Source: Bacteroidales bacterium (GTDB lineage Bacteria > Bacteroidota > Bacteroidia > Bacteroidales > UBA932). Taken from it: a stretch of 64,000 nucleotides of DNA. Location of the stretch: the NCBI GenBank assembly GCA_017626555.1, contig JAGAIM010000003.1, positions 124,001 to 188,000 on the forward strand. The letters are read 5' to 3'. Position numbers and translations under genes: made by a program. Each line of letters starts with the position of its first letter. The stretch's first letter is position 1. This document shows positions 1 through 64,000 of the stretch, piece by piece. Under the pieces are notes generated by a model. It did no database searches and was not told the origin of the DNA. It saw nothing but the letters and a program-made list of their open reading frames with translations.

Positions 1-775
1 ATGTGAACTTCGCCTCACCAGCCTTACCACGTTTGGTTGTGATGAGGATGACACCGTTCGCACCCTGTGCACCATAGATCGCTGTTGCGGAAGCATCCTT
101 GAGGATTTCCATACTTACGATATCGGCAGGGTTGATTGTCGAGAGAGGTGAAATGGTTGAAACCGCACCGTTTCCGAGTGCATCACCAAGACCGAAAGAG
201 GCGCCTGAGTTTCCACCGCCCTGAACGATCACACCGTCGATAACGTAGAGAGGCTCTGCGTTAGCGTTGATGGTAGCCTGTCCGCGGACACGGATAGATG
301 ATGATGAACCAGGGGCCCCTGAAGTCTGCACGGCAGTCACACCGGCTGCACGACCCTGGAGAGTCTGGTCGAGTGATGAAACGATCGAACCCTTGATGGA
401 CTCCTCGCTCATCGAAACGGATGAACCTGAAAGGTCACTTCTCTTCATCGTACCGTAACCTACGACTACGACTTCGTCCAGAAGTTGTCTGTCCTCCTGC
501 AAAGTTGCATTATAGACATTCTGGCTGCCTACGAGAAGTTCTACATCCTTGTAACCGATGGAAGATATGACGATTGTAGCGCCCTGAGGTACGCTCAATG
601 TCCATTTTCCATCCAGATCTGTAACGGCACCGTTTTGGGTACCCTTCTCAATGACGCTCGCACCTGCCACAGGGCCAACTTCGTCAACGACTGTACCGCT
701 GACCTGTTTGGTCTGTGCCATCAGCGAGAAACTCAGAAAGAGCATCGCCAAGCAAGTAAATAGTTTACTTTTCAT
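1..775 (-). CDS. SusC/RagA-type TonB-dependent outer membrane receptor, N-terminal part (runs off left edge)
   Basis: Reading the minus strand from ATG at 775 gives 258 codons with no stop to the window edge. It begins with a signal peptide (MKSKLFTCLAMLFLSFSLMA), then a carboxypeptidase-regulatory-like domain (residues about 25-100), a TonB-box-like DEVVVVGYG, and a plug domain with PLYVIDGV and LKDASATAIYGAQGANGV, hallmarks of SusC proteins. The family imports oligosaccharides across the outer membrane with a SusD lipoprotein, which would lie left of the window. It starts 40 bp after the mannanase-esterase stop on the same strand, so the likely ligand is manno-oligosaccharide (inference from neighbours). 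Only the N-terminal quarter is visible. Confidence 0.95.
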   Translation of the reverse strand, partial: MKSKLFTCLAMLFLSFSLMAQTKQVSGTVVDEVGPVAGASVIEKGTQNGAVTDLDGKWTLSVPQGATIVISSIGYKDVELLVGSQNVYNATLQEDRQLLDEVVVVGYGTMKRSDLSGSSVSMSEESIKGSIVSSLDQTLQGRAAGVTAVQTSGAPGSSSSIRVRGQATINANAEPLYVIDGVIVQGGGNSGASFGLGDALGNGAVSTISPLSTINPADIVSMEILKDASATAIYGAQGANGVILITTKRGKAGEAKFT

Positions 776-815
776 TAGTACTGAATTTAGTGTTAATAAT
801 TAAATATAACTGTTG

Positions 816-3311
816 TTATAGATATTTTTCAAAGAAGTCTTCCTTTGCCACAGGCCATCCCTGCTGTTCCCAGACATTGTGTCCGGCCAAAGGATAGCAT
901 ATCCAGGATTTTTCTGTCTTCACGTGATTGTAAGCCGAGAAATTGGTGTGTGGCGGACACACAGGATCCTGAAGTCCGATGGCCATAATCACAGGACACT
1001 GGATCCTGTCGGTGAAATTCTTGATGTCGAAATAACTGAGAGTAGTGTAAAGATCCTCATCAGATATTCCTTTATCACTGGCAGCCTGTGTTATCCAGTT
1101 GCCCGGCCAGTCCACAAGTGCAAAATAGTCAGGATAGTCGCAGAGGAAAGGTGCTGATGGCGCTATAGCCTTAAGCCTGTCATCAAGAGAGGCCGCAGCA
1201 AAGGTGAGGGCACCGCCCTGACTTTCACCATTTGCAAAGACACGACTTGTATCGGTCTTTTCGAGGGAGCACACAAAATCTATAGCCCTTACAGCATCTG
1301 CAAACGCCCCACGATAATAATATGTTTCCTTGCTTTCGAGGCCTCTTGTGCACCAGTCATCCTTTTCGCCAGGCTTGCGGTTGAAAGCCTGATTGCGGAT
1401 ACAGAGCACAAACTCGATCATCTGAGGATTGGAAGATGGATCTGCATACCACACTTCACTGCCATAGCCCATATAAGAGATCATAGCAGGGTATTTTCCT
1501 TCAGCGACAGGAACATAAAGAAGTCCGCTGACAGTCTCTCCGCCAAAAGATTTCATCTCGACGCGGAAAGCCTCACGGACATCATTTGAGTGCTCTTTGA
1601 GGAGAGTAAGTTCCGGCTCCATATCCACAGCAGCGAGTTCTGCAAGAGTTCCGGCCCAGAATGAGTCGAAATCAGGCTGCTTGTCCTGATCGGATATGAT
1701 CAGGGTAGGGTTGAAACCGAGATTGGTGCGGGTCAGTTCGGTTCTGACACCGTCTTTTACGAGATATAGAACGGCATTGTAGAATCCTGGAGCAGGATCA
1801 AGACTGAAATTAAGTTCTGCCCCCCCCTTGTGCAATTCAGCAGTCTGTGACAGAGTGATCACCGGCTCACCGAAATCTGTTCTGACTTCCAGTTCCATTT
1901 CTACCTCCATAGTCCTGTTCGCAGACACATTCACCTGCACCTTGTGCGGTCCTTCACCTTCGAATATTCCCGCATTTTCATCAAGAACAAACCAGGCATT
2001 CGGCAGAAGTGCCTTTGCAATGGCCTCAGTTGCCGTTTTGATTATAGCCACAGTGGATTCGTCACAGGCATACACAGAATTGAGTCCCTGCTGCTCCTGT
2101 GCAGGATCACCGCAGTAGTCATCGCCTGGCTGCCAGTAGAGATTGGTCTCGGACTGTCCTGCAAGACCTCCCCAGCCCCAGAAATTCAGACCTGCAAAAA
2201 GGCCGCCTTCCTTGGCAGACTCTTCAATACGGCCGAAGACGTGCTTGTAGTACGCATCACGGGAAGTTGTCGGAGAACCTTGAGCAAACTGGAAACCGTC
2301 ACGAGGAAAACCGAACTCCTCCAGAACCACAGGCTTGCCGTATTTCTCGGCCACAGCAATATGCTCATCGATATAGTTATCGGTGTTCTCTATCGCTATA
2401 GGAAGATTCGTATCGAGAGTATTCTCGCGCACCCAACTCCAGTTATATGGCCAGATATGGATATTCATATAGTCAATATCCGGGCAGGAATGCACCTTCT
2501 CAAAAAGTTCGATGCTTGTCTCGCAACCGTGCTTTCCTTCGCTTCCGGAAGAGACCAGATGGTTAGGGTCGAGAGACTTGATAAGTGCCGCAGTCGTCCA
2601 CATAAAGTCAACGAATGCCGCCTGTCCTACTGAATCAGGTCTGAAGCAGCGCGGCTCGTTTCCGATCTGCCAGGAGAAGATGGCTGGGTCATCCTTGTAT
2701 GGCTTTCCAGTGACCGTGTTTGTTCGGCTCACAACGTGCCTTACGTGATTGTAGAACAGTTCCTTAGCCTTTTCATTGGTAACAAATTCCGAAACGGCAT
2801 TACAGTAAGCCGTATATCCGACTTCCGCAGGGATCAGAGCCTTGCCTGCTCCGGCCCACTCGAGATACATTCCGTATCCGCCGGACCATTCCCAGGAATT
2901 GTTGATATACAGAACGGCCTTCATTCCTCTTTCGGCCATTTCAGCAAGAAGATAGTCGAGTCCACGGAAGATTGTGTCGTTATAAACTCCTGGCTCTTTC
3001 TGAAGAGTAGGGCTAACTCGGGTAGGAATCCCATCAGGGCCATCTCCGCCGACAAGCACACGTAAATTGGTCATACCCAACGATTTGAGAGTATCGAGTT
3101 CCGCTTCGAGACGCGCACGATCACCTCCGACGCCCTCGCTTCCGAGAATGGCGCCGTACCAGAAATTGGTTCCGACATAATGCGATGGATAATCTTCACA
3201 AACGAACTGGCCGTCTTCCACCCTAACGAAAGACGGTTTTTGAGCCTGACAAGAGCACAGCATTACCACTGCGACAAGAGTCAGGATCGAATAGATCCGG
3301 GTCAGTTTCAT
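816..3311 (-). CDS. secreted GH5 beta-mannanase fused to CE7-type acetyl esterase
   Basis: 831 residues from ATG 3311; the codon before it is TTG, so ATG is preferred. A signal peptide ends in a lipobox-like LCSC, suggesting a lipoprotein. Residues about 25-430 resemble GH5 mannan endo-1,4-beta-mannosidase, with acid/base Glu219 in WQIGNEP and nucleophile Glu331 or 332 in VLEEFGFP. A beta-rich linker (about 435-545) follows. Residues about 550-831 form an alpha/beta hydrolase like acetyl xylan esterase (CE7), with Ser697 in GESQGG, Asp in GLQDP and His811 in AGHNV. One secreted protein would thus cut the mannan backbone and remove acetyl groups. It lies between the AraC regulator and SusC, all on the minus strand. 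Activity on acetylated mannan is inferred from the domain pairing. Confidence 0.85.
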   Translation of the reverse strand: MKLTRIYSILTLVAVVMLCSCQAQKPSFVRVEDGQFVCEDYPSHYVGTNFWYGAILGSEGVGGDRARLEAELDTLKSLGMTNLRVLVGGDGPDGIPTRVSPTLQKEPGVYNDTIFRGLDYLLAEMAERGMKAVLYINNSWEWSGGYGMYLEWAGAGKALIPAEVGYTAYCNAVSEFVTNEKAKELFYNHVRHVVSRTNTVTGKPYKDDPAIFSWQIGNEPRCFRPDSVGQAAFVDFMWTTAALIKSLDPNHLVSSGSEGKHGCETSIELFEKVHSCPDIDYMNIHIWPYNWSWVRENTLDTNLPIAIENTDNYIDEHIAVAEKYGKPVVLEEFGFPRDGFQFAQGSPTTSRDAYYKHVFGRIEESAKEGGLFAGLNFWGWGGLAGQSETNLYWQPGDDYCGDPAQEQQGLNSVYACDESTVAIIKTATEAIAKALLPNAWFVLDENAGIFEGEGPHKVQVNVSANRTMEVEMELEVRTDFGEPVITLSQTAELHKGGAELNFSLDPAPGFYNAVLYLVKDGVRTELTRTNLGFNPTLIISDQDKQPDFDSFWAGTLAELAAVDMEPELTLLKEHSNDVREAFRVEMKSFGGETVSGLLYVPVAEGKYPAMISYMGYGSEVWYADPSSNPQMIEFVLCIRNQAFNRKPGEKDDWCTRGLESKETYYYRGAFADAVRAIDFVCSLEKTDTSRVFANGESQGGALTFAAASLDDRLKAIAPSAPFLCDYPDYFALVDWPGNWITQAASDKGISDEDLYTTLSYFDIKNFTDRIQCPVIMAIGLQDPVCPPHTNFSAYNHVKTEKSWICYPLAGHNVWEQQGWPVAKEDFFEKYL

Positions 3312-3400
3312 CAAATTTTAGCGCTAGTAATTATGATATCACAAAATTACAACTATACCCGAAGTCAAACAAATACAATATTATCAAATTATGATAAAAT

Positions 3401-4279
3401 CTAAACAATTACCTTGTTTTTCTTGAACATCGCCCTGAAATCACGCGGCGTATAATTCCGTTTCGCCTTGAACGTACGGTTGAAATTGGAAAGATTGTTG
3501 AAGCCGCATTCATAACATATTTCCGATATGTTCTTGGTGGAATCCACAAGCATTCTGGCAGCATACCCCAGCCTGATGTCGATTATGTAGTCCGATAAAG
3601 TTCGGCCTGTTCTCTGACGGAAGAAACGGCTGAAAGCCACCGGACTCATACCCACAAGTTCAGCCAGATCCGTCAACGTCAAAGGCTTAGCATAATTGTC
3701 GTTGATATATTGCTTCACCTTCTGGACACGACGGCTCTCCGTACTTCTCTCTGTGTGAGCGAAAGAACTGGAAGCCAGCACTCTAGCCTCATCGGAAACA
3801 GACAATTCATAGAGAATATAGAGGAATTTCAGGAACTGCACGAAACGCTCCTGTTCCTGCGCTATCGTATCCAGGGTCGAATATACCCTCATTATGGCAG
3901 AAACCGGAAAAACAAGGCCGTGACCGGCTCTGCGGAGCATTCTCCTTATGGAAGCGAACTGATTCTTCGACAAAAGATCCCCGCTGAATATATCAGACGA
4001 AAACTGAATGGTAATCTCCCTTATATCCTTGGATCTGCAACGCCCCTGCTCCCAGACGTGTTCCAGATCCTCACCCCCGATAAGGACAAGTTCATATTCA
4101 CCTATCTCTTCCACACTGTCTCCCACTATCCTGCGCACCCCTTTTCCGTGCTCTATGAAGTTGAGTTCGAACTCCTTATGCTGATGAAGAGGATAAGTGA
4201 ACTCCGTCTTATGACGCTCCACGATATAGAAACAGTCCTTTTCGGACAACCTCGTTATTTCTGTAAAAACCTTAGCCAT
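3401..4279 (-). CDS. AraC family transcriptional regulator (cupin-like sensor)
   Basis: 292 residues. The N-terminal half (HKTEFTYPLHQHKEFELNFI) has the His-rich look of an AraC-type cupin sugar-sensing domain. The C-terminal 100 residues carry two helix-turn-helix units (LTLTDLAELVGMSPVAFSRF and the ISEICYECGF segment) ending in the usual TPRDFR. It lies 89 bp upstream of the mannanase-esterase and faces away from the epimerase, so control of the mannan locus by a small sugar is the natural inference. Its start (4279) and the epimerase promoter share a short AT-rich divergent region of about 130 bp. Confidence 0.88.
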   Translation of the reverse strand: MAKVFTEITRLSEKDCFYIVERHKTEFTYPLHQHKEFELNFIEHGKGVRRIVGDSVEEIGEYELVLIGGEDLEHVWEQGRCRSKDIREITIQFSSDIFSGDLLSKNQFASIRRMLRRAGHGLVFPVSAIMRVYSTLDTIAQEQERFVQFLKFLYILYELSVSDEARVLASSSFAHTERSTESRRVQKVKQYINDNYAKPLTLTDLAELVGMSPVAFSRFFRQRTGRTLSDYIIDIRLGYAARMLVDSTKNISEICYECGFNNLSNFNRTFKAKRNYTPRDFRAMFKKNKVIV

Positions 4280-4359
4280 AGGTGCAAATATACATATTTT
4301 TTTAAATGTGATACTATTTTAACATATTTTTCCACATTTATTATACGCTTTTTTGAAGT

Positions 4360-4392
4360 GTTGGGTACGCTCAACTATTTTATTTATATTTG
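4360..4392 (+). promoter_or_regulatory. Bacteroidota-type promoter of the epimerase gene
   Basis: A -7 element TATATTTG at 4385-4392 matches TAnnTTTG, and GTTG at 4360-4363 lies 21 bp upstream as a -33 element. Transcription would start near 4398, just before the ATG at 4411. This rules out the upstream in-frame ATG at 4390, which lies inside the promoter. Confidence 0.6.
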
Positions 4393-4410
4393 TACAAACC
4401 CACGCATCAA

Positions 4411-5625
4411 ATGGAAAAACCACAGAAAACTCCGGCTGAACTCTTTGCAGCACAAGCCCTTGCATCGCAGGTAAAAAAAGAATTGACAGAGAATATACTC
4501 CCATATTGGATGGAAAAGATGATCCGTCCGGACGGAGGCGTATATGGACGGATAGATGGCAACGAACATCTTGACCAGTCCGCTCCTGTAGGAAACATTA
4601 TGGTAGCACGTATGTTATGGACATTCGCATCCGCATATCGGCTTCTCGGCAGACAGGAATACCTCGATATGGCTCTACGCGCCAAAGAGTTGATAATCAA
4701 CAATTTCTATGATTCCGAGTTCGGCGGAACCTATTGGTCACTTGCCTCGGACGGAAATCCTTCGGATACAAAGAAACAGATATATGCAATAGCATTCACC
4801 ATCTATGGCCTTGCGGAACTTAACCGCGCCACCGGAGACGGACAGGCTCTCGAGTACGCAATAAAATTATTCAACTCCATTGAGGAACATAGTTTCGACA
4901 CGGCCAAAGACGGATATTTCGAAGCCTTCACAAAGCAGTGGGAGCCGATCGAAGATATGCGCCTGAGCGACAAAGATGCAAATGAAAGCAAGACGATGAA
5001 CACTCATCTTCACGTGCTCGAAGCATACACCTGCCTATATCGCGTCTGGAACAACTCCCTTCTTGAACAGCGCTTGCGAGGCCTTATCGCCATTTTTGAG
5101 GAGAAGATACTGGGGTCGGACGGACATCTGAAACTCTTCTTCGACGACGACTGGAACTGCAATTATGACATATTTTCATACGGTCACGACATTGAAGCAT
5201 CCTGGCTCATACACGAAGCAGCCCTTGTGCTCGGAGACCCAGTTGTTCTTGCACGTATGGATACCCTTGTAACGCGCATTGCCGGAGCCGCATCAGAGGG
5301 CTTCTCTCAGAAGGATGGTATGATATACGAAAGGGTAGGGGAAGAAACCGACAGAGACCGCCACTGGTGGGTGCAGGCCGAGACTGTGGTCGGATACTTC
5401 AATCTCTGGGATCATTTCGGAAGTCAGGAAGGTCTGGAGAATGCTCTGATGTGCTGGGAATTCATCAAGGCACATATAATCGATAAGGAAAACGGAGAGT
5501 GGTTCTGGAGTCTCCGCGCTGACGGATCCGTCAACCGTGACGACGACAAGGCCGGATTCTGGAAATGCCCATACCACAACGGGCGTATGTGTATGGAAAT
5601 CATCGAGCGCACCGCAAAACGCTGA
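4411..5625 (+). CDS. cellobiose/mannobiose 2-epimerase (AGE family)
   Basis: 404 residues from ATG 4411, chosen because the upstream ATG at 4390 falls inside the -7 element. The protein has the (alpha/alpha)6-barrel pattern of N-acylglucosamine 2-epimerases. Family motifs include FYDSEFGGTYWSL, KTMNTHLHVLEAYT, YGHDIEASWL, RHWWVQAETVVGYFNLW and WKCPYHNGRM; the repeated His residues in these match the catalytic histidines of the family. There is no signal peptide, so it is cytoplasmic. Next to a mannanase and a SusC, the likely reaction is conversion of imported mannobiose to mannosyl-glucose. Cellobiose epimerisation cannot be excluded from sequence. Confidence 0.88.
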   Translation: MEKPQKTPAELFAAQALASQVKKELTENILPYWMEKMIRPDGGVYGRIDGNEHLDQSAPVGNIMVARMLWTFASAYRLLGRQEYLDMALRAKELIINNFYDSEFGGTYWSLASDGNPSDTKKQIYAIAFTIYGLAELNRATGDGQALEYAIKLFNSIEEHSFDTAKDGYFEAFTKQWEPIEDMRLSDKDANESKTMNTHLHVLEAYTCLYRVWNNSLLEQRLRGLIAIFEEKILGSDGHLKLFFDDDWNCNYDIFSYGHDIEASWLIHEAALVLGDPVVLARMDTLVTRIAGAASEGFSQKDGMIYERVGEETDRDRHWWVQAETVVGYFNLWDHFGSQEGLENALMCWEFIKAHIIDKENGEWFWSLRADGSVNRDDDKAGFWKCPYHNGRMCMEIIERTAKR

Positions 5626-5633
5626 TAATCAGA

Positions 5634-5685
5634 CAATACAAAATCCGCCTGTGCCAGAATTCTGACGCAGGCGGATTTTGTATTG
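5634..5685. terminator. bidirectional terminator between epimerase and aspS
   Basis: A perfect 18-bp inverted repeat (5634-5651 with 5668-5685, 16-base loop) whose AT-rich outer arms give U-runs on both strands. It lies between convergent genes that end at 5625 and 5698. Confidence 0.85.
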
Positions 5686-5697
5686 ATTGTCTCAGGA

Positions 5698-7467
5698 TTA
5701 TTGCAACTGAGCCTTTGATTCGAGGAAGAGTTCGTCCATCTGCTCCTGATCGACAAATGAAGGAGAGTCGATCATCACGTCGCGACCCTGGTTGTTCTTA
5801 GGGAATGCGATATAGTCACGGATCGTCTCCTGGCCGCCGAAGAGCGAACATACGCGGTCGAAACCGAATGCGAGACCACCGTGAGGAGGTGCACCGAACT
5901 TGAAGGCGTTGATGATGAAGCCGAACTTATATTCCGCGTCCTCCTTGCTGATGCCGAGAACCTCGAACATACGCTCCTGCATTGCTGCCTCGTGGATACG
6001 GATCGATCCGCCGCCAAGTTCTGTTCCATTGAGAACAAAGTCGTATGCGTTTGCACATACCTTCTCAAGATCTTCTTTCTTGTCGCTGTAGAAGAGGTCG
6101 AGATGCTCCGGCTTAGGTGCGGTGAACGGATGGTGCATTGCGTAGAAACGCTGGGTCTCGTCGTCCCACTCCACGAGAGGGAAATCCACCACCCAGAGAG
6201 GTGCGAAATTGAACGGATCACGAAGACCAAGGCGGTTACCCATCTCGATACGGAGGACACCGAGCATTGTCTGAGTTTTTCTCTTAGCGCCGCAGAGAAC
6301 GAGCATCATATCGCCCTTCTTCGCGCCGAGACGGTCTGCAACTGCCTGAAGTTGCTCAGGAGTATAGAACTTGTCGATCGAAGACTTGATGCTGCCATCC
6401 TCATTGATCTTGATATAAACAAGTCCCTTGGCACCAACCTGAGGCCTCTTCACCCACTCTGTGAGTTCGTCGATCTGCTTTCTTGTATATGCTGCGGCAC
6501 CCTCTACGTTGATTGCACCGATATAGTCCACGCCATCGAACACAGAGAAGCCATAGCCCTTCACGAGGTCCGTGATCTCATTTATCTTCATATCGAAACG
6601 GATGTCCGGCTTGTCTGATCCGTAGAAATCCATAGCGTCATACCAACTCATACGAGGGATACGCTCTGCTATCTCCACGTTGAGTACATTCTTGAAGAGG
6701 GTCCTCATCATTCCCTCGAATGTATTCAGAACATCCTCCTGCTCTACAAAAGACATCTCGCAGTCGATCTGAGTGAACTCAGGCTGACGGTCAGCACGAA
6801 GATCCTCGTCACGGAAGCAGCGTACGATCTGGAAGTAGCGGTCATAACCTGCCACCATCAGGAGTTGCTTGAATGTCTGAGGAGACTGTGGAAGAGCATA
6901 GAACTGACCAGGATTCATTCTTGAAGGCACGATGAAGTCACGTGCTCCCTCCGGAGTGGATTTGATCAGGTATGGAGTCTCTATCTCGAGGAATCCCTGT
7001 CCGTCAAGATAGTTTCTCACCTCGTGAGCGATCTGGTGACGGATCTTGAGGGCTCTCTGAAGAGGGCCTCTGCGGAGGTCTAGATAACGGTATTTCGCAC
7101 GGAGTTCCTCTCCGCCGTCGCTTTCCTCCTCGATTGTGAAAGGAGGAGTGTTCGCCTTGTTGAGAACCTTTATCTCGCTGAGACTGATCTCTATGTCTCC
7201 GGTAGGCATCTTAGGGTTCTTGCTCTGGCGCTCGATCACCTCACCTGTCACCTGAAGCACCCACTCACGTCCGAGGCTCGAAGCAGTATCCTGAAGTTCC
7301 TGAGCAGCGTGAGCATCCACAACCAACTGCGTGATGCCGTAACGGTCTCTGAGATCGATGAATGTCATACCGCCAAGTTTTCTTGACTTCTGTACCCATC
7401 CTGCCAGTGTAACTGTCTGGCCTGCATTTTCAATGCGGAGTTCTCCGCAGGTATGTGTTCTGTACAT
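5698..7467 (-). CDS. aspS: aspartyl-tRNA synthetase
   Basis: 589 residues, normal bacterial AspRS length. It charges tRNA-Asp in the cytoplasm. Order: N-terminal OB-fold anticodon-binding domain ([20 protein letters not shown]), class II catalytic core with motif 2 ([18 protein letters not shown]) and motif 3 (GLAFGFDRV), interrupted by the bacterial GAD insertion (about residues 290-410). The start [10 protein letters not shown] is typical of the family. It appears monocistronic: a strong hairpin follows it, and a palindromic repeat at 7618-7651 separates it from the upstream gene. Confidence 0.98.
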
Positions 7468-7617
7468 ATATGTGTTGTTTTATATTTTCCTAAAATCTGA
7501 CAAAAATAATCATTTTAAATGATATACAGAACCCTTGCTCTCATAATTAATCAATTGTGAAAACTATGACCCCGATATGCCCTGACACAGAAAGGCCTGT
7601 CCGACAAGCATTTACGC

Positions 7618-7651
7618 AATATGCCTGCTGTACTTTGACAGCAGGCATATT
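7618..7651. repeat. palindromic repeat (10-bp ATGCCTGCTG core), copy 1
   Basis: Perfect 13-bp stem (7618-7630 with 7639-7651) around an 8-base loop, TACTTTGA. It lies in the 214-bp spacer between aspS and the secreted unknown at 7682 and could end transcription of the latter. Matching elements occur at 8571, 27937 and 29445. Flanks such as TTACGCA before and TTGAT after are partly shared with copy 2. The rest of the spacer (7468-7617) shows no gene. Confidence 0.85.
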
Positions 7652-7681
7652 ACACAACTAATTGATAGTTACTATATTGCG

Positions 7682-8206
7682 TTACCAGGCCGTATCAGTG
7701 ACCGGAATATAAGTCAGACGGGTATTCTTATAGGTGAAGCCTTTCGTGTCTATCGCCCACATAGCTCCGGAATTGACGTTCAGGAGGATGATCTGGTCGG
7801 AGCCGTCACCATATTTGATCAGCTGATAGTTGACGGCATCCTTGTCATAGACAAAATCATCCGGTACATTGTCCCTGAGAATGTTCCATCTTATCGGTTC
7901 ACTCCTGTGATAGGTTATCAGGGTCACCTGACCGGTGTATTTGTCAAGAAAGTATTTGCCAAGATTCTCCACTCTGGGACCTTCCAGTGATGTTTCCGAT
8001 TTCGCTCCGAATATACGTTTCAGTTCATATTCCAGAGATGGTGATGACTTCTGCGCAGGTTTGTCATCGGACTTTTCTTTTGTCTCCTCCTTCTTCTCCT
8101 TCTCCTCGCCGCCACCGATCGTTACACTTACTGTCTGTGCATATATTCCGGATGCACTCCACATCACAGCGACAGACAGCAGGGCTGCCGCCATCAAGGA
8201 TTTCAT
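7682..8206 (-). CDS. secreted protein of unknown function
   Basis: 174 residues from ATG 8206 (MKSLMAAALLSVAVMWSASG); ATGs at 8212 and 8215 only lengthen the n-region. A clear signal peptide is cleaved near IYAQ. Then comes a highly charged Glu/Lys linker (EEKEKKEETKEKSDDKPAQK, residues about 29-50). The C-terminal 110 residues look globular and beta-rich (YFLDKYTGQVTLITY, QIILLNVNSGAMWAIDTKG). I do not recognise a family. The signal peptide and linker suggest a periplasmic or surface-tethered protein. It stands alone, flanked by palindrome copy 1 downstream and a divergent transporter upstream. Confidence 0.7.
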   Translation of the reverse strand: MKSLMAAALLSVAVMWSASGIYAQTVSVTIGGGEEKEKKEETKEKSDDKPAQKSSPSLEYELKRIFGAKSETSLEGPRVENLGKYFLDKYTGQVTLITYHRSEPIRWNILRDNVPDDFVYDKDAVNYQLIKYGDGSDQIILLNVNSGAMWAIDTKGFTYKNTRLTYIPVTDTAW

Positions 8207-8336
8207 ATACATCATAGTTGTTCGTTTTATTGATTAGACGTTTCAGGTTTGCTATAATACTATAAATTAGTGCAAAAAGCATTCCTCAGGAAAGGCATTT
8301 TCGCATATCTTTGCATCTCGTTTCAAAAACTGCAAT

Positions 8337-9341
8337 ATGTGGCTTATACTCGCTTTCATCTCGGCAGCAATGCTCGGGTTCTATGACACTTCGAAAAAGG
8401 CATCACTGAAGGACAATGCCGTCCTCCCGGTGCTGCTTCTGAACACTATATTTTCGACATTGATTTTTTCGCCGTTTATTCTGGACTATCTCGGAGACTT
8501 CGGGTGGTTCTCGCATATCAGATGGCTTGACGCATCCACGGTTTTCGCTGACACTCAGACGCTTACGCATAATGCCTGCTGTACAGATGCAGCAGGCATT
8601 TCACAGAAGGGGTTGATTATCAGCGACTTGCCTGGCACCAATCCTACGCTCACGGCGCATCTGATGGTCATTCTGAAGGCCTTCATCGTGCTTTCATCGT
8701 GGATCTGCGGATATTTCGGGCTAAAGCATCTCCCTCTGACCATCGTGGGGCCAATCAACGCCACGAGACCGGTGCTGGTGCTGCTTGGCGCCCTGCTCCT
8801 CTTCGGAGAAAGACTGAATCTCTGCCAGTGGGTCGGAGTGGTTCTGTCGCTGTCATCCATCTTCCTTATGAGCAAGGCCGGAAAGAAGGAAGACATCGAC
8901 TTCAAGAGCAACAGATGGATATGGTGCGTGGCAGGAGCGACCCTGCTGGGTGCCGTAAGCGGATTATATGACAAATTCATAATGAAGTCGCTGAATCCGA
9001 TGTTCGTCCAGAGTTGGTTCAATTTCTACCAGATGATAATTATGGCCGTCATCTGTGCTTTCCTCTGGTATCCTCACCGCCGTCAGACCACACCATTCCG
9101 GTGGTCCTGGGCGATTCCTCTCATATCCATATTCATCTGTCTTGCTGATTTTGCATATTTCACATCCCTCAGCGATCCTGACTCTATGATATCCGTCGTT
9201 TCACTGGTACGTCGCAGTTCGGTGATAATCTCCTTCGTCTGCGGAGTCATAATCTTCAAGGAAAGGAACATCAAGGCAAAACTCCTTGATCTGGGACTCA
9301 TTCTGCTGGGAATGGCGTTCATCTGGATAGGCACCCGATAG
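8337..9341 (+). CDS. EamA/DMT-superfamily permease with palindrome-encoded insertion
   Basis: 334 residues with about ten hydrophobic segments in two EamA-like halves (MWLILAFISAAMLGFYDTSKK at the start; TLLGAVSGLYDKFIMKSLNP starting the second). The family exports or imports small metabolites; the substrate is unknown. Residues about 74-100, after the second membrane segment, form an anomalous hydrophilic stretch including LTHNACCTDAAGISQ. It is encoded by palindrome copy 2 and its flanks, in frame, and replaces a normally short loop. A -7-like TATCTTTG at 8306-8313 precedes the start by 23 bp. Whether the insertion is tolerated cannot be judged, but the frame is intact throughout. Confidence 0.82.
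   Translation: MWLILAFISAAMLGFYDTSKKASLKDNAVLPVLLLNTIFSTLIFSPFILDYLGDFGWFSHIRWLDASTVFADTQTLTHNACCTDAAGISQKGLIISDLPGTNPTLTAHLMVILKAFIVLSSWICGYFGLKHLPLTIVGPINATRPVLVLLGALLLFGERLNLCQWVGVVLSLSSIFLMSKAGKKEDIDFKSNRWIWCVAGATLLGAVSGLYDKFIMKSLNPMFVQSWFNFYQMIIMAVICAFLWYPHRRQTTPFRWSWAIPLISIFICLADFAYFTSLSDPDSMISVVSLVRRSSVIISFVCGVIIFKERNIKAKLLDLGLILLGMAFIWIGTR
8571..8600. repeat. palindromic repeat, copy 2, inside the DMT permease gene
   Basis: Perfect 11-bp stem (8571-8581 with 8590-8600) around the 8-base loop TACAGATG. Same 10-bp core and same loop length as the three intergenic copies, but translated in frame at about codons 79-88 of the permease. Confidence 0.85.
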
Positions 9342-9361
9342 AAGTATTCGCTTTTATTTTT

Positions 9362-9369
9362 TACCTTTG
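9362..9369 (+). promoter_or_regulatory. -7 element upstream of rsmA
   Basis: TACCTTTG matches TAnnTTTG and sits about 35 bp before the rsmA start, just after the permease stop. I see no convincing -33 partner, so this is tentative. Confidence 0.4.
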
Positions 9370-9404
9370 CAGGGCGTTGCCACATATTTTTATCATTTAT
9401 TTAT

Positions 9405-10238
9405 ATGGAAGTTAGAGCGAAGAAGGCCCTTGGCCAGCACTTTTTGACAGATCTGTCCATCGCACAGAGGATTGCGGAAGCACTCATAGTACCTTGTCCG
9501 GGCATCGACGCCGTCAACGATGCAGAGAATCCGATGCCGGCACTCGAAGTCGGTCCGGGAATGGGTGTACTGACCCAATATGTGCTCCAGAGACCGGAAG
9601 TGGATCTGCGTATGGTAGAAATTGATACTGAATCAGTTGACTACCTTCTTGTGCATTTCCCTCAGGTAAACGGCAAACTCATTGAGGCTGACTTCCTGAA
9701 ACTCAGACTGGAGACTTTTTTCCCTGGAAAATTCTGCGTAATAGGCAATTTCCCGTACAACATATCGTCTCAGATCTTCTTCAAGATCCTGGACTACAAG
9801 GAAAGTGTGCCTCAGGTGGTGTGTATGATCCAGAAAGAGGTGGCAGAACGTATTGCCGAGAAGCCTGGCACAAAGACATACGGCATCCTTTCGGTGCTCC
9901 TTCAGGCCTGGTATGACATCGAATATCTGTTCACAGTAGGAGAAGGAGCATTCAATCCTCCTCCAAAGGTAAAATCGGCGGTCATCAGACTCGTCCGCAA
10001 CCAGCGCACCTCTCTCGGCTGCGACGAGGCTCTCTTCAAGACTGTAGTCAAGACAGGTTTCAACCAGCGCCGCAAGACCCTGCGCAACTCCCTCAAGCCG
10101 CTTATCCGCGCCAAGGCGGACAGATGCGGATGGTCAGAAGAACAACTTGCAGAGTTCGTGGCCGATCCTGTATTCGAACTCCGTCCGGAACGTCTCAGTG
10201 TAGAGGATTTCATCTCTCTGACCCTGAAACTGGCATAG
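9405..10238 (+). CDS. rsmA: 16S rRNA (adenine 1518/1519-N6) dimethyltransferase
   Basis: 277 residues, normal KsgA length. It dimethylates two adjacent adenines in helix 45 of 16S rRNA during small-subunit maturation, using SAM. Motifs: [11 protein letters not shown] at the N-terminus, SAM-binding [11 protein letters not shown] (about 46-56), and catalytic [15 protein letters not shown] matching the NLPYN motif. The C-terminal helical domain includes [14 protein letters not shown]. The segment after the first helix ([15 protein letters not shown]) is slightly longer than usual. The next gene starts 20 bp downstream. Confidence 0.96.
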
Positions 10239-10258
10239 AAAATGCTTTTTTCCGAAGT

Positions 10259-10762
10259 ATGAAAAAGATTTTGATGATTATGGCAGTGCTGATGATGCTC
10301 TGCCCGGATATATATGCCTCAGCGAAGAAGGCTGAAGAAAGTCCTGCAGTACAGGTGCTTACCTCCAACAAGAATGCTAGAAAACTGGAAGGGGGAATGT
10401 TGAAATTGGCAAGACCGGCCCTCAAGAAGACTCCGATGGCTGTCGTTATGGATGATATCGATATGATGGTGATGTATTCCATCAGCCAGAAAGCCGACGA
10501 AGAAGAGAAGCAGTTTGCTCAACAGGCTATAAACGTGTTGGAAAAATACAACAAAGTCAGTGAAATCGATGATCCGGACTACCGGATGTCCATCTACATA
10601 GACAACCCGGTCGGCGAAAACTTCTCAGAAATAATATTATACATCAGCAGACCGGATGCCTCGATAATGGTGTTTGTAGGAAACTTCACCATCGGATCGT
10701 TGAAAAAGGTCGGTGAAATCTCAGACCAGAGAAGGATGGAGAGAAGACAGGCTAAACGTTGA
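10259..10762 (+). CDS. DUF4252-like secreted protein
   Basis: 167 residues from ATG 10259 (MKKILMIMAVLMMLCPDIYA); a longer reading frame overlaps rsmA and is not credible because the signal peptide begins here. The pattern after the signal sequence (acidic linker, then MSIYIDNPVGENFSEIILYI and SIMVFVGNFTIGSLKKVGE) resembles DUF4252, a Bacteroidota family often encoded near ECF sigma factors. Function unknown. Its 3' end overlaps the convergent gene at 10752 by 11 bp, and the sigma cluster lies on the other strand. Confidence 0.65.
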   Translation: MKKILMIMAVLMMLCPDIYASAKKAEESPAVQVLTSNKNARKLEGGMLKLARPALKKTPMAVVMDDIDMMVMYSISQKADEEEKQFAQQAINVLEKYNKVSEIDDPDYRMSIYIDNPVGENFSEIILYISRPDASIMVFVGNFTIGSLKKVGEISDQRRMERRQAKR

Positions 10763-11168
10763 AAAGCCCGGTACGGGACAACGAAAAAGCCAATATCCCA
10801 AGGCTGAGTACACCCAGAAACATATATCTCCAGGTGATTACGAACTGAATCACCGGCGATGAATAAGGCATCTGAGGATTCACGAGAAAATAAAGGGCAG
10901 CAAACATAATTATCGAGAGTGCTGCATTCAGAAGCAGAGCCATCAAAGCCTGACGGCGGCAACGTTTCCTCAGCATCTCACGGATAAGGCTCAATATGCG
11001 CATATTCTCCTGTATCCTTTCCTCATCAGTCCCTCTGAGTGAGGCCGGAACAGGCAGAAGGTCGATCTGACGCACCAGATCCGCAATGAACGCATCATCC
11101 TCCGGCACCTGTATCTTATTGTCCTGCAAGAACTTCCTTATATCTTTATCGGTTTTCATATCTTCCAT
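10752..11168 (-). CDS. small membrane protein of the ECF sigma cluster (DUF5056-like)
   Basis: 138 residues. The N-terminal 65 residues are soluble and charged (DKDIRKFLQDNKIQVPEDDAF). Two hydrophobic helices follow (about 72-92 and 110-130). Position directly after the sigma gene (52 bp) and this soluble-then-membrane layout suggest an anti-sigma or sigma-associated membrane factor. I see no ZAS zinc motif. The DUF5056 assignment is from memory of similar loci and is uncertain. Confidence 0.55.
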   Translation of the reverse strand: MEDMKTDKDIRKFLQDNKIQVPEDDAFIADLVRQIDLLPVPASLRGTDEERIQENMRILSLIREMLRKRCRRQALMALLLNAALSIIMFAALYFLVNPQMPYSSPVIQFVITWRYMFLGVLSLGILAFSLSRTGLFNV

Positions 11169-11220
11169 TTAATAACTGATTTTTGTCATTTCGTGCGAAA
11201 CGGAGTGCAGTCGGAAATCC

Positions 11221-11739
11221 CTATCCCAACCCCTCCAGAAATTGCCTCAGATGCACTCGCGCCCGTGACAGATGCGACCTCACCGTCCCCGAAGGCATCC
11301 CGGTTATCACCTCTATCTCCTTGACGGACTTATCCTCCATATAGAAAAGCAGCACCACCGCCTGTTCCTGTCTTGAAAGACTCCCGATAGCCAGATACAA
11401 CTGCTGCTGTTCATACTTAGTGTCTGCTGAATGACTCTCATCTTCAACATCGGCAACCTCTTTCCGTACATTCCAATCCGAATCATTCACTGAAATCCAG
11501 TCATCCTTCCCTCCGGCCTTCTTCAAGTGGTCATACCAGCAGTTGTAAGCGATCCGGAACAGCCAGGTCGAGAAACGGGAACGACCCTGGAAGCGTTCAA
11601 AAGAGAGATAAGCCTTCAGCAAGGCCTCCTGTGCTATATCATCCGCAAGAAACCCATCGCCTGCACACAGACCGCGCAGGAACCTCCTCAAAGACTCCTG
11701 CTCGGCTGCTATCAACTCTATGAACTGCTCCTTATTCAT
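11221..11739 (-). CDS. RNA polymerase ECF sigma-70 factor
   Basis: 172 residues. Region 2 (DDIAQEALLKAYLSFERFQG, then FSTWLFRIAYNCWYDHLKK) and region 4 (LSRQEQAVVLLFYMEDKSVK and the PSGTVRSHLSRARVHLRQFL helix-turn-helix) are both clear. It directs RNA polymerase to a small regulon, probably envelope-related. It sits second in a minus-strand set: membrane DUF6249-like gene, sigma, membrane protein. Spacings are 44 and 52 bp, so co-transcription is likely. Confidence 0.92.
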   Translation of the reverse strand: MNKEQFIELIAAEQESLRRFLRGLCAGDGFLADDIAQEALLKAYLSFERFQGRSRFSTWLFRIAYNCWYDHLKKAGGKDDWISVNDSDWNVRKEVADVEDESHSADTKYEQQQLYLAIGSLSRQEQAVVLLFYMEDKSVKEIEVITGMPSGTVRSHLSRARVHLRQFLEGLG

Positions 11740-11783
11740 CTACTAAACCAACTATTTCAGATACTAAGCACTTCTAGTCGTAG

Positions 11784-12221
11784 CTATTTCTGAAGCTTTT
11801 TCTCCTCCGCCTCGATCTCCGGTGCCAGATATTTCCTGCCGACAAAAAATGCCAATATATACGCTGCTCCGACTGCAATCAGTACACCACCTATGATATA
11901 CAGCATCTCAATTCCGGCAACTCCTTCAAAGGCATCCAGTTGAGTACAGATCAGCACAGCCAATCCGATTATGGCACATATTACCCCAGTCGTAAGCTTC
12001 CTGACCAGCTTCATCTTAGTGTTACGGCCACCCTCCGTCTCACTTACCAGAAGCGCAGGATCTATATCCACACCATTCTCGATGGCCTTCACCAGTACCG
12101 CCATCTTCTGCTCATTCTTCTTGAGCCTTGCACGGGTCACCAGCCATACGACCATCACAGGAAGCACTACCACCACAAAGATAGGAAGAAGAGTTTCAAA
12201 CAATTCAACAACTCCATTCAT
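11784..12221 (-). CDS. DUF6249-like membrane protein
   Basis: 145 residues from ATG 12221 (MNGVVELFETLLPIFVVVVL); an upstream ATG at 12251 adds ten unremarkable residues. One N-terminal membrane helix is followed by a conserved-looking soluble stretch (EQKMAVLVKAIENGVDIDPALL), then two more helices. This layout fits DUF6249, which accompanies ECF sigma genes in Bacteroidota. Likely role: membrane component of the sigma signalling unit (inference from position). Confidence 0.6.
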   Translation of the reverse strand: MNGVVELFETLLPIFVVVVLPVMVVWLVTRARLKKNEQKMAVLVKAIENGVDIDPALLVSETEGGRNTKMKLVRKLTTGVICAIIGLAVLICTQLDAFEGVAGIEMLYIIGGVLIAVGAAYILAFFVGRKYLAPEIEAEEKKLQK

Positions 12222-12350
12222 AATACCGATTATTTTAAATTTGACATTCATTCCGCTCCGCCCGACGACATTTCCCGGACGGTTTCAGATATTAGACTGC
12301 ATAATGCCGAAAAATGTTGCAACCATTTACCTGACTTGGCGACAAAAGCA

Positions 12351-12358
12351 CAAAAATA
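12351..12358 (-). promoter_or_regulatory. possible -7 element of the ECF sigma operon
   Basis: The minus strand reads TATTTTTG, matching TAnnTTTG, about 130 bp upstream of the first cluster gene. No clear -33 partner is visible. The remaining intergenic sequence up to 12436 shows no gene. Confidence 0.3.
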
Positions 12359-12436
12359 GTCGTTTTTGTTCTTGGATAACTGTTTTTGAGTGGCACAAAC
12401 ACTAGACAAGGCGTATTTTGAACCGAGTAACAGTAT

Positions 12437-13294
12437 CTAAATCAGCATCGACGGTGATAGTCCCATTTTTGAAAAGGCGAATAACTTCTTGCCGAGATCC
12501 TTCAGGGAGGCACCTATATGATAGACATCATCATCCACTATCAGAAAGCGGTCGTGGATATTTGGCATCTGAACGATATTGATCGGTGGATACTGGCTAT
12601 TGTGTTTCTGAATATCCAACTGCAATTGCCTGGACAGATGACCGGTACGGATCTCTGCCTTTACAGCAGCAGCCCGCTTTGAAAGAGTCACCAGAACGGA
12701 TTCATCTATATAATTATCAATCAGGACAATCCGCTTCCTGGCAGATTTAATCAACTCAGCCACAAACACATACGCATCAAATATCTGTCCATCATAGAAG
12801 ATTCCCTCAACAGGAGGAAGCGATGTCCGGACGAAGAAATCGATCTGCTTCTGATGTTCATCAAGGCGATGTTCGTGCTCAATAAACTTCAAATTTACCC
12901 TATTCTCTAAAATGGAAAGTCGATTGCTTGTAAGATTCCCACTTAAGAGATATTTTTTAAGTATAAGATTTGCCCATCTGCGAAATTGGACTCCACGAGA
13001 AGACTTAACGCGATATCCTATTGATAACACCATATCAAGATTATAGTGTTCTACATAATAAGTTTTGCCATCTGTTGCAGTTGTCGCAAAATTTGCGACA
13101 ACTGGCATTTCTTCCAACTCTTCATTTAACGCATTCTTTATATGTTTGCCTATTGTCTTTACATCTCTGCCAAACAACTCTGCCAATTGATGACGGTTCA
13201 GCCACACAGTCTCTCCTTCAACCCTCACCTCCAGCCTCGTGATTTCATCCGGCTGATACACTACAATCTCACCGGTCATATTATTTTCTTCCAT
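12437..13294 (-). CDS. RhuM-like protein with C-terminal PLD-like domain, intact copy
   Basis: 285 residues from ATG 13294 (MEENNMTGEIVVYQ); 13300 is an alternative. Residues about 8-115 resemble the RhuM family (VWLNRHQLAELFGRDVKTIG, HYNLDMVLSIGYRVKSSRGV, FRRWANLILKKYL), found in pathogenicity islands and phage-like regions. Residues about 150-285 form a second domain ending in HDRFLIVDDDVYHIGASLKD. This fits a phospholipase-D-like HxKx4D...GS motif with the Lys replaced by Arg. A single such motif would need dimerisation to make an active site. Between the domains, DEHQKQIDFFVR suggests a helix. Function unknown; DNA binding or nucleic-acid cleavage is an inference. It is followed by a broken paralogue in tandem (13325-14182). 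Confidence 0.75.
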   Translation of the reverse strand: MEENNMTGEIVVYQPDEITRLEVRVEGETVWLNRHQLAELFGRDVKTIGKHIKNALNEELEEMPVVANFATTATDGKTYYVEHYNLDMVLSIGYRVKSSRGVQFRRWANLILKKYLLSGNLTSNRLSILENRVNLKFIEHEHRLDEHQKQIDFFVRTSLPPVEGIFYDGQIFDAYVFVAELIKSARKRIVLIDNYIDESVLVTLSKRAAAVKAEIRTGHLSRQLQLDIQKHNSQYPPINIVQMPNIHDRFLIVDDDVYHIGASLKDLGKKLFAFSKMGLSPSMLI

Positions 13295-13324
13295 AATCAT
13301 TTGATTGTATTTCGATATTTCCTT

Positions 13325-14182
13325 TCAGAGTAACAGCATAGACGGTGATAACCCCAGTTTGGAAAAAGCGAAGAGTTTTTTGCCGAGATCCTTCAGGGAG
13401 GCACCGATGTGATAGACATCATCATCCACAATCAGGAAGCGGTCGTGGATATTTGGCGTCTGGATGATTTCGACCGAAGGATACTGACTGTTGTGTTTCT
13501 GAACATCCAACTGCATTTGCCTGGACAGATGGCCGGTACGGATCTCTGCCTTTACAGCAGCAGCCCGCTTTGAAAGAATCACCAGAACGGATTCATCTAT
13601 ATAATTATCAATCAGGACAATCCGCTTCCTGGCAGATTTAATCAACTCAGCCACAAACACATAAGCATCAAAGATCTGCCCGTCATAGAAGATTCCCTCA
13701 ACAGGAGGAAGCGATGTCCGGACGAAGAAATCGATCTGCTTCTGATGTTCATCAAGGCGGTGACTATGATCAAGTAGTATGTTTTCTATCACTTCAATTC
13801 TCTTATTCGCCACATATCTCCGAAGCATATATTCCTTTAATACAGAATTAGCCTATTGCCGGAACAATACGCCTCGTTCAGACTTTACTCTATAACCAAC
13901 AGAGATTATCATATCCAGATTGTAATATTCTACCTTTCGCTCAACAAGCCTGCTACCTTCTTTTTGAACTATCGCAAAATTTGCGACAGTTGGAATATGC
14001 CTTAACTCTTCACGCAAAGCATTATGTATATGTTTGCCTATTGTCTTTACATCTCTGCCAAACAACTCTGCCAATTGATGACGGTTCAGCCACACTGTCT
14101 CACCCTCGACACGCACTTCAAGCCTCGTGATTTCATCCGGCTGATACACCACTATCTCACCAGTCAGATCTTTATCTTTCAT
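13325..14182 (-). pseudogene. RhuM/PLD-like paralogue interrupted by one in-frame TAG
   Basis: Reading from ATG 14182 gives 109 codons up to a TAG at 13853-13855, then continues in the same frame to the stop at 13325. The TAG sits where the intact copy has Trp (FRRWANLILKKY against FRQ*ANSVLKEY), so a single TGG-to-TAG change explains it. An internal ATG at 13828 could restart a 167-residue product holding the PLD-like domain. Residues 7-52 and the last 150 are nearly identical to the intact copy, while the middle differs. It could be a dead duplicate, a split gene giving two proteins, or an amber readthrough case. Confidence 0.8.
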
Positions 14183-14186
14183 AAAA

Positions 14187-14224
14187 AAATGATGACTATC
14201 CTTCTCAAAGGTCAGTCATCATTT
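14187..14224. repeat. hairpin in the leader of the broken RhuM-like gene
   Basis: An 11-bp perfect stem (14187-14197 with 14214-14224) with extra pairing inside (CCTT/AAGG). It begins 5 bp upstream of ATG 14182, so it would sit in the 5' leader on the minus strand. It could be a terminator from upstream or a structure hiding the start codon. Confidence 0.6.
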
Positions 14225-14336
14225 TATACTAATCAAGATGCGAAAAGAGATTTTTCTGTTTTTTAAGAAACTTTTTCTCTTTTTTAGGTGTTTTCAACTT
14301 TTCTTATGTGCATCACGCCGCTGACGCAAGGACTTG

Positions 14337-16193
14337 TTATTCTTGGACGCAACGGACAGAGGACCCGTATGCACGGTTGTGGTCGTACATACCGGTGTAG
14401 TCGCCACCGAAGTATAGGTAGTTGGCGTAACTGAAGTTCGGCCTGGACGACCAATAGTAGCCTCGGGCTAACGAAACAACGGCGGCGTCGCCTATGCGGC
14501 GATAGCCGGCAGCATAGAAAAACACCTTGGCATCTTCATCAACTGGAACATCATATTTTATATCTGACGCTCCGCTAAACCAGTAACCTTCCTGACCGTC
14601 ATTCGTAGTCCACGACGACTTTATATTTCTAAGAATGTCCAATTCCGTGTATGTCGGAACACGCCAACCGTCAGGACAAGGATCATACTCTGTCTTGATA
14701 GGAGTAGATTCTGTCCCGCTGTTCCATAACTTGTCATCCTGTATTGACAACCAGTCATATCGGAAATCCGAAGTACTAGTAAAGAATACATTTGAATTAT
14801 CTTCAGACTGACCATACTTGAGGGAGACAGGCCCTTCCTCTATTGCCGGCTCGTCCGCATCGTATGAAGTATCATATCCCTGACCGTATTTCCTGCCCCA
14901 CTGATATAACTTACCATACGGATAACCCTCGTCATCAGATGTTGATTCTTTGTAACCGCAATTCACAGGAGCCCAGACAGTAGCACCTATGGCAATACCT
15001 TTACCACGGTTCACACCATACTCATCAACATAATCAACTGTGGCCTGAGAAGTCGGAGGGGTGATAACAGTAACGGTACAGGATTCCGACACGCCTCCAA
15101 GTGCAACTGCTGTGATTACTGCTGAACCATCACTGACAGCGGTAACTACTCCATTCTGATCTACGCTGGCAACAGCAGCACCATCCGAGGACCAGGCAAG
15201 GGTCTTGTCCGTCGCATCTGTAGGAACCACCTTTGCTTTCAATGTATATAATGTTCCTGGAGCTAGAGTCAGGGATGTTTTATTCAGACTGATTGCCTCG
15301 ACCAGAGTTCCATCAGTGTCCGGATTCTCTTCTTCCTCTACAATTTCCTCTTTAAGCACCACGGCCGGCATTGTGAGAAGGGATGAGCGAAGCACCGTAT
15401 TGGCCTTATCTGTCTCGACAGTGTAGGTCTTGCTGTCGGAGTCTGTGACTGTGACAGTAAATCCTTTACTGAAAAGCACCGGTGGGAGGGCGATGATGAA
15501 CTCGGTGGCTGTGCTTTCGCTGAGCAGGACACCGGAGCCGCAGTTGAGAGTTACAGAAGTTGAAGCACCGTCAGACATTGTAATGGCCGGTTTGGTCTCG
15601 TCTGTGTAGGCTGTGACTGTGGCAGCACCGGAGAGTTTTTCGGAGTTATTACCCTGGAGGGTGATGGCTGTAACGGTCTGAGTACCTTTGAGTTGGAGTT
15701 TCATTCCTCCGAGGACATTGCGGAAGGTGATGTTGTTGTCTTCGCTGACGGCTACCATTGCCATAGAACCCTCACCGAAACTTTCAGGAGCATAGGTCTG
15801 CTCTGCCGGAAGGACGACATCAAGGATGTAGTTGTCGCCGGACTTTTCGGCCTCGACTGCATCTGAATATGGATAATATACTACGTTATGATCCCATTCG
15901 GTGCCGGCAGATAAGTTTCCGCTACCAGATGACACAATGCTGAAATCGGCATAGGTCTTACCTGCAAAAGAACTGATAAGTTGGTATTTATGTCCGTATG
16001 ACGATTTCATAAATGCCACTACCTGATCTCCTTCGGACCAGCGGATGTTGTTGCTGGCATCCATATATGTCTTGGTGGCTACCTCCTGCTCGATCCGGGC
16101 AATGATAGTGTCCGCTTCAGGGGCTGGCGTTTCGGTCTTATTGCAAGCCATAAGGATAGTGATGGCCGCGAGAAGTATGGTTGTTTTCTTCAT
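14337..16193 (-). CDS. surface lipoprotein: fimbrillin-like, Big2 and FISUMP-like domains
   Basis: 618 residues with lipoprotein signal (ILLAAITILMACNK). Residues about 25-285 look like a fimbrillin-family beta-sandwich (TKTYMDASNNIRWSEGDQVV near the start). Residues about 303-380 form a bacterial Ig-like group 2 domain (ISLNKTSLTLAPGTLYTLKA, AWSSDGAAVASVDQNGVVTA). Residues about 395-618 resemble the FISUMP domain (TVWAPVNCGY, CPDGWRVPTYTELDIL, ending SSVRCVQE). This is a modular surface protein, perhaps adhesive. A 36-residue peptide gene lies 73 bp upstream in the same direction. A degraded paralogue of its N-terminus is at 32034-32193. Confidence 0.8.
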   Translation of the reverse strand: MKKTTILLAAITILMACNKTETPAPEADTIIARIEQEVATKTYMDASNNIRWSEGDQVVAFMKSSYGHKYQLISSFAGKTYADFSIVSSGSGNLSAGTEWDHNVVYYPYSDAVEAEKSGDNYILDVVLPAEQTYAPESFGEGSMAMVAVSEDNNITFRNVLGGMKLQLKGTQTVTAITLQGNNSEKLSGAATVTAYTDETKPAITMSDGASTSVTLNCGSGVLLSESTATEFIIALPPVLFSKGFTVTVTDSDSKTYTVETDKANTVLRSSLLTMPAVVLKEEIVEEEENPDTDGTLVEAISLNKTSLTLAPGTLYTLKAKVVPTDATDKTLAWSSDGAAVASVDQNGVVTAVSDGSAVITAVALGGVSESCTVTVITPPTSQATVDYVDEYGVNRGKGIAIGATVWAPVNCGYKESTSDDEGYPYGKLYQWGRKYGQGYDTSYDADEPAIEEGPVSLKYGQSEDNSNVFFTSTSDFRYDWLSIQDDKLWNSGTESTPIKTEYDPCPDGWRVPTYTELDILRNIKSSWTTNDGQEGYWFSGASDIKYDVPVDEDAKVFFYAAGYRRIGDAAVVSLARGYYWSSRPNFSYANYLYFGGDYTGMYDHNRAYGSSVRCVQE

Positions 16194-16221
16194 AATACGT
16201 ATTGGTTTGAGGGTGAATGAG

Positions 16222-16242
16222 ATTCCCGATCAAGTCGGGAAT
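16222..16242. repeat. short palindrome (ATTCCCGA/TCGGGAAT) between peptide gene and lipoprotein
   Basis: Perfect 8-bp stem with 5-base loop, followed by GACGG. A related TCGGGAATGACGG string occurs inside folA at about 29765-29777, which suggests a dispersed REP-like family. Here it lies in the 73-bp gap between two same-strand genes. Confidence 0.6.
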
Positions 16243-16266
16243 GACGGGAAGAACCGGAAATGACGA

Positions 16267-16377
16267 CTACCAGATACCCTCGTTTTCTTCAAGTAATTCA
16301 TTGCTGGAGCACAGGACTCCTTCGAGATAAAGTTCCAGCGATTCAATGGCTGGAGATAAATATTCTTTCTTTTCCAT
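16267..16377 (-). CDS. 36-residue peptide upstream of the lipoprotein
   Basis: ATG 16377 to TAG 16267 gives MEKKEYLSPAIESLELYLEG followed by VLCSSNELLEENEGIW. A longer frame upstream to 16488 is AT-rich and not protein-like, so the start is set at the Lys-rich MEKKEYLSPAI. The peptide has a basic N-terminus, an amphipathic LELYLEG segment, one Cys and an acidic tail. It has no signal peptide. I recall short peptides of this general form (basic start, EGVLC, acidic end) beside surface-protein genes in Bacteroidales, but I cannot name a family. Same strand as the lipoprotein, 73 bp away. Function unknown. Confidence 0.55.
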   Translation of the reverse strand: MEKKEYLSPAIESLELYLEGVLCSSNELLEENEGIW

Positions 16378-16550
16378 ACAATTACGACCCATTTTAAAAA
16401 GATTAAGAATTTGATTTTCTGCAAAATTAGAAATTTTCTCCTGAACTCCACTTTTAATGAGAATTATCCTCACAAAGGCACGACACAAATGTGAGAGTAA
16501 TGTCGTTTGCGTCGCGGCCTGGTGGATAATCTGAAAATGTTGCAGAAATT

Positions 16551-16582
16551 TTCTGATTTCCTACATAAATCCACTATCTTTG
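16551..16582 (+). promoter_or_regulatory. promoter for the flavoprotein gene
   Basis: TATCTTTG at 16575-16582 is a perfect TAnnTTTG -7 element, with TCTG about 19 bp upstream as a weak -33. It overlaps the start of leader copy a. The second leader copy carries only a degenerate TAACGTTG at 16701-16708. Confidence 0.5.
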
Positions 16583-16770
16583 ACATATTATGAACGTCCT
16601 CGAAAAAAAAGAAATAAGTTAATAGATGTTCAATAAAGCAGACAATTCGAGCGAAGCGATGGCAAGTCCCCTCTCCGAGAGAGGGGATTTAGGGGTGAGG
16701 TAACGTTGACATATTTTCATATTATGCACGTCCTCGAAAAAAGAAATAAGTTAATAGATGTTCAATAAAG
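16580..16770 (+). repeat. duplicated leader (two copies) flanking a palindrome
   Basis: The segment 16580-16638 (TTGACATATT ... TTCAATAAAG) recurs at 16706-16770, differing mainly by a short TTCAT insertion, one base change and the length of an A-run. Between them (16639-16705) is a G+C-richer piece with a perfect 9-bp palindrome, TCCCCTCTC/GAGAGGGGA at 16667-16687. The layout resembles insertion of a palindromic element with duplication of a long target, or a tandem duplication later invaded. The 409-bp stretch 16378-16786 holds no gene beyond this. Confidence 0.8.
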
Positions 16771-16786
16771 TTATAAGGTAGAAAAT

Positions 16787-17431
16787 ATGAAAGTATTATT
16801 AGTAAACGGCAGTCCCCACAAGGAGGGATGCACATACACAGCACTCTCTGAAGTGGAAAAGGAACTCAATGCGGCTGGAGTGGAAACTGAAATGATCTGG
16901 CTGGGAGTAAAGCCTATATCCGGATGTCTTGGCTGCGGAGCCTGCTGCAGAAGAGGGCCGAACGGAGAGCCTGCATCATTGCGCTGTTTTATGAATGACC
17001 CTGTGAATGAGTTCCTCGACAAGGCTGAAAAGGCCGACGGATTCGTTTTCGGAAGTCCAGTTCATTATGCTGCTCTGTCCGGAGCGCTCACATCATTTAT
17101 GGATCGTGCATTCTACGGCAAGGGTAAGATTTTCCGCTACAAGCCCGCTGCCGGCATAGTAAGCGCACGTCGCGGAGGCACAACAGCAGCATTCGACCAG
17201 ATAAACAAATACTTCACCATATCCTCAATGCCTGTGGTATCTTCAAAATACTGGAATATGGTACACGGCAGCACACCTGACCAGGTGCGTCAGGATGAAG
17301 AAGGAATGCAGGTGATGCGCGAACTCGGCCGCAATATGGCCTGGCTCCTCAAATGTATAGAGGCAGGACGCGCCGCAGGTATCCCTGATCCTGTCAAGGA
17401 GAAGCCTATAATGACCAATTTCATCAGATAA
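16787..17431 (+). CDS. NADPH-dependent FMN reductase-type / iron-sulfur flavoprotein
   Basis: 214 residues with a flavodoxin-like fold: MKVLLVNGSPHKEGCTY is the FMN phosphate loop, and FGSPVHYAALSGALTSFMDR is the second flavin-contact segment. A compact cysteine cluster (CLGCGACC, residues about 46-53, with another Cys near 66) fits the iron-sulfur flavoprotein branch of the family. It is probably a cytoplasmic redox protein; its electron partners are not evident. It lies alone after the duplicated leader and converges with tnaA across a terminator. Confidence 0.85.
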   Translation: MKVLLVNGSPHKEGCTYTALSEVEKELNAAGVETEMIWLGVKPISGCLGCGACCRRGPNGEPASLRCFMNDPVNEFLDKAEKADGFVFGSPVHYAALSGALTSFMDRAFYGKGKIFRYKPAAGIVSARRGGTTAAFDQINKYFTISSMPVVSSKYWNMVHGSTPDQVRQDEEGMQVMRELGRNMAWLLKCIEAGRAAGIPDPVKEKPIMTNFIR

Positions 17432-17456
17432 ACCGTCTTCCAGGCGAGAAAACAAC

Positions 17457-17484
17457 AGAGGCTGACAAAAAATTGTCAGCCTCT
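17457..17484. terminator. bidirectional terminator between flavoprotein and tnaA
   Basis: Perfect 11-bp stem (17457-17467 with 17474-17484) between two convergent stop codons. Confidence 0.75.
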
Positions 17485-17508
17485 TGTAATATACTGATGG
17501 ACAGAGAA

Positions 17509-18882
17509 TTAGAGTCTCTCAAGTTTCACAGTGAAATGACGCATCAGTTCGGTCTCCCATACGATCTTCACACCGCGTGTGATCTCGTGACGACGGTCAT
17601 AAACGTTCTTGAGCGCTGCTGCGATCACGTCCATATGGTTGTTGGTATAAACGCGGCGAGCAATGCAGAGACGGAGAAGGTCAAGACCTCCGAAACGGTT
17701 CTCACGGGTCACAGGATCACGGTCAGCGAGGATGTATCCGATCTCACAGCCACGTACACCAGCCTCGATGTAGAGTTCGATAGCGAGGGTCTGTGCAGGG
17801 AACTCTTCCTTTGGAACCTGATCAAGAACACGGTCAGCGTCAACGAAGAGAGCGTGACCACCTACAGGACGCTGATAAGGAATGCCGTACTCATCGAGTT
17901 TTGCAGCAAGGTACTGCACCTGGCGGATACGAGTCTCGATAGTCTCGAGTTCTGTGTTCTCGTCTAGACCCACAGCAAGAGCAGCCATATCACGACCGTT
18001 CATACCACCGTATGTAAGGAAGCCCTCGAATGGGATACAATATTTCTTCGCACCCTCGTACCAGTCCTCGTGACGTGTAGCGATGAAACCACCCATATTA
18101 ACGAGACCGTCCTTCTTTGATGACATTGTCATACCGTCTGCATACGAGAACATCTCCTTGCAGATCTCCTTGATGCTCTTGTCAGCATAACCTTCCTCAC
18201 GAGTGCGGATGAAGTATGCGTTCTCAACGAAACGTGCAGAGTCGAAGATCACGCGCTTGCCATATTTGTCAGCGATGGCGCGAACTTCACGAAGGTTCTG
18301 CATAGATACAGGCTGTCCTCCGGCTGTGTTGTTGGTGATTGTAACGATGATGAAAGGAACAAGTTCAGCCTTCTCAGCAAGCACCTTCTCGAGTTTCTTA
18401 GGATCCACATTACCCTTGAAAGGAACTTCGAGTTGAGTGTCCTTAGCCTCATCAACTGTGCAGTCAACAGCAAATGCCTTGCGGCTCTCGATATGACCCT
18501 TTGTGGTGTCGAAGTGCGAGTTGCCCGGTACAATCGCATCAGCCTTCACAAGGTGACTGAAAAGAACGTTCTCAGCAGCACGGCCCTGGTGAGTAGGGAT
18601 CACATATTCAAAACCTGTGATCTTTGTGATAGTATCCTTCAACTGGAAGAAAGATGCTGATCCAGCATAACTCTCGTCACCCATCATCATAGCAGCCCAC
18701 TGACGGTCGCTCATTGCGCCTGTACCAGAGTCAGTAAGACAGTCGATATAGACCTGGTCTGACTTGAGTTGGAAGAGGTTGTAATCCGCTTCCTTGATCC
18801 ACTGTTCGCGCTCCTCGCGTGTGCTCTTGCGAAGAGGTTCCACCATCTTGATCTTCCACGATTCTGCAAAAGGTAATTCCAT
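17509..18882 (-). CDS. tnaA: tryptophanase
   Basis: 457 residues, standard length. This PLP enzyme splits tryptophan into indole, pyruvate and ammonia in the cytoplasm. Motifs: YIDCLTDSGTGAMSDRQWAA near the N-terminus, PTHQGRAAENVL, FDSARFVENAYFI, and the PLP-lysine region MTMSSKKDG (Lys256/257). No tnaB permease and no obvious tnaC-type leader peptide are adjacent. A dedicated promoter lies in the 91-bp gap after the GH97 gene. Confidence 0.97.
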   Translation of the reverse strand: MELPFAESWKIKMVEPLRKSTREEREQWIKEADYNLFQLKSDQVYIDCLTDSGTGAMSDRQWAAMMMGDESYAGSASFFQLKDTITKITGFEYVIPTHQGRAAENVLFSHLVKADAIVPGNSHFDTTKGHIESRKAFAVDCTVDEAKDTQLEVPFKGNVDPKKLEKVLAEKAELVPFIIVTITNNTAGGQPVSMQNLREVRAIADKYGKRVIFDSARFVENAYFIRTREEGYADKSIKEICKEMFSYADGMTMSSKKDGLVNMGGFIATRHEDWYEGAKKYCIPFEGFLTYGGMNGRDMAALAVGLDENTELETIETRIRQVQYLAAKLDEYGIPYQRPVGGHALFVDADRVLDQVPKEEFPAQTLAIELYIEAGVRGCEIGYILADRDPVTRENRFGGLDLLRLCIARRVYTNNHMDVIAAALKNVYDRRHEITRGVKIVWETELMRHFTVKLERL

Positions 18883-18934
18883 AATTATTTATTTTTAGAC
18901 GTTATTGATTATGATTTTTCTTGAATACAACCTT

Positions 18935-18967
18935 CAAAGGTAATGATTTTTAATAAAACTACATCAA
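18935..18967 (-). promoter_or_regulatory. promoter of tnaA
   Basis: On the minus strand TACCTTTG (18935-18942) matches TAnnTTTG, with TTG (18965-18967) 22 bp upstream. Transcription would start near 18928, giving a leader of about 45 bases. Confidence 0.55.
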
Positions 18968-18973
18968 TTCATT

Positions 18974-20980
18974 TTAAAATTCCTTCTCTACCACCTCTGT
19001 AATCTTTGCTACAAATCCGCCACCCGGCGCCATAGTTATCTTCAAAAGCCTGTCGGCAGGAAGGTCTATCACCTCCTTGCGGTAGTCGCAGGCTGCACGG
19101 TCGGCATTGACACCGTCCCTGTAGAGTTCCACTTTATAGTCTCCCTCAGGAAGGAAACTCAGGTCGAGGGTCATTTCGCGGGCGTTCCAGTCGGTCATTG
19201 CACCAACATACCAGTCCAGACCGCTGCGGCGTGCAATTGCTATATATTCACCGACCTTTCCGTCAAGGCCTCGGGTTTCGTCCCAAATTTCAGGAACAGA
19301 GGCTATGAAGTCCGTACATTCCTTTTCCTTCATATAATTGGAAGGAGAGTCGCAGAGCATATTGAGAGGAGAGTCAAATACCACATACTCAGCGAGTTGT
19401 CGGCAACGTGTACCTTGGCTCATTGCCTCGGAATTGACCGGACGGTAATTTCCGCGAGCGGCATTGCGCATTGCACCCTGAGTGTAATCCATCGGGCCGG
19501 CCATCATACGGATGTACGGCACTGTAACATCGTAAGTAACCTGATCGACATCCTCCTTCGACCATTTCATCTGTTCAAGGCCGTGAACGCCTTCATAATT
19601 CACCACATTAGGATATGTCCTGTGAAGACCGGTCGGCTTGTATGTGCCGTGGAAATCTACCATCATTCCATATTTTGCCGCAGTCTGGGCAGCACGACGG
19701 TGGAAATCGACCATAATCTGATCGTCACGATCCATAAAATCTATCTTGAAGCCCTTGATACCCATCTTCGAATAGTATTCGCACACCTTTTCCATATCAC
19801 GGTCAAAAGCCCTATATCCTGCCCACAGAATCAAGCCTACATTACGCTCGGAAGCATATTCAGCAAGCATTTCTACATCTATCTCAGGTACAACATTGAA
19901 CAAATCGGCTTCTCCTGTCACAGCCCAGCCCTCATCGAGGATCACATACTCGATACCGTTTGCTGAAGCAAAATCTATATAATACTTATACGTATCATTA
20001 TTGATTCCTGACTTGAAGTCCACACCATAAAGATTCCACGCATTCCACCAGTCCCAGGCCACCTTGCCAGGCTTAACCCAACTCCAATCAGCCTCTGCAG
20101 CAGGAGTGGCCAGACAATATACCATATCATTATCAGCCATCTGCACATCATTTTCAGACACAGCAACAATCCTCCAAGGGAAGGATTCTCCGCCCTCACA
20201 CTTGGCAATATACGGCTCTCGGCTCTGAACCTCCATCTGGAGATTGTTGTGACCTCCCTGCTTCACTTCCTTCGGATATGGTGCGAACACACCGTCAAGA
20301 GTGTTGTCTGCATTGCCATTGTAGAGATACATTCCGGGATAATTCATAAGATCCGCCTCAGTTATGACTATCTTCTTTCCTCCAGGACCGTCAACCATAA
20401 GAGGAAGGAATGCAAGCCTATCCTTGTTCCACTCTGAAAGCGGAGTATAGGAATAGGTATTTTCAAATGAGTTATAATACTGACTATCAAGGGTTTCAGT
20501 ATGCTGACACACGTATGCCGCCCACATATTCCAGTCCTGGGCGAAATTGAAATCAGCCATTTCCATCTCCACCTGAGACGGCTCCTTCAGATGAGACACA
20601 AATCTATAGGCCATTCCGTCGTCATACGCCCTGAAGATGACTGAAAACTTCTTGAATTTCAAGGTCATTTCATTGAATTCATCCTTCACCTCAGCCTTCT
20701 TGTACATAAAAGCAGGAATCGTCGAACTTACACTTCTGCGGCTCACCTTCTTTACCGGCTGAATACCGCCGAATACGGTGCCGTCTGTCATATACATACC
20801 CAGATGAGAATCCTTCATCAGAAGATCTCCTCCGTGAGTCAGGGTGTATGAAATCCCTTCTCCTGCTTCAACATATACGGACAGTTTTCCGTCAGGTGAT
20901 TTCAATTCATAGTTCTTCGGTGCAGCAAATGCAGATACTGCGATGAGAAGTGCTGCGAATGTGGTCATCAGTCTATACAT
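18974..20980 (-). CDS. GH97 family glycoside hydrolase
   Basis: 668 residues from ATG 20980 (MYRLMTTFAALLIAVSAFAA), preferred over 21010 because the signal peptide starts here. The N-terminal beta-sandwich (about 25-260) is followed by a TIM barrel with WAAYVCQHTETLDSQYYNSF, YVILDEGWAV and GIKGFKIDFMDRDDQ. The Asp in IDFMDRDDQ sits where retaining GH97 alpha-galactosidases have their nucleophile, as opposed to the inverting SusB type; that placement is from memory. Secreted, probably periplasmic. Likely substrate: alpha-galactosides or alpha-glucosides. With the mannan locus and galK/galM in this window, galactose release would fit, but it is not in their operon. Confidence 0.88.
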   Translation of the reverse strand: MYRLMTTFAALLIAVSAFAAPKNYELKSPDGKLSVYVEAGEGISYTLTHGGDLLMKDSHLGMYMTDGTVFGGIQPVKKVSRRSVSSTIPAFMYKKAEVKDEFNEMTLKFKKFSVIFRAYDDGMAYRFVSHLKEPSQVEMEMADFNFAQDWNMWAAYVCQHTETLDSQYYNSFENTYSYTPLSEWNKDRLAFLPLMVDGPGGKKIVITEADLMNYPGMYLYNGNADNTLDGVFAPYPKEVKQGGHNNLQMEVQSREPYIAKCEGGESFPWRIVAVSENDVQMADNDMVYCLATPAAEADWSWVKPGKVAWDWWNAWNLYGVDFKSGINNDTYKYYIDFASANGIEYVILDEGWAVTGEADLFNVVPEIDVEMLAEYASERNVGLILWAGYRAFDRDMEKVCEYYSKMGIKGFKIDFMDRDDQIMVDFHRRAAQTAAKYGMMVDFHGTYKPTGLHRTYPNVVNYEGVHGLEQMKWSKEDVDQVTYDVTVPYIRMMAGPMDYTQGAMRNAARGNYRPVNSEAMSQGTRCRQLAEYVVFDSPLNMLCDSPSNYMKEKECTDFIASVPEIWDETRGLDGKVGEYIAIARRSGLDWYVGAMTDWNAREMTLDLSFLPEGDYKVELYRDGVNADRAACDYRKEVIDLPADRLLKITMAPGGGFVAKITEVVEKEF

Positions 20981-20996
20981 AACATCTTTTATTATG

Positions 20997-21038
20997 AAGT
21001 GGTGATACAAAAAACGGTAATTTCTTGTATCACCGCTT
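20997..21038. terminator. terminator after mutS
   Basis: A 14-bp stem with one mismatch (20997-21010 with 21025-21038) ends 2 bp from the mutS stop codon, with A/T runs in its loop and flank. Confidence 0.65.
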
Positions 21039-21039
21039 T

Positions 21040-23661
21040 CTATATGCCAAGTTGTTCCTTCATAGATCGCAACAAATCGAAGGCCTGAAGCGGAGTCATA
21101 TTGTTAAGATCGGCCTTGTCAAGTTCGTCCTTGAGGGAGGAGAGAAGAGGGTCTTCCAACTGGAAGAACGAAAGTTGGAGAGAGCCATCACTCTCGACAC
21201 GGCCTTCACGGATGTTGTGAGGCTTGACCTTCTTCGTCTTGACTGGAGTGCCGGACTCGAGCGAAGCAAGAGTCTTCTCGGCTGATTCCAGCACCTGCTT
21301 AGGCATACCGGCCATCCTGGCTACGTGCAGACCGAAACTATGAGCGACACCGCCCTCCATAAGTTTTCTAAGGAATATAACATTCCTGCCCACTTCCTTG
21401 ACTGCAATATGGAAGTTCTTCACACGGTCATATATTTCCTCCAGATCGTTAAGTTCGTGATAATGAGTAGCAAACAACGTCTTTGCACCGTCGCCATACT
21501 CGTGGATATATTCCACTATAGCACGCGCAATGGACATTCCGTCGTATGTCGATGTTCCTCGTCCGATCTCATCCAGAAGCACAAGCGAACGGGATGATAG
21601 ATTATGCAGGATCATCGAAGTCTCGAGCATCTCAACCATAAATGTCGATTCTCCGCGGGATATGTTGTCTGATGCACCGACGCGCGTGAATATCTTGTCG
21701 CAATATCCTATTTCTGCAGAGGAAGCAGGAACAAACGAACCTATCTGTGCCATCAGAACTATAAGGGCAGTCTGGCGCAGGAGAGCCGATTTTCCGGCCA
21801 TATTCGGACCGGTCAGAATTATTATCTGCTGATTCTTGTTATCGAGATATATGTCGTTCGGCACGAATTCCTCCCCGACCTGCATCATCGTTTCAATGAC
21901 AGGATGACGCCCCTGCTTTATATCTATGACATTGCTGTCGTTCATCTTAGGACGGCAATATCTGTTGGAGACCGCAAGATCGGCGAATCCGCTCAGAACG
22001 TCCAGACGGGCAAGAATGCGGCAATTCTTCTGTATTATGGAAATATTGGCTTGAATCCTTCCGACAAGTTCCGCATATATCTGAGCCTCAAGGGCATATA
22101 TTCTTTCTTCCGCTCCGAGTATCTTCTGTTCATACTCCTTCAATTCCTCTGTGATATATCTCTCGGCATTGACCAAAGTCTGCTTTCTGATCCATTCCGC
22201 GGGGACACTGTCCTTGTATGTGTTGCGCACTTCGAGATAGTAGCCGAAGACATTGTTGAAGCCTATCTTCAGAGACGTTATGCCGGTTCTTTCTATCTCG
22301 CGCTGCTGCACTTCCAGAAGATAATCCTTCCCGTGACGCGCTATCTTTCGCAATTCATCCAGTTCTTCATTCACGCCACTGGCAATAACATCGCCTTTGC
22401 CAAGTTGCGAAGCAGTTTCCGGATGCATAGTATTTCCCAGATATTCCAGAAGTCCGGCGCAGTCACCCATATTGTCTAACAGGTCGTCCAGGGCACCGAC
22501 TTTTGAGCGACATAACCTGATTATCGGATCGGTCTGGCTCAGGCCTCGGCGAAGTTGCATCACTTCACGAGGCATAATCTTGCCGGCTGCTGCGCGTGAG
22601 ATGATTCGTTCAAGATCACCGACATCACCTATCATTGTCTGGAGACGGGCCAGATCATCCTGATTATCAACAAAATGCTGAACCACAGCATATCTGTCTT
22701 CCAGTTCCTTCAGATCCATCACCGGCATCGCCAGCCAGGTACGGAGCATACGGGCTCCCATCGGAGACGAACACTTGTCCATAACCTCGACAAGTGATGT
22801 ACCCTCTTTCCCTGCCGTAGATGTGAATATTTCCAGATTGCGGAATGTAAACCGGTCCATCCATACAAAGGCACCCTCATCAATGCGGGATATTGAACAT
22901 ATATTTGTAAGTTCCTTATGCTGAGTCTGTTCCAGATATATAAGCAAGGCTCCGGCAGAGGTTATACCGAGAGGGAAATTATCGATGGCAAATCCTTTCA
23001 GGGAGTCAACGTGCAACTGTCTCTTGAGTTTTTCCACAGAACTGTCATAGACAAAAGCCCATTCCTCCAGAGTCGAGACATAATAATGATCGCCATATCT
23101 TTCCTTTGTACCCTTTTCATACCCCCTTGGTACGAGAAGTTCCTTCGGAGCGAACGAACTAAGGAGCGTCCCGATATAATCGAGACTGCCTTCTGCCACT
23201 TGGAATGTACCTGTAGAGACATCCAGAAAGGCCACGCCACACCTGTCCTTGTGGAATGTAAGACCTGCTATATAGTTATGTTCTTTCTGCTCGAGAAGTT
23301 GTTCATTGAAGGCTATGCCGGGAGTAACCAGTTCAGTGATACCTCTCTTGACGATCTTTTTGGTCAGTTTAGGATCTTCCAGTTGATCACATACTGCCAC
23401 TTTGTATCCTGCACGGACAAGTCTCGGAAGATATGTTTCGAGTGAATGATATGGGAATCCGGCCATCGGGATTGCTCCAGGGGTGGCACTGGAACGCTTT
23501 GTGAGCACGATTCCAAGCACTTTGCTGGCCGTAAGGGCATCATCGCCGTATGTTTCGTAGAAGTCGCCGCACCTGAAAAGAAGCACTGCCTCCGGATGCT
23601 CCGCCTTCACGGCGAAGAACTGCTTCATCATCGGTGTTTCGGTCGGTTTCTGAGTTGCCAT
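21040..23661 (-). CDS. mutS: DNA mismatch repair protein MutS
   Basis: 873 residues, usual MutS length. It recognises mismatches and recruits MutL. Order: mismatch-binding domain with the Phe-x-Glu motif (LLFRCGDFYETYGDD, residues about 28-42), connector, lever and clamp domains, then the ABC-type ATPase. The ATPase has Walker A GPNMAGKSALLRQ (about 615-627), the STFMVEM signature, Walker B LVLLDEIGRGTSTYDGMSIA and the FATHYHEL loop. The short C-terminal tail (residues about 800-873) ends in a dimerisation-like helix. Divergent from the glycosyltransferase at 23896. Confidence 0.98.
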   Translation of the reverse strand: MATQKPTETPMMKQFFAVKAEHPEAVLLFRCGDFYETYGDDALTASKVLGIVLTKRSSATPGAIPMAGFPYHSLETYLPRLVRAGYKVAVCDQLEDPKLTKKIVKRGITELVTPGIAFNEQLLEQKEHNYIAGLTFHKDRCGVAFLDVSTGTFQVAEGSLDYIGTLLSSFAPKELLVPRGYEKGTKERYGDHYYVSTLEEWAFVYDSSVEKLKRQLHVDSLKGFAIDNFPLGITSAGALLIYLEQTQHKELTNICSISRIDEGAFVWMDRFTFRNLEIFTSTAGKEGTSLVEVMDKCSSPMGARMLRTWLAMPVMDLKELEDRYAVVQHFVDNQDDLARLQTMIGDVGDLERIISRAAAGKIMPREVMQLRRGLSQTDPIIRLCRSKVGALDDLLDNMGDCAGLLEYLGNTMHPETASQLGKGDVIASGVNEELDELRKIARHGKDYLLEVQQREIERTGITSLKIGFNNVFGYYLEVRNTYKDSVPAEWIRKQTLVNAERYITEELKEYEQKILGAEERIYALEAQIYAELVGRIQANISIIQKNCRILARLDVLSGFADLAVSNRYCRPKMNDSNVIDIKQGRHPVIETMMQVGEEFVPNDIYLDNKNQQIIILTGPNMAGKSALLRQTALIVLMAQIGSFVPASSAEIGYCDKIFTRVGASDNISRGESTFMVEMLETSMILHNLSSRSLVLLDEIGRGTSTYDGMSIARAIVEYIHEYGDGAKTLFATHYHELNDLEEIYDRVKNFHIAVKEVGRNVIFLRKLMEGGVAHSFGLHVARMAGMPKQVLESAEKTLASLESGTPVKTKKVKPHNIREGRVESDGSLQLSFFQLEDPLLSSLKDELDKADLNNMTPLQAFDLLRSMKEQLGI

Positions 23662-23880
23662 AATATGATAGTTTTATGATATTCTGCGCTTAAAAACGCA
23701 ATCAGGCAAATTTACTGATTTTATCCGAAAAAGAAAAGGCACAACAGCATCAGAAGACGATCCCCTGACATTCAGCCACTTACCCACTCTGCGTGCTCCC
23801 CTTTTACCGGCACGCAGTTGCTGTAAATGCTTCATATTCACCGCATTAGCCTCCACCTTCCGATGTTCGGAGATTTTATG

Positions 23881-23888
23881 TATATTTG
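23881..23888 (+). promoter_or_regulatory. -7 element just before the glycosyltransferase start
   Basis: TATATTTG matches TAnnTTTG exactly and ends 7 bp before ATG 23896. Transcription would start at or within a few bases of the start codon, predicting a nearly leaderless mRNA. Confidence 0.5.
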
Positions 23889-23895
23889 CAGGATT

Positions 23896-25218
23896 ATGAA
23901 AAGGGTGCTGATCATATCATATTATTGGCCGCCTACCGGTGGTTCGGGGGTACAGCGATGGGTGAAATTCGCAAAATACCTTCCGGAAGAGGGTTGGCAG
24001 CCGGTGATATATACTCCGGAGAATCCAGAGCAACTGGCCGTGGATGCATCATTGGAAGCGGAAGTGCCGGCAGAGGCCGAGGTTATAAAGAGGCATATCA
24101 TAGAGCCGTATGAACTGTACAAGAAGGTTCTTCGAAAATCGGGACACAGCAAGGAGGCCGTAGAGGTGAATCCGGTCAACGCCCAGAACAAGTCCTTCCT
24201 CCAGAAAGCCGCTATGTGGGTCAGGGGCAATTTTTTCCGTCCGGATCCACGTTGCCTCTGGATCGGACCATCAGTGCGATATCTCAAGAAATATCTTGAG
24301 GAGCATCCTGTAGATCTGATTGTGAGCACAGGACCTCCGCAGTCGATGCATTTGATAGGTCTTCGATTGGCACGCGAAACCGGACTTCCGTGGGTGGCAG
24401 ATTTTCGGGATCCTTGGACGAAAATATTCTATTTCAAGCACTTGCAGATGACCAAGGCGACCGAAAGATGGCACGGGAAAATGGAAAAGAAAGTGCTTGA
24501 CGAGGCTTCGGCAGTTGTTGCCGTATCCCCTCTGGTGCAGCAGGAGTTCCAGGCTATGACCGATACTCCGGTGGAACTTATAACCAACGGGTTCGACGAG
24601 TGCGATTTCCCTTCTGAAAAGGATATCGAAGCATACGGGGGGCCGGACAAGGATTTTACAATAACGCATACCGGACTGTTCGCTGCAGACGGCAATCCTA
24701 CAGTGCTCTGGGATGTGCTTGCGGATAAATGCCAGGCAGATGAAGATTTCAGGAAAAGGCTGAAGATCAGATTGGTAGGAAAGACTGACGAGCAGATCAT
24801 CAGGGCTCTTGAAGAAAGAGGATTGAAGGATATGCTGGAAGATATGGGTTATCAGCCCCATCAGGTGGCCGTGCAGGAGCAGAGAAGTGCATCTGTACTC
24901 ATCCTTCCACTGAGAAAGGAGCCTGAATACAAGGCCGTGCTCCCAGGTAAACTTTTTGAATATCTGGCTTCATACAGGCCTGTGCTCGGAATAGGTCAGA
25001 GGGACGGAGCGATGGCTATGATCCTTAATGAGACCCAGACCGGAAGAGTTATCGGTTGGGAAGATAAGGAAGGCATATCGGAATATATCGAACAGTGCTG
25101 GAAGAAACATCTTGAGGGAAGACTCACGATCGAAGGAGGCGATATTTCGCGCTTCACCCGACGCAGCACTACCCGACAGATGGCCGGACTTTTTGACAGA
25201 CTTACATCTCATCCGTAA
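23896..25218 (+). CDS. glycosyltransferase, GT4-like
   Basis: 440 residues from ATG 23896 (MKRVLIISYYWPPTGGSGVQ), chosen over 23827 because of the promoter and the typical GT4 opening. N-terminal Rossmann domain with YYWPPTGGSGVQR and WVADFRDPW; C-terminal domain with VEKA-like LVGKTDEQII and PLRKEPEYKAVLPGKLFEYL, the nucleotide-sugar contact region. It transfers a sugar from a nucleotide donor, most likely for cell-surface glycans; donor and acceptor are unknown. A hairpin spanning its stop codon separates it from the YfhO-like gene. Confidence 0.85.
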   Translation: MKRVLIISYYWPPTGGSGVQRWVKFAKYLPEEGWQPVIYTPENPEQLAVDASLEAEVPAEAEVIKRHIIEPYELYKKVLRKSGHSKEAVEVNPVNAQNKSFLQKAAMWVRGNFFRPDPRCLWIGPSVRYLKKYLEEHPVDLIVSTGPPQSMHLIGLRLARETGLPWVADFRDPWTKIFYFKHLQMTKATERWHGKMEKKVLDEASAVVAVSPLVQQEFQAMTDTPVELITNGFDECDFPSEKDIEAYGGPDKDFTITHTGLFAADGNPTVLWDVLADKCQADEDFRKRLKIRLVGKTDEQIIRALEERGLKDMLEDMGYQPHQVAVQEQRSASVLILPLRKEPEYKAVLPGKLFEYLASYRPVLGIGQRDGAMAMILNETQTGRVIGWEDKEGISEYIEQCWKKHLEGRLTIEGGDISRFTRRSTTRQMAGLFDRLTSHP

Positions 25219-25237
25219 AACAGTCCTTTTTACGGAT
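25210..25237. terminator. terminator overlapping the glycosyltransferase stop
   Basis: Perfect 11-bp stem (25210-25220 with 25227-25237) with a 6-base loop. The TAA stop lies in its left arm and the ATG at 25236 in its right arm, which argues for starting the next gene at 25260. Confidence 0.65.
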
Positions 25238-25259
25238 GGCAATAGAACAGATAAAAAAT

Positions 25260-27914
25260 ATGAATAAAGAAGTATTGAAGAAGATCGGAATCTACGCAGG
25301 CATTTTCCTGCTTTTTGTCGTACTGGCTTACGGATACACTCCTCAGGTGCTGGACGGTAAGATTGTGAATCAGAGCGATATAGCATCGTGGAAAGGTATG
25401 GCTAACGAGGCTATGACTTTCAATAAGGCCAATCCGGACGACCCTACAGCCTGGACGAATTCGATGTTCGGAGGTATGCCTACGACTGCCACTATCGACA
25501 GTTTCGATGGAGACTGGACTGACCATATATATGATTTCCTTCTCACAGGAAAGCGTCCGGCAAGTTATTTCCTTCTTGCCTTGATTGGAGGATTTCTTCT
25601 TATGCTTTCGATGGGGACAAGCAAGGTGATTGCAGTGGCCGGTGCCATCGCTATCGCTTTCTGTTCGTACAATATGCAGATCATCCAGGTGGGACATAAC
25701 ACCAAAATGCAGGCAATCGCCTATTTCCCGTGGGTGCTGGCAGGGGTCATTTTCACATATCGTGCGGCAATGAGATCCCTCGACTCCTGGCTGCCTAAGA
25801 CAATCCTCGGAGCGACATTGTTTGCTTTTGCCCTCAGTATGCAGATAAAGGCCAATCACCCTCAGATTACATACTATCTCGCAATAGTAATATTCGCATA
25901 CGCTATAGGGCTTCTTATTTACCTGTGTATCAGGAGAAAAGATCTGCTGAAACGTTTCTTTGCCGCATCGGCTCTTCTTCTGGTGGTGGGATGTATAGGC
26001 ATAGCGACAAATGCCAACAAACTGATTCCGACATACGAATATTCTGCTTATACTATGCGTGGCGGATCTGAACTTTCATCAGACAGCGACACGCATAATG
26101 ACAAGGGACTGGATCTGGAATATGCCACTGCCTGGTCGTATGGCATCAATGAAATGCCGAACCTCCTGATCCCTAATTTCAACGGAGGAGCATCCTCCGG
26201 AGAACTGCCTCTGGATTCAGAGACTGGCGAACTTCTCAAAAGAGCCGGCCAGCCAAATCTCCGACAGACTATGAAACATCTGCCCCTTTACTGGGGTCCG
26301 CAGCCTTTCACGGCCGGTCCTATGTATATGGGAGCAATAACGATATTCCTTTTCGTCCTCGGTCTCATCCTCTGCAAAGGTCGCGAAAAATGGTGGCTTG
26401 TGGCAGCAACTGTCATCACTGTTTTTCTTGCCTGGGGCAATCATTTTATGTGGTTCACTAGACTATGGTTCGATTATGTTCCTATGTATAATAAATTCAG
26501 AACCGTATCTATGTCTCTGACCGCTCTCCAGGTGCTGCTTCCAATGCTGGGATTTTATGCTCTGGACAAGGTACTGAAGGAAAGATATGACAAGAAGGTA
26601 TTTATGAAGGCTGGCTATATAGCATACGGCATCACCGGAGGATTCTGTCTTCTGTGCGTCCTGATTCCTGGCATTGCAGGTACTTTCACAGGAGCATCGG
26701 ATGCAGGAATGAATGAAATGATCGTTGATGCTCTTGCCGCTGACCGTCAGACACTTATGACCAAGGATGCTCTCAGGTCACTGATTCTTGTCTCGGTAAT
26801 GTTCCTGCTGCTCATCTGGGCTTTCAAGACTCCTAAGCAGGATGCTGTCGGAAAGGATGGATCATTTGTACGAAAGGGCAGGATGAGCATCGTTGCTGTG
26901 GCCGTTGTGTTCCTCGTATGGATCGACCTGGTAAGTGTAGGCAAGAGATATCTCAACAAGAGCCATTTCATCACTCCGAAGGATTTCACCGCTCATTATG
27001 ACCCTCGTCCTGTGGATGAAATAATCCATCAGGATACCGATCTTGATTATCGTGTGCTCGATCTTAGCGTGAATACATTCAATGATGCGATACAGAGTTA
27101 CCATCACAAGTGCATCGGTGGCTACAGTCCGGTGAAGTTGCAGCGCTATCAGGATCTCATCGACAGATATATAACTGACGAAATCAGAGATATTTACGGA
27201 GCCGTTTCCGGAGCCGCTACAGTGCAGGAGGTGGAGAAAGCCCTTCCTGAGACAAAGGTAGTGTCGATGCTGAACGGAAAGTATATAATCCTTGACGGAA
27301 ATATTTCACCGGTAGTGAATCCTTATGCATACGGTAACTGCTGGTTCGTGTCTGATTATGTGCCTGCAGCCACTCCTGACGACGAAATCGCCCTTCTGGC
27401 CTCGACAGATCTGCATACCACTGCTGTCATAGGTGATGATTTCGCCTGGGCACAGGATGCAATACGTCCGATCGCTGACAATGCCGCTGAAACTGCCATT
27501 GCAAGCAGCGACGAGGCAACATCTTCACCGATTATCGAAATGACACACTATGCACCTAACGAACTCCGTTATTCATTCAGTACAGATGCAGAGCGCGCCG
27601 CAATATTCAGCGAGATATATTACCCTAAGGGCTGGAAGGCGTGGATAGAGCCTGCAGGAGGCTACGGGGAAGTGCGTAACGGACATTATCAGCCAAGCGC
27701 TGAAGGCCGTCCTGTCGAACTTTTCCGCGCAGACTGGATGCTCCGTGGAGCGATCATACCGGAAGGGGAAGGCCAACTCATTATGCGATTCGAGCCTGAA
27801 TCGTACCAACTTGGCGAAAACATCTCCCGCGCCAGTTCGATAGTTCTGATCCTGCTTCTGATCGGCTCGGCTGCCGGAATGATAATCTTCCGCCGAAAGA
27901 ACGGTGACGCATAA
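25260..27914 (+). CDS. YfhO-like polytopic membrane protein
   Basis: 884 residues from ATG 25260 (MNKEVLKKIGIYAGIFLLFV); ATG 25236 is inside a hairpin. About twelve membrane segments (starting near residue 10) surround a periplasmic loop. They are followed by a soluble C-terminal region (about 590-850) and a final helix (LILLLIGSAAGMIIFRRKN). Pattern and size fit YfhO/DUF6044-like proteins, considered GT-C-like and implicated in surface polymer glycosylation in other bacteria. QVGHNTKMQAIAYFPW and PMYMGAITIFLF are typical of the family as I know it. It follows a glycosyltransferase, which supports an envelope-glycan role. Confidence 0.78.
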   Translation: MNKEVLKKIGIYAGIFLLFVVLAYGYTPQVLDGKIVNQSDIASWKGMANEAMTFNKANPDDPTAWTNSMFGGMPTTATIDSFDGDWTDHIYDFLLTGKRPASYFLLALIGGFLLMLSMGTSKVIAVAGAIAIAFCSYNMQIIQVGHNTKMQAIAYFPWVLAGVIFTYRAAMRSLDSWLPKTILGATLFAFALSMQIKANHPQITYYLAIVIFAYAIGLLIYLCIRRKDLLKRFFAASALLLVVGCIGIATNANKLIPTYEYSAYTMRGGSELSSDSDTHNDKGLDLEYATAWSYGINEMPNLLIPNFNGGASSGELPLDSETGELLKRAGQPNLRQTMKHLPLYWGPQPFTAGPMYMGAITIFLFVLGLILCKGREKWWLVAATVITVFLAWGNHFMWFTRLWFDYVPMYNKFRTVSMSLTALQVLLPMLGFYALDKVLKERYDKKVFMKAGYIAYGITGGFCLLCVLIPGIAGTFTGASDAGMNEMIVDALAADRQTLMTKDALRSLILVSVMFLLLIWAFKTPKQDAVGKDGSFVRKGRMSIVAVAVVFLVWIDLVSVGKRYLNKSHFITPKDFTAHYDPRPVDEIIHQDTDLDYRVLDLSVNTFNDAIQSYHHKCIGGYSPVKLQRYQDLIDRYITDEIRDIYGAVSGAATVQEVEKALPETKVVSMLNGKYIILDGNISPVVNPYAYGNCWFVSDYVPAATPDDEIALLASTDLHTTAVIGDDFAWAQDAIRPIADNAAETAIASSDEATSSPIIEMTHYAPNELRYSFSTDAERAAIFSEIYYPKGWKAWIEPAGGYGEVRNGHYQPSAEGRPVELFRADWMLRGAIIPEGEGQLIMRFEPESYQLGENISRASSIVLILLLIGSAAGMIIFRRKNGDA

Positions 27915-27936
27915 AACACTGATATTCAACATATTC

Positions 27937-27976
27937 CATAAAATGCCTGCTGCATCTGCGCAGCAGGCATTTTATG
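27937..27976. repeat. palindromic repeat, copy 3, acting as bidirectional terminator
   Basis: Perfect 16-bp stem (27937-27952 with 27961-27976), 8-base loop CATCTGCG. It lies between the convergent stops of the YfhO-like gene and the NSS transporter, so it probably terminates both. Same core as copies at 7618, 8571 and 29445. Confidence 0.85.
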
Positions 27977-28047
27977 TAAACACTTGATATTCATCCGATT
28001 GCGCGTCTCTCATATTAATCCTTCGACCCAAAAGTAGGGCATCGACT

Positions 28048-29391
28048 CTACAGCAGCCCGGAGATGAAGATGGCGATAATGGCAAGAGGACAGACGAATC
28101 TGATGAGGAACCAGAGGACACCGAAAAGTTTTGCATTACGGCTGAGGGTATCCCCGTTGGTGAATTCATCATAAACATCGGTCTTCTTGAGCCTCCATCC
28201 GACGAATAGCACCGTCAGAAGACTTCCGAGGGTCATCAATATGTTGGATGAAAGATTGTCGAAGAAATCAAATATATTGCCTCCGTCTATCTTTATATGC
28301 GAGAGTGGTCCGAAAGACAAAGAGCAAAGGGCTCCGACAACCCAACAGATGCCGAAAAGCAATGCGCAGGCAGCCACACGTGAGAATTTCTTTTCTTCAA
28401 CAAGATAGGCTACTGCCACTTCAAGCATAGAAATAGATGAAGTCAGAGCGGCCACCAGAAGAGCGACGAAGAAGAGAATGGCCACAAATCCTCCTGCCGG
28501 CATCTGTCCGAAAACGAACGGAAGGGTCTCGAAGACAAGGCCGGGGCCGGACTGCGGATTTAGCCCGAACGCGAACACGGCTGGCATTATGGCCACTCCG
28601 GCTATAAGGGCAAACATAAGGTCTGAGACTGCTGTCGCTGTGCTCTGGAACATTATATTCTCTTTCTTATCCACGTATGAAGCGTATGTCATTATGGTAC
28701 CGAATCCAAGTGAAAGTGAGAAGAACGCCTGTCCGAGGGCTGCTGCACAGGCTTTGGCGTCTATCTTGGAGAAATCCGGATTGAAGAGGTACTCTACGCC
28801 CTTCTGAGCACCGGGAAGGGTAAGGGAATAAATGGCAATACTGATGACAATGAAGAAAAGCAGAGGCATCATTACCTTGCTGAATTTCTCGATACCGTCC
28901 TTGATGCCGACTACGACAATCAGCGTGGTTGCAAGCAGAAAGACAGTCTGAACGATAAGAGGTGCCCAAGTGGAAGAGACAAAATCCGAGAACATCGTAT
29001 TCAATGCACTTTGAGACTCACTGCCGGTAAATGAGAAGGCAAAGGACTTGAACATATAATCGATCGACCATCCTCCGATTACGCTATAGTATGAAAGGAC
29101 TATCAGAGGCACAATGATGGTGAAAAGTCCAACCCAGCGCCAGGCCGATCCGCCTGAAAGGTCACGGAAAGCAGCGTATGCATTCTTCTGGCTCCTGCGT
29201 CCCACTACGAATTCGGAAATGAATATAGGAAGGCAGATGAGGAAACTAAGGATTATATATACAATGATGAAGGCTGCTCCTCCGTTCTCTCCCACAAGAT
29301 AAGGGAAACGCCAGAGGTTGCCCAGGCCCACTGCCGAGCCTGCCATTGCTACAAGTGCGCCGAAACGGCTGCCGAAACTGTCTCTTGACAT
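28048..29391 (-). CDS. sodium-dependent transporter, neurotransmitter:sodium symporter family
   Basis: 447 residues, about eleven membrane helices. Helix 1 has the family signature GSAVGLGNLWRFPYLVGENG with the unwound Gly pair that binds sodium and substrate; helix 6 has GQAFFSLSLGFGTIMTYASY. LeuT-type members import amino acids with Na+. The length, eleven rather than twelve helices, is common in bacterial members that take up tryptophan or similar substrates. Substrate unknown. Monocistronic between palindromic repeats 3 and 4. Confidence 0.92.
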   Translation of the reverse strand: MSRDSFGSRFGALVAMAGSAVGLGNLWRFPYLVGENGGAAFIIVYIILSFLICLPIFISEFVVGRRSQKNAYAAFRDLSGGSAWRWVGLFTIIVPLIVLSYYSVIGGWSIDYMFKSFAFSFTGSESQSALNTMFSDFVSSTWAPLIVQTVFLLATTLIVVVGIKDGIEKFSKVMMPLLFFIVISIAIYSLTLPGAQKGVEYLFNPDFSKIDAKACAAALGQAFFSLSLGFGTIMTYASYVDKKENIMFQSTATAVSDLMFALIAGVAIMPAVFAFGLNPQSGPGLVFETLPFVFGQMPAGGFVAILFFVALLVAALTSSISMLEVAVAYLVEEKKFSRVAACALLFGICWVVGALCSLSFGPLSHIKIDGGNIFDFFDNLSSNILMTLGSLLTVLFVGWRLKKTDVYDEFTNGDTLSRNAKLFGVLWFLIRFVCPLAIIAIFISGLL

Positions 29392-29444
29392 AATATAAAA
29401 TTTAAGGTGACACCTAAGTGTCTGATTTACAGCGGAATGCGTGA

Positions 29445-29474
29445 TATGCCTGCTGCAGATACACAGCAGGCATA
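29445..29474. repeat. palindromic repeat, copy 4
   Basis: Perfect 11-bp stem (29445-29455 with 29464-29474), 8-base loop CAGATACA, just downstream of the folA stop on the minus strand, so a likely terminator for folA. A separate small palindrome (GACAC/GTGTC) lies at 29409-29422. Confidence 0.8.
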
Positions 29475-29493
29475 ATACGTATATTACTGGTAA

Positions 29494-30042
29494 TCAGGCA
29501 TTTGCGTGACCACGTTTATAGGTTACAAATTCAAAATCGAAGCCGGATTCTTCGTCGTGGAACATTTCAGAGCGTTCTTCCACCTCCCATACGGACGGAT
29601 CGATCTGAGGGAAGAACGTGTCGGCATCTTCGATGACCGTATGGACGTGAGTGACTACAAGACGGTCAGCGTCAGCGATTGCTTGAGCATAGATCTGACC
29701 GCCGCCTATGACGAAGCAACGGGAAGGGGATTCCTCGGCTGCGCTCGGAATGACAGAGGAAGGGTCGGGAATGACGGATGACCCGGCAACGGTATATGCC
29801 TCTGACAATGAACCGACCACAATGATTCCTTCCGGAGCATCAAAACCACGCGAAACGACGATATTGGTACGCTTGGGAAGCGGACGGCCGATGGACTCGA
29901 AGGTCTTGCGTCCCATTATGACCGGACATCCTGTCGTAGTGCGCTTGAAGAATTTCAGGTCCTCGGATATGTGCCATAGGAGGGCATTGTCACGACCGAT
30001 AGCGTTATTGTCCGCTATGGCTACTATTATGCATTTTTCCAT
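29494..30042 (-). CDS. folA: dihydrofolate reductase with palindrome-encoded insertion
   Basis: 182 residues; reduces dihydrofolate to tetrahydrofolate with NADPH. Motifs: IVAIADNNAIGRDNALLWHI, GRKTFESIGRPLPKRTNIVV and FVIGGGQIYAQAI. Residues about 88-107 (SSVIPDPSSVIPSAAEESPS) are foreign to the family: normal enzymes have only a few residues between the SLSEAY helix and the FVIGGG strand. The insertion is the in-frame translation of a dispersed palindromic repeat (see 29722-29781). It lies in a surface loop by family structure, so activity is likely kept. Last gene of galM-thyA-folA, 61 bp after thyA. Confidence 0.93.
   Translation of the reverse strand: MEKCIIVAIADNNAIGRDNALLWHISEDLKFFKRTTTGCPVIMGRKTFESIGRPLPKRTNIVVSRGFDAPEGIIVVGSLSEAYTVAGSSVIPDPSSVIPSAAEESPSRCFVIGGGQIYAQAIADADRLVVTHVHTVIEDADTFFPQIDPSVWEVEERSEMFHDEESGFDFEFVTYKRGHANA
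29722..29781. repeat. REP-like palindromic repeat inserted in folA
   Basis: This stretch contains ATTCC...GGAAT around a GCTGCGCTCG core, and the string TCGGGAATGACGG which also appears beside the palindrome at 16222-16246. It encodes the loop SSVIPDPSSVIPSAAEESPS in the minus-strand reading. Confidence 0.7.
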
Positions 30043-30103
30043 TTTCTGTTGATACTGTTTGTAGGCGCTTCAGCACAGCGACCGGAGTGAAATGTAACTG
30101 TCG

Positions 30104-30898
30104 TCAGACTGCTACAGGCGCAGGGATACGCGGATATGGGTCGTAATCAACAAGTTCGAAGTCTTCGTATCTGAAGTCGAAGATGTTCTTTACGTCCGGA
30201 TTGATCTTCATTTTCGGTAGGGCGCGAGGCTCACGGGAGAGTTGGGTCGCAACCTGCTCGAAATGATTGACATAGATGTGAGTATCTCCGGTCGTATGGA
30301 CAAATTCTCCCGGCTCTAGTCCGCATACCTGGGCAATCATCATTGTCAACAGGGCGTATGATGCTATATTGAAAGGCACTCCGAGGAATACGTCTGCGCT
30401 GCGCTGGTAGAGTTGGCAGGAGAGTTTGCCGTCGGCCACATAGAATTGGAAGAGGGAGTGGCAAGGTGGGAGAGCCATCTTTTCCACTTCGGCTACATTC
30501 CAGGCCGACACTATCATACGGCGTGAATCCGGGTTGTTCTTTATCTGATTTATTACATTGGAGAGTTGGTCTATTGTGCCTCCGTCCGGAGTCGGCCAAC
30601 TGCGCCACTGATGACCATAGACAGGGCCGAGATCACCGTTTTCATCAGCCCACTCGTCCCAGATGGTAACTCCGTGATCCTGAAGATATTTCACATTAGT
30701 ATCCCCTGCTATGAACCAGAGAAGTTCGTATATGATGGATTTGAGATGCACTTTCTTTGTGGTGAGAAGGGGGAAACCTTCGCTGAGATCGAAGCGCATC
30801 TGATAGCCGAATATGCTTTGTGTGCCCGTGCCGGTGCGGTCGGACTTCATTGTTCCGTTTTCGCGGATATGACGTAAGAGGTCTAGATATTGTTTCAT
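30104..30898 (-). CDS. thyA: thymidylate synthase
   Basis: 264 residues, the same length as the E. coli enzyme. Converts dUMP to dTMP using methylene-tetrahydrofolate; the dihydrofolate produced is recycled by FolA encoded next. Motifs: [31 protein letters not shown], catalytic Cys in [12 protein letters not shown], and the dUMP-binding [20 protein letters not shown]. Starts 3 bp after the galM stop, so the two genes are translationally close. Confidence 0.98.
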
Positions 30899-30901
30899 AG
30901 G

Positions 30902-31951
30902 TTATCGTACAGAGAAGGCGAAGATGATTGCCTGTTCATAAACTTCTCCCGGACGGAGTTCGGACGATGGGTATTCTGGTTTGTTCGGAGCATCAGGATA
31001 GTTCTGACATTCGATTGCCACACCGGTGTAGTCTTCATAGATATGTCCGTTCTTGCCTGCTGGGCAGCCTGAAAGCCAGTTTCCGGTATAAACCTGCACG
31101 CCCGGCTGGGTTGTGAATATCTGAAGCGACCTGCCGCTTTCCGGAGCATAGAGTTCCGCGCAGTCCTGGAGTTGTCCCGGCTCTGCACCGTCGATGACCC
31201 AGCAGTGGTCGTAACCTTTACCTATTTTAAGAGGTTCAAAATCGGCATTGATATCCTGGCCGATAGGTTTTCCTACCACGAAATCCATCGGGGTTCCTGC
31301 TACAGGAGCACTTTCGCCGAGAGGTATCTGAGTGGCATCGGTCGGGAGATATTCGGAACAATTAAGCCTGAGAATATGACCGAGAATATTGCCGTTACCC
31401 TCGCCGTTGAGATTGAAATAGGCGTGGTTGGTAAGGTTGATTACAGTCGGTGCATCAGACTCGGCCGTGAGGGTGAGACGAAGTTCGCAGTCTTCGCTCC
31501 AGTCGTATCGTGCAATGGCTTTCAATGCTCCCGGATAGCCTTGTTCTCCATCCTCAGAATAATAAAGGAATTCCACTCCCCCTTCGTTCTCGCGACTTTC
31601 CCATACCTTGTTCTGGAAGCCCTCAGGACCTCCGTGAAGATGATTCGGGCCGTTATTTACAGGAAGTGTATATTCTGCTCCATCGAGGGTGAATTTGCCG
31701 AGGGCGACACGGTTGGCATATCTTCCGGGAATCTTTCCCATACAAGGGCCGTCCCCGAAATAACTTGAAGGCTCCGGATAGCCCAGAACCACATCTGCAA
31801 GATTTCCATCCTTGTCAGGAACCACTACGGAGACTATTCCGGCCCCCACGTTGGACAACTGTACGTATGCTCCTTTTTCATTAGTCAGTGTATAGAGATA
31901 AATCTCTTTTCCGCAGGCAGCCTTGCCCCAAAGTTCTTTTGTAAGTTTCAT
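30902..31951 (-). CDS. galM: aldose 1-epimerase (galactose mutarotase)
   Basis: 349 residues from ATG 31951 (MKLTKELWGKAACGKEIYLY); the longer frame to 32032 is AT-rich and unlike protein. Interconverts alpha and beta anomers of aldoses, feeding galactokinase. Motifs: NGPNHLHGGPEGFQNKVW, INLTNHAYFNLNGEGN with the catalytic His, and VAIECQNYPDAPN with the catalytic Glu. No signal peptide. It heads an operon with thyA and folA, an unusual pairing of sugar and nucleotide metabolism. galK is 20 kb away. Confidence 0.93.
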   Translation of the reverse strand: MKLTKELWGKAACGKEIYLYTLTNEKGAYVQLSNVGAGIVSVVVPDKDGNLADVVLGYPEPSSYFGDGPCMGKIPGRYANRVALGKFTLDGAEYTLPVNNGPNHLHGGPEGFQNKVWESRENEGGVEFLYYSEDGEQGYPGALKAIARYDWSEDCELRLTLTAESDAPTVINLTNHAYFNLNGEGNGNILGHILRLNCSEYLPTDATQIPLGESAPVAGTPMDFVVGKPIGQDINADFEPLKIGKGYDHCWVIDGAEPGQLQDCAELYAPESGRSLQIFTTQPGVQVYTGNWLSGCPAGKNGHIYEDYTGVAIECQNYPDAPNKPEYPSSELRPGEVYEQAIIFAFSVR

Positions 31952-32033
31952 TGTATATTGATTATTATATTTCACGATAGAAATTCCAAATTTAGAATTA
32001 ATATCTGAAATTGACAAACCATTTAATGACACA

Positions 32034-32193
32034 TTATGCCAACAGGGAGGATTTCATAAATCCTGCAATTTGGTCGTTTTCGGACCAGCGGATATTGTTG
32101 CTGGCGTCCATATAGGTCTTGGTAGAGGGCGCTTCCTGCTCGATCCGGGCAATGATGGTGTCCGCTACCGGTGCTGGTGGACGATTTTTTCAT
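32034..32193 (-). pseudogene. N-terminal remnant of a fimbrillin-like lipoprotein
   Basis: In one minus-strand frame this encodes ADTIIARIEQE...TKTYMDASNNIRWSE, ending MKSSLLA and stop. It matches the N-terminus of the 14337-16193 lipoprotein almost residue for residue. The ATG at 32193 (MKK) is out of frame with this, because the signal-peptide region has been deleted. Homology ends about 12 bases before the stop. A gene death relic next to the end of the fimbrial operon. The remaining stretch to 32361 shows nothing recognisable. Confidence 0.8.
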
Positions 32194-32361
32194 ATAATTA
32201 ATGTCCCTTTGGGAGAGGTTTAAATTCAATTTCCCAAAATTATGATTTATTTCTCAAACATCATAAAAATATCAACCACCCCGTCCAGTTGGACTCAGCC
32301 TTGGGGTGGTTGAAGTTGAGCGTAGTATTGAATGTAATAGGCTGCTATTCGGCAGACAGAA

Positions 32362-35328
32362 TTATTCGAGAACTATAATTCTGCCATTCTGGAGGTGTTC
32401 ATAAAGTTCAGCAAGATCACCGAAGGACTTTTCATAAACCTTACCTCCGTTATTGAACTGGAACTTGACATCGTCAACTGTCCAGTTGTATCGGTATTCG
32501 CTTCTGAGTTGAAGTTCGAAATTTCCAGATTCGTTGACATCAACCGCTCCGATTCTATTGTATGTAGGAAGAACTTCGAACGGTACGAATGAGCCTGCAG
32601 GGATGTCCTTGAGGGTTCCACCGTCATTATACTGTATCTTTCCTGTTATCAACTGGTTCTGGATTCTGAAAGTCTTGTCATAGAATACTACCTTCGATTT
32701 GTCGGAAGATATCTTGATGTCGCCGACGCTTACAATATCCTTGGTCTTGAAAGTGATGGACTTTCTTTCGCCTGAACGGTTGGTGTTGATTCCGTCATAT
32801 CCGAGAGGGTTTCCTCCGTTGGCTTCAGCAGATCTGTCTGCAGCCACGTGATAGACGTATCTGCCTTCAACAGATGTGTCCTTTTCGATCTTTCCAGCCT
32901 TATAGTAAGGGTCGTTCGGATCTATTTCAAGCATCGGAGCGTCGATGTAGATGTCGAAGGCTGTGCCGAAAGGATCCACTGAAACCTGACCGTCAGCAAG
33001 GACAGAATTGTCGTCTCCACGTATGGTTGACTGGAAACTTGTGACATCGAAGGAGATGACTACATTGCTGCCTGGAACGTATGATACAAGAGCCGTCTCT
33101 ACTGTCTCCGGATTCTCACCGTCAACTACATCACCCTGGCCGTTCACCTGTGCTGCAAAATGGAATGGGTGGAAGTTGGCAAGTTCGAAAATTACTGATT
33201 TATAGTCATTTCCTGCACAGTTTCCGCTACCCTTGACTGATGGAGATCCGTTAGGGTTTGAAGTTATTCTCACAATTTCCGCACTCACCGGTGCATTGGT
33301 CTTGAGGTGGAATACGGCTGCCTCGCCCGTCTGAAGAGGAGTGTCGGTCCTGTAGAAGCCGTGAACTCGTCCGCCGGTTCCCCAGTTTGAAGCATCCACT
33401 TCCTCAAAGTGGAAGTACTCTTCTACCGTGTGATCCAGATATTTCGAATACATAAGGAATTCGTCATCCGCACCCGGAGCAATAGGGGTAAAGTCATATT
33501 CTCTGGTTGTGGTGTTCCATACCACATCTGTTCCGAGGTGAGTGTGAAGTTCCAGAGGAGCATTGATCTTCTGAGGGACCAGATAGTAGTGGATTACCTC
33601 GTCCTTTGGAATAGCCGCTGTATAATGTCTGAGGTTATCGATGATGATCCACTTGTCTTCAGCGTGCTTGAATGTGGCTGTCTTCTCAACAGGAATGAAA
33701 TGCTCTGCCTCGATCTTGGCTGTGATGGTGGCATTCTCAGTATGCGTGAGAATTGTCTCGAAATAAATTCTCTGCTTTCCTGTGCTTTCTACAGTAAGGA
33801 CATATTTGTAACCGATTCCATTGTCTTCTCCATATCTCTCCGGATCATCTTCTGCCGTGATCACAGGAAGAACCATACCTGACTCGTTTCTGACATCCAT
33901 ATCGTTCACAGACACAAGGACTTCCATAGGGAAGATTTCCGCAGGGCAGTCATCAGGAATCGTGAATATCATAGTCACGTGTTCTCCTGTCTCTCCGCCA
34001 TATACGTTGGTTGTGATCCAGGCAGGAACAAAAGTCTGCTGGCTGATTGTGATGATCTTTACCTTCCTTGAAAGACGACCGGCCTTGATAAGGAGGGTTC
34101 CTTCGCGCTTGCTGAGGCCATCCATATTGTTAAGGATAATGCCGATGCTTCCGTCAGTATGAGAGAAGTTGTGAAGAGCAACATTATTGTCCCCTACCCA
34201 GGAAACTTCCACAGTCTCACTTCCGGTATATGTATATGAGATATAATATGATGATCCTTGTGAAGGAATATCCTTTTCTGCAATTACAATTGCAGTCTTA
34301 TCAACTGTCAGCGTGCTTGAGCCGTCTGATATGCTTCTGATATCATCCGCTACCGACACCCATACATTGTTTGTCGCCGGAGCCTCAAGAGCCTGTTCGA
34401 ATGAAGGCTGGCCATAATATAACTCACCGTCGATGTTGACTTTGTAGTGGTGATTTCTGTAGATAGGGATATATTCTCCATTGGAGTCAATGATCGAGAT
34501 GCGGTAATAAAGTTCCGGTCCTCCGTTGTATGAACCCCTCAAGATGAAATCAACAGGGTCGTCAGCCGTGTTTTCTGTCTCGAAGACAAACTCTTCAGGA
34601 TTGGTACGTACATTGAGGAATTCTGTGAGTTTATGATTATTCTCAGGCAGAGTTACAAATGGTCTGTCAATGTAATGAGGGGACTCAAAACCGTGCTCCG
34701 GGCAATAAGGAGCCACTGTTCCGTAGGCGTTAGTGTTGACTACAATCCATCCGCTCTGTACGAAAGGAACACCTGATGCAACTTCAAGCGTGAACTTGGC
34801 CTGGTTGCGGGTGAGGAGCACAGGATTGGACTCTGTGTTATGGCCTTTCAATTCGTCAACGGTCTTGCGTGCCCAATAGATCATACGTCCTGCAGATGCT
34901 TCAAGAGCGGACATAACCTCAACTTCCGACATACCACGGTAATCATCTTCATTGAAATATGTAAGATTCTGGTTTCCTACAAGTTGAAGGGTCACAGCGT
35001 GGTCAGGGATGTTTACCTTGAACTTTCCTCCCATCGAAGCGTTTCCGGCAACGATTTCATCGCGTACTATGTCCTTCACGTTTACAGTGGTTATGAAAAG
35101 ACTGTTTGCATCGAAGCAGAAGATAGTCATATTCTGAACTCCACCACCGTCCGGATCGACCGCTTTCGTCTGCACCTGATTCATTTCGGGTACCTGAGCC
35201 ATAAACTCGATTGTTCTGTATCCGACAGGAGCATCATTCACATCAGGAATAATGATATCCCTGGTGCAGGAAACCGAAAGCCCGATCAAAGTCGCGACTG
35301 CCGCAAGTATTCTGATAATTCCTTTCAT
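32362..35328 (-). CDS. large fimbrial accessory/tip lipoprotein
   Basis: 988 residues with lipoprotein signal (LIGLSVSCTRD). Early segment (YRTIEFMAQVPEMNQVQTKA, then VQNMTIFCFDANSLFITTV) follows the fimbrillin pattern of a beta-sandwich after the lipid anchor. The rest is beta-rich and repetitive in style, with a BACON/Ig-like piece around residues 345-450 (AIVIAEKDIPSQGSSYYISY). Last gene of the seven-gene fimbrial set, 42 bp after the previous gene. By analogy with type V pili, a tip or adhesin subunit; the receptor is unknown. Confidence 0.7.
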   Translation of the reverse strand: MKGIIRILAAVATLIGLSVSCTRDIIIPDVNDAPVGYRTIEFMAQVPEMNQVQTKAVDPDGGGVQNMTIFCFDANSLFITTVNVKDIVRDEIVAGNASMGGKFKVNIPDHAVTLQLVGNQNLTYFNEDDYRGMSEVEVMSALEASAGRMIYWARKTVDELKGHNTESNPVLLTRNQAKFTLEVASGVPFVQSGWIVVNTNAYGTVAPYCPEHGFESPHYIDRPFVTLPENNHKLTEFLNVRTNPEEFVFETENTADDPVDFILRGSYNGGPELYYRISIIDSNGEYIPIYRNHHYKVNIDGELYYGQPSFEQALEAPATNNVWVSVADDIRSISDGSSTLTVDKTAIVIAEKDIPSQGSSYYISYTYTGSETVEVSWVGDNNVALHNFSHTDGSIGIILNNMDGLSKREGTLLIKAGRLSRKVKIITISQQTFVPAWITTNVYGGETGEHVTMIFTIPDDCPAEIFPMEVLVSVNDMDVRNESGMVLPVITAEDDPERYGEDNGIGYKYVLTVESTGKQRIYFETILTHTENATITAKIEAEHFIPVEKTATFKHAEDKWIIIDNLRHYTAAIPKDEVIHYYLVPQKINAPLELHTHLGTDVVWNTTTREYDFTPIAPGADDEFLMYSKYLDHTVEEYFHFEEVDASNWGTGGRVHGFYRTDTPLQTGEAAVFHLKTNAPVSAEIVRITSNPNGSPSVKGSGNCAGNDYKSVIFELANFHPFHFAAQVNGQGDVVDGENPETVETALVSYVPGSNVVISFDVTSFQSTIRGDDNSVLADGQVSVDPFGTAFDIYIDAPMLEIDPNDPYYKAGKIEKDTSVEGRYVYHVAADRSAEANGGNPLGYDGINTNRSGERKSITFKTKDIVSVGDIKISSDKSKVVFYDKTFRIQNQLITGKIQYNDGGTLKDIPAGSFVPFEVLPTYNRIGAVDVNESGNFELQLRSEYRYNWTVDDVKFQFNNGGKVYEKSFGDLAELYEHLQNGRIIVLE

Positions 35329-35370
35329 TTTTTCTCTTCTTATTATTCAATACTACTACTCTTCTTTTTT

Positions 35371-37893
35371 CTAATAAACGTCACGTATGCATCGTACGGC
35401 ATTCTGTGTACCGCTCTTTCCTGTTGCCTTTGTATAGATCACATTTCCGTTTCTGTCAGTGTTATATGCGCAATAATATGCTGATCCTGAGAGTACTACT
35501 GCCATTGCATCGCTTATATCCTGGTGTTGGATGATGATGTCTATCTCTGCTGCTGTAGGGAGTCTCCAGTCGTCATATACCTGCCCGTCAACACCTACTT
35601 CTATATATTGTTCACAGTGAGACTTGGCCTGATTGACTCCTCCGTCCGGAGAGAGGGTTGCTCCCAACTGCGATGCTATCATAAAGGACGGTGAAACCAG
35701 TTTTGTGTTGTCAGCCGAACTCTCGGTGTAACCGTTGGCATCCAGACGAGGTCTTGCTACTATGTAAGTGGAGGATGTGGCTGTCACGTGTACGTGATAC
35801 ATTCTCGGATTGTTCAGTGTCCCGATTTCAGGAGTGACGATTTCGCCATCATCCCAATAGGCATAATTGATGGTATAATTTCCTTCTGAGCCTAATGCTA
35901 CCTTGGATCCGAAGAAGTAACTTCCTGAAGATGTTCTGCCATAATCCCATCTGCCGTTATCCCAATTTGCTCCGGCTCTATCTCCTTCTGTCTCATAGTT
36001 GGTTCCATTGAAGTCAGACCTGTAGGAATACGCTCCTCTTCTGTTGCTGATGTAAATGGTCGGGTACTGGTGCACTGTAAAGTATGCCGTGTCTCCTTCC
36101 TGATTGGTAACCTTGAATTCCATATAACGGATAGCATTGTTGTGCGAGTCCTCATCGGAATCAAGGATTTCCCTGACAGACTGATTGTAAGCGTTCAATG
36201 CTGCAACCTCAGTATTATAGAGTGCCAGTTCGTCCTGATACTGCTGGATTTTTTCAGCCTGTTCCTGTGCAGTCAGGCTTGACCATTCGATATATGCCTG
36301 ATATGCTGCATCGTACTCATTCTGAGCAAGTTGAGCGTTTTGTCTTCCTGTACTGCTGGAATTTGAAACCGCTCTGAAGACAACATTTGCACCTGAACCT
36401 GAATATGTGATTCTTCTGTATTCGTACTGACCCTGATTGTATCTGTTGACGATTTCCTGAGGATCCGGTGCCTGGACTTCAGGATTAACCGGCTCGTCAC
36501 GTACTGAAGGTGCTGAACCAAGGGCTGCAATCTCTGCCGCAATCTCAGCATCGGTCTTTCCTACGAAAGGAGAATTGATTGTAACTCCTCCATTGAGAGC
36601 ACTGCCGTCAATAGGAGATGCAGTGATCGCAGATGTAGTCACATCTACCTCCTGGTCAAGATAATTGACGTAATATGCCTTGACGAGTTCGATGGAAACC
36701 GGTGACGATGATGCATAACTGAGTGATTTGTTGTCTATGTTCACGTTATACATATCGACGTGGTCGGTGTTGAGTTGAAGATATGACGGTCTTGATGCAT
36801 CCGAAATATTGATATCGACAGTTGTCCATTCACCGACAGCATAGAAGATTTCTTCAAGTACGGTAGGCTCTGACTCAACGATTGCACCAGGACGGTTTAC
36901 AGTGATGTTCACTTCGTAGTAATTGTTCCTTTCAAAAGTCTGGTTGTCGGTCATCGGAATCTTGTACCAACTGTTGTGGAATGGCTCAGCCACCGAACCA
37001 GCATCCTTCTTATAATCCATAGGAAGATTCATCACAACACAGGTTTCCTTATCAAGGATGGACTGTCCCACCCAGCAGTGAGGATATACGTATGTTGTCA
37101 ATGTAACCTTCTTCTTACCTTCTTCTGTGGTAGGATCCCAGAGGAAATGACCTGAGTTTGTCTTTCCTGTAGTAGTAAGTTTCGCATATAGAATCTCGCT
37201 TGCAGGAAGAGTCTCGGCAAGAAGGTAGGTGTCATACGGGAGATTCCTCACATAATAAAGACCGCCTTCAGAACCTTCTGCTGTGCCGTACGGCATAAAA
37301 GTGACTGCATCACCTGCCGTTACATTGATTACGACCTTTGCTGCTGCTCTCTTGAGTGTAGCGAAAAGTTCGGTATCATCCTGTGGTCTGCCGTTATAAA
37401 GCACTACAGGTGAATTTCCGTTTCCGTCCTTCGCAATACCGTCCATAAGGAAATATTTCGGAGCAACGTCGATGGTAAGACCGGTAAGATGGAGGTTGAT
37501 GTCCTCCTGCATCATATCGTGCAATTCACTGTATGAAGCGATTCCTGACAGATCCTGAGTGCTGTTCGCTATGAGATATACGTAATATTCTGCATTCTCT
37601 GGAAAATCCGTTCTCTTAGCCTCGAGAGTGACCGTTGGTGTATTGTTGACAGTAAAGTGCTCGTGTACGACACACTGGCCTGGAGTTGATCCGGAAACTG
37701 CAAAGATGAACACATCAATATGATCGATATACGATTCGGTATCCGTATCATCAGCCTTGGTAAGACCCGATGAAAGGTCAAGAATAATGCTCTCGTTGAC
37801 AGACACATCAACTATCAGTTCCTGCTGGCAAGAGAAGGCCGTCAGAAGAACTGCAAAGCAGGTAAGAGTATTTAAAATCCTTTTCATTTTCAT
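35371..37893 (-). CDS. fimbrial accessory lipoprotein with coiled-coil insertion and FISUMP-like C-terminus
   Basis: 840 residues, lipoprotein signal (LLTAFSCQQE). N-terminal fimbrillin-like region (IDHIDVFIFAVSGSTPGQCV) to about residue 365. A BACON/Ig-like region follows and is interrupted at about 470-580 by a helical, Gln/Glu-rich stretch (QNEYDAAYQAYIEWSSLTAQ, EKIQQYQDELALYNTEVAAL). The Ig fold resumes (AYFTVHQYPTIYIS), then a FISUMP-like domain (DWRLPTAAEIDIII, ending NAVRCIRDVY). Starts one base after the upstream stop (TAA-G-ATG), implying coupled translation. Probably a tip-associated subunit; an adhesive role is inferred from the domains. Confidence 0.72.
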   Translation of the reverse strand: MKMKRILNTLTCFAVLLTAFSCQQELIVDVSVNESIILDLSSGLTKADDTDTESYIDHIDVFIFAVSGSTPGQCVVHEHFTVNNTPTVTLEAKRTDFPENAEYYVYLIANSTQDLSGIASYSELHDMMQEDINLHLTGLTIDVAPKYFLMDGIAKDGNGNSPVVLYNGRPQDDTELFATLKRAAAKVVINVTAGDAVTFMPYGTAEGSEGGLYYVRNLPYDTYLLAETLPASEILYAKLTTTGKTNSGHFLWDPTTEEGKKKVTLTTYVYPHCWVGQSILDKETCVVMNLPMDYKKDAGSVAEPFHNSWYKIPMTDNQTFERNNYYEVNITVNRPGAIVESEPTVLEEIFYAVGEWTTVDINISDASRPSYLQLNTDHVDMYNVNIDNKSLSYASSSPVSIELVKAYYVNYLDQEVDVTTSAITASPIDGSALNGGVTINSPFVGKTDAEIAAEIAALGSAPSVRDEPVNPEVQAPDPQEIVNRYNQGQYEYRRITYSGSGANVVFRAVSNSSSTGRQNAQLAQNEYDAAYQAYIEWSSLTAQEQAEKIQQYQDELALYNTEVAALNAYNQSVREILDSDEDSHNNAIRYMEFKVTNQEGDTAYFTVHQYPTIYISNRRGAYSYRSDFNGTNYETEGDRAGANWDNGRWDYGRTSSGSYFFGSKVALGSEGNYTINYAYWDDGEIVTPEIGTLNNPRMYHVHVTATSSTYIVARPRLDANGYTESSADNTKLVSPSFMIASQLGATLSPDGGVNQAKSHCEQYIEVGVDGQVYDDWRLPTAAEIDIIIQHQDISDAMAVVLSGSAYYCAYNTDRNGNVIYTKATGKSGTQNAVRCIRDVY

Positions 37894-37894
37894 C

Positions 37895-39406
37895 TTAGTT
37901 TACCATTGTGATTGTTACGTAGTTGGCATCCGTGCTTGAAGGCCAGTAGAAGTTACCTGCACTTCCGTTGATAAGAAGGAATTCGTGGCCGTCTATAAGT
38001 CCAGGCTTATATGTGAGCGCAAGATTTACGGTTTCTCCTATAGGGAAGTCATTATTAGGGGTTACTTTTATCTTGTACCATCCGTTGTAGGCCGGAACCG
38101 GTCTTTCGGTAATCAATTCACTTGTTTCATATTTATATATCGTGATTTCCGCTTCGCTGGCGCGATTGCCTACCAAGGTCGGTGTGAAACTTTCGCTGAC
38201 AGGAGCCGTCATCTGGAAATATCCCTCGAAGGCCTTTGTCTCAGACATCTCGGCACGACCTGAAGGTTTGACGGAAAGGTCAGCATCTGTAACCGGTATC
38301 GATTCCCTCACATACGAATGGGTAGGATAAGCGAATTCGAAGTCAGGTATGTTATGATCATTCCAGTCCGCTACATCGTATGTGACTGTAATCTTTCCTT
38401 CGTCCTGTGAACTGATGAGGATACAGACCTTATAGTGCTTGTTTCTCTGGATCGGAGGCATATAGATATATCCTATCTTCAATTCACCTCCGTCTGAAAG
38501 CGAATATTCAATCATCAGACTCACTGCTCTGATATTTTCTGATGGCACGGACCAATCCATTGAACCGTATGTGACTTCCGGAAGATAGGCCGGCGCTGTC
38601 ATTACCGGAGTATAACTCGCGGCTGAATTTGCAGCACCGCTGATTTCGTTTAACATAACTTTCTGGTCGAGAAGAGGAAAAACCCTATCATTGACCCGGG
38701 ATGGAACCGCATTGAGGATTTCATCAGTCTGAGGATAGAGATAACTGTATTCTCTTGTTCCTACAGCAAGCATAGTCACGGAAATAATATTAGGAGAAGT
38801 TGATGCTCCTGCCGGTTTCGCTCCATAGACAGATAGTTTTGCAAGGGATCTTGTGAGGGTGAAATGCACCTTCTCGACAAGTTCAAGGTGTCCGATATGA
38901 CCCTGTGCCTCGCTTGCTGTGTATTGTGTGGTGTTGAGGTTCTTCTGCTCCTTGCAGTAAAGAGGAAGCGGCGATCCGGATGCTATTCCTGTATATTTGA
39001 GGGCTTCAAGTTGAGCCTTTGTCATTGTTTCAGACAGTTGTACAGGATTGTTGCGGTCCATCATAGAGGATGCATTCGCGATGAGATAGAAATCAACCGG
39101 AATGCTCGTTCCTTCAGGAAGAACAAGATCCATAAGGAAAGGCTCGTTTACAGTAGTAACGTTTCTCTGATGATAACCTGCAAGTCCGTTACCGCTGAAT
39201 GCATATATATGCAGGGTATTGATTGCAGACTCTGATGATGTCGGCTCGGACTTGGTCTGAATTTCGTCCGCAGATACATTGATCTGGATCAACACGCTTT
39301 GCAGATCCTTCGGCATTTCCATCTTCTCGAAGATGCAACCGGTAGCAAGAACTGCCGTAATGACCGCTAAAGCCGCCTTATTAAATATGTTGTTTATCTT
39401 CTGCAT
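37895..39406 (-). CDS. fimbrial accessory lipoprotein (fimbrillin-like)
   Basis: 503 residues, lipoprotein signal (AVLATGCIFEK). It shows the FimA/Mfa-type order: acidic start, INTLHIYAFSGNGLAGYHQR, PVDFYLIANASSM, HFTLTRSLAKLSVYGAK. This is two stacked beta-sandwiches. C-terminal part (about 350-503) is beta-rich. Lies 12 bp after the FimB/Mfa2 gene and one base before the next gene. Likely a minor subunit between anchor and tip; exact place in the pilus cannot be told. Confidence 0.72.
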   Translation of the reverse strand: MQKINNIFNKAALAVITAVLATGCIFEKMEMPKDLQSVLIQINVSADEIQTKSEPTSSESAINTLHIYAFSGNGLAGYHQRNVTTVNEPFLMDLVLPEGTSIPVDFYLIANASSMMDRNNPVQLSETMTKAQLEALKYTGIASGSPLPLYCKEQKNLNTTQYTASEAQGHIGHLELVEKVHFTLTRSLAKLSVYGAKPAGASTSPNIISVTMLAVGTREYSYLYPQTDEILNAVPSRVNDRVFPLLDQKVMLNEISGAANSAASYTPVMTAPAYLPEVTYGSMDWSVPSENIRAVSLMIEYSLSDGGELKIGYIYMPPIQRNKHYKVCILISSQDEGKITVTYDVADWNDHNIPDFEFAYPTHSYVRESIPVTDADLSVKPSGRAEMSETKAFEGYFQMTAPVSESFTPTLVGNRASEAEITIYKYETSELITERPVPAYNGWYKIKVTPNNDFPIGETVNLALTYKPGLIDGHEFLLINGSAGNFYWPSSTDANYVTITMVN

Positions 39407-39418
39407 AAAACGTGGTGA

Positions 39419-40348
39419 TTATTTTTTAAAGTCCGGGGTAACTAGTTGAATGAACCAGGATGGGATCGAGATTGTGACCTCAAGGCAGATGTTGTCGTCA
39501 GGAACAGGATAGCCTGGTGTTCCGAATTCGATCAGGAAAGGAATCGTGCATTCGTGAAGTTCAGGATTGATGAACTCCTTGAATCTTTCGATGTGCTCAT
39601 CAAAATTGATTATAGCAACCGGAGTTCCGTCCTCGCCTGTCACTCTCAGATATACATCCTTATGGTTCTTATGTCTCATTATATTATTTACGGCCGTCGT
39701 GGTCTTGATACCATCGTGTTCGGTCTCCATAATATAGTCTGTCGCCTGTCCTTTGGCTGTGTTATGGAAATCGGTCTGAGGAGAAACACCGACAAGTTCT
39801 ATCTTAGGGTGCTTTCCGATATTTTCCGGTGCATTGACAACCTCAACAATAATGTTGTAATGCGAACTGGCGAAGTAGGCTGTTTTGGTCTCCTCCTTCT
39901 CGTAAGCGCTGAATGGTTCGATTGTGTAATCAATTGAAGACCAGTAAAGAGAATCGTTGCCGGACACAGTCTCTCCGTTGATGTAGTCATCGGCAGCAAA
40001 GGTTATCTTGCTCAGATCCTTCGAATCAAGGTTCTCGACCTTGGTCTCATACGCATTTCCTACGAAAACGAAACGGTAGTCACCCGGATCGAGCGGCGGA
40101 AGCGTAACAAGTTGAGCCTGCATCTCGGCGTCGGAAAGACGGTTGGAAGAGACACAGTTGCTGTTCTGGTCAAAAACATACAGGTCAACGCGATTGATCT
40201 TCTGCTGAAAGATTTCAGTAGTACCGTCACCCAGATAACTCAAGGCAAGACGATATGTGTTATAGCAATCGCTATTGTCTTCTCTGATGCAGGAAGCGGA
40301 GAGTCCTCCCACGAGAAGAAGGCATAAAGCAATGTTTCTTAGTTTCAT
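39419..40348 (-). CDS. FimB/Mfa2-family fimbrial anchor lipoprotein
   Basis: 309 residues, lipoprotein signal (LLLVGGLSASCIREDNSDC). The SCIREDNSDC...YRLALSY opening and VDLYVFDQNSNCV segment are typical of the FimB/Mfa2 family, which anchors and limits the length of the pilus. The C-terminus (IPSWFIQLVTPDFKK) resembles that of the major fimbrillin (WEVILVTPEF), consistent with shared strand exchange. Encoded right after the major subunit gene, separated by a stem-loop. Confidence 0.83.
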   Translation of the reverse strand: MKLRNIALCLLLVGGLSASCIREDNSDCYNTYRLALSYLGDGTTEIFQQKINRVDLYVFDQNSNCVSSNRLSDAEMQAQLVTLPPLDPGDYRFVFVGNAYETKVENLDSKDLSKITFAADDYINGETVSGNDSLYWSSIDYTIEPFSAYEKEETKTAYFASSHYNIIVEVVNAPENIGKHPKIELVGVSPQTDFHNTAKGQATDYIMETEHDGIKTTTAVNNIMRHKNHKDVYLRVTGEDGTPVAIINFDEHIERFKEFINPELHECTIPFLIEFGTPGYPVPDDNICLEVTISIPSWFIQLVTPDFKK

Positions 40349-40390
40349 AATCTGTATGTTTTTGAAGGGTTTTGATTATTAATAAATACT

Positions 40391-40420
40391 GGAGGGGCGG
40401 GTCGGAGCCTGAGCCCCTCC
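40391..40420 (-). terminator. intercistronic stem-loop after the major fimbrillin gene
   Basis: GGAGGGGC/GCCCCTCC 8-bp stem (40391-40398 with 40413-40420), 14-base loop, in the 118-bp gap between the major fimbrillin and the anchor genes. With no strong U-run it would act as a partial terminator or mRNA stabiliser, allowing more major subunit than anchor. Confidence 0.55.
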
Positions 40421-40466
40421 ATATATTTATTGATGTTGTTTTCTTTGAATTGAATGTAATTTCGTT

Positions 40467-41645
40467 TTAGAACTCTGGAGTTACAAGGATTACCTCCCAG
40501 TTTGCAACATCCACTGTCACCTCGAGGCAACGCTCTACTGCATTGAGGTCTTCCTCATCGAAAGGAATAGAACCGTCACCAAGAGCCTCGCCTGCTGCAC
40601 TCATACGGTAGATCTTTCCTGGTTCGATCTGCTCGAGAGTCTTTGTCTCGTTTGTAGCCTTGTCAACATACTTGAAGATGTTTGTCCAGAGGTATGCAGG
40701 AATATTTGTACCTGCTATTCCGTCGAGAACGAGGTTGATCATCATATCAGGAACCTCTGCAGGAGCAAAGAAATGATATGCCTTAGGTGCGATGTCAGCC
40801 TTTGCGATATATCTGTTGGCAGCATCCGGAGTTGCAGGCTTCTCGAGAACTGCAGTAGTGAATGAATCTCTGAACCATCCGAAGTTTGCAGCAGCAGTTG
40901 AATTGAACCAAGAATAAACATCTGCATCAGCATCAAGATTTGCAATCGGAATAACTCTTGTACCAGTAGGAACTGCATTCTTCATTGATGGATAGTAGTC
41001 CTGGAACGCGATATCAAGAACTGTAGCCTTTGTGTATTTTTCACCGTTGAAGTTCATCACGAAACCGTCAACTTCGAAACGTGCAACTGTAGGAGTAAGA
41101 ATTGGATTAGCAACATAAACCTCAGCATACTTGCCTTCAGATTCGTGCATCTTGCCCTCAGCGTGTCTTGTCAGAGCAGCATTTGCAAAAAGAAGGAGAT
41201 TGTTCTGATCCTGCTGGAGGTCGATTGTTGTACCGAGTTCAAGAGCCTCTGCCAAAGTAAGTTGCTTGCCAGCATTGGCAACTGCAACGATCTTTGTACA
41301 GTGATGTGAAACATAATGATAATTCTGCGCGATAGAAGTAAAGCCTGTTCCGAGATCGGTCTTTGTCCAATAGAACTTAGGCTCTGCATTATTATCACCT
41401 TTCACTCCTTCAGTGTAAGCGTGAGTGTAAGTGTCATCAGTAAGGAAAACCTGGAAATCATTCACTACGACAGCAGCGCCATCTGAAATCTTCGTACCTG
41501 CATCACCCTTGGTCATAATAAGGTTAGCAATAGACATTTCCACAGTCTTTACACCGTCAACTACTGGTGTGTGTTCTTCCTTGTTGCAAGAAACAAGTGC
41601 CAACGCTGCTACGCAAGCAGACAACATCAATTTGGTGAGTTTCAT
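40467..41645 (-). CDS. Mfa1-like major fimbrillin lipoprotein
   Basis: 392 residues, lipoprotein signal (ALALVSCNKEE). Sequence shows the Mfa1 plan: N-terminal strand region (VKTVEMSIANLIMTKGDA), fimbrillin fold with DFQVFLTDD and HHCTKIVAVANAGKQL, and the C-terminal VTVDVANWEVILVTPEF. In type V pili the lipidated precursor is cut after Arg or Lys by a surface protease so that the freed groove accepts the C-terminal strand of the next subunit. It is third in the operon and separated from downstream genes by a stem-loop, as expected for the most abundant product. Confidence 0.85.
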   Translation of the reverse strand: MKLTKLMLSACVAALALVSCNKEEHTPVVDGVKTVEMSIANLIMTKGDAGTKISDGAAVVVNDFQVFLTDDTYTHAYTEGVKGDNNAEPKFYWTKTDLGTGFTSIAQNYHYVSHHCTKIVAVANAGKQLTLAEALELGTTIDLQQDQNNLLLFANAALTRHAEGKMHESEGKYAEVYVANPILTPTVARFEVDGFVMNFNGEKYTKATVLDIAFQDYYPSMKNAVPTGTRVIPIANLDADADVYSWFNSTAAANFGWFRDSFTTAVLEKPATPDAANRYIAKADIAPKAYHFFAPAEVPDMMINLVLDGIAGTNIPAYLWTNIFKYVDKATNETKTLEQIEPGKIYRMSAAGEALGDGSIPFDEEDLNAVERCLEVTVDVANWEVILVTPEF

Positions 41646-41691
41646 AACTTTAAAATTTAAAGTGTTAATTAATGGTTTTTATTGTTAGTCT

Positions 41692-43026
41692 TTATTCGAA
41701 TCTTTTGAGATATTCCTCTATTTCCGCCTTCTTCTGAGCCTCATACTCAAGTTCGGCGTTTATAAGGTCTATGTTATCCTGTGCCGAAGCAGTATTGCTT
41801 TCCACCGCCTTCTGAAGCCAAGGGAGGGCTTCCTCAAACTTACCCTGCATCATTAGCGCAGTACCCACTGTGTTATAAGCCCTGAGATCGTCCTGATATG
41901 GCTCTACTGTCGCGTATGCTTCTGCATATTTTCCTTCGCGGATCATCTGGTTCGCCAGGTTGATCATATCCACGGCCTCATCCTGTGTCGAATCATAGAA
42001 TACTGCCAGATATCTTGCGCATCTGAGGTGAGGATAAACCTCATTAAGCATCTTCTTCCAGACCTTGCCTTTGTCGATAGCCTTGAGTTTGAGTTTCTTT
42101 TCCTCATCCGGCAGATCCATATCGATGATTTCAACTATCTGATCCTTTTCTGCGATATTGGATGCAAGAACCAATCTTCTGAGTCCCGGCCAGTTCTCTT
42201 CTCCGTTGCGGAGACGGAAACTGTCTTCTGTGAGATTGTACTGAGGCCTGTTTTCGATTATGTAGTTGATCAGAGCCTTGGCACGATTCTCTGCAAGCCA
42301 GTTGTTGAAACTGCGGCGACCCTCCGGAGAAGCGTAACCTGCTATCTCGATCTTGTCAACCTTATATTTAGGATTTGCAAATATCTTGTCGATCGCTGCG
42401 AGGATCTTTCCGAATGTAACCTCATTGTTGAATACTGTCGAATCGATCTCTATCTTTGACACCTTGAAGATGATCTCGAGTTCATCCTGTCCGAAATCCC
42501 ACTGCCTTGTCGCATCAGCAAGAGCGAATGTTGCAGGAATCCTTCTTGCTGGGAGAAGAGGTTCTTCAAAGAGAGCAACTCCTTCAGCGAGAGTCTGGTC
42601 AGCAAGTTCTTCCTCGCAGTTACATCCTACCATCTGCCTCTTGATTCCGAGATTTGTCGATTTCATCCATCTCTTGAGAGGTACTGAAGATATATAGTGA
42701 TATACATCTCCCTTGATCACCTGATTCTCCGCAAGCGCCCAGTCTTTGTCGCCTGCAAGGTGGTTTTCCTGCATTTCTCTCTTGAAACGTCCTTTTCCGA
42801 ATACTTCGAGAGTCTCAAGCCACAGGGTATCCTTAGCATTATAAATGAAAGGCATTATTATTTCCTTACGGTTGGCCGGAATGCTCTTCACATCAGTCTC
42901 AACATCGAAAGAAACCACTACCCTTTCTCCGTCCTCGGTAAGCGACTGGCTGCTGATCACTGTCTGTGCGCTCATTACTGTTGAGAACACAAGCAACATT
43001 GCTGAAAGTATAATTGACTTTTTCAT
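41692..43026 (-). CDS. DUF3868/OmpA-like fimbrial operon protein
   Basis: 444 residues with a cleaved signal peptide (MKKSIILSAMLLVFSTVMSA). Residues about 20-190 fit DUF3868 (beta-sandwich; VVVSFDVETDVKSIPANRKE). Residues about 205-310 fit an OmpA C-terminal peptidoglycan-binding fold (KIEIAGYASPEGRRSFNNW, LAENRAKALINYI). Two TPR-like repeats end the protein (about 345-435). This family is usually encoded beside DUF3575 and Mfa1-type subunits, suggesting a periplasmic link between pilus biogenesis and the wall (inference). Confidence 0.8.
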   Translation of the reverse strand: MKKSIILSAMLLVFSTVMSAQTVISSQSLTEDGERVVVSFDVETDVKSIPANRKEIIMPFIYNAKDTLWLETLEVFGKGRFKREMQENHLAGDKDWALAENQVIKGDVYHYISSVPLKRWMKSTNLGIKRQMVGCNCEEELADQTLAEGVALFEEPLLPARRIPATFALADATRQWDFGQDELEIIFKVSKIEIDSTVFNNEVTFGKILAAIDKIFANPKYKVDKIEIAGYASPEGRRSFNNWLAENRAKALINYIIENRPQYNLTEDSFRLRNGEENWPGLRRLVLASNIAEKDQIVEIIDMDLPDEEKKLKLKAIDKGKVWKKMLNEVYPHLRCARYLAVFYDSTQDEAVDMINLANQMIREGKYAEAYATVEPYQDDLRAYNTVGTALMMQGKFEEALPWLQKAVESNTASAQDNIDLINAELEYEAQKKAEIEEYLKRFE

Positions 43027-43038
43027 AACCGTCTCTCC

Positions 43039-43644
43039 TTATCTTATCATATAAATAAATGAAAGTCCAATATCTGTAAGACCGAAAACGTGCTTGATGG
43101 CCGAATCCTGGAAAAGGCCGCATTTCCTGCTTTCGAATCTGTCATAGTCGGCATACCAGTATCCGATGCCGAGATCCACCTCCATATTCCAGCGCGGACT
43201 GATGATCCAGGAATATCCGTAGGTTATTCCGGCTCCGGCAGCCCAGCCTTCCACACGTGAATTTAGACAGGCATCGATGAAAGGACCGTCACCCTTTGAT
43301 TCATAAAAAGAATTCAGGACGTGAACATCACCTACATTGAACATAGTGTAATTTGCCTTCAGACCGAGGAAATGGCCGTTGAAACTTTCGCAGAACCAAT
43401 ATCTGATCTCCGGACTCACGAGGAAATGCTTTACCTTCCTGTTATTATCGACACAAAGTGTCCAAGGATTATATCCCCCAGACAATTCCAATGAGAAGCG
43501 ATCTCCCATTCCGAACTCCATACCAAGATTCGGTGTCGTTGTAGCCCAGTAAAGGGCATTTGTCTTAAGACCGACTTTCTGAGCATCAGATCTGCTCGGG
43601 AAAGCGAAGACTAGAATCAGTGCAATTATCAGATACTTTTTCAT
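43039..43644 (-). CDS. DUF3575 outer-membrane protein of the fimbrial operon
   Basis: 201 residues from ATG 43644 (MKKYLIIALILVFAFPSRSD); the codon at 43650 is GTG. After the signal peptide come alternating amphipathic strands (FSLELSGGYNPWTLC, FLVSPEIRYWFCESFNGHF, WNMEVDLGIGYWYADYDRF) typical of an eight-strand beta-barrel, matching DUF3575. First gene of the fimbrial operon; 12 bp from the next. A classic promoter lies at 43755-43787. Role in pilus assembly is assumed from gene order, mechanism unknown. Confidence 0.82.
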   Translation of the reverse strand: MKKYLIIALILVFAFPSRSDAQKVGLKTNALYWATTTPNLGMEFGMGDRFSLELSGGYNPWTLCVDNNRKVKHFLVSPEIRYWFCESFNGHFLGLKANYTMFNVGDVHVLNSFYESKGDGPFIDACLNSRVEGWAAGAGITYGYSWIISPRWNMEVDLGIGYWYADYDRFESRKCGLFQDSAIKHVFGLTDIGLSFIYMIR

Positions 43645-43754
43645 CAGCACGTCTGTAATTAATAAATGAATTAAAGGTCTGTGCTGGTGACGAAGGATGA
43701 AAATCCTATCGAAAAGGAATCGAATCCTTATTCAATACCGTCGCTCAGCGAGAG

Positions 43755-43787
43755 CAAAGATAGACACACAACGGAGCGCCTTGCAAA
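43755..43787 (-). promoter_or_regulatory. promoter of the fimbrial operon
   Basis: On the minus strand TATCTTTG (43755-43762) with TTTG (43784-43787) exactly 21 bp upstream, an excellent Bacteroidota -33/-7 pair. Transcription should start near 43749, giving a leader of about 105 bases with small hairpins (43694-43707, 43714-43729). Confidence 0.7.
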
Positions 43788-43808
43788 TATTGCATTGCGG
43801 TTTTTCTG

Positions 43809-43900
43809 TAAATACAATTTTTGTTTTCCAAGACGCATTTTTTGATGCAGATACAAGGTTTTTTGCGTAAAATTGAAGCAGATACAATTTTTATTATTGT
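43809..43900. repeat. three direct repeats between fimbrial operon and regulator
   Basis: ATACAA followed by a T-run occurs at 43812, 43851 and 43882; the last two share GCAGATACAA. They lie upstream of the fimbrial -33 element and of the divergent regulator promoter, a good place for activator binding. The 334-bp intergenic region is otherwise AT-rich without a gene. Confidence 0.5.
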
Positions 43901-43950
43901 TTCTATATAAAAATTTACGCACACACAATATTTTTTATTATAAAAAAATC

Positions 43951-43958
43951 TAAATTTG
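43951..43958 (+). promoter_or_regulatory. -7 element of the membrane-bound regulator gene
   Basis: TAAATTTG matches TAnnTTTG, 20 bp before ATG 43979. No clear -33 is seen, as expected if an activator is needed. Confidence 0.45.
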
Positions 43959-43978
43959 CAACGAGAACGTAGTATGAA

Positions 43979-45073
43979 ATGGAAAAGAACACTCTTTACA
44001 TCCTTATCAATTTCGCATATATCCTGATTTTCGGAATTCTGACGGGAGTAGTGACTATGCTCAATATGCCCCCGAAGGACGGTAGTCTGAAAAGTTACAG
44101 AAAATCAAGATATATATTAGGACTTGCTACAGGACTGATGACCTGCTACTGTGTATTCAGGCTCATCCTCCCGCAGCACCACGGAGATTTTATAGACTTC
44201 TGGATGCTCGTAGGCTTCACCTTGATTTTTTCCTGGCTTACCTACGTTTCGTTCCTATACCTTATTGAAAGTCCGAGATACAGAATAAAGCATTTCATCG
44301 TTGACGGACTTATACCGATTTCTCTTCTTCTGGCAGCAGGTATAACTGGTCTATTGATTCCTTCAATCCAAAACATCATAATAGTGGTATTCGGATGCAT
44401 CTACGGTCTGAAATGCGTCTGGATGCTCTATACCTGTATGAATGAATACCGGAAATGCGTAAAAGAAATAGAAAACTATTACGATGAAGGACCTGATATG
44501 AGATGGATGAGCGTCACACTGATTCTGTCTTTCATATTGTTTATAGCGACATTGGTTGTATTCTATATAGATTCATTGCAACTGGTCTATTATAGTCTTG
44601 TTCCATTCATCTATCTGTATATGGTATTCAAGACTGTAGGTTTCGCTACCAAGAAGATAGACAATATCAGAAAAAAGAATTTCTATCTTGAATCCAAACC
44701 AATACCTGAGAAAAAGGAAAAATCAAGAGATATCTCCGAAAAGATGAGACCCCTGGTGGAAAAATGGGTAAACGAGAAGAGATATTGCAGGGAAGGACTG
44801 AACATCAAGGAAGTGGCTATGGAGATGGGTACGAATCACAATTATCTCTCACAGTATATCAACAATGATCTGAATACCACTTTCCAGATATGGCTCAACA
44901 CATTAAGGATCGAAGAAAGCAAAATCCTCCTTACCTCAAAAGAAAGATTGTCAATCGAGGAAATAGGAATCAAGGTGGGAATACCTCAGAATTATAATTT
45001 TTCAAGATGGTTCAAACAACTCACCGAAATGACTCCTTTCCAATACAGGAGAACACATTCATCGAGAGAGTAA
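43979..45073 (+). CDS. membrane-anchored AraC-type regulator
   Basis: 364 residues. About six or seven hydrophobic helices fill residues 5-220. A charged linker (PIPEKKEKSRDISEKMRPLV) precedes an AraC-type DNA-binding domain (LNIKEVAMEMGTNHNYLSQY and ERLSIEEIGIKVGIPQNYNF, ending MTPFQYRRTH). Such proteins sense a signal at the membrane and bind DNA directly. It is divergent from the fimbrial operon with shared upstream DNA, so it likely controls it. Its last 15 bp overlap the convergent thioredoxin-like gene. Confidence 0.85.
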   Translation: MEKNTLYILINFAYILIFGILTGVVTMLNMPPKDGSLKSYRKSRYILGLATGLMTCYCVFRLILPQHHGDFIDFWMLVGFTLIFSWLTYVSFLYLIESPRYRIKHFIVDGLIPISLLLAAGITGLLIPSIQNIIIVVFGCIYGLKCVWMLYTCMNEYRKCVKEIENYYDEGPDMRWMSVTLILSFILFIATLVVFYIDSLQLVYYSLVPFIYLYMVFKTVGFATKKIDNIRKKNFYLESKPIPEKKEKSRDISEKMRPLVEKWVNEKRYCREGLNIKEVAMEMGTNHNYLSQYINNDLNTTFQIWLNTLRIEESKILLTSKERLSIEEIGIKVGIPQNYNFSRWFKQLTEMTPFQYRRTHSSRE

Positions 45074-46012
45074 TACGTTGAACAGACGATTTTCAGGGGC
45101 ATCCTTCAGGATGACCCTTTTTTCTTCATCAAGAAGATAAAGAGACGGTATGGCACGGACATTATAAAGTCTGTCATTACGGATTACGAGATCAGGATCG
45201 AATCCGTTGTACCATTCCTCAGGATATATCGGCATATAATCACGCCATCCCTGCAGATCCTCATCTATATAGATATTGAGGACTGCAAGTGTGCCGGAAG
45301 AAATCATCTGTGCTATCTTTGATTCTCCCTTAAGTACATTTATGATGTTCAGACAGGCATCACAGCCGGGATTGCTGAAAAACAGAAGCGTAAGAGGAGC
45401 CTTTATGCCGTGAAGAGTGTGCATACGTCCTCTTTTGTCAGCAAAGGTAAAATCAGCCGCCACCGTTCCTGTCCGGTTCAATGAAGTCATCCTTGCATCA
45501 TATTCATATTTACCCTTCATTTCAGGTGACAGTCCCGGATGCTCCGAAAGCCTGCTCACGAAAACATTATAATAATCCTCATTGCGGACCGGTGAATTGG
45601 GATCGTAGAAATATTTATATACCAGATCCGAAAATGATCTGAGCATATCGGAGATACTATCCTTGCTTCCGCAGGCCATAGCCCTGCCATAGAGCCTGGA
45701 AACGGCCTTTTCGGCCTTTGGGAAAGGAATCATATCCAGAACCGAGGTCCAGTCAGCGAATTTCTGTTCGACATCGCTTCTGCGGACTCCGCTCAAAAGA
45801 AGAGAATCGGAAGGATACTCTCTTGACGGATCCGTAATGGCATCCCAATAATGTTCTGCAACATATTCTGCCCTATCCAAGGGATTTTCCAACATCCCCG
45901 AAGGTGTACAATCAGGAAAAGGCAGAGCCTTGAACTGCTCTGCCTTCTTTCCGCTTACGCATCCTGCAGCAACAGCCACAAGAAACATAAATGCAATTAT
46001 TCTATTTCTCAT
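45059..46012 (-). CDS. DUF5106/thioredoxin-like lipoprotein
   Basis: 317 residues from ATG 46012 (MRNRIIAFMFLVAVAAGCVS); an upstream in-frame start at 46102 lies inside the Na/Pi gene and lacks a signal peptide. Lipobox VAAGC. Residues about 35-170 are helical (DUF5106-like). Residues about 175-317 form a thioredoxin fold with a CxxC-type site (FFSNPGCDACLNIINVL) and cis-Pro segment (VRAIPSLYLLD). Likely a surface or periplasmic thiol oxidoreductase. The ATG overlaps the upstream stop by 11 bp (ATGAGAAATAG), so translation is coupled to the Na/Pi cotransporter gene. Confidence 0.78.
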   Translation of the reverse strand: MRNRIIAFMFLVAVAAGCVSGKKAEQFKALPFPDCTPSGMLENPLDRAEYVAEHYWDAITDPSREYPSDSLLLSGVRRSDVEQKFADWTSVLDMIPFPKAEKAVSRLYGRAMACGSKDSISDMLRSFSDLVYKYFYDPNSPVRNEDYYNVFVSRLSEHPGLSPEMKGKYEYDARMTSLNRTGTVAADFTFADKRGRMHTLHGIKAPLTLLFFSNPGCDACLNIINVLKGESKIAQMISSGTLAVLNIYIDEDLQGWRDYMPIYPEEWYNGFDPDLVIRNDRLYNVRAIPSLYLLDEEKRVILKDAPENRLFNVLLSR

Positions 46013-47765
46013 ATTCAAATTTTCCCACAAGAGCCTGAGAAATATTGATGAGGAAGTCACCGATCTTCTCAAGTTCCGCAATAACATCCATAAAGTAAAC
46101 ACCGGTGAGATAGTTGTAACTGTTGCTCTCGATATTCACGATATGCTCCTCACGAAGATGATTTCTGCACTCGTTGATGTTGTACTCGGCATTCTCCGCA
46201 TTGGATATTTCTTTGAGATCAGGATTCTTCAGGTTCTCGATCATCACATCATAACCCTTCTGTACCAGATCCATAATCTTGTTCAGACGATCGAGGAGAG
46301 GCTTGTCGAATGTCTTGCCGTGAACGTTCTTTCTCTTGAGGATACGTCCGATTGCTTCTCCTGAGTCACCGAGGGACTCGAGTTCTCCGATTATCTTGTA
46401 CATAGACCTTATCGTGTCGGCTGCATCTTCGCTTATCTCATTCTTGCCCACCTCATTGAGATATGTAGCGATCTCGTACTCTATCCTGTCGGAAATTTCC
46501 TCATACTTTATGAGTTTTTCATTGATCTGGTCGAACTTGTCAGGATCCTGCTCATTTATAGCCTGACGTATGTAACCGAAGCCGTTGCGGCATATTTCTG
46601 CAAAATGGATGAGTTCCTGCTGAGCCTCTCTGAGAGAAAGTTCCGCAGTGTTGAGAGGACCTCCGGAGATAAATTTGAGCCTGAAAACTTCGGTCTCACC
46701 CTTAGGCTCCTTGACAAGCCATACCACAGCCTTCTCGATAAGAGGAACGAACCATATAAGAACAAATGTGTTGGTCACATTGAAGAGGGTGTGAAGCATT
46801 GCGATTCCGTAAAGAAGGGAATTCTTGTATATCTCCATTTCTGCAGGATCTGGCGCCATTCCGCTGTTTGCGATTGCTGCAAGTTGAGAACTGGCCTCAA
46901 CAGGATCATAGAATCCGAGGGAAACCATTATATGGCAGATCAGACTTACTATAGGTTTCAGCAGGCAAAGAACCCAGATAACTCCGATTATATTGAAAAT
47001 AGTATGCGCACGTGCCGCTCTTTTTGCTGATGTATTGGCAACTGAAGCCGCTATATTTGCTGTGATTGTAGTACCAATGTTCTCTCCAAGCACCATTGCA
47101 ACCGCAAGTTTGAAGTCGATCAGTCCGGAAGCCGCAAGAAGCATAGTTATGGCCATTGTGGCACTTGAAGCCTGAAGGACGATAGTCAGCACTGCTCCCG
47201 CGATGAGGAAAAGAAGCACAGAGCCGAATCCGAAACCGTTGATGCTGCCGAAGAAGTTCATCATTCCGGCCTGATAGTTGCCCAGAACCTCATTAGAACA
47301 ATCCTTCATAAATGTGAGACCGACATACATAATGGCGAATCCCATCATAAACTGACCGATATTCTTTACTGATGACTTCTTTGAAGAATGCATAACAAAA
47401 CCGAAGGCCATCATAGGGACAGCGAAAAGAGCAATGTTCACTGAGAATCCCAATGAAGTGATCCAGGCTGTCAGCGTCGTACCGATGTTGGCTCCCATAA
47501 TCACACCTATGGCGTTGCCAAGGGTAAGAAGTCCTGCGTTCACAAAACTTACCACCATAATGGTAGTGGCTGATGAAGACTGAACCAGGGCTGTAACAAC
47601 TGTTCCTGTAAGTACCCGTTTGAATGAATTGGAAGTCATTTTAGCCATAAAGGCTCTGAGACGGTCTCCTGCAGACTTCTGGAGACCTTCACTCATAAGT
47701 GCCATACCATAGAGGAACATTGCAAGTCCTCCAAGAACGGAAAGCACATTCAGAATAGTAGTCAT
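46002..47765 (-). CDS. Na/Pi cotransporter family protein with PhoU-like domain
   Basis: 587 residues. Two inverted transport repeats with QSSSATTIMVVSFVNAG (about 62-78) and QASSATMAITMLLAASG (about 198-214), each followed by a GANIGTT or GENIGTT loop. Residues about 370-580 form a soluble helical PhoU-like region (CRNGFGYIRQAINEQDPDKF, GELESLGDSGEAIGRILK). Imports or exports phosphate with sodium. Upstream region shared with the divergent 47862 gene. Confidence 0.92.
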   Translation of the reverse strand: MTTILNVLSVLGGLAMFLYGMALMSEGLQKSAGDRLRAFMAKMTSNSFKRVLTGTVVTALVQSSSATTIMVVSFVNAGLLTLGNAIGVIMGANIGTTLTAWITSLGFSVNIALFAVPMMAFGFVMHSSKKSSVKNIGQFMMGFAIMYVGLTFMKDCSNEVLGNYQAGMMNFFGSINGFGFGSVLLFLIAGAVLTIVLQASSATMAITMLLAASGLIDFKLAVAMVLGENIGTTITANIAASVANTSAKRAARAHTIFNIIGVIWVLCLLKPIVSLICHIMVSLGFYDPVEASSQLAAIANSGMAPDPAEMEIYKNSLLYGIAMLHTLFNVTNTFVLIWFVPLIEKAVVWLVKEPKGETEVFRLKFISGGPLNTAELSLREAQQELIHFAEICRNGFGYIRQAINEQDPDKFDQINEKLIKYEEISDRIEYEIATYLNEVGKNEISEDAADTIRSMYKIIGELESLGDSGEAIGRILKRKNVHGKTFDKPLLDRLNKIMDLVQKGYDVMIENLKNPDLKEISNAENAEYNINECRNHLREEHIVNIESNSYNYLTGVYFMDVIAELEKIGDFLINISQALVGKFEYEK

Positions 47766-47831
47766 AAGAATTACGGTTGTTTATTTGCTTGTAAAAATAG
47801 CCGAATAAGTCACAAAAATATAAAAAATAAT

Positions 47832-47839
47832 TAGATTTG
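47832..47839 (+). promoter_or_regulatory. -7 element of the outer-membrane protein gene
   Basis: TAGATTTG matches TAnnTTTG, 22 bp before ATG 47862. Confidence 0.45.
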
Positions 47840-47861
47840 TAATCGGTTTTCAGACAATAAG

Positions 47862-50800
47862 ATGAGATTTATAAAGAATATATTCGTATTTGCAGCCATC
47901 CTGATTCCTTTTATGGCTTCCGCACAATTCTATGTGACCGGAGACGATCCTGGAAGAGCGAAATGGTACTCCATAGAGACTGATAATTTCAAAGTCATAT
48001 ATCCTGAAGGAACGGATTCTCTGGCCAGGGTATATGCCGGAAAGATAGAAAGATACAGAATTCCTGTGTCGCTTACCAGCGGTTATGTGTCAGGAGAAGG
48101 TGACGGGAAAAAGATGCCTGTAGTGATGCACGCCTACAATGCTGCCAACGGTTCTGTAGCCTGGGCACCGAACAGAATGGATCTGTTCACCATTCCGTCA
48201 GCATACGATCCTGAACCTATGCCTTGGACAACTATGCTTTCGGTACACGAATCACGTCATATAACCCAGATGCAGTTCGGTATGACCAAGGCTCAGAAGC
48301 CTTTCACCTGGGTTTTCGGACAGATGTGGAACATTCTTGTCTCATTGGTATATCCTGGCATATCAAATATGGAAGGAGATGCTGTCGTCACCGAAACAGC
48401 CTGGACTCCTTCAGGAAGAGGACGTACAGCGGATTTTCTCAACTATTATTGGGTGGCATTCGATAATGGGGATTTCAGAAGTTGGGACAAATGGAGATTC
48501 GTATCACAGGTCAATAATGCTCCTGACTATTATTCCTTGGGATACCTGACTGTAGGAGGATTCCGCTACCTGTATGATTGTCCGGAGTTTATGAACGAAG
48601 GATATCATCTTGCAGCACGCCGCCCGTACAACCTTGGAGCATTCTACACCACGACGCGCAGACTCACAGGCAAGAAATTCAATGATGCCTTTATGGAAGT
48701 GTGCGATACGATATATACTCTTTGGAAAGAGGATGCAGAAGCCAGAAAGCCATACATTACTTCCGAACCTGTCACAAAAGAACCACGTACATATACCGAC
48801 TACGTCAACAATCTGGCTGTCGGCTCTGATATTTATGCCATAAAGAAAGGACACACTGATGTTCCGACACTGGTGAGAATCGACAGCACCGGACGCGAAC
48901 ATAAGGTAAGCCGATTTGCATACGATGCCGGACGACTTCAGTGGTCACCATATTTCAAGAGAATATATTGGAGTGAGACAAGCAGTGATGAAAGATGGAC
49001 TCTGGAAAGCCGGTCAAAGATAAGATATATTGAAGAAGGTTATGCAGGAAAGCACACCCTCAAAAACGGTAATCTTCTTCATAATCCCTCTCCGACACAG
49101 TCACAGGCACATATTGCAGCAATAAGATATGAAATCGGCGGACGGTCGTCACTCGACATTCTGAGCGGGATAACCGGCAAGGAAATAATTTCTTTTGCAG
49201 CGCCCGACAGTCTCCAATTGATAGAAAGCGTATGGCTCGGCAACGACGTATATGCGACTGCTGTTTCCGATAACGGATATGGAATATATCGTATCCTGCT
49301 CAACGATTCCATCGAAGCGGAAAGCGGATGGGAAAGGATTCTTGCACCTCAACCGGTGAAGATAAAGGATTTTTCAGTCTATGGTGATGAACTTATATTC
49401 ACTTGCGACAGAACAGGAGTGAATGAACTCTACCATCTGGATCCTGCAACAGGAGAACTCCGTCAGAAGACTTCCACAAGATATGGAGCATCAGATTTCC
49501 AGTACAACGGGGAATGGCTCTACTATTCGTCACAGACTATGAAAGGAATGAGAATGTTCCGCACTCCAACGGACTCTCTCATCAACAGGAAAGTGGATTT
49601 CAGAGATCTTCATCACTATCATATCGCAGAGGCTGTTACAGCACAGGAAAAGGCCATTGCAGAAGAAAGAAACGTGACTGCCGATATAGATGTCAATATT
49701 TCCGAACCTGAAAGATACCGCAAACTTCCTCATATATTCAATGTACATTCGTGGGCTCCGGTGTATGTGAATGTTGACAATATTATGAATATGTCATTCG
49801 ACAGGATATGGCAGGCGACATCTCTCGGAGCGACAGGAATATTCCAGAACAGACTTTCCACAGCCAGAGGAGAATTCGGATATTCTGCACATAAAGACCC
49901 GTACAATCCTTCCAAATGGAGGCATTCAGGCCACGCAAAGATCACATATTCAGGACTTTACCCCGTAATTGAGGCATCTGTCAACTTCAATGACAGAGCG
50001 GCACGTCAATTCAATGCGTACGCTTATATCTACCCCGACGGAAACGCTACTATGGAAATATCTTCAAGAGAACTTCCTTCGCCTTATATCGAAGGTATCC
50101 TTTCGGCATATATTCCATTCAGTTTTTCTTCAGGAGGATGGTATAAAGGTATAATCCCGAGGATATCATACAGAATAGGAAACGATAAGTTCAACACCGC
50201 ACTCACGGTAATGGAACTTGAAGAACATAATTCTCTCGGTGAAGACGGAGAATATTCCACTACATATAATCCTGTATATATAGGACAGAAAAAAGGAGAA
50301 AACACCTTCAGACATAGTCTTACAGGCTCTCTCAGGGCATATACTATGCTAGGCACGGCAAATTCCGCCGTATATCCTAAATGGGGTATAGGAGCGGAAG
50401 CAGGAGCATCAGGAAGCATTGAAAGCAAGAGTTATTTTTCTCCGATGGGATATTTATACATATATGGATATATCCCTGGAATTATTGGAGAACAAGGTAT
50501 GAAACTGACTATGATGACCCAGCAGAAACTGAAGTCCGATGCCGTTTTCGGCCAGACAATAGTGAGCATTATGCCTCGAGGACTTTCCTCCAATGCTTCG
50601 CTTTCCAACTGGTTGTCGATAAGAAACTCTTCAATCACTAAACTGACAGTTGATTATGCAGTGCCTATATTCATCGGAGATGTATCCATCGGAGGAAGTA
50701 TGTTCTCGATCAAGAGACTTGTGATTACCCCTCATTTCGACTACACAGCCTTAGCAGACAAGGGATTATGGTCTGCAGGCGGAAGTATCGTGCTGGATAT

Positions 50801-50948
50801 GCACAGTATCCTTACTTTGGAATGGCCTTGCTCGTTCGGAGTTACAATGTCCTGCAACGGAGGATCTGCCCGAAACAGCATTATGGCTGACAGCGGAATC
50901 AACATAGACCCCTTCTTCGTCGGTCCAACTTTCAATGTAACATTCTAA
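47862..50948 (+). CDS. outer-membrane protein: HExxH peptidase-like domain, beta-propeller, beta-barrel
   Basis: 1028 residues with signal peptide (MRFIKNIFVFAAILIPFMAS). Residues about 30-290 contain HESRH (His129, Glu130, His133) and, 38-45 residues later, EGDAVVTETAW (Glu171 and Glu178). This spacing fits a gluzincin zinc peptidase (HExxH plus downstream Glu). Residues about 300-620 carry propeller-like repeats (RLQWSPYFKRIYWSETSSDE, ELIFTCDRTGVNELYHLDPA). Residues about 640-1028 look like a beta-barrel ending in Phe (FFVGPTFNVTF), with many alternating aromatic strands. I do not recognise a named family. Likely a surface barrel with an extracellular or periplasmic hydrolase-like part. The CpXC gene follows after 11 bp. 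Confidence 0.7.
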   Translation: MRFIKNIFVFAAILIPFMASAQFYVTGDDPGRAKWYSIETDNFKVIYPEGTDSLARVYAGKIERYRIPVSLTSGYVSGEGDGKKMPVVMHAYNAANGSVAWAPNRMDLFTIPSAYDPEPMPWTTMLSVHESRHITQMQFGMTKAQKPFTWVFGQMWNILVSLVYPGISNMEGDAVVTETAWTPSGRGRTADFLNYYWVAFDNGDFRSWDKWRFVSQVNNAPDYYSLGYLTVGGFRYLYDCPEFMNEGYHLAARRPYNLGAFYTTTRRLTGKKFNDAFMEVCDTIYTLWKEDAEARKPYITSEPVTKEPRTYTDYVNNLAVGSDIYAIKKGHTDVPTLVRIDSTGREHKVSRFAYDAGRLQWSPYFKRIYWSETSSDERWTLESRSKIRYIEEGYAGKHTLKNGNLLHNPSPTQSQAHIAAIRYEIGGRSSLDILSGITGKEIISFAAPDSLQLIESVWLGNDVYATAVSDNGYGIYRILLNDSIEAESGWERILAPQPVKIKDFSVYGDELIFTCDRTGVNELYHLDPATGELRQKTSTRYGASDFQYNGEWLYYSSQTMKGMRMFRTPTDSLINRKVDFRDLHHYHIAEAVTAQEKAIAEERNVTADIDVNISEPERYRKLPHIFNVHSWAPVYVNVDNIMNMSFDRIWQATSLGATGIFQNRLSTARGEFGYSAHKDPYNPSKWRHSGHAKITYSGLYPVIEASVNFNDRAARQFNAYAYIYPDGNATMEISSRELPSPYIEGILSAYIPFSFSSGGWYKGIIPRISYRIGNDKFNTALTVMELEEHNSLGEDGEYSTTYNPVYIGQKKGENTFRHSLTGSLRAYTMLGTANSAVYPKWGIGAEAGASGSIESKSYFSPMGYLYIYGYIPGIIGEQGMKLTMMTQQKLKSDAVFGQTIVSIMPRGLSSNASLSNWLSIRNSSITKLTVDYAVPIFIGDVSIGGSMFSIKRLVITPHFDYTALADKGLWSAGGSIVLDMHSILTLEWPCSFGVTMSCNGGSARNSIMADSGINIDPFFVGPTFNVTF

Positions 50949-50959
50949 CAATCAGATAT

Positions 50960-51622
50960 ATGTCAATAATAAATGAAGCGCTGGCACCCTGCAGCAAATG
51001 CGGACAGCAACACAAGGTCATAGTATATAAAAGTATAAATATATCAGACAACCCGGAACTCAAGGCAAAAGTTGCGGACGGGTCGCTTTTTCTTTGGGAA
51101 TGCCCTCACTGCGGCCAGATGAATCTGGCAAAATACGAAACACTTTATCACGATCCTGAAGGTAAACTGATGGTGTGGCTCATTCCTGCAGGAGAAATAT
51201 CGGAGGCACAGATGCAGGCAATAACGATGCACACAAAGGCTATGGGTGGATATACTCTCAGACGTGTCAACGATATGGGAACACTTATGGAAAAAGTGCT
51301 TGTAGCGGAAGCCGGTCTGGATGATATCGTTCTGGAAATGTGCAAATACGTTACAAAATTGGAAATGCTGCAGAAAAGCGTACCTGCCGAACAGAAAGAT
51401 GAATTTATGGCTTCCACTTTCCATTTCTACCGCTGTGAAGGAGAAGGGGACGAACGGATTATTACATTTATGTATGCACTTGATGGTCAGATGCTTGGAG
51501 TAAATATAGGATGGAATGTATATCAGGACTGTGCCGGCATCCTCGATCGCAACCCACAGATCCGTCCCGAAGAAGGTTTTGCAAAGATAGACGCCGAATG
51601 GCTCGCCTCGAAGATGGCGTAA
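50960..51622 (+). CDS. CpXC domain protein
   Basis: 220 residues. Two CxxC knuckles (CSKCGQQH at 11-14 and CPHCGQMN at about 48-51) make a zinc ribbon typical of CpXC domains. The rest is a mixed alpha/beta region (KLMVWLIPAGEISEAQMQAI, VLVAEAGLDDIVLEMCKYVT). No signal peptide, so cytoplasmic. Only 11 bp after the outer-membrane protein gene, so co-transcribed. Function of the family is not known. Confidence 0.8.
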   Translation: MSIINEALAPCSKCGQQHKVIVYKSINISDNPELKAKVADGSLFLWECPHCGQMNLAKYETLYHDPEGKLMVWLIPAGEISEAQMQAITMHTKAMGGYTLRRVNDMGTLMEKVLVAEAGLDDIVLEMCKYVTKLEMLQKSVPAEQKDEFMASTFHFYRCEGEGDERIITFMYALDGQMLGVNIGWNVYQDCAGILDRNPQIRPEEGFAKIDAEWLASKMA

Positions 51623-51644
51623 GTTATTCTAAAAGGGCAAGAGT

Positions 51645-51665
51645 AGAATGGTATGATGCCATTCT
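51645..51665. terminator. weak hairpin after the CpXC gene
   Basis: 7-bp stem AGAATGG/CCATTCT with 7-base loop, 22 bp past the stop. No strong U-run. Confidence 0.35.
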
Positions 51666-51720
51666 CTATACATATAAATGTAACAAAAAGGGTATATGAC
51701 AAAATAGAGCCGTAAGCATA

Positions 51721-51957
51721 TTATATATCTTTTGGTGACACTAATTTCAGTTGGTTACATTTTGTAACCGACTCATTGCCTTCCTTTATGAGCCTATGTT
51801 TCAATACTTTCCAATAGTTCTTTGCAAGATCATAGTCATCTTGATCTGTAAGAACAGCGCATACATCAACAATTGAAAAGAACCACTCCTGCTTCTCCTC
51901 ATCCCACATCGTGCGAACTTTCTTCTGTTCAAAGATATGTATATTTTCCAACTCCAT
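51721..51957 (-). pseudogene. truncated Bro-N/antirepressor-like fragment
   Basis: 78 residues (MELENIHIFEQKKVRTMWDE ... NYWKVLKHRLIKEGNESV) matching the start of BRO-N domain proteins, which are phage antirepressor-like. Typical members continue well beyond the QLKL segment, but here a TAA ends the frame at SPKDI. Likely a relic, although a short DNA-binding product is possible. It lies about 200 bp from a tRNA 3' fragment, which supports origin from an integrated element. Confidence 0.65.
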
Positions 51958-52054
51958 AGACCATCAGTTGTTTTCTACAAATTTATGCGATTCTTCCTCA
52001 ATTGGCAAATAATAATCAGTTCGTTTCATTATAAAAAGCTCCGATAAAACACTG

Positions 52055-52098
52055 ACATAAACCCCGAAAGTTTTTTGTCTAACTTTCGGGGTTTATGT
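52055..52098. terminator. strong terminator hairpin
   Basis: Perfect 18-bp inverted repeat (52055-52072 with 52081-52098), 8-base T-rich loop, about 95 bp downstream of the galK stop on the minus strand. Confidence 0.8.
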
Positions 52099-52153
52099 TA
52101 TGCTTATTATCAAGCTTTTGTAAAATGGGGCAATCTTTAAAAACTGCCCATTG

Positions 52154-52174
52154 TGCTCCGGAGGGGAATCGAAC
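52154..52174 (-). other. 3' fragment of a tRNA gene (probable attachment-site scar)
   Basis: On the minus strand GTTCGATTCCCCTCCGGAGC followed by A has the T-loop, T-stem 3' side, acceptor 3' side and discriminator of a tRNA. The 5' T-stem side (CATAG) does not pair with CCCCT and no upstream arms are visible, so it is not a functional tRNA. Such 3' ends remain where integrases use tRNA genes as targets. Confidence 0.55.
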
Positions 52175-52192
52175 TATGTCAGTTACGCAATA

Positions 52193-53329
52193 TTATGCAA
52201 GTCTGCGGGCTCCGTCGCTGATCACTACAGGGATTTCAACCGGCTCGTGACCATACTTTTCTGCAAATGATGCCTTAGCCTTTGCTATGAATGCATCGTA
52301 AAGTTCAGCCTTGACGAGGTTGATGGTACAGCCGCCGAAGCCGCCTCCCATAATACGGGAACCTGTCACGCCGCATTCCTGAGCCACTTCAGCGAGGAAA
52401 TCAAGTTCTTCGCAAGACACTTCATAGTCCTTGGACATTCCCCAGTGAGTCTCATACATACGGGCTCCGACTGTCTCATAATCTCCCTTTTCAAGAGCGT
52501 CACATACGTCGAGAACTCTCTTCTCCTCACCGATCACATAACGTGCGCGGAGATAATCTTCCTCAGATATCTGATCCTTGATCGCTTCAAGTTGATCCAT
52601 TGTTGCACCGCGGAGGAACTCCTGGCCGAGAACCTTGGCTACCCTTTCGCAGGATGCACGGCGGTCGTTGTATGGTGAACCTACGAGTTCGTGCTTTACA
52701 AGTGAATTGAGAAGTACAAGTTTGTAGCCGTGCTGTTCAGGATCGAACGGGAAGTATTCGAATTCCATAGAACGGCAGTCAAGACGCATAAGATTGCCTG
52801 CTTTGCCGAATACGGAAGCGAACTGATCCATTATACCGCACTTCACTCCGCAGTAGTTGTGCTCTGTGCTCTGACCGATGCGGGCAAGTTCGAATTTGTC
52901 GATGCCAAGGTTGAAAAGTTCGTTGAGAGCGAATGCAAAAGTGCTCTCAAGGGCTGCAGAAGAGGACATTCCTGCTCCGAGAGGAACATCACCTGCAAAT
53001 ACTGTATTGAATCCTCCTATCACTCCTCCCCTCTTCTGGATCTCGCGGCATACACCGAAGATATATCGTGCCCAAGCCTGTACCGGAGCATCTTCTTCAT
53101 TCAGACCGAACTCGCAATATTCGTCAAGATCAAGCGCGAAAGCACGGACTGTCTGGGTTCCGTTAAGTTTGATTTCAGCAATCATTCCCTTGTCAATAGC
53201 GCCCGGGAATACGAATCCACCATTATAGTCGGTATGCTCACCGATAAGGTTGATACGTCCTGCTGACGCAAAGAAATCACCCTCAGTCTGATAGAGAGTC
53301 TGGAATTTTTCAGCAATTCTGGTTTTCAT
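52193..53329 (-). CDS. galK: galactokinase
   Basis: 378 residues from ATG 53329 (MKTRIAEKFQTLYQTEGDFF); the longer frame to 53395 overlaps the promoter region. Phosphorylates galactose at C1 (Leloir pathway). GHMP motifs: galactokinase signature GRINLIGEHTDYNGGFVFPG, ATP loop PLGAGMSSSAALESTFAF, and GSRIMGGGFGGCTINLV near the C-terminus. No galT is adjacent. Own promoter at 53403-53432. Confidence 0.97.
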   Translation of the reverse strand: MKTRIAEKFQTLYQTEGDFFASAGRINLIGEHTDYNGGFVFPGAIDKGMIAEIKLNGTQTVRAFALDLDEYCEFGLNEEDAPVQAWARYIFGVCREIQKRGGVIGGFNTVFAGDVPLGAGMSSSAALESTFAFALNELFNLGIDKFELARIGQSTEHNYCGVKCGIMDQFASVFGKAGNLMRLDCRSMEFEYFPFDPEQHGYKLVLLNSLVKHELVGSPYNDRRASCERVAKVLGQEFLRGATMDQLEAIKDQISEEDYLRARYVIGEEKRVLDVCDALEKGDYETVGARMYETHWGMSKDYEVSCEELDFLAEVAQECGVTGSRIMGGGFGGCTINLVKAELYDAFIAKAKASFAEKYGHEPVEIPVVISDGARRLA

Positions 53330-53402
53330 ATTTTTATATTTAATGTCATTAATTTCTGTGGAGGTCGATTGATATTCTTGAAATGTGGGTATCAAAATCT
53401 GT

Positions 53403-53432
53403 CAAATATAGCAATATCAATTGACAAAACAA
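53403..53432 (-). promoter_or_regulatory. promoter of galK
   Basis: Minus strand TATATTTG (53403-53410) with TTG (53430-53432) 19 bp upstream. The start site would be near 53396, so the leader is about 65 bases, consistent with ATG 53329 as start. Confidence 0.6.
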
Positions 53433-53437
53433 TGAAT

Positions 53438-54391
53438 TCATTTTATCAATTTTAAGATAATCGGACAATGATCGCTGACTCCACCTGTATATCTTGGCCC
53501 TGAATAAGTCCTGAATGGCTTTTCTCCAGGATGTTTGTTTTCTCTCACCATAAGAAACGGTATTCTGCATACTTCCATCTGTGCATTTCCAGATAATTCT
53601 GACCCTATTAGGAACATATCTATCAGATCCCATTTCCCTTCGTATCTTATCGTTCCCTCCCCTCTTGAATGCAGTTCAGCACCCAAATTTATCAGTTGTC
53701 CATCGATAATATCGAAAGCGGGACCCTCCGGATTATCATTGAAATCTCCCATTGCTACGATATTATCTTTACCAAGTGAATCACATAACATCTTCAAAGC
53801 CATCATAGCGGCATTTCTCCTTCCGACGGATTCTTTTTCTCCTCCGAATTTTGAAGGATGATGATTGACTATGAAATCTATTGAATACCTGTTTGAAATA
53901 TTCATTTCGGCGTGAAGAATATCACGAGTGGGAAATCGTGTTCCATCTATTTCGGGCGTAACTAAGGATATGGATTCCGGATCCATAACCGACCTCCTGT
54001 AAAGAAATGCTACATCTATTCCTCTTCTGTCATTGGAATCAAAATGTATCACTTCATAATAGTATTTACGCAAAGCAGTGTATTTCAATAACTTAAAAAG
54101 AACTCCTTTGTTTTCTATTTCTGCCAGGCCTATCAGATCTGGCATTCTACCATAACGGTCTCCTATCCACATTATGCTTTTTGCTACAGCATCACATTTA
54201 GCATAGAATCTTTTCTTGGTCCAATGCCTGGTTCCGTACGAAGAAAACTCTTTGTCCGACTCCCCATCTCCTCCATCGGTATAGTCAAAAAAGTTCTCAA
54301 CGTTCCAGAACATAATCAGCAGAGAATCCTGACAATATCCTTTATTTCCGAATGCGAAAATGAATACAATTAAAAATAATATCTGTCTCAT
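53438..54391 (-). CDS. secreted endonuclease/exonuclease/phosphatase family protein
   Basis: 317 residues from ATG 54391 (MRQILFLIVFIFAFGNKGYC); 54394 is GTG. After the signal peptide the EEP fold is clear: FWNVENFFDYTD, LIGLAEIENKGVLFKLL with the metal-binding Glu, FIVNHHPSKFGG, VAMGDFNDNPEGPAFDII with Asp and Asn, and the terminal GGVSDHCPIIL with the catalytic His. Likely a secreted nuclease or phosphatase; substrate unknown. It is upstream of galK on the same strand but galK has its own promoter. Confidence 0.88.
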   Translation of the reverse strand: MRQILFLIVFIFAFGNKGYCQDSLLIMFWNVENFFDYTDGGDGESDKEFSSYGTRHWTKKRFYAKCDAVAKSIMWIGDRYGRMPDLIGLAEIENKGVLFKLLKYTALRKYYYEVIHFDSNDRRGIDVAFLYRRSVMDPESISLVTPEIDGTRFPTRDILHAEMNISNRYSIDFIVNHHPSKFGGEKESVGRRNAAMMALKMLCDSLGKDNIVAMGDFNDNPEGPAFDIIDGQLINLGAELHSRGEGTIRYEGKWDLIDMFLIGSELSGNAQMEVCRIPFLMVRENKHPGEKPFRTYSGPRYTGGVSDHCPIILKLIK

Positions 54392-54489
54392 CACGCAAAA
54401 TTGAAGACAATAATTTCAAAAGGACATAAAAAAAAGAAAAACTTTACTTAAAAAAAGGAAATAAAGCAAAGAAAAAGAAAAAGTTGGCG

Positions 54490-54497
54490 TAAATTTG
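54490..54497 (+). promoter_or_regulatory. -7 element of ychF
   Basis: TAAATTTG matches TAnnTTTG, about 36 bp before ATG 54534. Confidence 0.45.
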
Positions 54498-54533
54498 CGC
54501 CCTGATTGAATTTTAACTAAAAGATAACTGAAA

Positions 54534-55637
54534 ATGGCACTTAAATGCGGTATTGTAGGACTTCCTAACGTAGGAAAATCGACTTTGTTCAACTGTGTGA
54601 GTTCCGGCAAGGCTCAAAGCGCAAACTTTCCTTTCTGTACTATCGAGCCCAACATCGGTTCGACTATAGTACCTGACAAGAGACTTGAAGTGCTTGAGAG
54701 TCTCTGCAATCCTAAGAGGGTTATTCCTGCTACAGTGGAAATCGTTGATATTGCAGGTCTGGTAAAGGGAGCGAGCAAAGGAGAAGGACTTGGCAATCAG
54801 TTCCTCGCAAATATCAGGGAGACCGATGCAATCCTGCACGTACTGCGATGCTTCGATGATCCTAACATTGTTCACGTTGACGGTACGGTCGATCCTGTAA
54901 GAGACAAGGAAGTTATCGATCTGGAACTTCAACTGAAGGATCTTGAGACAGTGGAAAACCGCCTCACAAAGGTGCAGAAGCAGGCTCAGACAGGCGGAGA
55001 CAAGAATGCAAAGAAACTATTCGACCTCCTGACAAGATACAAGGCTGCCCTTGAGCAGGGAAAATCCTGTCGTACTGTAAAGCCGGAAAACGCTGATGAA
55101 GAACAACTTGCAAAGGAACTCTTCCTTCTCACAAACAAGCCTGTAATGTATGTATGCAACGTTGACGAGGCTTCAGCCAAGACGGGTAACGAATACGTTG
55201 AGAAGGTTCGTGAGGCCGTAAAGGATGAAGATGCCGAGATACTTGTAATTGCAGCAAAGATCGAATCGGATATAGCGGAACTTGAGAGTTATGAAGAGCG
55301 CCAGATGTTCCTGGAAGAGATGGGACTGGAAGAATCCGGAGTGGTAAGACTCATCCAGAGCGCATATTCTCTTCTTAATCTCCGTACATACTTCACTGCT
55401 GGTGCGGATGAATGTCGTGCGTGGACTATAAATGTCGGTGACAAGGCTCCTAAGGCCGCAGGAGTGATACACACTGATTTCGAAAAGGGATTCATCCGTG
55501 CAGAGGTCATCAAATATGACGATTTCGTCACATTGAAATCAGAAGCAGCCTGCAGGGCAGCAGGAAAACTTGGAGTGGAAGGAAAGGAATACGTCGTTCA
55601 GGACGGAGATATTATGCACTTCCTTTTCAACGTATAA
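54534..55637 (+). CDS. ychF: redox-regulated OBG-family ATPase YchF
   Basis: 367 residues, standard length. G1 loop GLPNVGKSTLFN (about 9-20), G3 DIAGLVKGASKGEGLGNQFL, the ATP-favouring NVDE in place of NKxD, a coiled-coil insertion (residues about 130-200), and a C-terminal TGS domain ending ALIKYDDF-like EVIKYDDFVTLKSE and DGDIMHFLFNV. Cytoplasmic, ribosome-associated in other bacteria. Its last 11 bp overlap the convergent thioredoxin-like gene. Confidence 0.97.
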   Translation: MALKCGIVGLPNVGKSTLFNCVSSGKAQSANFPFCTIEPNIGSTIVPDKRLEVLESLCNPKRVIPATVEIVDIAGLVKGASKGEGLGNQFLANIRETDAILHVLRCFDDPNIVHVDGTVDPVRDKEVIDLELQLKDLETVENRLTKVQKQAQTGGDKNAKKLFDLLTRYKAALEQGKSCRTVKPENADEEQLAKELFLLTNKPVMYVCNVDEASAKTGNEYVEKVREAVKDEDAEILVIAAKIESDIAELESYEERQMFLEEMGLEESGVVRLIQSAYSLLNLRTYFTAGADECRAWTINVGDKAPKAAGVIHTDFEKGFIRAEVIKYDDFVTLKSEAACRAAGKLGVEGKEYVVQDGDIMHFLFNV

Positions 55638-56136
55638 CGGATTCAAGAGAGGATTTTAGTTCATCATACGAAGGGACGGGATCGTCGGTAAAGATATGCC
55701 TGATGATTCCGCCCTTTTCATTTATATAAATGCGAGGAATCCTGGTCTTGGCAAATTTCTCATAGACCTTACGGTCATTTTGGGCAGAAAAAGGCATATT
55801 CAGTCCGTTTTCCTTGAAATAAGACTCTATATCATCTTTCCCCTGTTCGCGGCTTATAAGGGTAAATAACACTACTTTTGAAGTATATTCGTCATAAATC
55901 TGCTGCATACGAGGCAAAGCCTGCTGACAATCAGGACAGGTCGTATGAAAGAACATAACGACAGACACTTTATCCTTGAGGATTTCATCAGTAACGACAG
56001 ACCCGTCATTCATCACTACCTCAAAATCAGGTAGTATATCCCCTATCTTAAGATCTGCTCCTGTCTGCTTCTCCTTTATACAGGCAGTAAAAATCGACAG
56101 CATACATAGTGATATAAGCAATAATCTTCTTTTCAT
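55627..56136 (-). CDS. TlpA/AhpC-like thioredoxin-fold lipoprotein
   Basis: 169 residues from ATG 56136 (MKRRLLLISLCMLSIFTACI); ATG 56148 adds four residues and abuts the foldback element. Lipobox FTAC. Thioredoxin fold with redox site FHTTCPDCQQALPRM (CxxC) and cis-Pro segment TRIPRIYINEKGG. Likely a membrane-tethered periplasmic thiol reductase similar to TlpA or ResA. Immediately upstream lies a 129-bp foldback sequence. Confidence 0.85.
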   Translation of the reverse strand: MKRRLLLISLCMLSIFTACIKEKQTGADLKIGDILPDFEVVMNDGSVVTDEILKDKVSVVMFFHTTCPDCQQALPRMQQIYDEYTSKVVLFTLISREQGKDDIESYFKENGLNMPFSAQNDRKVYEKFAKTRIPRIYINEKGGIIRHIFTDDPVPSYDELKSSLESVIR

Positions 56137-56153
56137 ATACACTTCCATTTTCT

Positions 56154-56282
56154 GTTCCTGGCGGTATGGGATTTTGAAGACGTCAGGCTGCGCCTGACCC
56201 CTCCCACCGCTGCGCGGCGGGTCCCTCCCTCTTACGGGCCGAGGGTGGCCACGGTCTTCAAAAATCCCATACCGTCAGGAAC
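56154..56282. repeat. 129-bp foldback element with long near-perfect terminal arms
   Basis: Arms 56154-56181 and 56254-56282 are inverted copies with one mismatch and one extra T. Inside are two further palindromes (GTCAGGC/GCCTGAC around 56182-56198 and CCGC TGC GCGG around 56207-56218) and a G+C-rich core, in contrast to AT-rich flanks. It lies between ppiD and the TlpA-like gene. It could be a MITE-like insertion or a structured RNA. Confidence 0.75.
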
Positions 56283-56356
56283 GATTACAAAAATAAACAA
56301 AAAAAAGAGCAACTGAATATATCAATTGCTCTTTAATGATATTTCTATATTATCTA

Positions 56357-58339
56357 TTAATAGAAACGTGCTCTGTTATCCTTAACCTCAGCATCGTCCA
56401 TCATTGTAGGAACAACCATCTGAGTAGAATACTGTGTCATCTGAGCGTCACGAGCCTTGGCATCATCTTCAGTGAAGAATGCACCTGTATCACGGCCTGT
56501 AACCTTATAGATATAAACTCCGATATTGCCTGCGAGAGGTCCGTAGATCTTTCCTTCCTCAGCAACTGAAGCAGCACCGATGAACTTAGGATCAAGACCC
56601 TGAGCACTCATAGATGAGAATGCAACACCATCCTTTGTGCTTACAGTAGAACCAAGAGCCTCAGCAATAGCCTCAAGATCTGTAAGACCTTCGATCTTAG
56701 CAGCAACCTCAGCCACCTTCTTCTCGCCTATCTTCTTTGAATAGAGAAGATCGCTGATTCTAGGAGCAACTTCCTCTACAGGAGTATAGCCTTCCTTATG
56801 AATACCTTTGAGTGCAGCAATGATGAAATAGTTGTTGTCAACAGTAATGATGTTTGAAGCATCACCTACCTTAGCATCGAAAGCCCATCTTGTAACCTCT
56901 CTTGTATTATCGATAGCACCGAGACGGTTTGTTCCTTCAGCCATCTTGTTTACAGGATGTGCATATACACCTTCTTCCTCAAGAGCCTTCTTGAAATTCT
57001 CATATTTTCCAGCAGTCTTGGTAGCGAATGTATTTGCCTGTGAATAGAAACCGTTCACTGTCTCCTTGCTTGCCACTGCTGTCTTCTCAAGAACAGCAAC
57101 TCTCTTCTTTGCGATCGGCTCAGTTCTGTCAAGAACCTTGAATGTGAGTCCGCCGACTGTAACCTGAGAATTCTTTGCTGCTGACATAACATCCTCGAAA
57201 CCAGGGGTCTGAGTGATCCACATAGGCTCAGCCACATTGAGGAGGCTGTCAATGTTCTCTGATGCTGCTGGTACATATTTTACATATACCGAATCAGGAA
57301 TCATAGCAGACTCCATAACACGTACAGCATAGAATGTGTTACCGTTTGAGAGAACTTCAGACACAGAAGCATCCTTACCGAAAGCATAATCATTGACAAC
57401 TTTAGCGACTGTATTGAGTTCGCCAGCCTTGTACCAGTGATTGTCAATCTGTCTGTCTGAATTTGCAAGAAGGAAACTTCTCATATTGTCAGTAGAAGCA
57501 AACTCGTCATATACGTCAACAAGTGACTGGTTCGCAGCAGCGACATCTTCTGCAGAAGGAGTAACTTCGAATACAACATACTCGATATCCCTGCTTGCCT
57601 GCTGACGATAGAACTTCTTATGAGCATCATAGTATGCCTTGATTTCGCTGTCGGAAACAACCACTGTAGTATCCTTTACATAACCGAAAGGAACCATTAC
57701 AAACTCAACATCGAAAGTGTTGTTGTTACCGGCAATCTGCTCAGCAAGCATAAGAGGATTGGTATAATTGCTCTGTGTGAAGAGAGACATATACTTTGAA
57801 TAATACTCCTGTGTCTTTGCTGCCTCAATGAGATAATTCCAGTAAAGTTGAAGACGACCGGTCTGGTCTGAATCCTTATAAGCAATGAAATCACTTACGA
57901 GAGCAGGTGAGAAATTACCGTTCTCATCAAGGAATGCAGGATTCTGAGTAAATACAGGTGAAGCGATATTACCTGCAACTATGTCGTTCATTTCTTCCTT
58001 TCCAACGAAGATACCTGCCTTCTCGGCATTCTTCACGAAAAGATATCTGTCAACGAGTGACTGCCAAGCAGCGTTTCTGATGGAAGCCTGCTGCTGCTCG
58101 TTCTGTGCAGAAGAACCTGTCATAATCTCGTTGATAACTGTGAACTTCTCTACATCTGCCTGATAGTCTGTGTAGGAAATGGATTTACCGTCAATTTCTC
58201 CAACATCATACTTTGATGACATAGAAGAAGATACTGACTGAAGTGTAGTCGGGTCAATGATGAATGACAACAGTGCTACTGCGATAAGCACTGTTATCAC
58301 GACTCCGAACTTGACACGAATTGTTTCAAGTGCTGCCAT
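56357..58339 (-). CDS. PpiD/SurA-type membrane peptidyl-prolyl isomerase
   Basis: 660 residues. One N-terminal membrane helix (FGVVITVLIAVALLSFII, residues about 11-28), then SurA_N-like helices (QSLVDRYLFVKNAEKAGI), a parvulin-like PPIC region around 345-460 and 480-590, and a helical tail. A periplasmic chaperone for outer-membrane protein folding. Two parvulin-like segments are weak in sequence, so catalytic activity is uncertain. Follows lptC by 80 bp. Confidence 0.82.
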   Translation of the reverse strand: MAALETIRVKFGVVITVLIAVALLSFIIDPTTLQSVSSSMSSKYDVGEIDGKSISYTDYQADVEKFTVINEIMTGSSAQNEQQQASIRNAAWQSLVDRYLFVKNAEKAGIFVGKEEMNDIVAGNIASPVFTQNPAFLDENGNFSPALVSDFIAYKDSDQTGRLQLYWNYLIEAAKTQEYYSKYMSLFTQSNYTNPLMLAEQIAGNNNTFDVEFVMVPFGYVKDTTVVVSDSEIKAYYDAHKKFYRQQASRDIEYVVFEVTPSAEDVAAANQSLVDVYDEFASTDNMRSFLLANSDRQIDNHWYKAGELNTVAKVVNDYAFGKDASVSEVLSNGNTFYAVRVMESAMIPDSVYVKYVPAASENIDSLLNVAEPMWITQTPGFEDVMSAAKNSQVTVGGLTFKVLDRTEPIAKKRVAVLEKTAVASKETVNGFYSQANTFATKTAGKYENFKKALEEEGVYAHPVNKMAEGTNRLGAIDNTREVTRWAFDAKVGDASNIITVDNNYFIIAALKGIHKEGYTPVEEVAPRISDLLYSKKIGEKKVAEVAAKIEGLTDLEAIAEALGSTVSTKDGVAFSSMSAQGLDPKFIGAASVAEEGKIYGPLAGNIGVYIYKVTGRDTGAFFTEDDAKARDAQMTQYSTQMVVPTMMDDAEVKDNRARFY

Positions 58340-58419
58340 TTTATTTTATTGTTTTAGATTATTATCCTGTAAATTACAATATTGGGGGGCGAAGATAGCA
58401 ATTTTATCTCAATCTGCCG

Positions 58420-59046
58420 CTATTTTTTTTGAAATGGACCTATAAAATTGACTGAATCTATCAAAACCTGCGTACTATCCTTGACTACAATCGCATAATT
58501 GTTGAAAGGTGTATATAAAATAGTACTTCTCGCTCTCTGATCCGATTGCATACCATATCCCTGCATAAAGCCGTCCGGAGAATACATTCTCACATAGCAA
58601 TGAGTATAGATTTTCTCATTCTTCTGATCCCAGTAGAGGGTATCAGTCTCCATAACTTCCTGATTGATCAGATTCTTCACCACCACATTTCCAAAGGCTT
58701 CCCAACTCTCTCTACCATCCTTGAATTTCTGATGTTTCGCATTATCTGCCACAATCTCTGTTTCAAGTTTTCCTGATTCATCGAATCCATAGACAAAGAA
58801 ACCTTCAGGGAAAAGTTCATAATCAAGAGTATCCTTTTCGTATTTCTCCATCCTGGGAGCCTCGGCCCTCATCTTCACCATACCGTTTTCTGTCTGCTGC
58901 ATAAACATATCATCAACAACCTGAACAGGTGTTTCAGACAGATCAAGTTGCTCTGCTTCAGCCAGTTTTCCTTTACAAGAATAAACGACGAAAGCAACCG
59001 CCGCAGCGGTTGCAATCATCTTCAGTATATTTACGATATTATTCAA
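58420..59046 (-). CDS. lptC: LptC-like LPS export periplasmic protein
   Basis: 208 residues if TTG 59046 is the start; an AAAGGA a few bases upstream supports it, while ATG 59019 would give 199 residues. The N-terminus has a lipobox-like VVYSCKG, unusual for LptC of Proteobacteria but seen in Bacteroidota. Beta-jellyroll pattern (ETEIVADNAKHQKFKDGRES, NVVVKNLINQEVMETDTLYW) fits LptC, which bridges LptBFG and LptA. Begins 6 bp after the TPR gene stop. Confidence 0.8.
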   Translation of the reverse strand: MNNIVNILKMIATAAAVAFVVYSCKGKLAEAEQLDLSETPVQVVDDMFMQQTENGMVKMRAEAPRMEKYEKDTLDYELFPEGFFVYGFDESGKLETEIVADNAKHQKFKDGRESWEAFGNVVVKNLINQEVMETDTLYWDQKNEKIYTHCYVRMYSPDGFMQGYGMQSDQRARSTILYTPFNNYAIVVKDSTQVLIDSVNFIGPFQKK

Positions 59047-59052
59047 TATCCT

Positions 59053-60381
59053 TTAATTCTGAGTTCTTACTGTAGTAACAGCCCTCATACCACCGCAGGA
59101 AACAGTATATGACTGACCGTTTGTAATATCATACATAAACGCCTCGGCTGTCTGAGGATAATATGATGCATATTGTCTGATATAGTTGTTTGCATCCTCT
59201 GAGAGTGTTTCGTCCGCTGCCTTAGCCTTGTTCATATAGTCAACAGCAACCCAATACTTCGCTCTCTGCTCGATATCGTTTCCACCGCATACAACGCTTC
59301 CCCAGATGGTTCCCATAAGCATATAAGCCTTTCCTGCAAGAGAAGGATCAAGATCTGCAACTTTCTGAGCAGCATCGAATGCCAATGCATTCTTTCCGCT
59401 CTTATAGCAGAATGCTGCAAGTTCGTAGTTGTAACCACCGTCTGTAACTGCATCAGACTCCTCTGCGCTGATAGCCTCTGTCATATATTTCACAGCATTG
59501 TCAACATCACCTCTACCTGCATAAAGTTTGTAGAGATAGTATGCAGAAGTGTGAGATGGCTCCATCTGATGCATTGTAGTAACTGCATTGAGGAAGAGGT
59601 CATTATCTGTACAACCCTCTGTCATACCCATCATCTTCACGATATTCTTTGCGAGGTCAAGATTCTGAGGATCAGCCTCATATCTTGGTCCGAAAAGTGC
59701 GATGAGATTGTCGCAACTTGCAACCTGGCTGGTGATGAACAGACTCTCTACATCCTCGATGGTCTTATCGATGCTTCTCTTCTCAGTGTCGTTCTTTGGA
59801 GTCATCATACCAAGATACTTGATTGCATCCTCATATACATTGATGACTTTCTCAGGATCAAGAGAACCTTCCTTGTAAAGATCAACTGCTGTGTTGAGTT
59901 GGAAGAGGAAGATATTTGCTCTTGTCTTTTCCTTAGTCTGATTTACTACATCACAAAGACCTGCAAAAAGTCTCTCAGAATCGTTCTTCATATAGTTGTA
60001 CATATCAAGAGCCTTGTTATTGAGAGAACTTACAGCATATTTTGGCCAATACTGGACTCTCTGATCGTAAATTGTCATAAGAGAGTCAACAAGTTTCATT
60101 CTGTAAACCGCATCATTGCTGTTTGCCTGGATAACCCTGCGAAGCAGTGTGGTTCCGTCAGAAAGCATAGAATATCTTGCTGTTGGAGGACAAAGATTAT
60201 ATGCCTTCCTCCAGTTAGGAAGAGCAGCATCATAATTCTTCTGCTTGTAATACTCTGTGTAATAAGACAGATACTTTATACACTCCGCACTGTCAGGACC
60301 GAACTTACCCTGAGCGGAAACCTTGCTGCTTGCAAAAAGAGCCAATGCAGCAACTGAAATCAACAGTACAATTCTTTTCAT
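59053..60381 (-). CDS. tetratricopeptide-repeat secreted protein
   Basis: 442 residues, signal peptide (MKRIVLLISVAALALFASSK). TPR-type helix pairs run through the protein (YYTEYYKQKNYDAALPNWRK near residue 45; YKLYAGRGDVDNAVKYMTEA near 290). Such proteins scaffold envelope assemblies in the periplasm. It lies in the conserved mfd-coaX-OMP-TPR-lptC order, suggesting an outer-membrane biogenesis role, but no specific partner is known. Confidence 0.75.
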   Translation of the reverse strand: MKRIVLLISVAALALFASSKVSAQGKFGPDSAECIKYLSYYTEYYKQKNYDAALPNWRKAYNLCPPTARYSMLSDGTTLLRRVIQANSNDAVYRMKLVDSLMTIYDQRVQYWPKYAVSSLNNKALDMYNYMKNDSERLFAGLCDVVNQTKEKTRANIFLFQLNTAVDLYKEGSLDPEKVINVYEDAIKYLGMMTPKNDTEKRSIDKTIEDVESLFITSQVASCDNLIALFGPRYEADPQNLDLAKNIVKMMGMTEGCTDNDLFLNAVTTMHQMEPSHTSAYYLYKLYAGRGDVDNAVKYMTEAISAEESDAVTDGGYNYELAAFCYKSGKNALAFDAAQKVADLDPSLAGKAYMLMGTIWGSVVCGGNDIEQRAKYWVAVDYMNKAKAADETLSEDANNYIRQYASYYPQTAEAFMYDITNGQSYTVSCGGMRAVTTVRTQN

Positions 60382-60413
60382 AGTGATATTATGTGTTTTT
60401 ATATTTTCAAAAA

Positions 60414-61727
60414 TTAGTCATACTGGATCTTCCTGAACCAGATGTCGTGAATATTGAATCCTATATTGAATGTTGCGTATCTTTCTCTTATCATATTATT
60501 CCTTGTACTCGCCCTCTGTCCCAGATCAACGCCGATACTTATACCATTGTACCACTTGAATACAGGAAGAGTCATACCAAGCGTCAAACCCATAGAATTC
60601 ACATTGTTTCCGTCAAGTTTATAATATGCCTGATCGTAATACACTCCACATCTGTAAGAACATTTCTTGAAATAATATCTGATATCATTTCTGTTCGGTA
60701 CAATCTCGAATCCTGCTCTGAAAGACTGAGATACCGCCGAAGAAAATCTGGAATCTCCGGTAACAGCAAATCCTGGCGCAGCATCAAATCCCGATTTTGT
60801 CCAGTCAGACCTGAGATAATTCAATTCAACACTCCATCTTTCTCCTCCCTTCACCGATATTCCAATACCTATTTCATCTCCAAACCTCATTCCATTCGCT
60901 CCCAGAGTATCAATGGTATGCCTTAATGAGTCTGTCACACTTGACTGATTGGCATATCGGAAATTTGTCGCATATCCTTTCATCTTAGATCCCATCTTAT
61001 ATGTGGCACCTATGATCATAGACACATCCCCTCCGAGTTTCTGTTCGTACTGAAGTCCGAATTTTCCGGTCACTCCCCTGACAGTCAATTCACTTCCACT
61101 GTTGAGCGATCTGTATGAGGCATCGGAATAATCCATATTTGTAATTTTATCGATATTTCCGAAATAATATATCGCTTCAACACCTACTGAAAGTTTTTTC
61201 CAGAATGTGACTCCTGCCCCGAGGAAAGCCTGATAAACACTTCCTGTTCCATACGAATTATATGATATATTACCCGTGTTTCCTATTATGTCAGGATTTG
61301 TTTCTATTGATGAAAAATCATATCCTACATCACTGTATGGGGTTATTCCCACCATAAATGCAGAAGATCTGTATATAGGAAAACTGAGAACGAAGTCATA
61401 TATATTGAAAGTATTATGACCGGACTTCAAATTTCCTTGAGCATAAACAGTATTATTCTGTACCAATCCGAAATCTGCCATAAATGAAAGGGAATCTCTC
61501 GCTGTAACTGCGGCAGGATTCAGAATATTTATAAACCTCCTGTTTCTGGTGGCTATTCCTGTTCCTCCCATACTCTTGTTGTATGCCGTACCCTCTTTTG
61601 ATATGTCTCCTATACCATATATAGAATACGGAGAATACGCACCGTATGTGCCATCCTGTGCTGACACACAGACACTTACGATGAGAAACACTGCCAGTAT
61701 TATTAACTTTTCAATCTTTCTTATCAT
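60414..61727 (-). CDS. outer-membrane beta-barrel protein (FadL/OmpP1-like)
   Basis: 437 residues from ATG 61727 (MIRKIEKLIILAVFLIVSVC); the upstream codon at 61733 is TTG. Signal peptide then YGIGDISKEGTAYNKSMGGTGIA, an N-terminal hatch-like segment seen in FadL/PorV-like proteins, then alternating aromatic strands to a C-terminal FNIGFNIHDIWFRKIQYD. Function unknown; perhaps passive or lipid transport. Overlaps the coaX stop by 17 bp, so translation is probably coupled. Confidence 0.75.
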   Translation of the reverse strand: MIRKIEKLIILAVFLIVSVCVSAQDGTYGAYSPYSIYGIGDISKEGTAYNKSMGGTGIATRNRRFINILNPAAVTARDSLSFMADFGLVQNNTVYAQGNLKSGHNTFNIYDFVLSFPIYRSSAFMVGITPYSDVGYDFSSIETNPDIIGNTGNISYNSYGTGSVYQAFLGAGVTFWKKLSVGVEAIYYFGNIDKITNMDYSDASYRSLNSGSELTVRGVTGKFGLQYEQKLGGDVSMIIGATYKMGSKMKGYATNFRYANQSSVTDSLRHTIDTLGANGMRFGDEIGIGISVKGGERWSVELNYLRSDWTKSGFDAAPGFAVTGDSRFSSAVSQSFRAGFEIVPNRNDIRYYFKKCSYRCGVYYDQAYYKLDGNNVNSMGLTLGMTLPVFKWYNGISIGVDLGQRASTRNNMIRERYATFNIGFNIHDIWFRKIQYD

Positions 61728-62424
61728 ATTCAACAGCCATTAAAGCCAACCCCATAAGTACGAGGTTACAAACTACAAAGATGGAGTTTTTCATCCTTTT
61801 TGCAAAATAAATTGCATCTCCACCAGTAAAAACAGTGATATTTTCCGGATATTTCGACACATAACCCTCTATTTCAAACATTATGCCTGAAATAACACCA
61901 GAGGTTACTGATTCAGCAATATCCGTGCCTCGTTCCACTATATCTTCTGGAGTTCCCAAAAGAGGTATATATTTTGAATATCTGTTAAGTGCTTTGAATC
62001 TGGTACGGCATCCGGGAGAAATATTACCTCCTTTAAAATTGCCTTCAGGATCAATGAAATCAATGGTCAGAGTAGTTCCGAAATCAAATATGGTACAACC
62101 TCTGTTCTTGAAAAGAAAACGTGAAGCCACTATGGATGCCGCCCTGTCCGGAGTAAGATAAGCGGGAAGGCCATAATAAGATAATATCGATTCATTGATT
62201 ATCACAAGCCTTTCACATTCCTTTTCGAGTTTCTTTATACAATCCTCAGAAAAATGTCTTACACTGCTCAAAAGCATAATTTCCGGTTTTTCCTTGGATG
62301 TAAGTGAAAGAATGAAATCCATCATTCTTTCACCCTGGTATCTGAAAGTCTTGCCAAGGGTCATCCCGTCTGCCCAGGATGCCTTAAGCGCCGTATTACC
62401 TATGTCGATTATAAGATTAGCCAC
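61711..62424 (-). CDS. coaX: type III pantothenate kinase
   Basis: 237 residues from GTG 62424; no ATG is available nearby. First step of CoA synthesis. Motifs: LIIDIGNTALKASWADG (phosphate loop), YLTPDRAASIVASRFL, FDFGTTLTIDFID with catalytic Asp, and GGNISPGCRTRFKALN. Starts 27 bp after the mfd stop. Confidence 0.95.
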   Translation of the reverse strand: MANLIIDIGNTALKASWADGMTLGKTFRYQGERMMDFILSLTSKEKPEIMLLSSVRHFSEDCIKKLEKECERLVIINESILSYYGLPAYLTPDRAASIVASRFLFKNRGCTIFDFGTTLTIDFIDPEGNFKGGNISPGCRTRFKALNRYSKYIPLLGTPEDIVERGTDIAESVTSGVISGIMFEIEGYVSKYPENITVFTGGDAIYFAKRMKNSIFVVCNLVLMGLALMAVEYDKKD

Positions 62425-62451
62425 TTGCTTTATCTTTTGGAAGTTACAAAG

Positions 62452-64000
62452 TTACGACAATTTATTCAAAATATGATATGCCTTTGATATCCCGCTGACA
62501 TTCCTTACAAAAATTCTAAGTCTGTTATCATTCTGCTTCAATTCGAACAAATTAGGATTAAGACTCACATTTTCAAGTATTTTTGAGAATCTGTCACTTC
62601 GGTAATATTGAGAAAGAGGATTGGAAATGAAGAATGCTATCATTACTCCATTCTTTATAATTATCTTTTCAAAACCTAGTCTTATTCCCAATTGTCTTAT
62701 CCTTACTATATCAAAGAGTCTGGAAAGTTCTTCAGGCAATTTTCCGAAACGATCCTCAAGTTTCTTCTTCATATTTTCAAGATCCTTATCCGATACAAGA
62801 GAATCAAGTTCCTTATATATCCTTATCTTTTCTGCAGTAACATCTATATAACTATCAGGAATAAGCGCAAGTTGATCAGTCTCGATCGTACAATCGGACA
62901 AATAATTATCATTTGCACTTCTTGTGACTATACCTGTTTCAACTCCAAGTTCTTCCATAGCCTCGGCAAGAATCTTCTGATAAGTCTCGAATCCCATATC
63001 AGTAATGAATCCGCTCTGTTCCGCTCCGAGAAGATTTCCAGCACCACGAATATCAAGATCCTGCATAGCAATATTGAATCCGCTTCCCAGATCAGAGAAT
63101 GATTCGATAGCCTTAAGCCTGCGACGGGCATCATCAGTTATAGAAACAAGAGGAGGAACAATAAGATAGCAGAACGCTCTTCTGTTCGAGCGTCCTACCC
63201 TACCTCGAAGTTGATGAAGATCGCTGAGTCCTATATTCTGCGCCTGATTGATGATTATGGTATTGGCATTCGGAACATCCAGTCCGTTCTCTATTATGGT
63301 CGTGCACAGAAGCATATCATAATCTCCGGCCATAAAGTCAAGTATCTTGTTTTCAAGTACTTTAGGCTCCATCTGACCGTGAGCAACGCATATCTTCATA
63401 TCAGGTACAAGCCTGTGGAGAATATCGTGTATAGACTGAAGTTCTTCGACTCTGTTGTGAAGGAAGAAAATCTGTCCTCCCCTGTTGAGTTCGTAATTTA
63501 TTATCTTCTTTATTTCATCTGAATCAAAGAGCATTATTTCTGTCTGCACCGGAATCCTGTTAGGCGGAGGAGTACTTATGATGGAAAGGTCACGTGCTCC
63601 AAGAAGAGAAAACTGCAAAGTACGAGGAATAGGAGTAGCAGTCAGAGTCAGAGTATCGACAGATGCCTTTATCTGACGAAGTTTTTCTTTTGCACTTACA
63701 CCGAACTTCTGTTCTTCATCTATTATAAGAAGACCAAGATCCTTGAATTCAAATCCTTTTCCTATAAGTTTATGAGTTCCTATCACTATATCAAGACTGC
63801 CGGATTTCAACCTTTTCTGAATATCGGAAATCTCTTTGGCAGTTCTCAGACGACTCACATAATCTATATTGCAAGGAAAATCCTTGAGGCGGTTTTTGAA
63901 CGTATTATAATGCTGCAGTGCAAGAATAGTGGTAGGAACAAGGACAGCCACCTGCTTACTGTCGGCCACAGCCTTGAAAGCAGCACGTACAGCAACCTCC
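62452..64000 (-). CDS. mfd: transcription-repair coupling factor Mfd, C-terminal part (runs off right edge)
   Basis: The minus-strand frame is open to the window end; the first codons read EVAVRAAFKAVADSKQVAVL, the stretch just after Mfd Walker A. Helicase motifs follow: LLIIDEEQKFGV (DEEQ box), LTATPIPRTLQFSL, and the RecG/Mfd signature TTIIENGLDVPNANTIII with HQLRGRVGRSNRRAFCYL. The C-terminal TRCF domain follows (TEKIRIYKELDSLVSDKDLE). Mfd removes stalled RNA polymerase at lesions. About the last 515 residues are present. Confidence 0.96.
   Translation of the reverse strand, partial: EVAVRAAFKAVADSKQVAVLVPTTILALQHYNTFKNRLKDFPCNIDYVSRLRTAKEISDIQKRLKSGSLDIVIGTHKLIGKGFEFKDLGLLIIDEEQKFGVSAKEKLRQIKASVDTLTLTATPIPRTLQFSLLGARDLSIISTPPPNRIPVQTEIMLFDSDEIKKIINYELNRGGQIFFLHNRVEELQSIHDILHRLVPDMKICVAHGQMEPKVLENKILDFMAGDYDMLLCTTIIENGLDVPNANTIIINQAQNIGLSDLHQLRGRVGRSNRRAFCYLIVPPLVSITDDARRRLKAIESFSDLGSGFNIAMQDLDIRGAGNLLGAEQSGFITDMGFETYQKILAEAMEELGVETGIVTRSANDNYLSDCTIETDQLALIPDSYIDVTAEKIRIYKELDSLVSDKDLENMKKKLEDRFGKLPEELSRLFDIVRIRQLGIRLGFEKIIIKNGVMIAFFISNPLSQYYRSDRFSKILENVSLNPNLFELKQNDNRLRIFVRNVSGISKAYHILNKLS

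Follow-up and report, generated by a model that had tools for sequence, protein, structure and literature searches.

Why should a 64,000-nucleotide stretch of a Bacteroidales genome carry four dispersed palindromes with identical arms and a loop of exactly 8 bases? We refer to the whole stretch as the window; it lies on contig JAGAIM010000003.1 of Bacteroidales bacterium GCA_017626555.1, the genome designated G000 below. A first-pass annotation had reported the four palindromes, and we find ATGCCTGCTG-N8-CAGCAGGCAT at all four places with zero mismatches (Table 1), against a chance level in the window of mean 0.00 (100 shuffles). ATGCCTGCTG occurs 8 times in the window, and 8/8 occurrences are part of these palindromes. 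The constancy of the loop extends to the entire genome, as the annotation had anticipated: with a gap of 0-30 bases permitted, we find 32 exact arm pairs, the gap is 8 bases in 32/32, and the reversed control of the arm pair yields 0 copies. Permitting ≤3 mismatches adds 7 copies with one mismatch and 1 in which two changes stand symmetrically; a further 6 places in this search resemble chance. The annotation also described loops of changing sequence. The loops do differ, but the 8-base centre is constrained, its outer bases being mainly Y-R ... Y-R. Centre length deviates in 1/10 copies of G145 and in 1/2 copies of G152.

Table 1. Elements in the window, with their central palindromes or arms and their genomic context
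Element	Size	Position	Strand	Core or arms	Context
Family A	108 bp	7581..7688	.	core 7621-7648	overlaps stop end of gene 7682-8215 (-)
Family A	108 bp	8532..8639	.	core 8572-8599	in frame, 36 codons, in EamA transporter gene 8337-9341 (+)
Family A		27903..28010	.	core 27943-27970	3' ends of gene 25236-27914 (+) and SNF symporter gene 28048-29391 (-)
Family A		29406..29513	.	core 29446-29473	between DHFR gene 29494-30042 (-) and start of SNF symporter gene
Family B	109 bp	~23749..23857	.	arms CTGCGTGC/GCACGCAG	orthologous copy in L204

Each palindrome is the middle of a dyad-symmetric element of 108 bp, of which G000 contains 40 copies (family A). Among these 40 elements there are no register shifts (0/80 halves) and only 9 arm substitutions in 800 positions; pairwise identity at the 19 low-information positions is 27.0%, compared to 25.2% for random sequence. 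The elements have in common a framework, TAA-N4-YTGA-N3-TYAR-N4-TTA, with randomised positions in between. A second family (B), with CGTGC arms and mostly 109 bp long, coexists with family A in G000, and across the families compared the size is 107-109 bp. The core arms and terminal inverted repeats are family-specific and the framework is common; we count at least 10 different core tags in the genus, and the element ends include GGTGRC, CGTAAAAT and GCAGAGG, among others. The size, the framework and the second family were not part of the first-pass annotation. Scoring 150 of 886 first-look candidates gave ~70 element places in G000. In G021, 5/6 copies have 29/29 core bases in common and flanks that match at only 24-44/78, a pattern that raised the idea that the core moves by itself; in the sixth copy, which lies 0.4 kb away from one of these five, the pattern is reversed (25/29 core, 64/78 flank), and we dropped core-only mobility because the outer ends are family-specific as well.

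Selection for shape, which the annotation had proposed, is seen in the central stem alone. The covariation of the core stem was equalled by 0/2000 permutations in G000 and by 3/2000 in G139, but outside the core stem we detected no covariation in either genome. As single-stranded DNA, the element at 7581-7688 folds with a z of -4.8, and the stem at 27943-27970 reaches 17 bp in the predicted fold. We rejected selection for a single hairpin spanning the 108 bp, since such a hairpin folds strongly but its outer pairs do not covary, and likewise rejected local hairpins within the outer halves (ACGTAA-N4-CTGA..TCAG-N4-TTACGT), which show no covariation. The -35/-29 pair among 76 halves is GC in 38, GT in 17, AC in 16 and AT in 1. 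A search of the window against Rfam at gathering score gave 0 matches.

A RAYT-like transposase, which the annotation had suggested looking for, is present: on contig C162, copies of the family A element stand on both sides of a Y1/HUH transposase gene, and two more copies lie ≤1.6 kb away. Similarly, the family B RAYT gene on contig C174 is flanked by family B elements; the third Y1 gene of G000 (C92) has no flanking elements. The family A enzyme is 309 aa long, with HUH motif DHIH and Y motif YIGNNP. The RAYT matches PF01797 above the cut-off, and a Y1_Tnp match at E ≤ 0.1 is found in 16/16 aligned RAYT members, while the NCBIfam model REP_Tyr_transpos (NF047646) matches residues 3-138 with E 3.2e-11 and a score of 43.3, below its cut-off of 80. 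The C-terminal half of the RAYT (~310 aa) has no Pfam match over the cut-off. The best PDB profile match is the IS200/IS605-type transposase 2xo6 (E 0.002), which we take to be ISDra2 TnpA and which is consistent with a Y1 core; matches to 14-3-3 proteins (E ~0.003, just below 2xo6) we attribute to chance between helical regions. Searching 198 genomes of the order, we found matches to the whole RAYT profile in no proteins but the two of G000; the others matched mainly the catalytic half.

In the genus, 17/31 RAYT loci have a flanking element at a score ≥30 (the largest shuffled control reached 29.6), 10 of them on both sides, and 14/31 have none at this threshold. A matrix built from G000 family A alone found element pairs at other RAYTs and 0 in shuffled loci. 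The arms agree inside RAYT loci and differ between them, with an arm distance (of 10) of 0.8 within a locus and 6.2 between loci; RAYT identity and arm distance are weakly correlated (rho -0.18, p 0.035). At 28 RAYT-related loci of other genera we found elements at 0/28, using a matrix from this genus that may miss differently built elements.

We think it probable that these are non-autonomous REP-like elements, each belonging to a cognate RAYT-like HUH/Y1 transposase and having the palindrome as its identity core. The annotation had favoured REP-like mobility or a recognition site over a plain terminator, and both the constant loop length and the bracketed Y1/HUH gene support this preference. 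Counting against the RAYT reading are the NCBIfam score below its cut-off, the RAYT loci that lack a flanking element, the weak correlation of RAYT identity with arm distance, the deviating centres in G145 and G152, and the genomes in which Y1 matches and elements do not go together. We infer that the elements move. The core would fold as a single-stranded hairpin, with which the covariation is in line, and the cognate RAYT would recognise this hairpin, by analogy with what is published for E. coli TnpA-REP; the outer modules, inverted relative to each other, would serve for recognition by sequence and would not be stem halves. By cutting and rejoining single strands, the RAYT would insert the entire 108 bp, and insertion would be tolerated chiefly where a few codons and a stop are added to a gene end. 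The 40 family A copies of G000 adjoin gene 3' ends preferentially and 39/40 lie outside called ORFs; the last codons of the DHFR gene come from the adjoining element. The element at 7581-7688 is also upstream of an aspartyl-tRNA-synthetase-like gene (5698-7467, -).

It is possible, and in our view rather unlikely, that the elements are instead host-serving double-stranded sites, at which the dyad would serve a DNA-binding protein, perhaps a domesticated C-terminal half of the RAYT itself, in organising the chromosome or controlling gene ends, with mobility a thing of the past. Such sites would fit the conservation of the outer modules in sequence without covariation and the retention of arms and framework while neutral positions are saturated, and a relative whose genes are ~77% identical in DNA shares one orthologous B element. 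Also counting against the RAYT reading, the arms are kept far better than those of decaying selfish copies should be, an upkeep that a purely parasitic repeat does not explain; this strictness argues for a service to the cell. However, the occurrence of the elements tracks Y1 matches, which also speaks for the RAYT reading: 38/46 Y1-positive genomes have elements compared to 2/15 Y1-negative genomes (p 2.3e-6), with 8 Y1-positive genomes having no elements and G046 having 14 strand-matches without any Y1 match. The families also vary between species, even at the same site, and orthologous sites are empty in several close relatives or occupied by another family. Two sites likewise speak for the RAYT reading. 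The EamA insert is missing in 26/29 aligned relatives, and 3 have an insert there. Where G000 has one solo element, SIG150 has a complete element-RAYT-element unit.

A bolder idea, which we consider doubtful, is that the elements are long-lived chromosomal slots on the common framework, in which in-place exchange changes the family identity (core arms and terminal repeats): a RAYT family would overwrite the tag of another, and all slots of a genome would be re-labelled together. At one slot with a different family (C4:192658), both boundaries are the same to the base; at the EamA site only one boundary agrees. Kept neutral bases were considered as proof of such exchange and are none, since one slot pair of 7 is above random (C4:192658, 47/80 compared to 37.0 ± 4.4 for random; the other six, 32-43). 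If in-place exchange were true, an HUH transposase would be swapping recognition tags in a homing-like manner, and the strict upkeep of the arms would mean that they still serve the cell.

We consider it improbable that the elements are duplicated bidirectional intrinsic transcription terminators. The stem is stable, 17/40 family A copies lie between convergent gene ends, and T is frequent at +15 to +17 of the G000 elements (20, 31 and 25 of 40), but the stem is not followed by a T-run in the copies of G021 or in those of G139 that were inspected, one copy lies inside the EamA gene, and both the 108-bp geometry and the cognate transposases are foreign to terminators. An ordinary MITE derived from some unrelated DD(E/D) insertion sequence, to which the terminal inverted repeats and the size of ~100 bp would be suited, is very unlikely, as the gene bracketed by elements encodes a Y1/HUH transposase and the copies, which in a MITE would be nearly identical, differ here at most neutral positions. 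Finally, a DNA uptake signal sequence, for which an arm so short, identical and highly repeated might be taken, is hardly credible, since single arms would be expected to be scattered too and 71/82 genomic copies of ATGCCTGCTG are inside elements (11 are outside, compared to 4 for the reversed control).

If the elements are REP-like and belong to cognate RAYTs, a large gut genus of Cryptobacteroides-like Bacteroidales, most of them uncultured, has a REP/RAYT system of nearly fixed 108-bp geometry, with two families sharing a single genome and a variety of core tags among its members. This bears on an open question about RAYTs: how they recognise their repeats, spread them and maintain them. 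The many natural enzyme-tag pairs on one constant scaffold would make recognition testable by tag swaps between otherwise equal elements.

We found no earlier description of these elements in the main texts of the open-access articles retrieved on RAYT/REPIN/TIRYT repeats and Bacteroidales. As in REP/RAYT (TnpA-REP) REPtrons, palindromic repeats with dispersed genomic copies bracket a Y1/HUH gene, a separate repeat family goes with each gene, and several families can coexist; in-frame REP copies within genes are reported for REPtrons as well (Quentin 2018, PMC6006769; Corneloup 2021, PMC8266576). Unlike REPs of ~20-60 bp (PMC3733652, PMC3116915), the unit here is 107-109 bp with two outer modules. 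Unlike REPtrons, the elements have no constant GT[AG]G foot, which is absent from the hairpin base in G000 family A and the G139 family, and the RAYT is ~310 aa long, with its Pfam-less C-terminal half; GTGR is found at the outer edge of the G000 family A element, ~35-40 bp from the hairpin, where the G139 family has CGTAAAAT. Two TnpA-Y1 subclasses come to mind (PMC6006769): 2.6, whose members come mostly from Bacteroidetes and have ‘atypical secondary structures’ at their flanks, copies of which occur at other places in the genome, and 2.4, with double-foot REPs, in-frame insertions and the Y motif YIxNNP. Their median lengths are 179 and 194 aa, compared to ~310 aa here, and the family A enzyme departs from the ~179 aa, NH[LIV]H and YIH[QN]NP of subclass 2.6 in length and in both motifs.

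Like REPINs (Bertels and Rainey 2011, PMC3116915), the elements are symmetric inverted doublets in which length is critical and conservation is weaker between the conserved parts; the dyad consists of two inverted modules. In REPINs it is the two ends that do not vary, and compensation has been reported across the hairpin; in the present elements conservation covers ends, framework and centre, and compensatory changes are limited to the central stem. Like TIRYTs and TIRtrons (Di Nocera 2013, PMC3733652), the Y1 transposase is bracketed by terminal inverted repeats, some of which are repeated in the genome, but the GGGGWSAS common to some, not all, TIRYTs is replaced by other ends and a central covarying hairpin is present. 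Our best reading is that the elements and their RAYTs represent a variant, in Bacteroidales, of the REP/RAYT mobile repeats, set apart by an unusual fixed geometry.

The four palindromes reported by the first-pass annotation have exact arms at the positions given for them, and its claim of a fixed 8-base loop holds genome-wide: with gaps of 0–30 permitted, 32 of 32 exact-arm copies in G000, the genome that holds the window (3.09 Mb, 222 contigs), have this loop, and the reversed control gave none. Allowing up to three mismatches, with each arm one base shorter, we found 46 places (1 in the reversed control), made up of the 32 exact copies, 7 with one mismatch, 1 with two symmetric changes (contig C14) and 6 that resemble chance matches; the first three groups form our working set of 40 copies (family A). 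The exact family A arms were present in one, G021, of the 40 relatives searched.

Elements in the window and the genes that they adjoin or interrupt
Feature	Window position	Strand	Basis
Family A element	7581-7688		core palindrome
Family A element	8532-8639		core palindrome
Family A element	27903-28010		core palindrome
Family A element	29406-29513		core palindrome
Family B element	~23749-23857		whole-element model listing
EamA transporter gene	8337-9341	+	
SNF symporter gene	28048-29391	-	
DHFR gene	29494-30042	-	

The core is the centre of a larger unit. In an ungapped alignment of the 40 copies on the core, positions -53 to +54 are conserved, which defines a 108-bp element, and there is little conservation beyond it except for a T at +57 (26 of 40 copies). 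Each half reads outward from the core arm CAGCAGGCAT to a TTTACGTAA-like stretch, four free positions, YTGA-N3-TYAR, four more free positions and TTACGTG-YCACC, and the second half mirrors the first. None of the 80 halves is out of register (shifts of up to 6 tested in each direction), the arms have 9 substitutions in 800 positions in a set whose selection by arms biases it toward intact ones, and at 19 low-information positions the identity among copies is 27.0%, compared to 25.2% expected from composition. Thus, spacing and recognised positions have been maintained while the remainder has drifted to saturation, except in a group of close copies, three on C76 and one less close on C9. The C76 trio (L012, L013 and L051) consists of closely similar elements between ORFs, several of ~482–484 codons, and is apparently a segmental duplication; the relative G139 carries elements at the corresponding places (L320).

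As a check for the arm-selection bias, we took 40 elements belonging to several families and genomes and derived from them a model of the complete element that uses sequence alone. In G000, it found the same 40 family A copies and 30 further places; no decayed family A copies were among the places listed, with a few faint remnants possible since scoring covered only 150 of the 886 first-look candidates. The CGTGC core is present on at least one arm in 29 of the 30 further places (family B), with CTCCTGC instead at C121:5849. The framework of family B is the same as that of family A, the best fit is a 109-bp dyad in 26 of the 30 places (a few automatic dyad registers are visibly off), and many family B elements end in GCAGAGGRTAA or GGAGGATAA. 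Other genomes show a similar geometry. With 7–15 bases allowed, the centre is 12 bases in all 48 copies of the TGCGTGC/GCACGC family in G139 (the same 48 with 5–20 allowed in the G139 stretches covered), 12 in 9/9 copies in G042, 13 in 5/5 family B copies in G000, 12 in nine and 13 in one in G145, and 12 and 10 in the two copies in G152. Six copies in G021 with ATGCCTGCTG arms all have a 7-base loop; five of the six are identical at 29/29 core bases with flank agreement of 24–44 of 78, and the sixth is a near neighbour (core 25/29, flank 64/78). Thus, geometry is fixed or nearly so inside a family, with a one-base shift between families.

The suggested search for a RAYT-like transposase led to a Y1 gene on contig C162 that is bracketed by family A elements, one 2 bp upstream of the start and one over the stop, with one arm mismatch each; two additional elements lie within 1.6 kb. 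Its 309-aa product has the HUH motif DHIH and the Y motif YIGNNP, and matches the NCBIfam REP-associated tyrosine transposase model over residues 3–138 (E 3.2e-11, below the model cut-off). The C-terminal half is common to 16 aligned genus proteins (L034:3464-4393 and relatives), with scattered sub-threshold Pfam matches and none above cut-off; its last motif, QIxKFLH, may resemble a helix-turn-helix. Of three PF01797 (Y1_Tnp) matches in G000, two are above cut-off; the C174 gene has family B elements on both sides, and the C92 gene has no flanking element.

This pairing extends across the genus. In an even draw of 61 genomes, 46 have Y1_Tnp matches, not necessarily all RAYTs, and 40 have element matches under stricter filters (up to 63 candidates scored per genome, so that counts of 63 are ceilings). 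Elements were found in 38 of 46 Y1-positive genomes but in 2 of 15 Y1-negative ones (Fisher P = 2.3e-6). The counter-example is G046, with 14 strand-matches and no Y1 match; G001 has one weak match. We examined 31 RAYT loci: the three in G000 and a single locus from each of 28 further Y1-positive genomes, out of 45 (a 29th, L054, contains a stop and was excluded). At least one flanking element scored ≥30 at 17 loci, with elements on both sides at 10, and none reached this threshold at 14; the largest shuffled-control score was 29.6 (20 shuffles per locus). The scoring matrix includes elements of 7 of the 17 positive loci (L034, L057, L059, L067, L077, L078 and L079), and the remaining 10 are independent of it. 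With a matrix built solely from G000 family A, elements were found at nine other-genome loci and at C174, and none in shuffled loci. Element length at the 17 loci is 107–109 (107 at L066). Core arms on either side of one RAYT gene differ at 0–2 of 10 positions (mean 0.8), compared to a mean of 6.2 of 10 between loci, and arm similarity is weakly correlated with enzyme similarity (rho -0.18, P = 0.035). At seven loci, including L062, which scores <30, the best downstream element begins nine bases before the end codon of the RAYT gene, which thus uses the TAA of the element as its stop.

As single-stranded DNA, the five window elements fold better than all 200 shuffles (z -3.8 to -5.4). Among 38 family A copies (two near-duplicates left out), 138 of 228 cells are paired at positions 14.5–19.5 from the centre, compared to 106.5 ± 6.0 after reassigning halves among the copies (the observed value was reached in 0 of 2000 permutations), while there is no compensation outside the core stem (551 of 1178 versus 578.8 ± 14.1). 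Similarly, in G139 (47 of 48 copies in register) the core stem is compensated (197/329 versus 176.3 ± 6.6; 3 of 2000 reach it) and the remainder is not (813/1598 versus 831.1 ± 16.0). Confinement of compensation to the core stem argues that the element is a hairpin core with two inverted sequence-recognition modules. The G139 centre is anti-palindromic (120/282 versus 155.5 ± 8.9) and thus has direction; the G139 elements (L282–L325) have TCCCC on one side of the 12-base centre and a CGCC-like sequence on the other, giving an orientation.

By a simple ORF caller, convergent ORFs flank 17 of the 40 family A copies, codirectional ORFs 19 and divergent ORFs 3, and one copy is intragenic; in another placement pass, two more overlap a short or start-extended ORF. 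Among 53 gene 3′ ends facing an element, a count that by construction excludes ends >30 nt inside it, 50 are within 30 nt of the element edge, 19 of those inside, and 7 use the element TAA (positions 10–12) as stop. The element around the palindrome noted inside a gene (8532-8639) adds 36 in-frame codons to the EamA gene. This insert is missing in 26 of 29 aligned relatives' proteins and its position is occupied in three: G145 and G139 have a 108-bp element with TGCGTGC arms, not family A, and G152 has a weak match.

Between SNF and DHFR, G000 carries a family A element, L204 (the nearest named relative, whose SNF is 91% identical) a family B element and G139 a TGCGTGC element; this gap is without an element in L195, L196, L201, L202 and L259. 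On the 3′ side of SNF, where G000 has a solo family A element (27903-28010), L204 has a remnant, L199 a AAAGCCTGCTGC element and L200:3118-4361 (SIG150, SUYM01000031.1) a complete element-RAYT-element unit directly behind the gene; none was detected in L195, L197, L198, L201, L202, L203 and L259. The window's family B element is orthologous to L204:10610-10718, with its 28-base centre inverted (27/28) in collinear surroundings. Five of the 48 G139 elements match an element of G000 in both flanks and another 5 in one flank, an excess over chance that is no more than suggestive. At C4:192658 both boundaries are identical to the base in the two genomes and the families differ; SNF–DHFR boundaries are within ~1 base on the DHFR side, and at the EamA site one boundary agrees and the other side is 21 nt different in the linker. 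Two further G139 loci (L286 and L306) match window genes whose ends carry no G000 element.

In an order-wide draw of 295 genomes, G000 and G417 alone match at E 1e-5, in a search of low sensitivity that scored 13 candidates in each genome. G417, from another family of the order, has TAA-N4-CTGATTATCA-type modules (L275–L281) and, among the places listed, shows no obvious palindromic core; these modules are perhaps a simpler relative. A scan without a shuffled control gave element-like matches near SNF in a few named Bacteroidales (L207, L233, L239 and L255). Judging by SNF identity (61–64%) to several 'Candidatus Cryptobacteroides', the genus is probably Cryptobacteroides; relatives nearer by SNF are labelled just Bacteroidales or Bacteroidia.

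The simplest account of the cognate bracketing, co-occurrence, between-species presence and absence, near-fixed geometry and core covariation is that the elements are REP-like repeats that a cognate RAYT recognises and spreads. The RAYT would cut single strands of the element, the outer modules would be bound and the whole unit inserted, and selection may keep the arms intact. The excerpts of the literature examined hold no counterpart of the element size, the framework, the long enzyme form or the other-family sites in a relative. These excerpts do report RAYT-repeat pairs with several families per genome (PMC6006769), repeats that supply stop codons and lie within genes (PMC3733652), inverted doublets (PMC3116915), co-evolution of enzyme and repeat (PMC8266576), and REPIN populations that are long-lived and thought beneficial to the host (PMC8049555).
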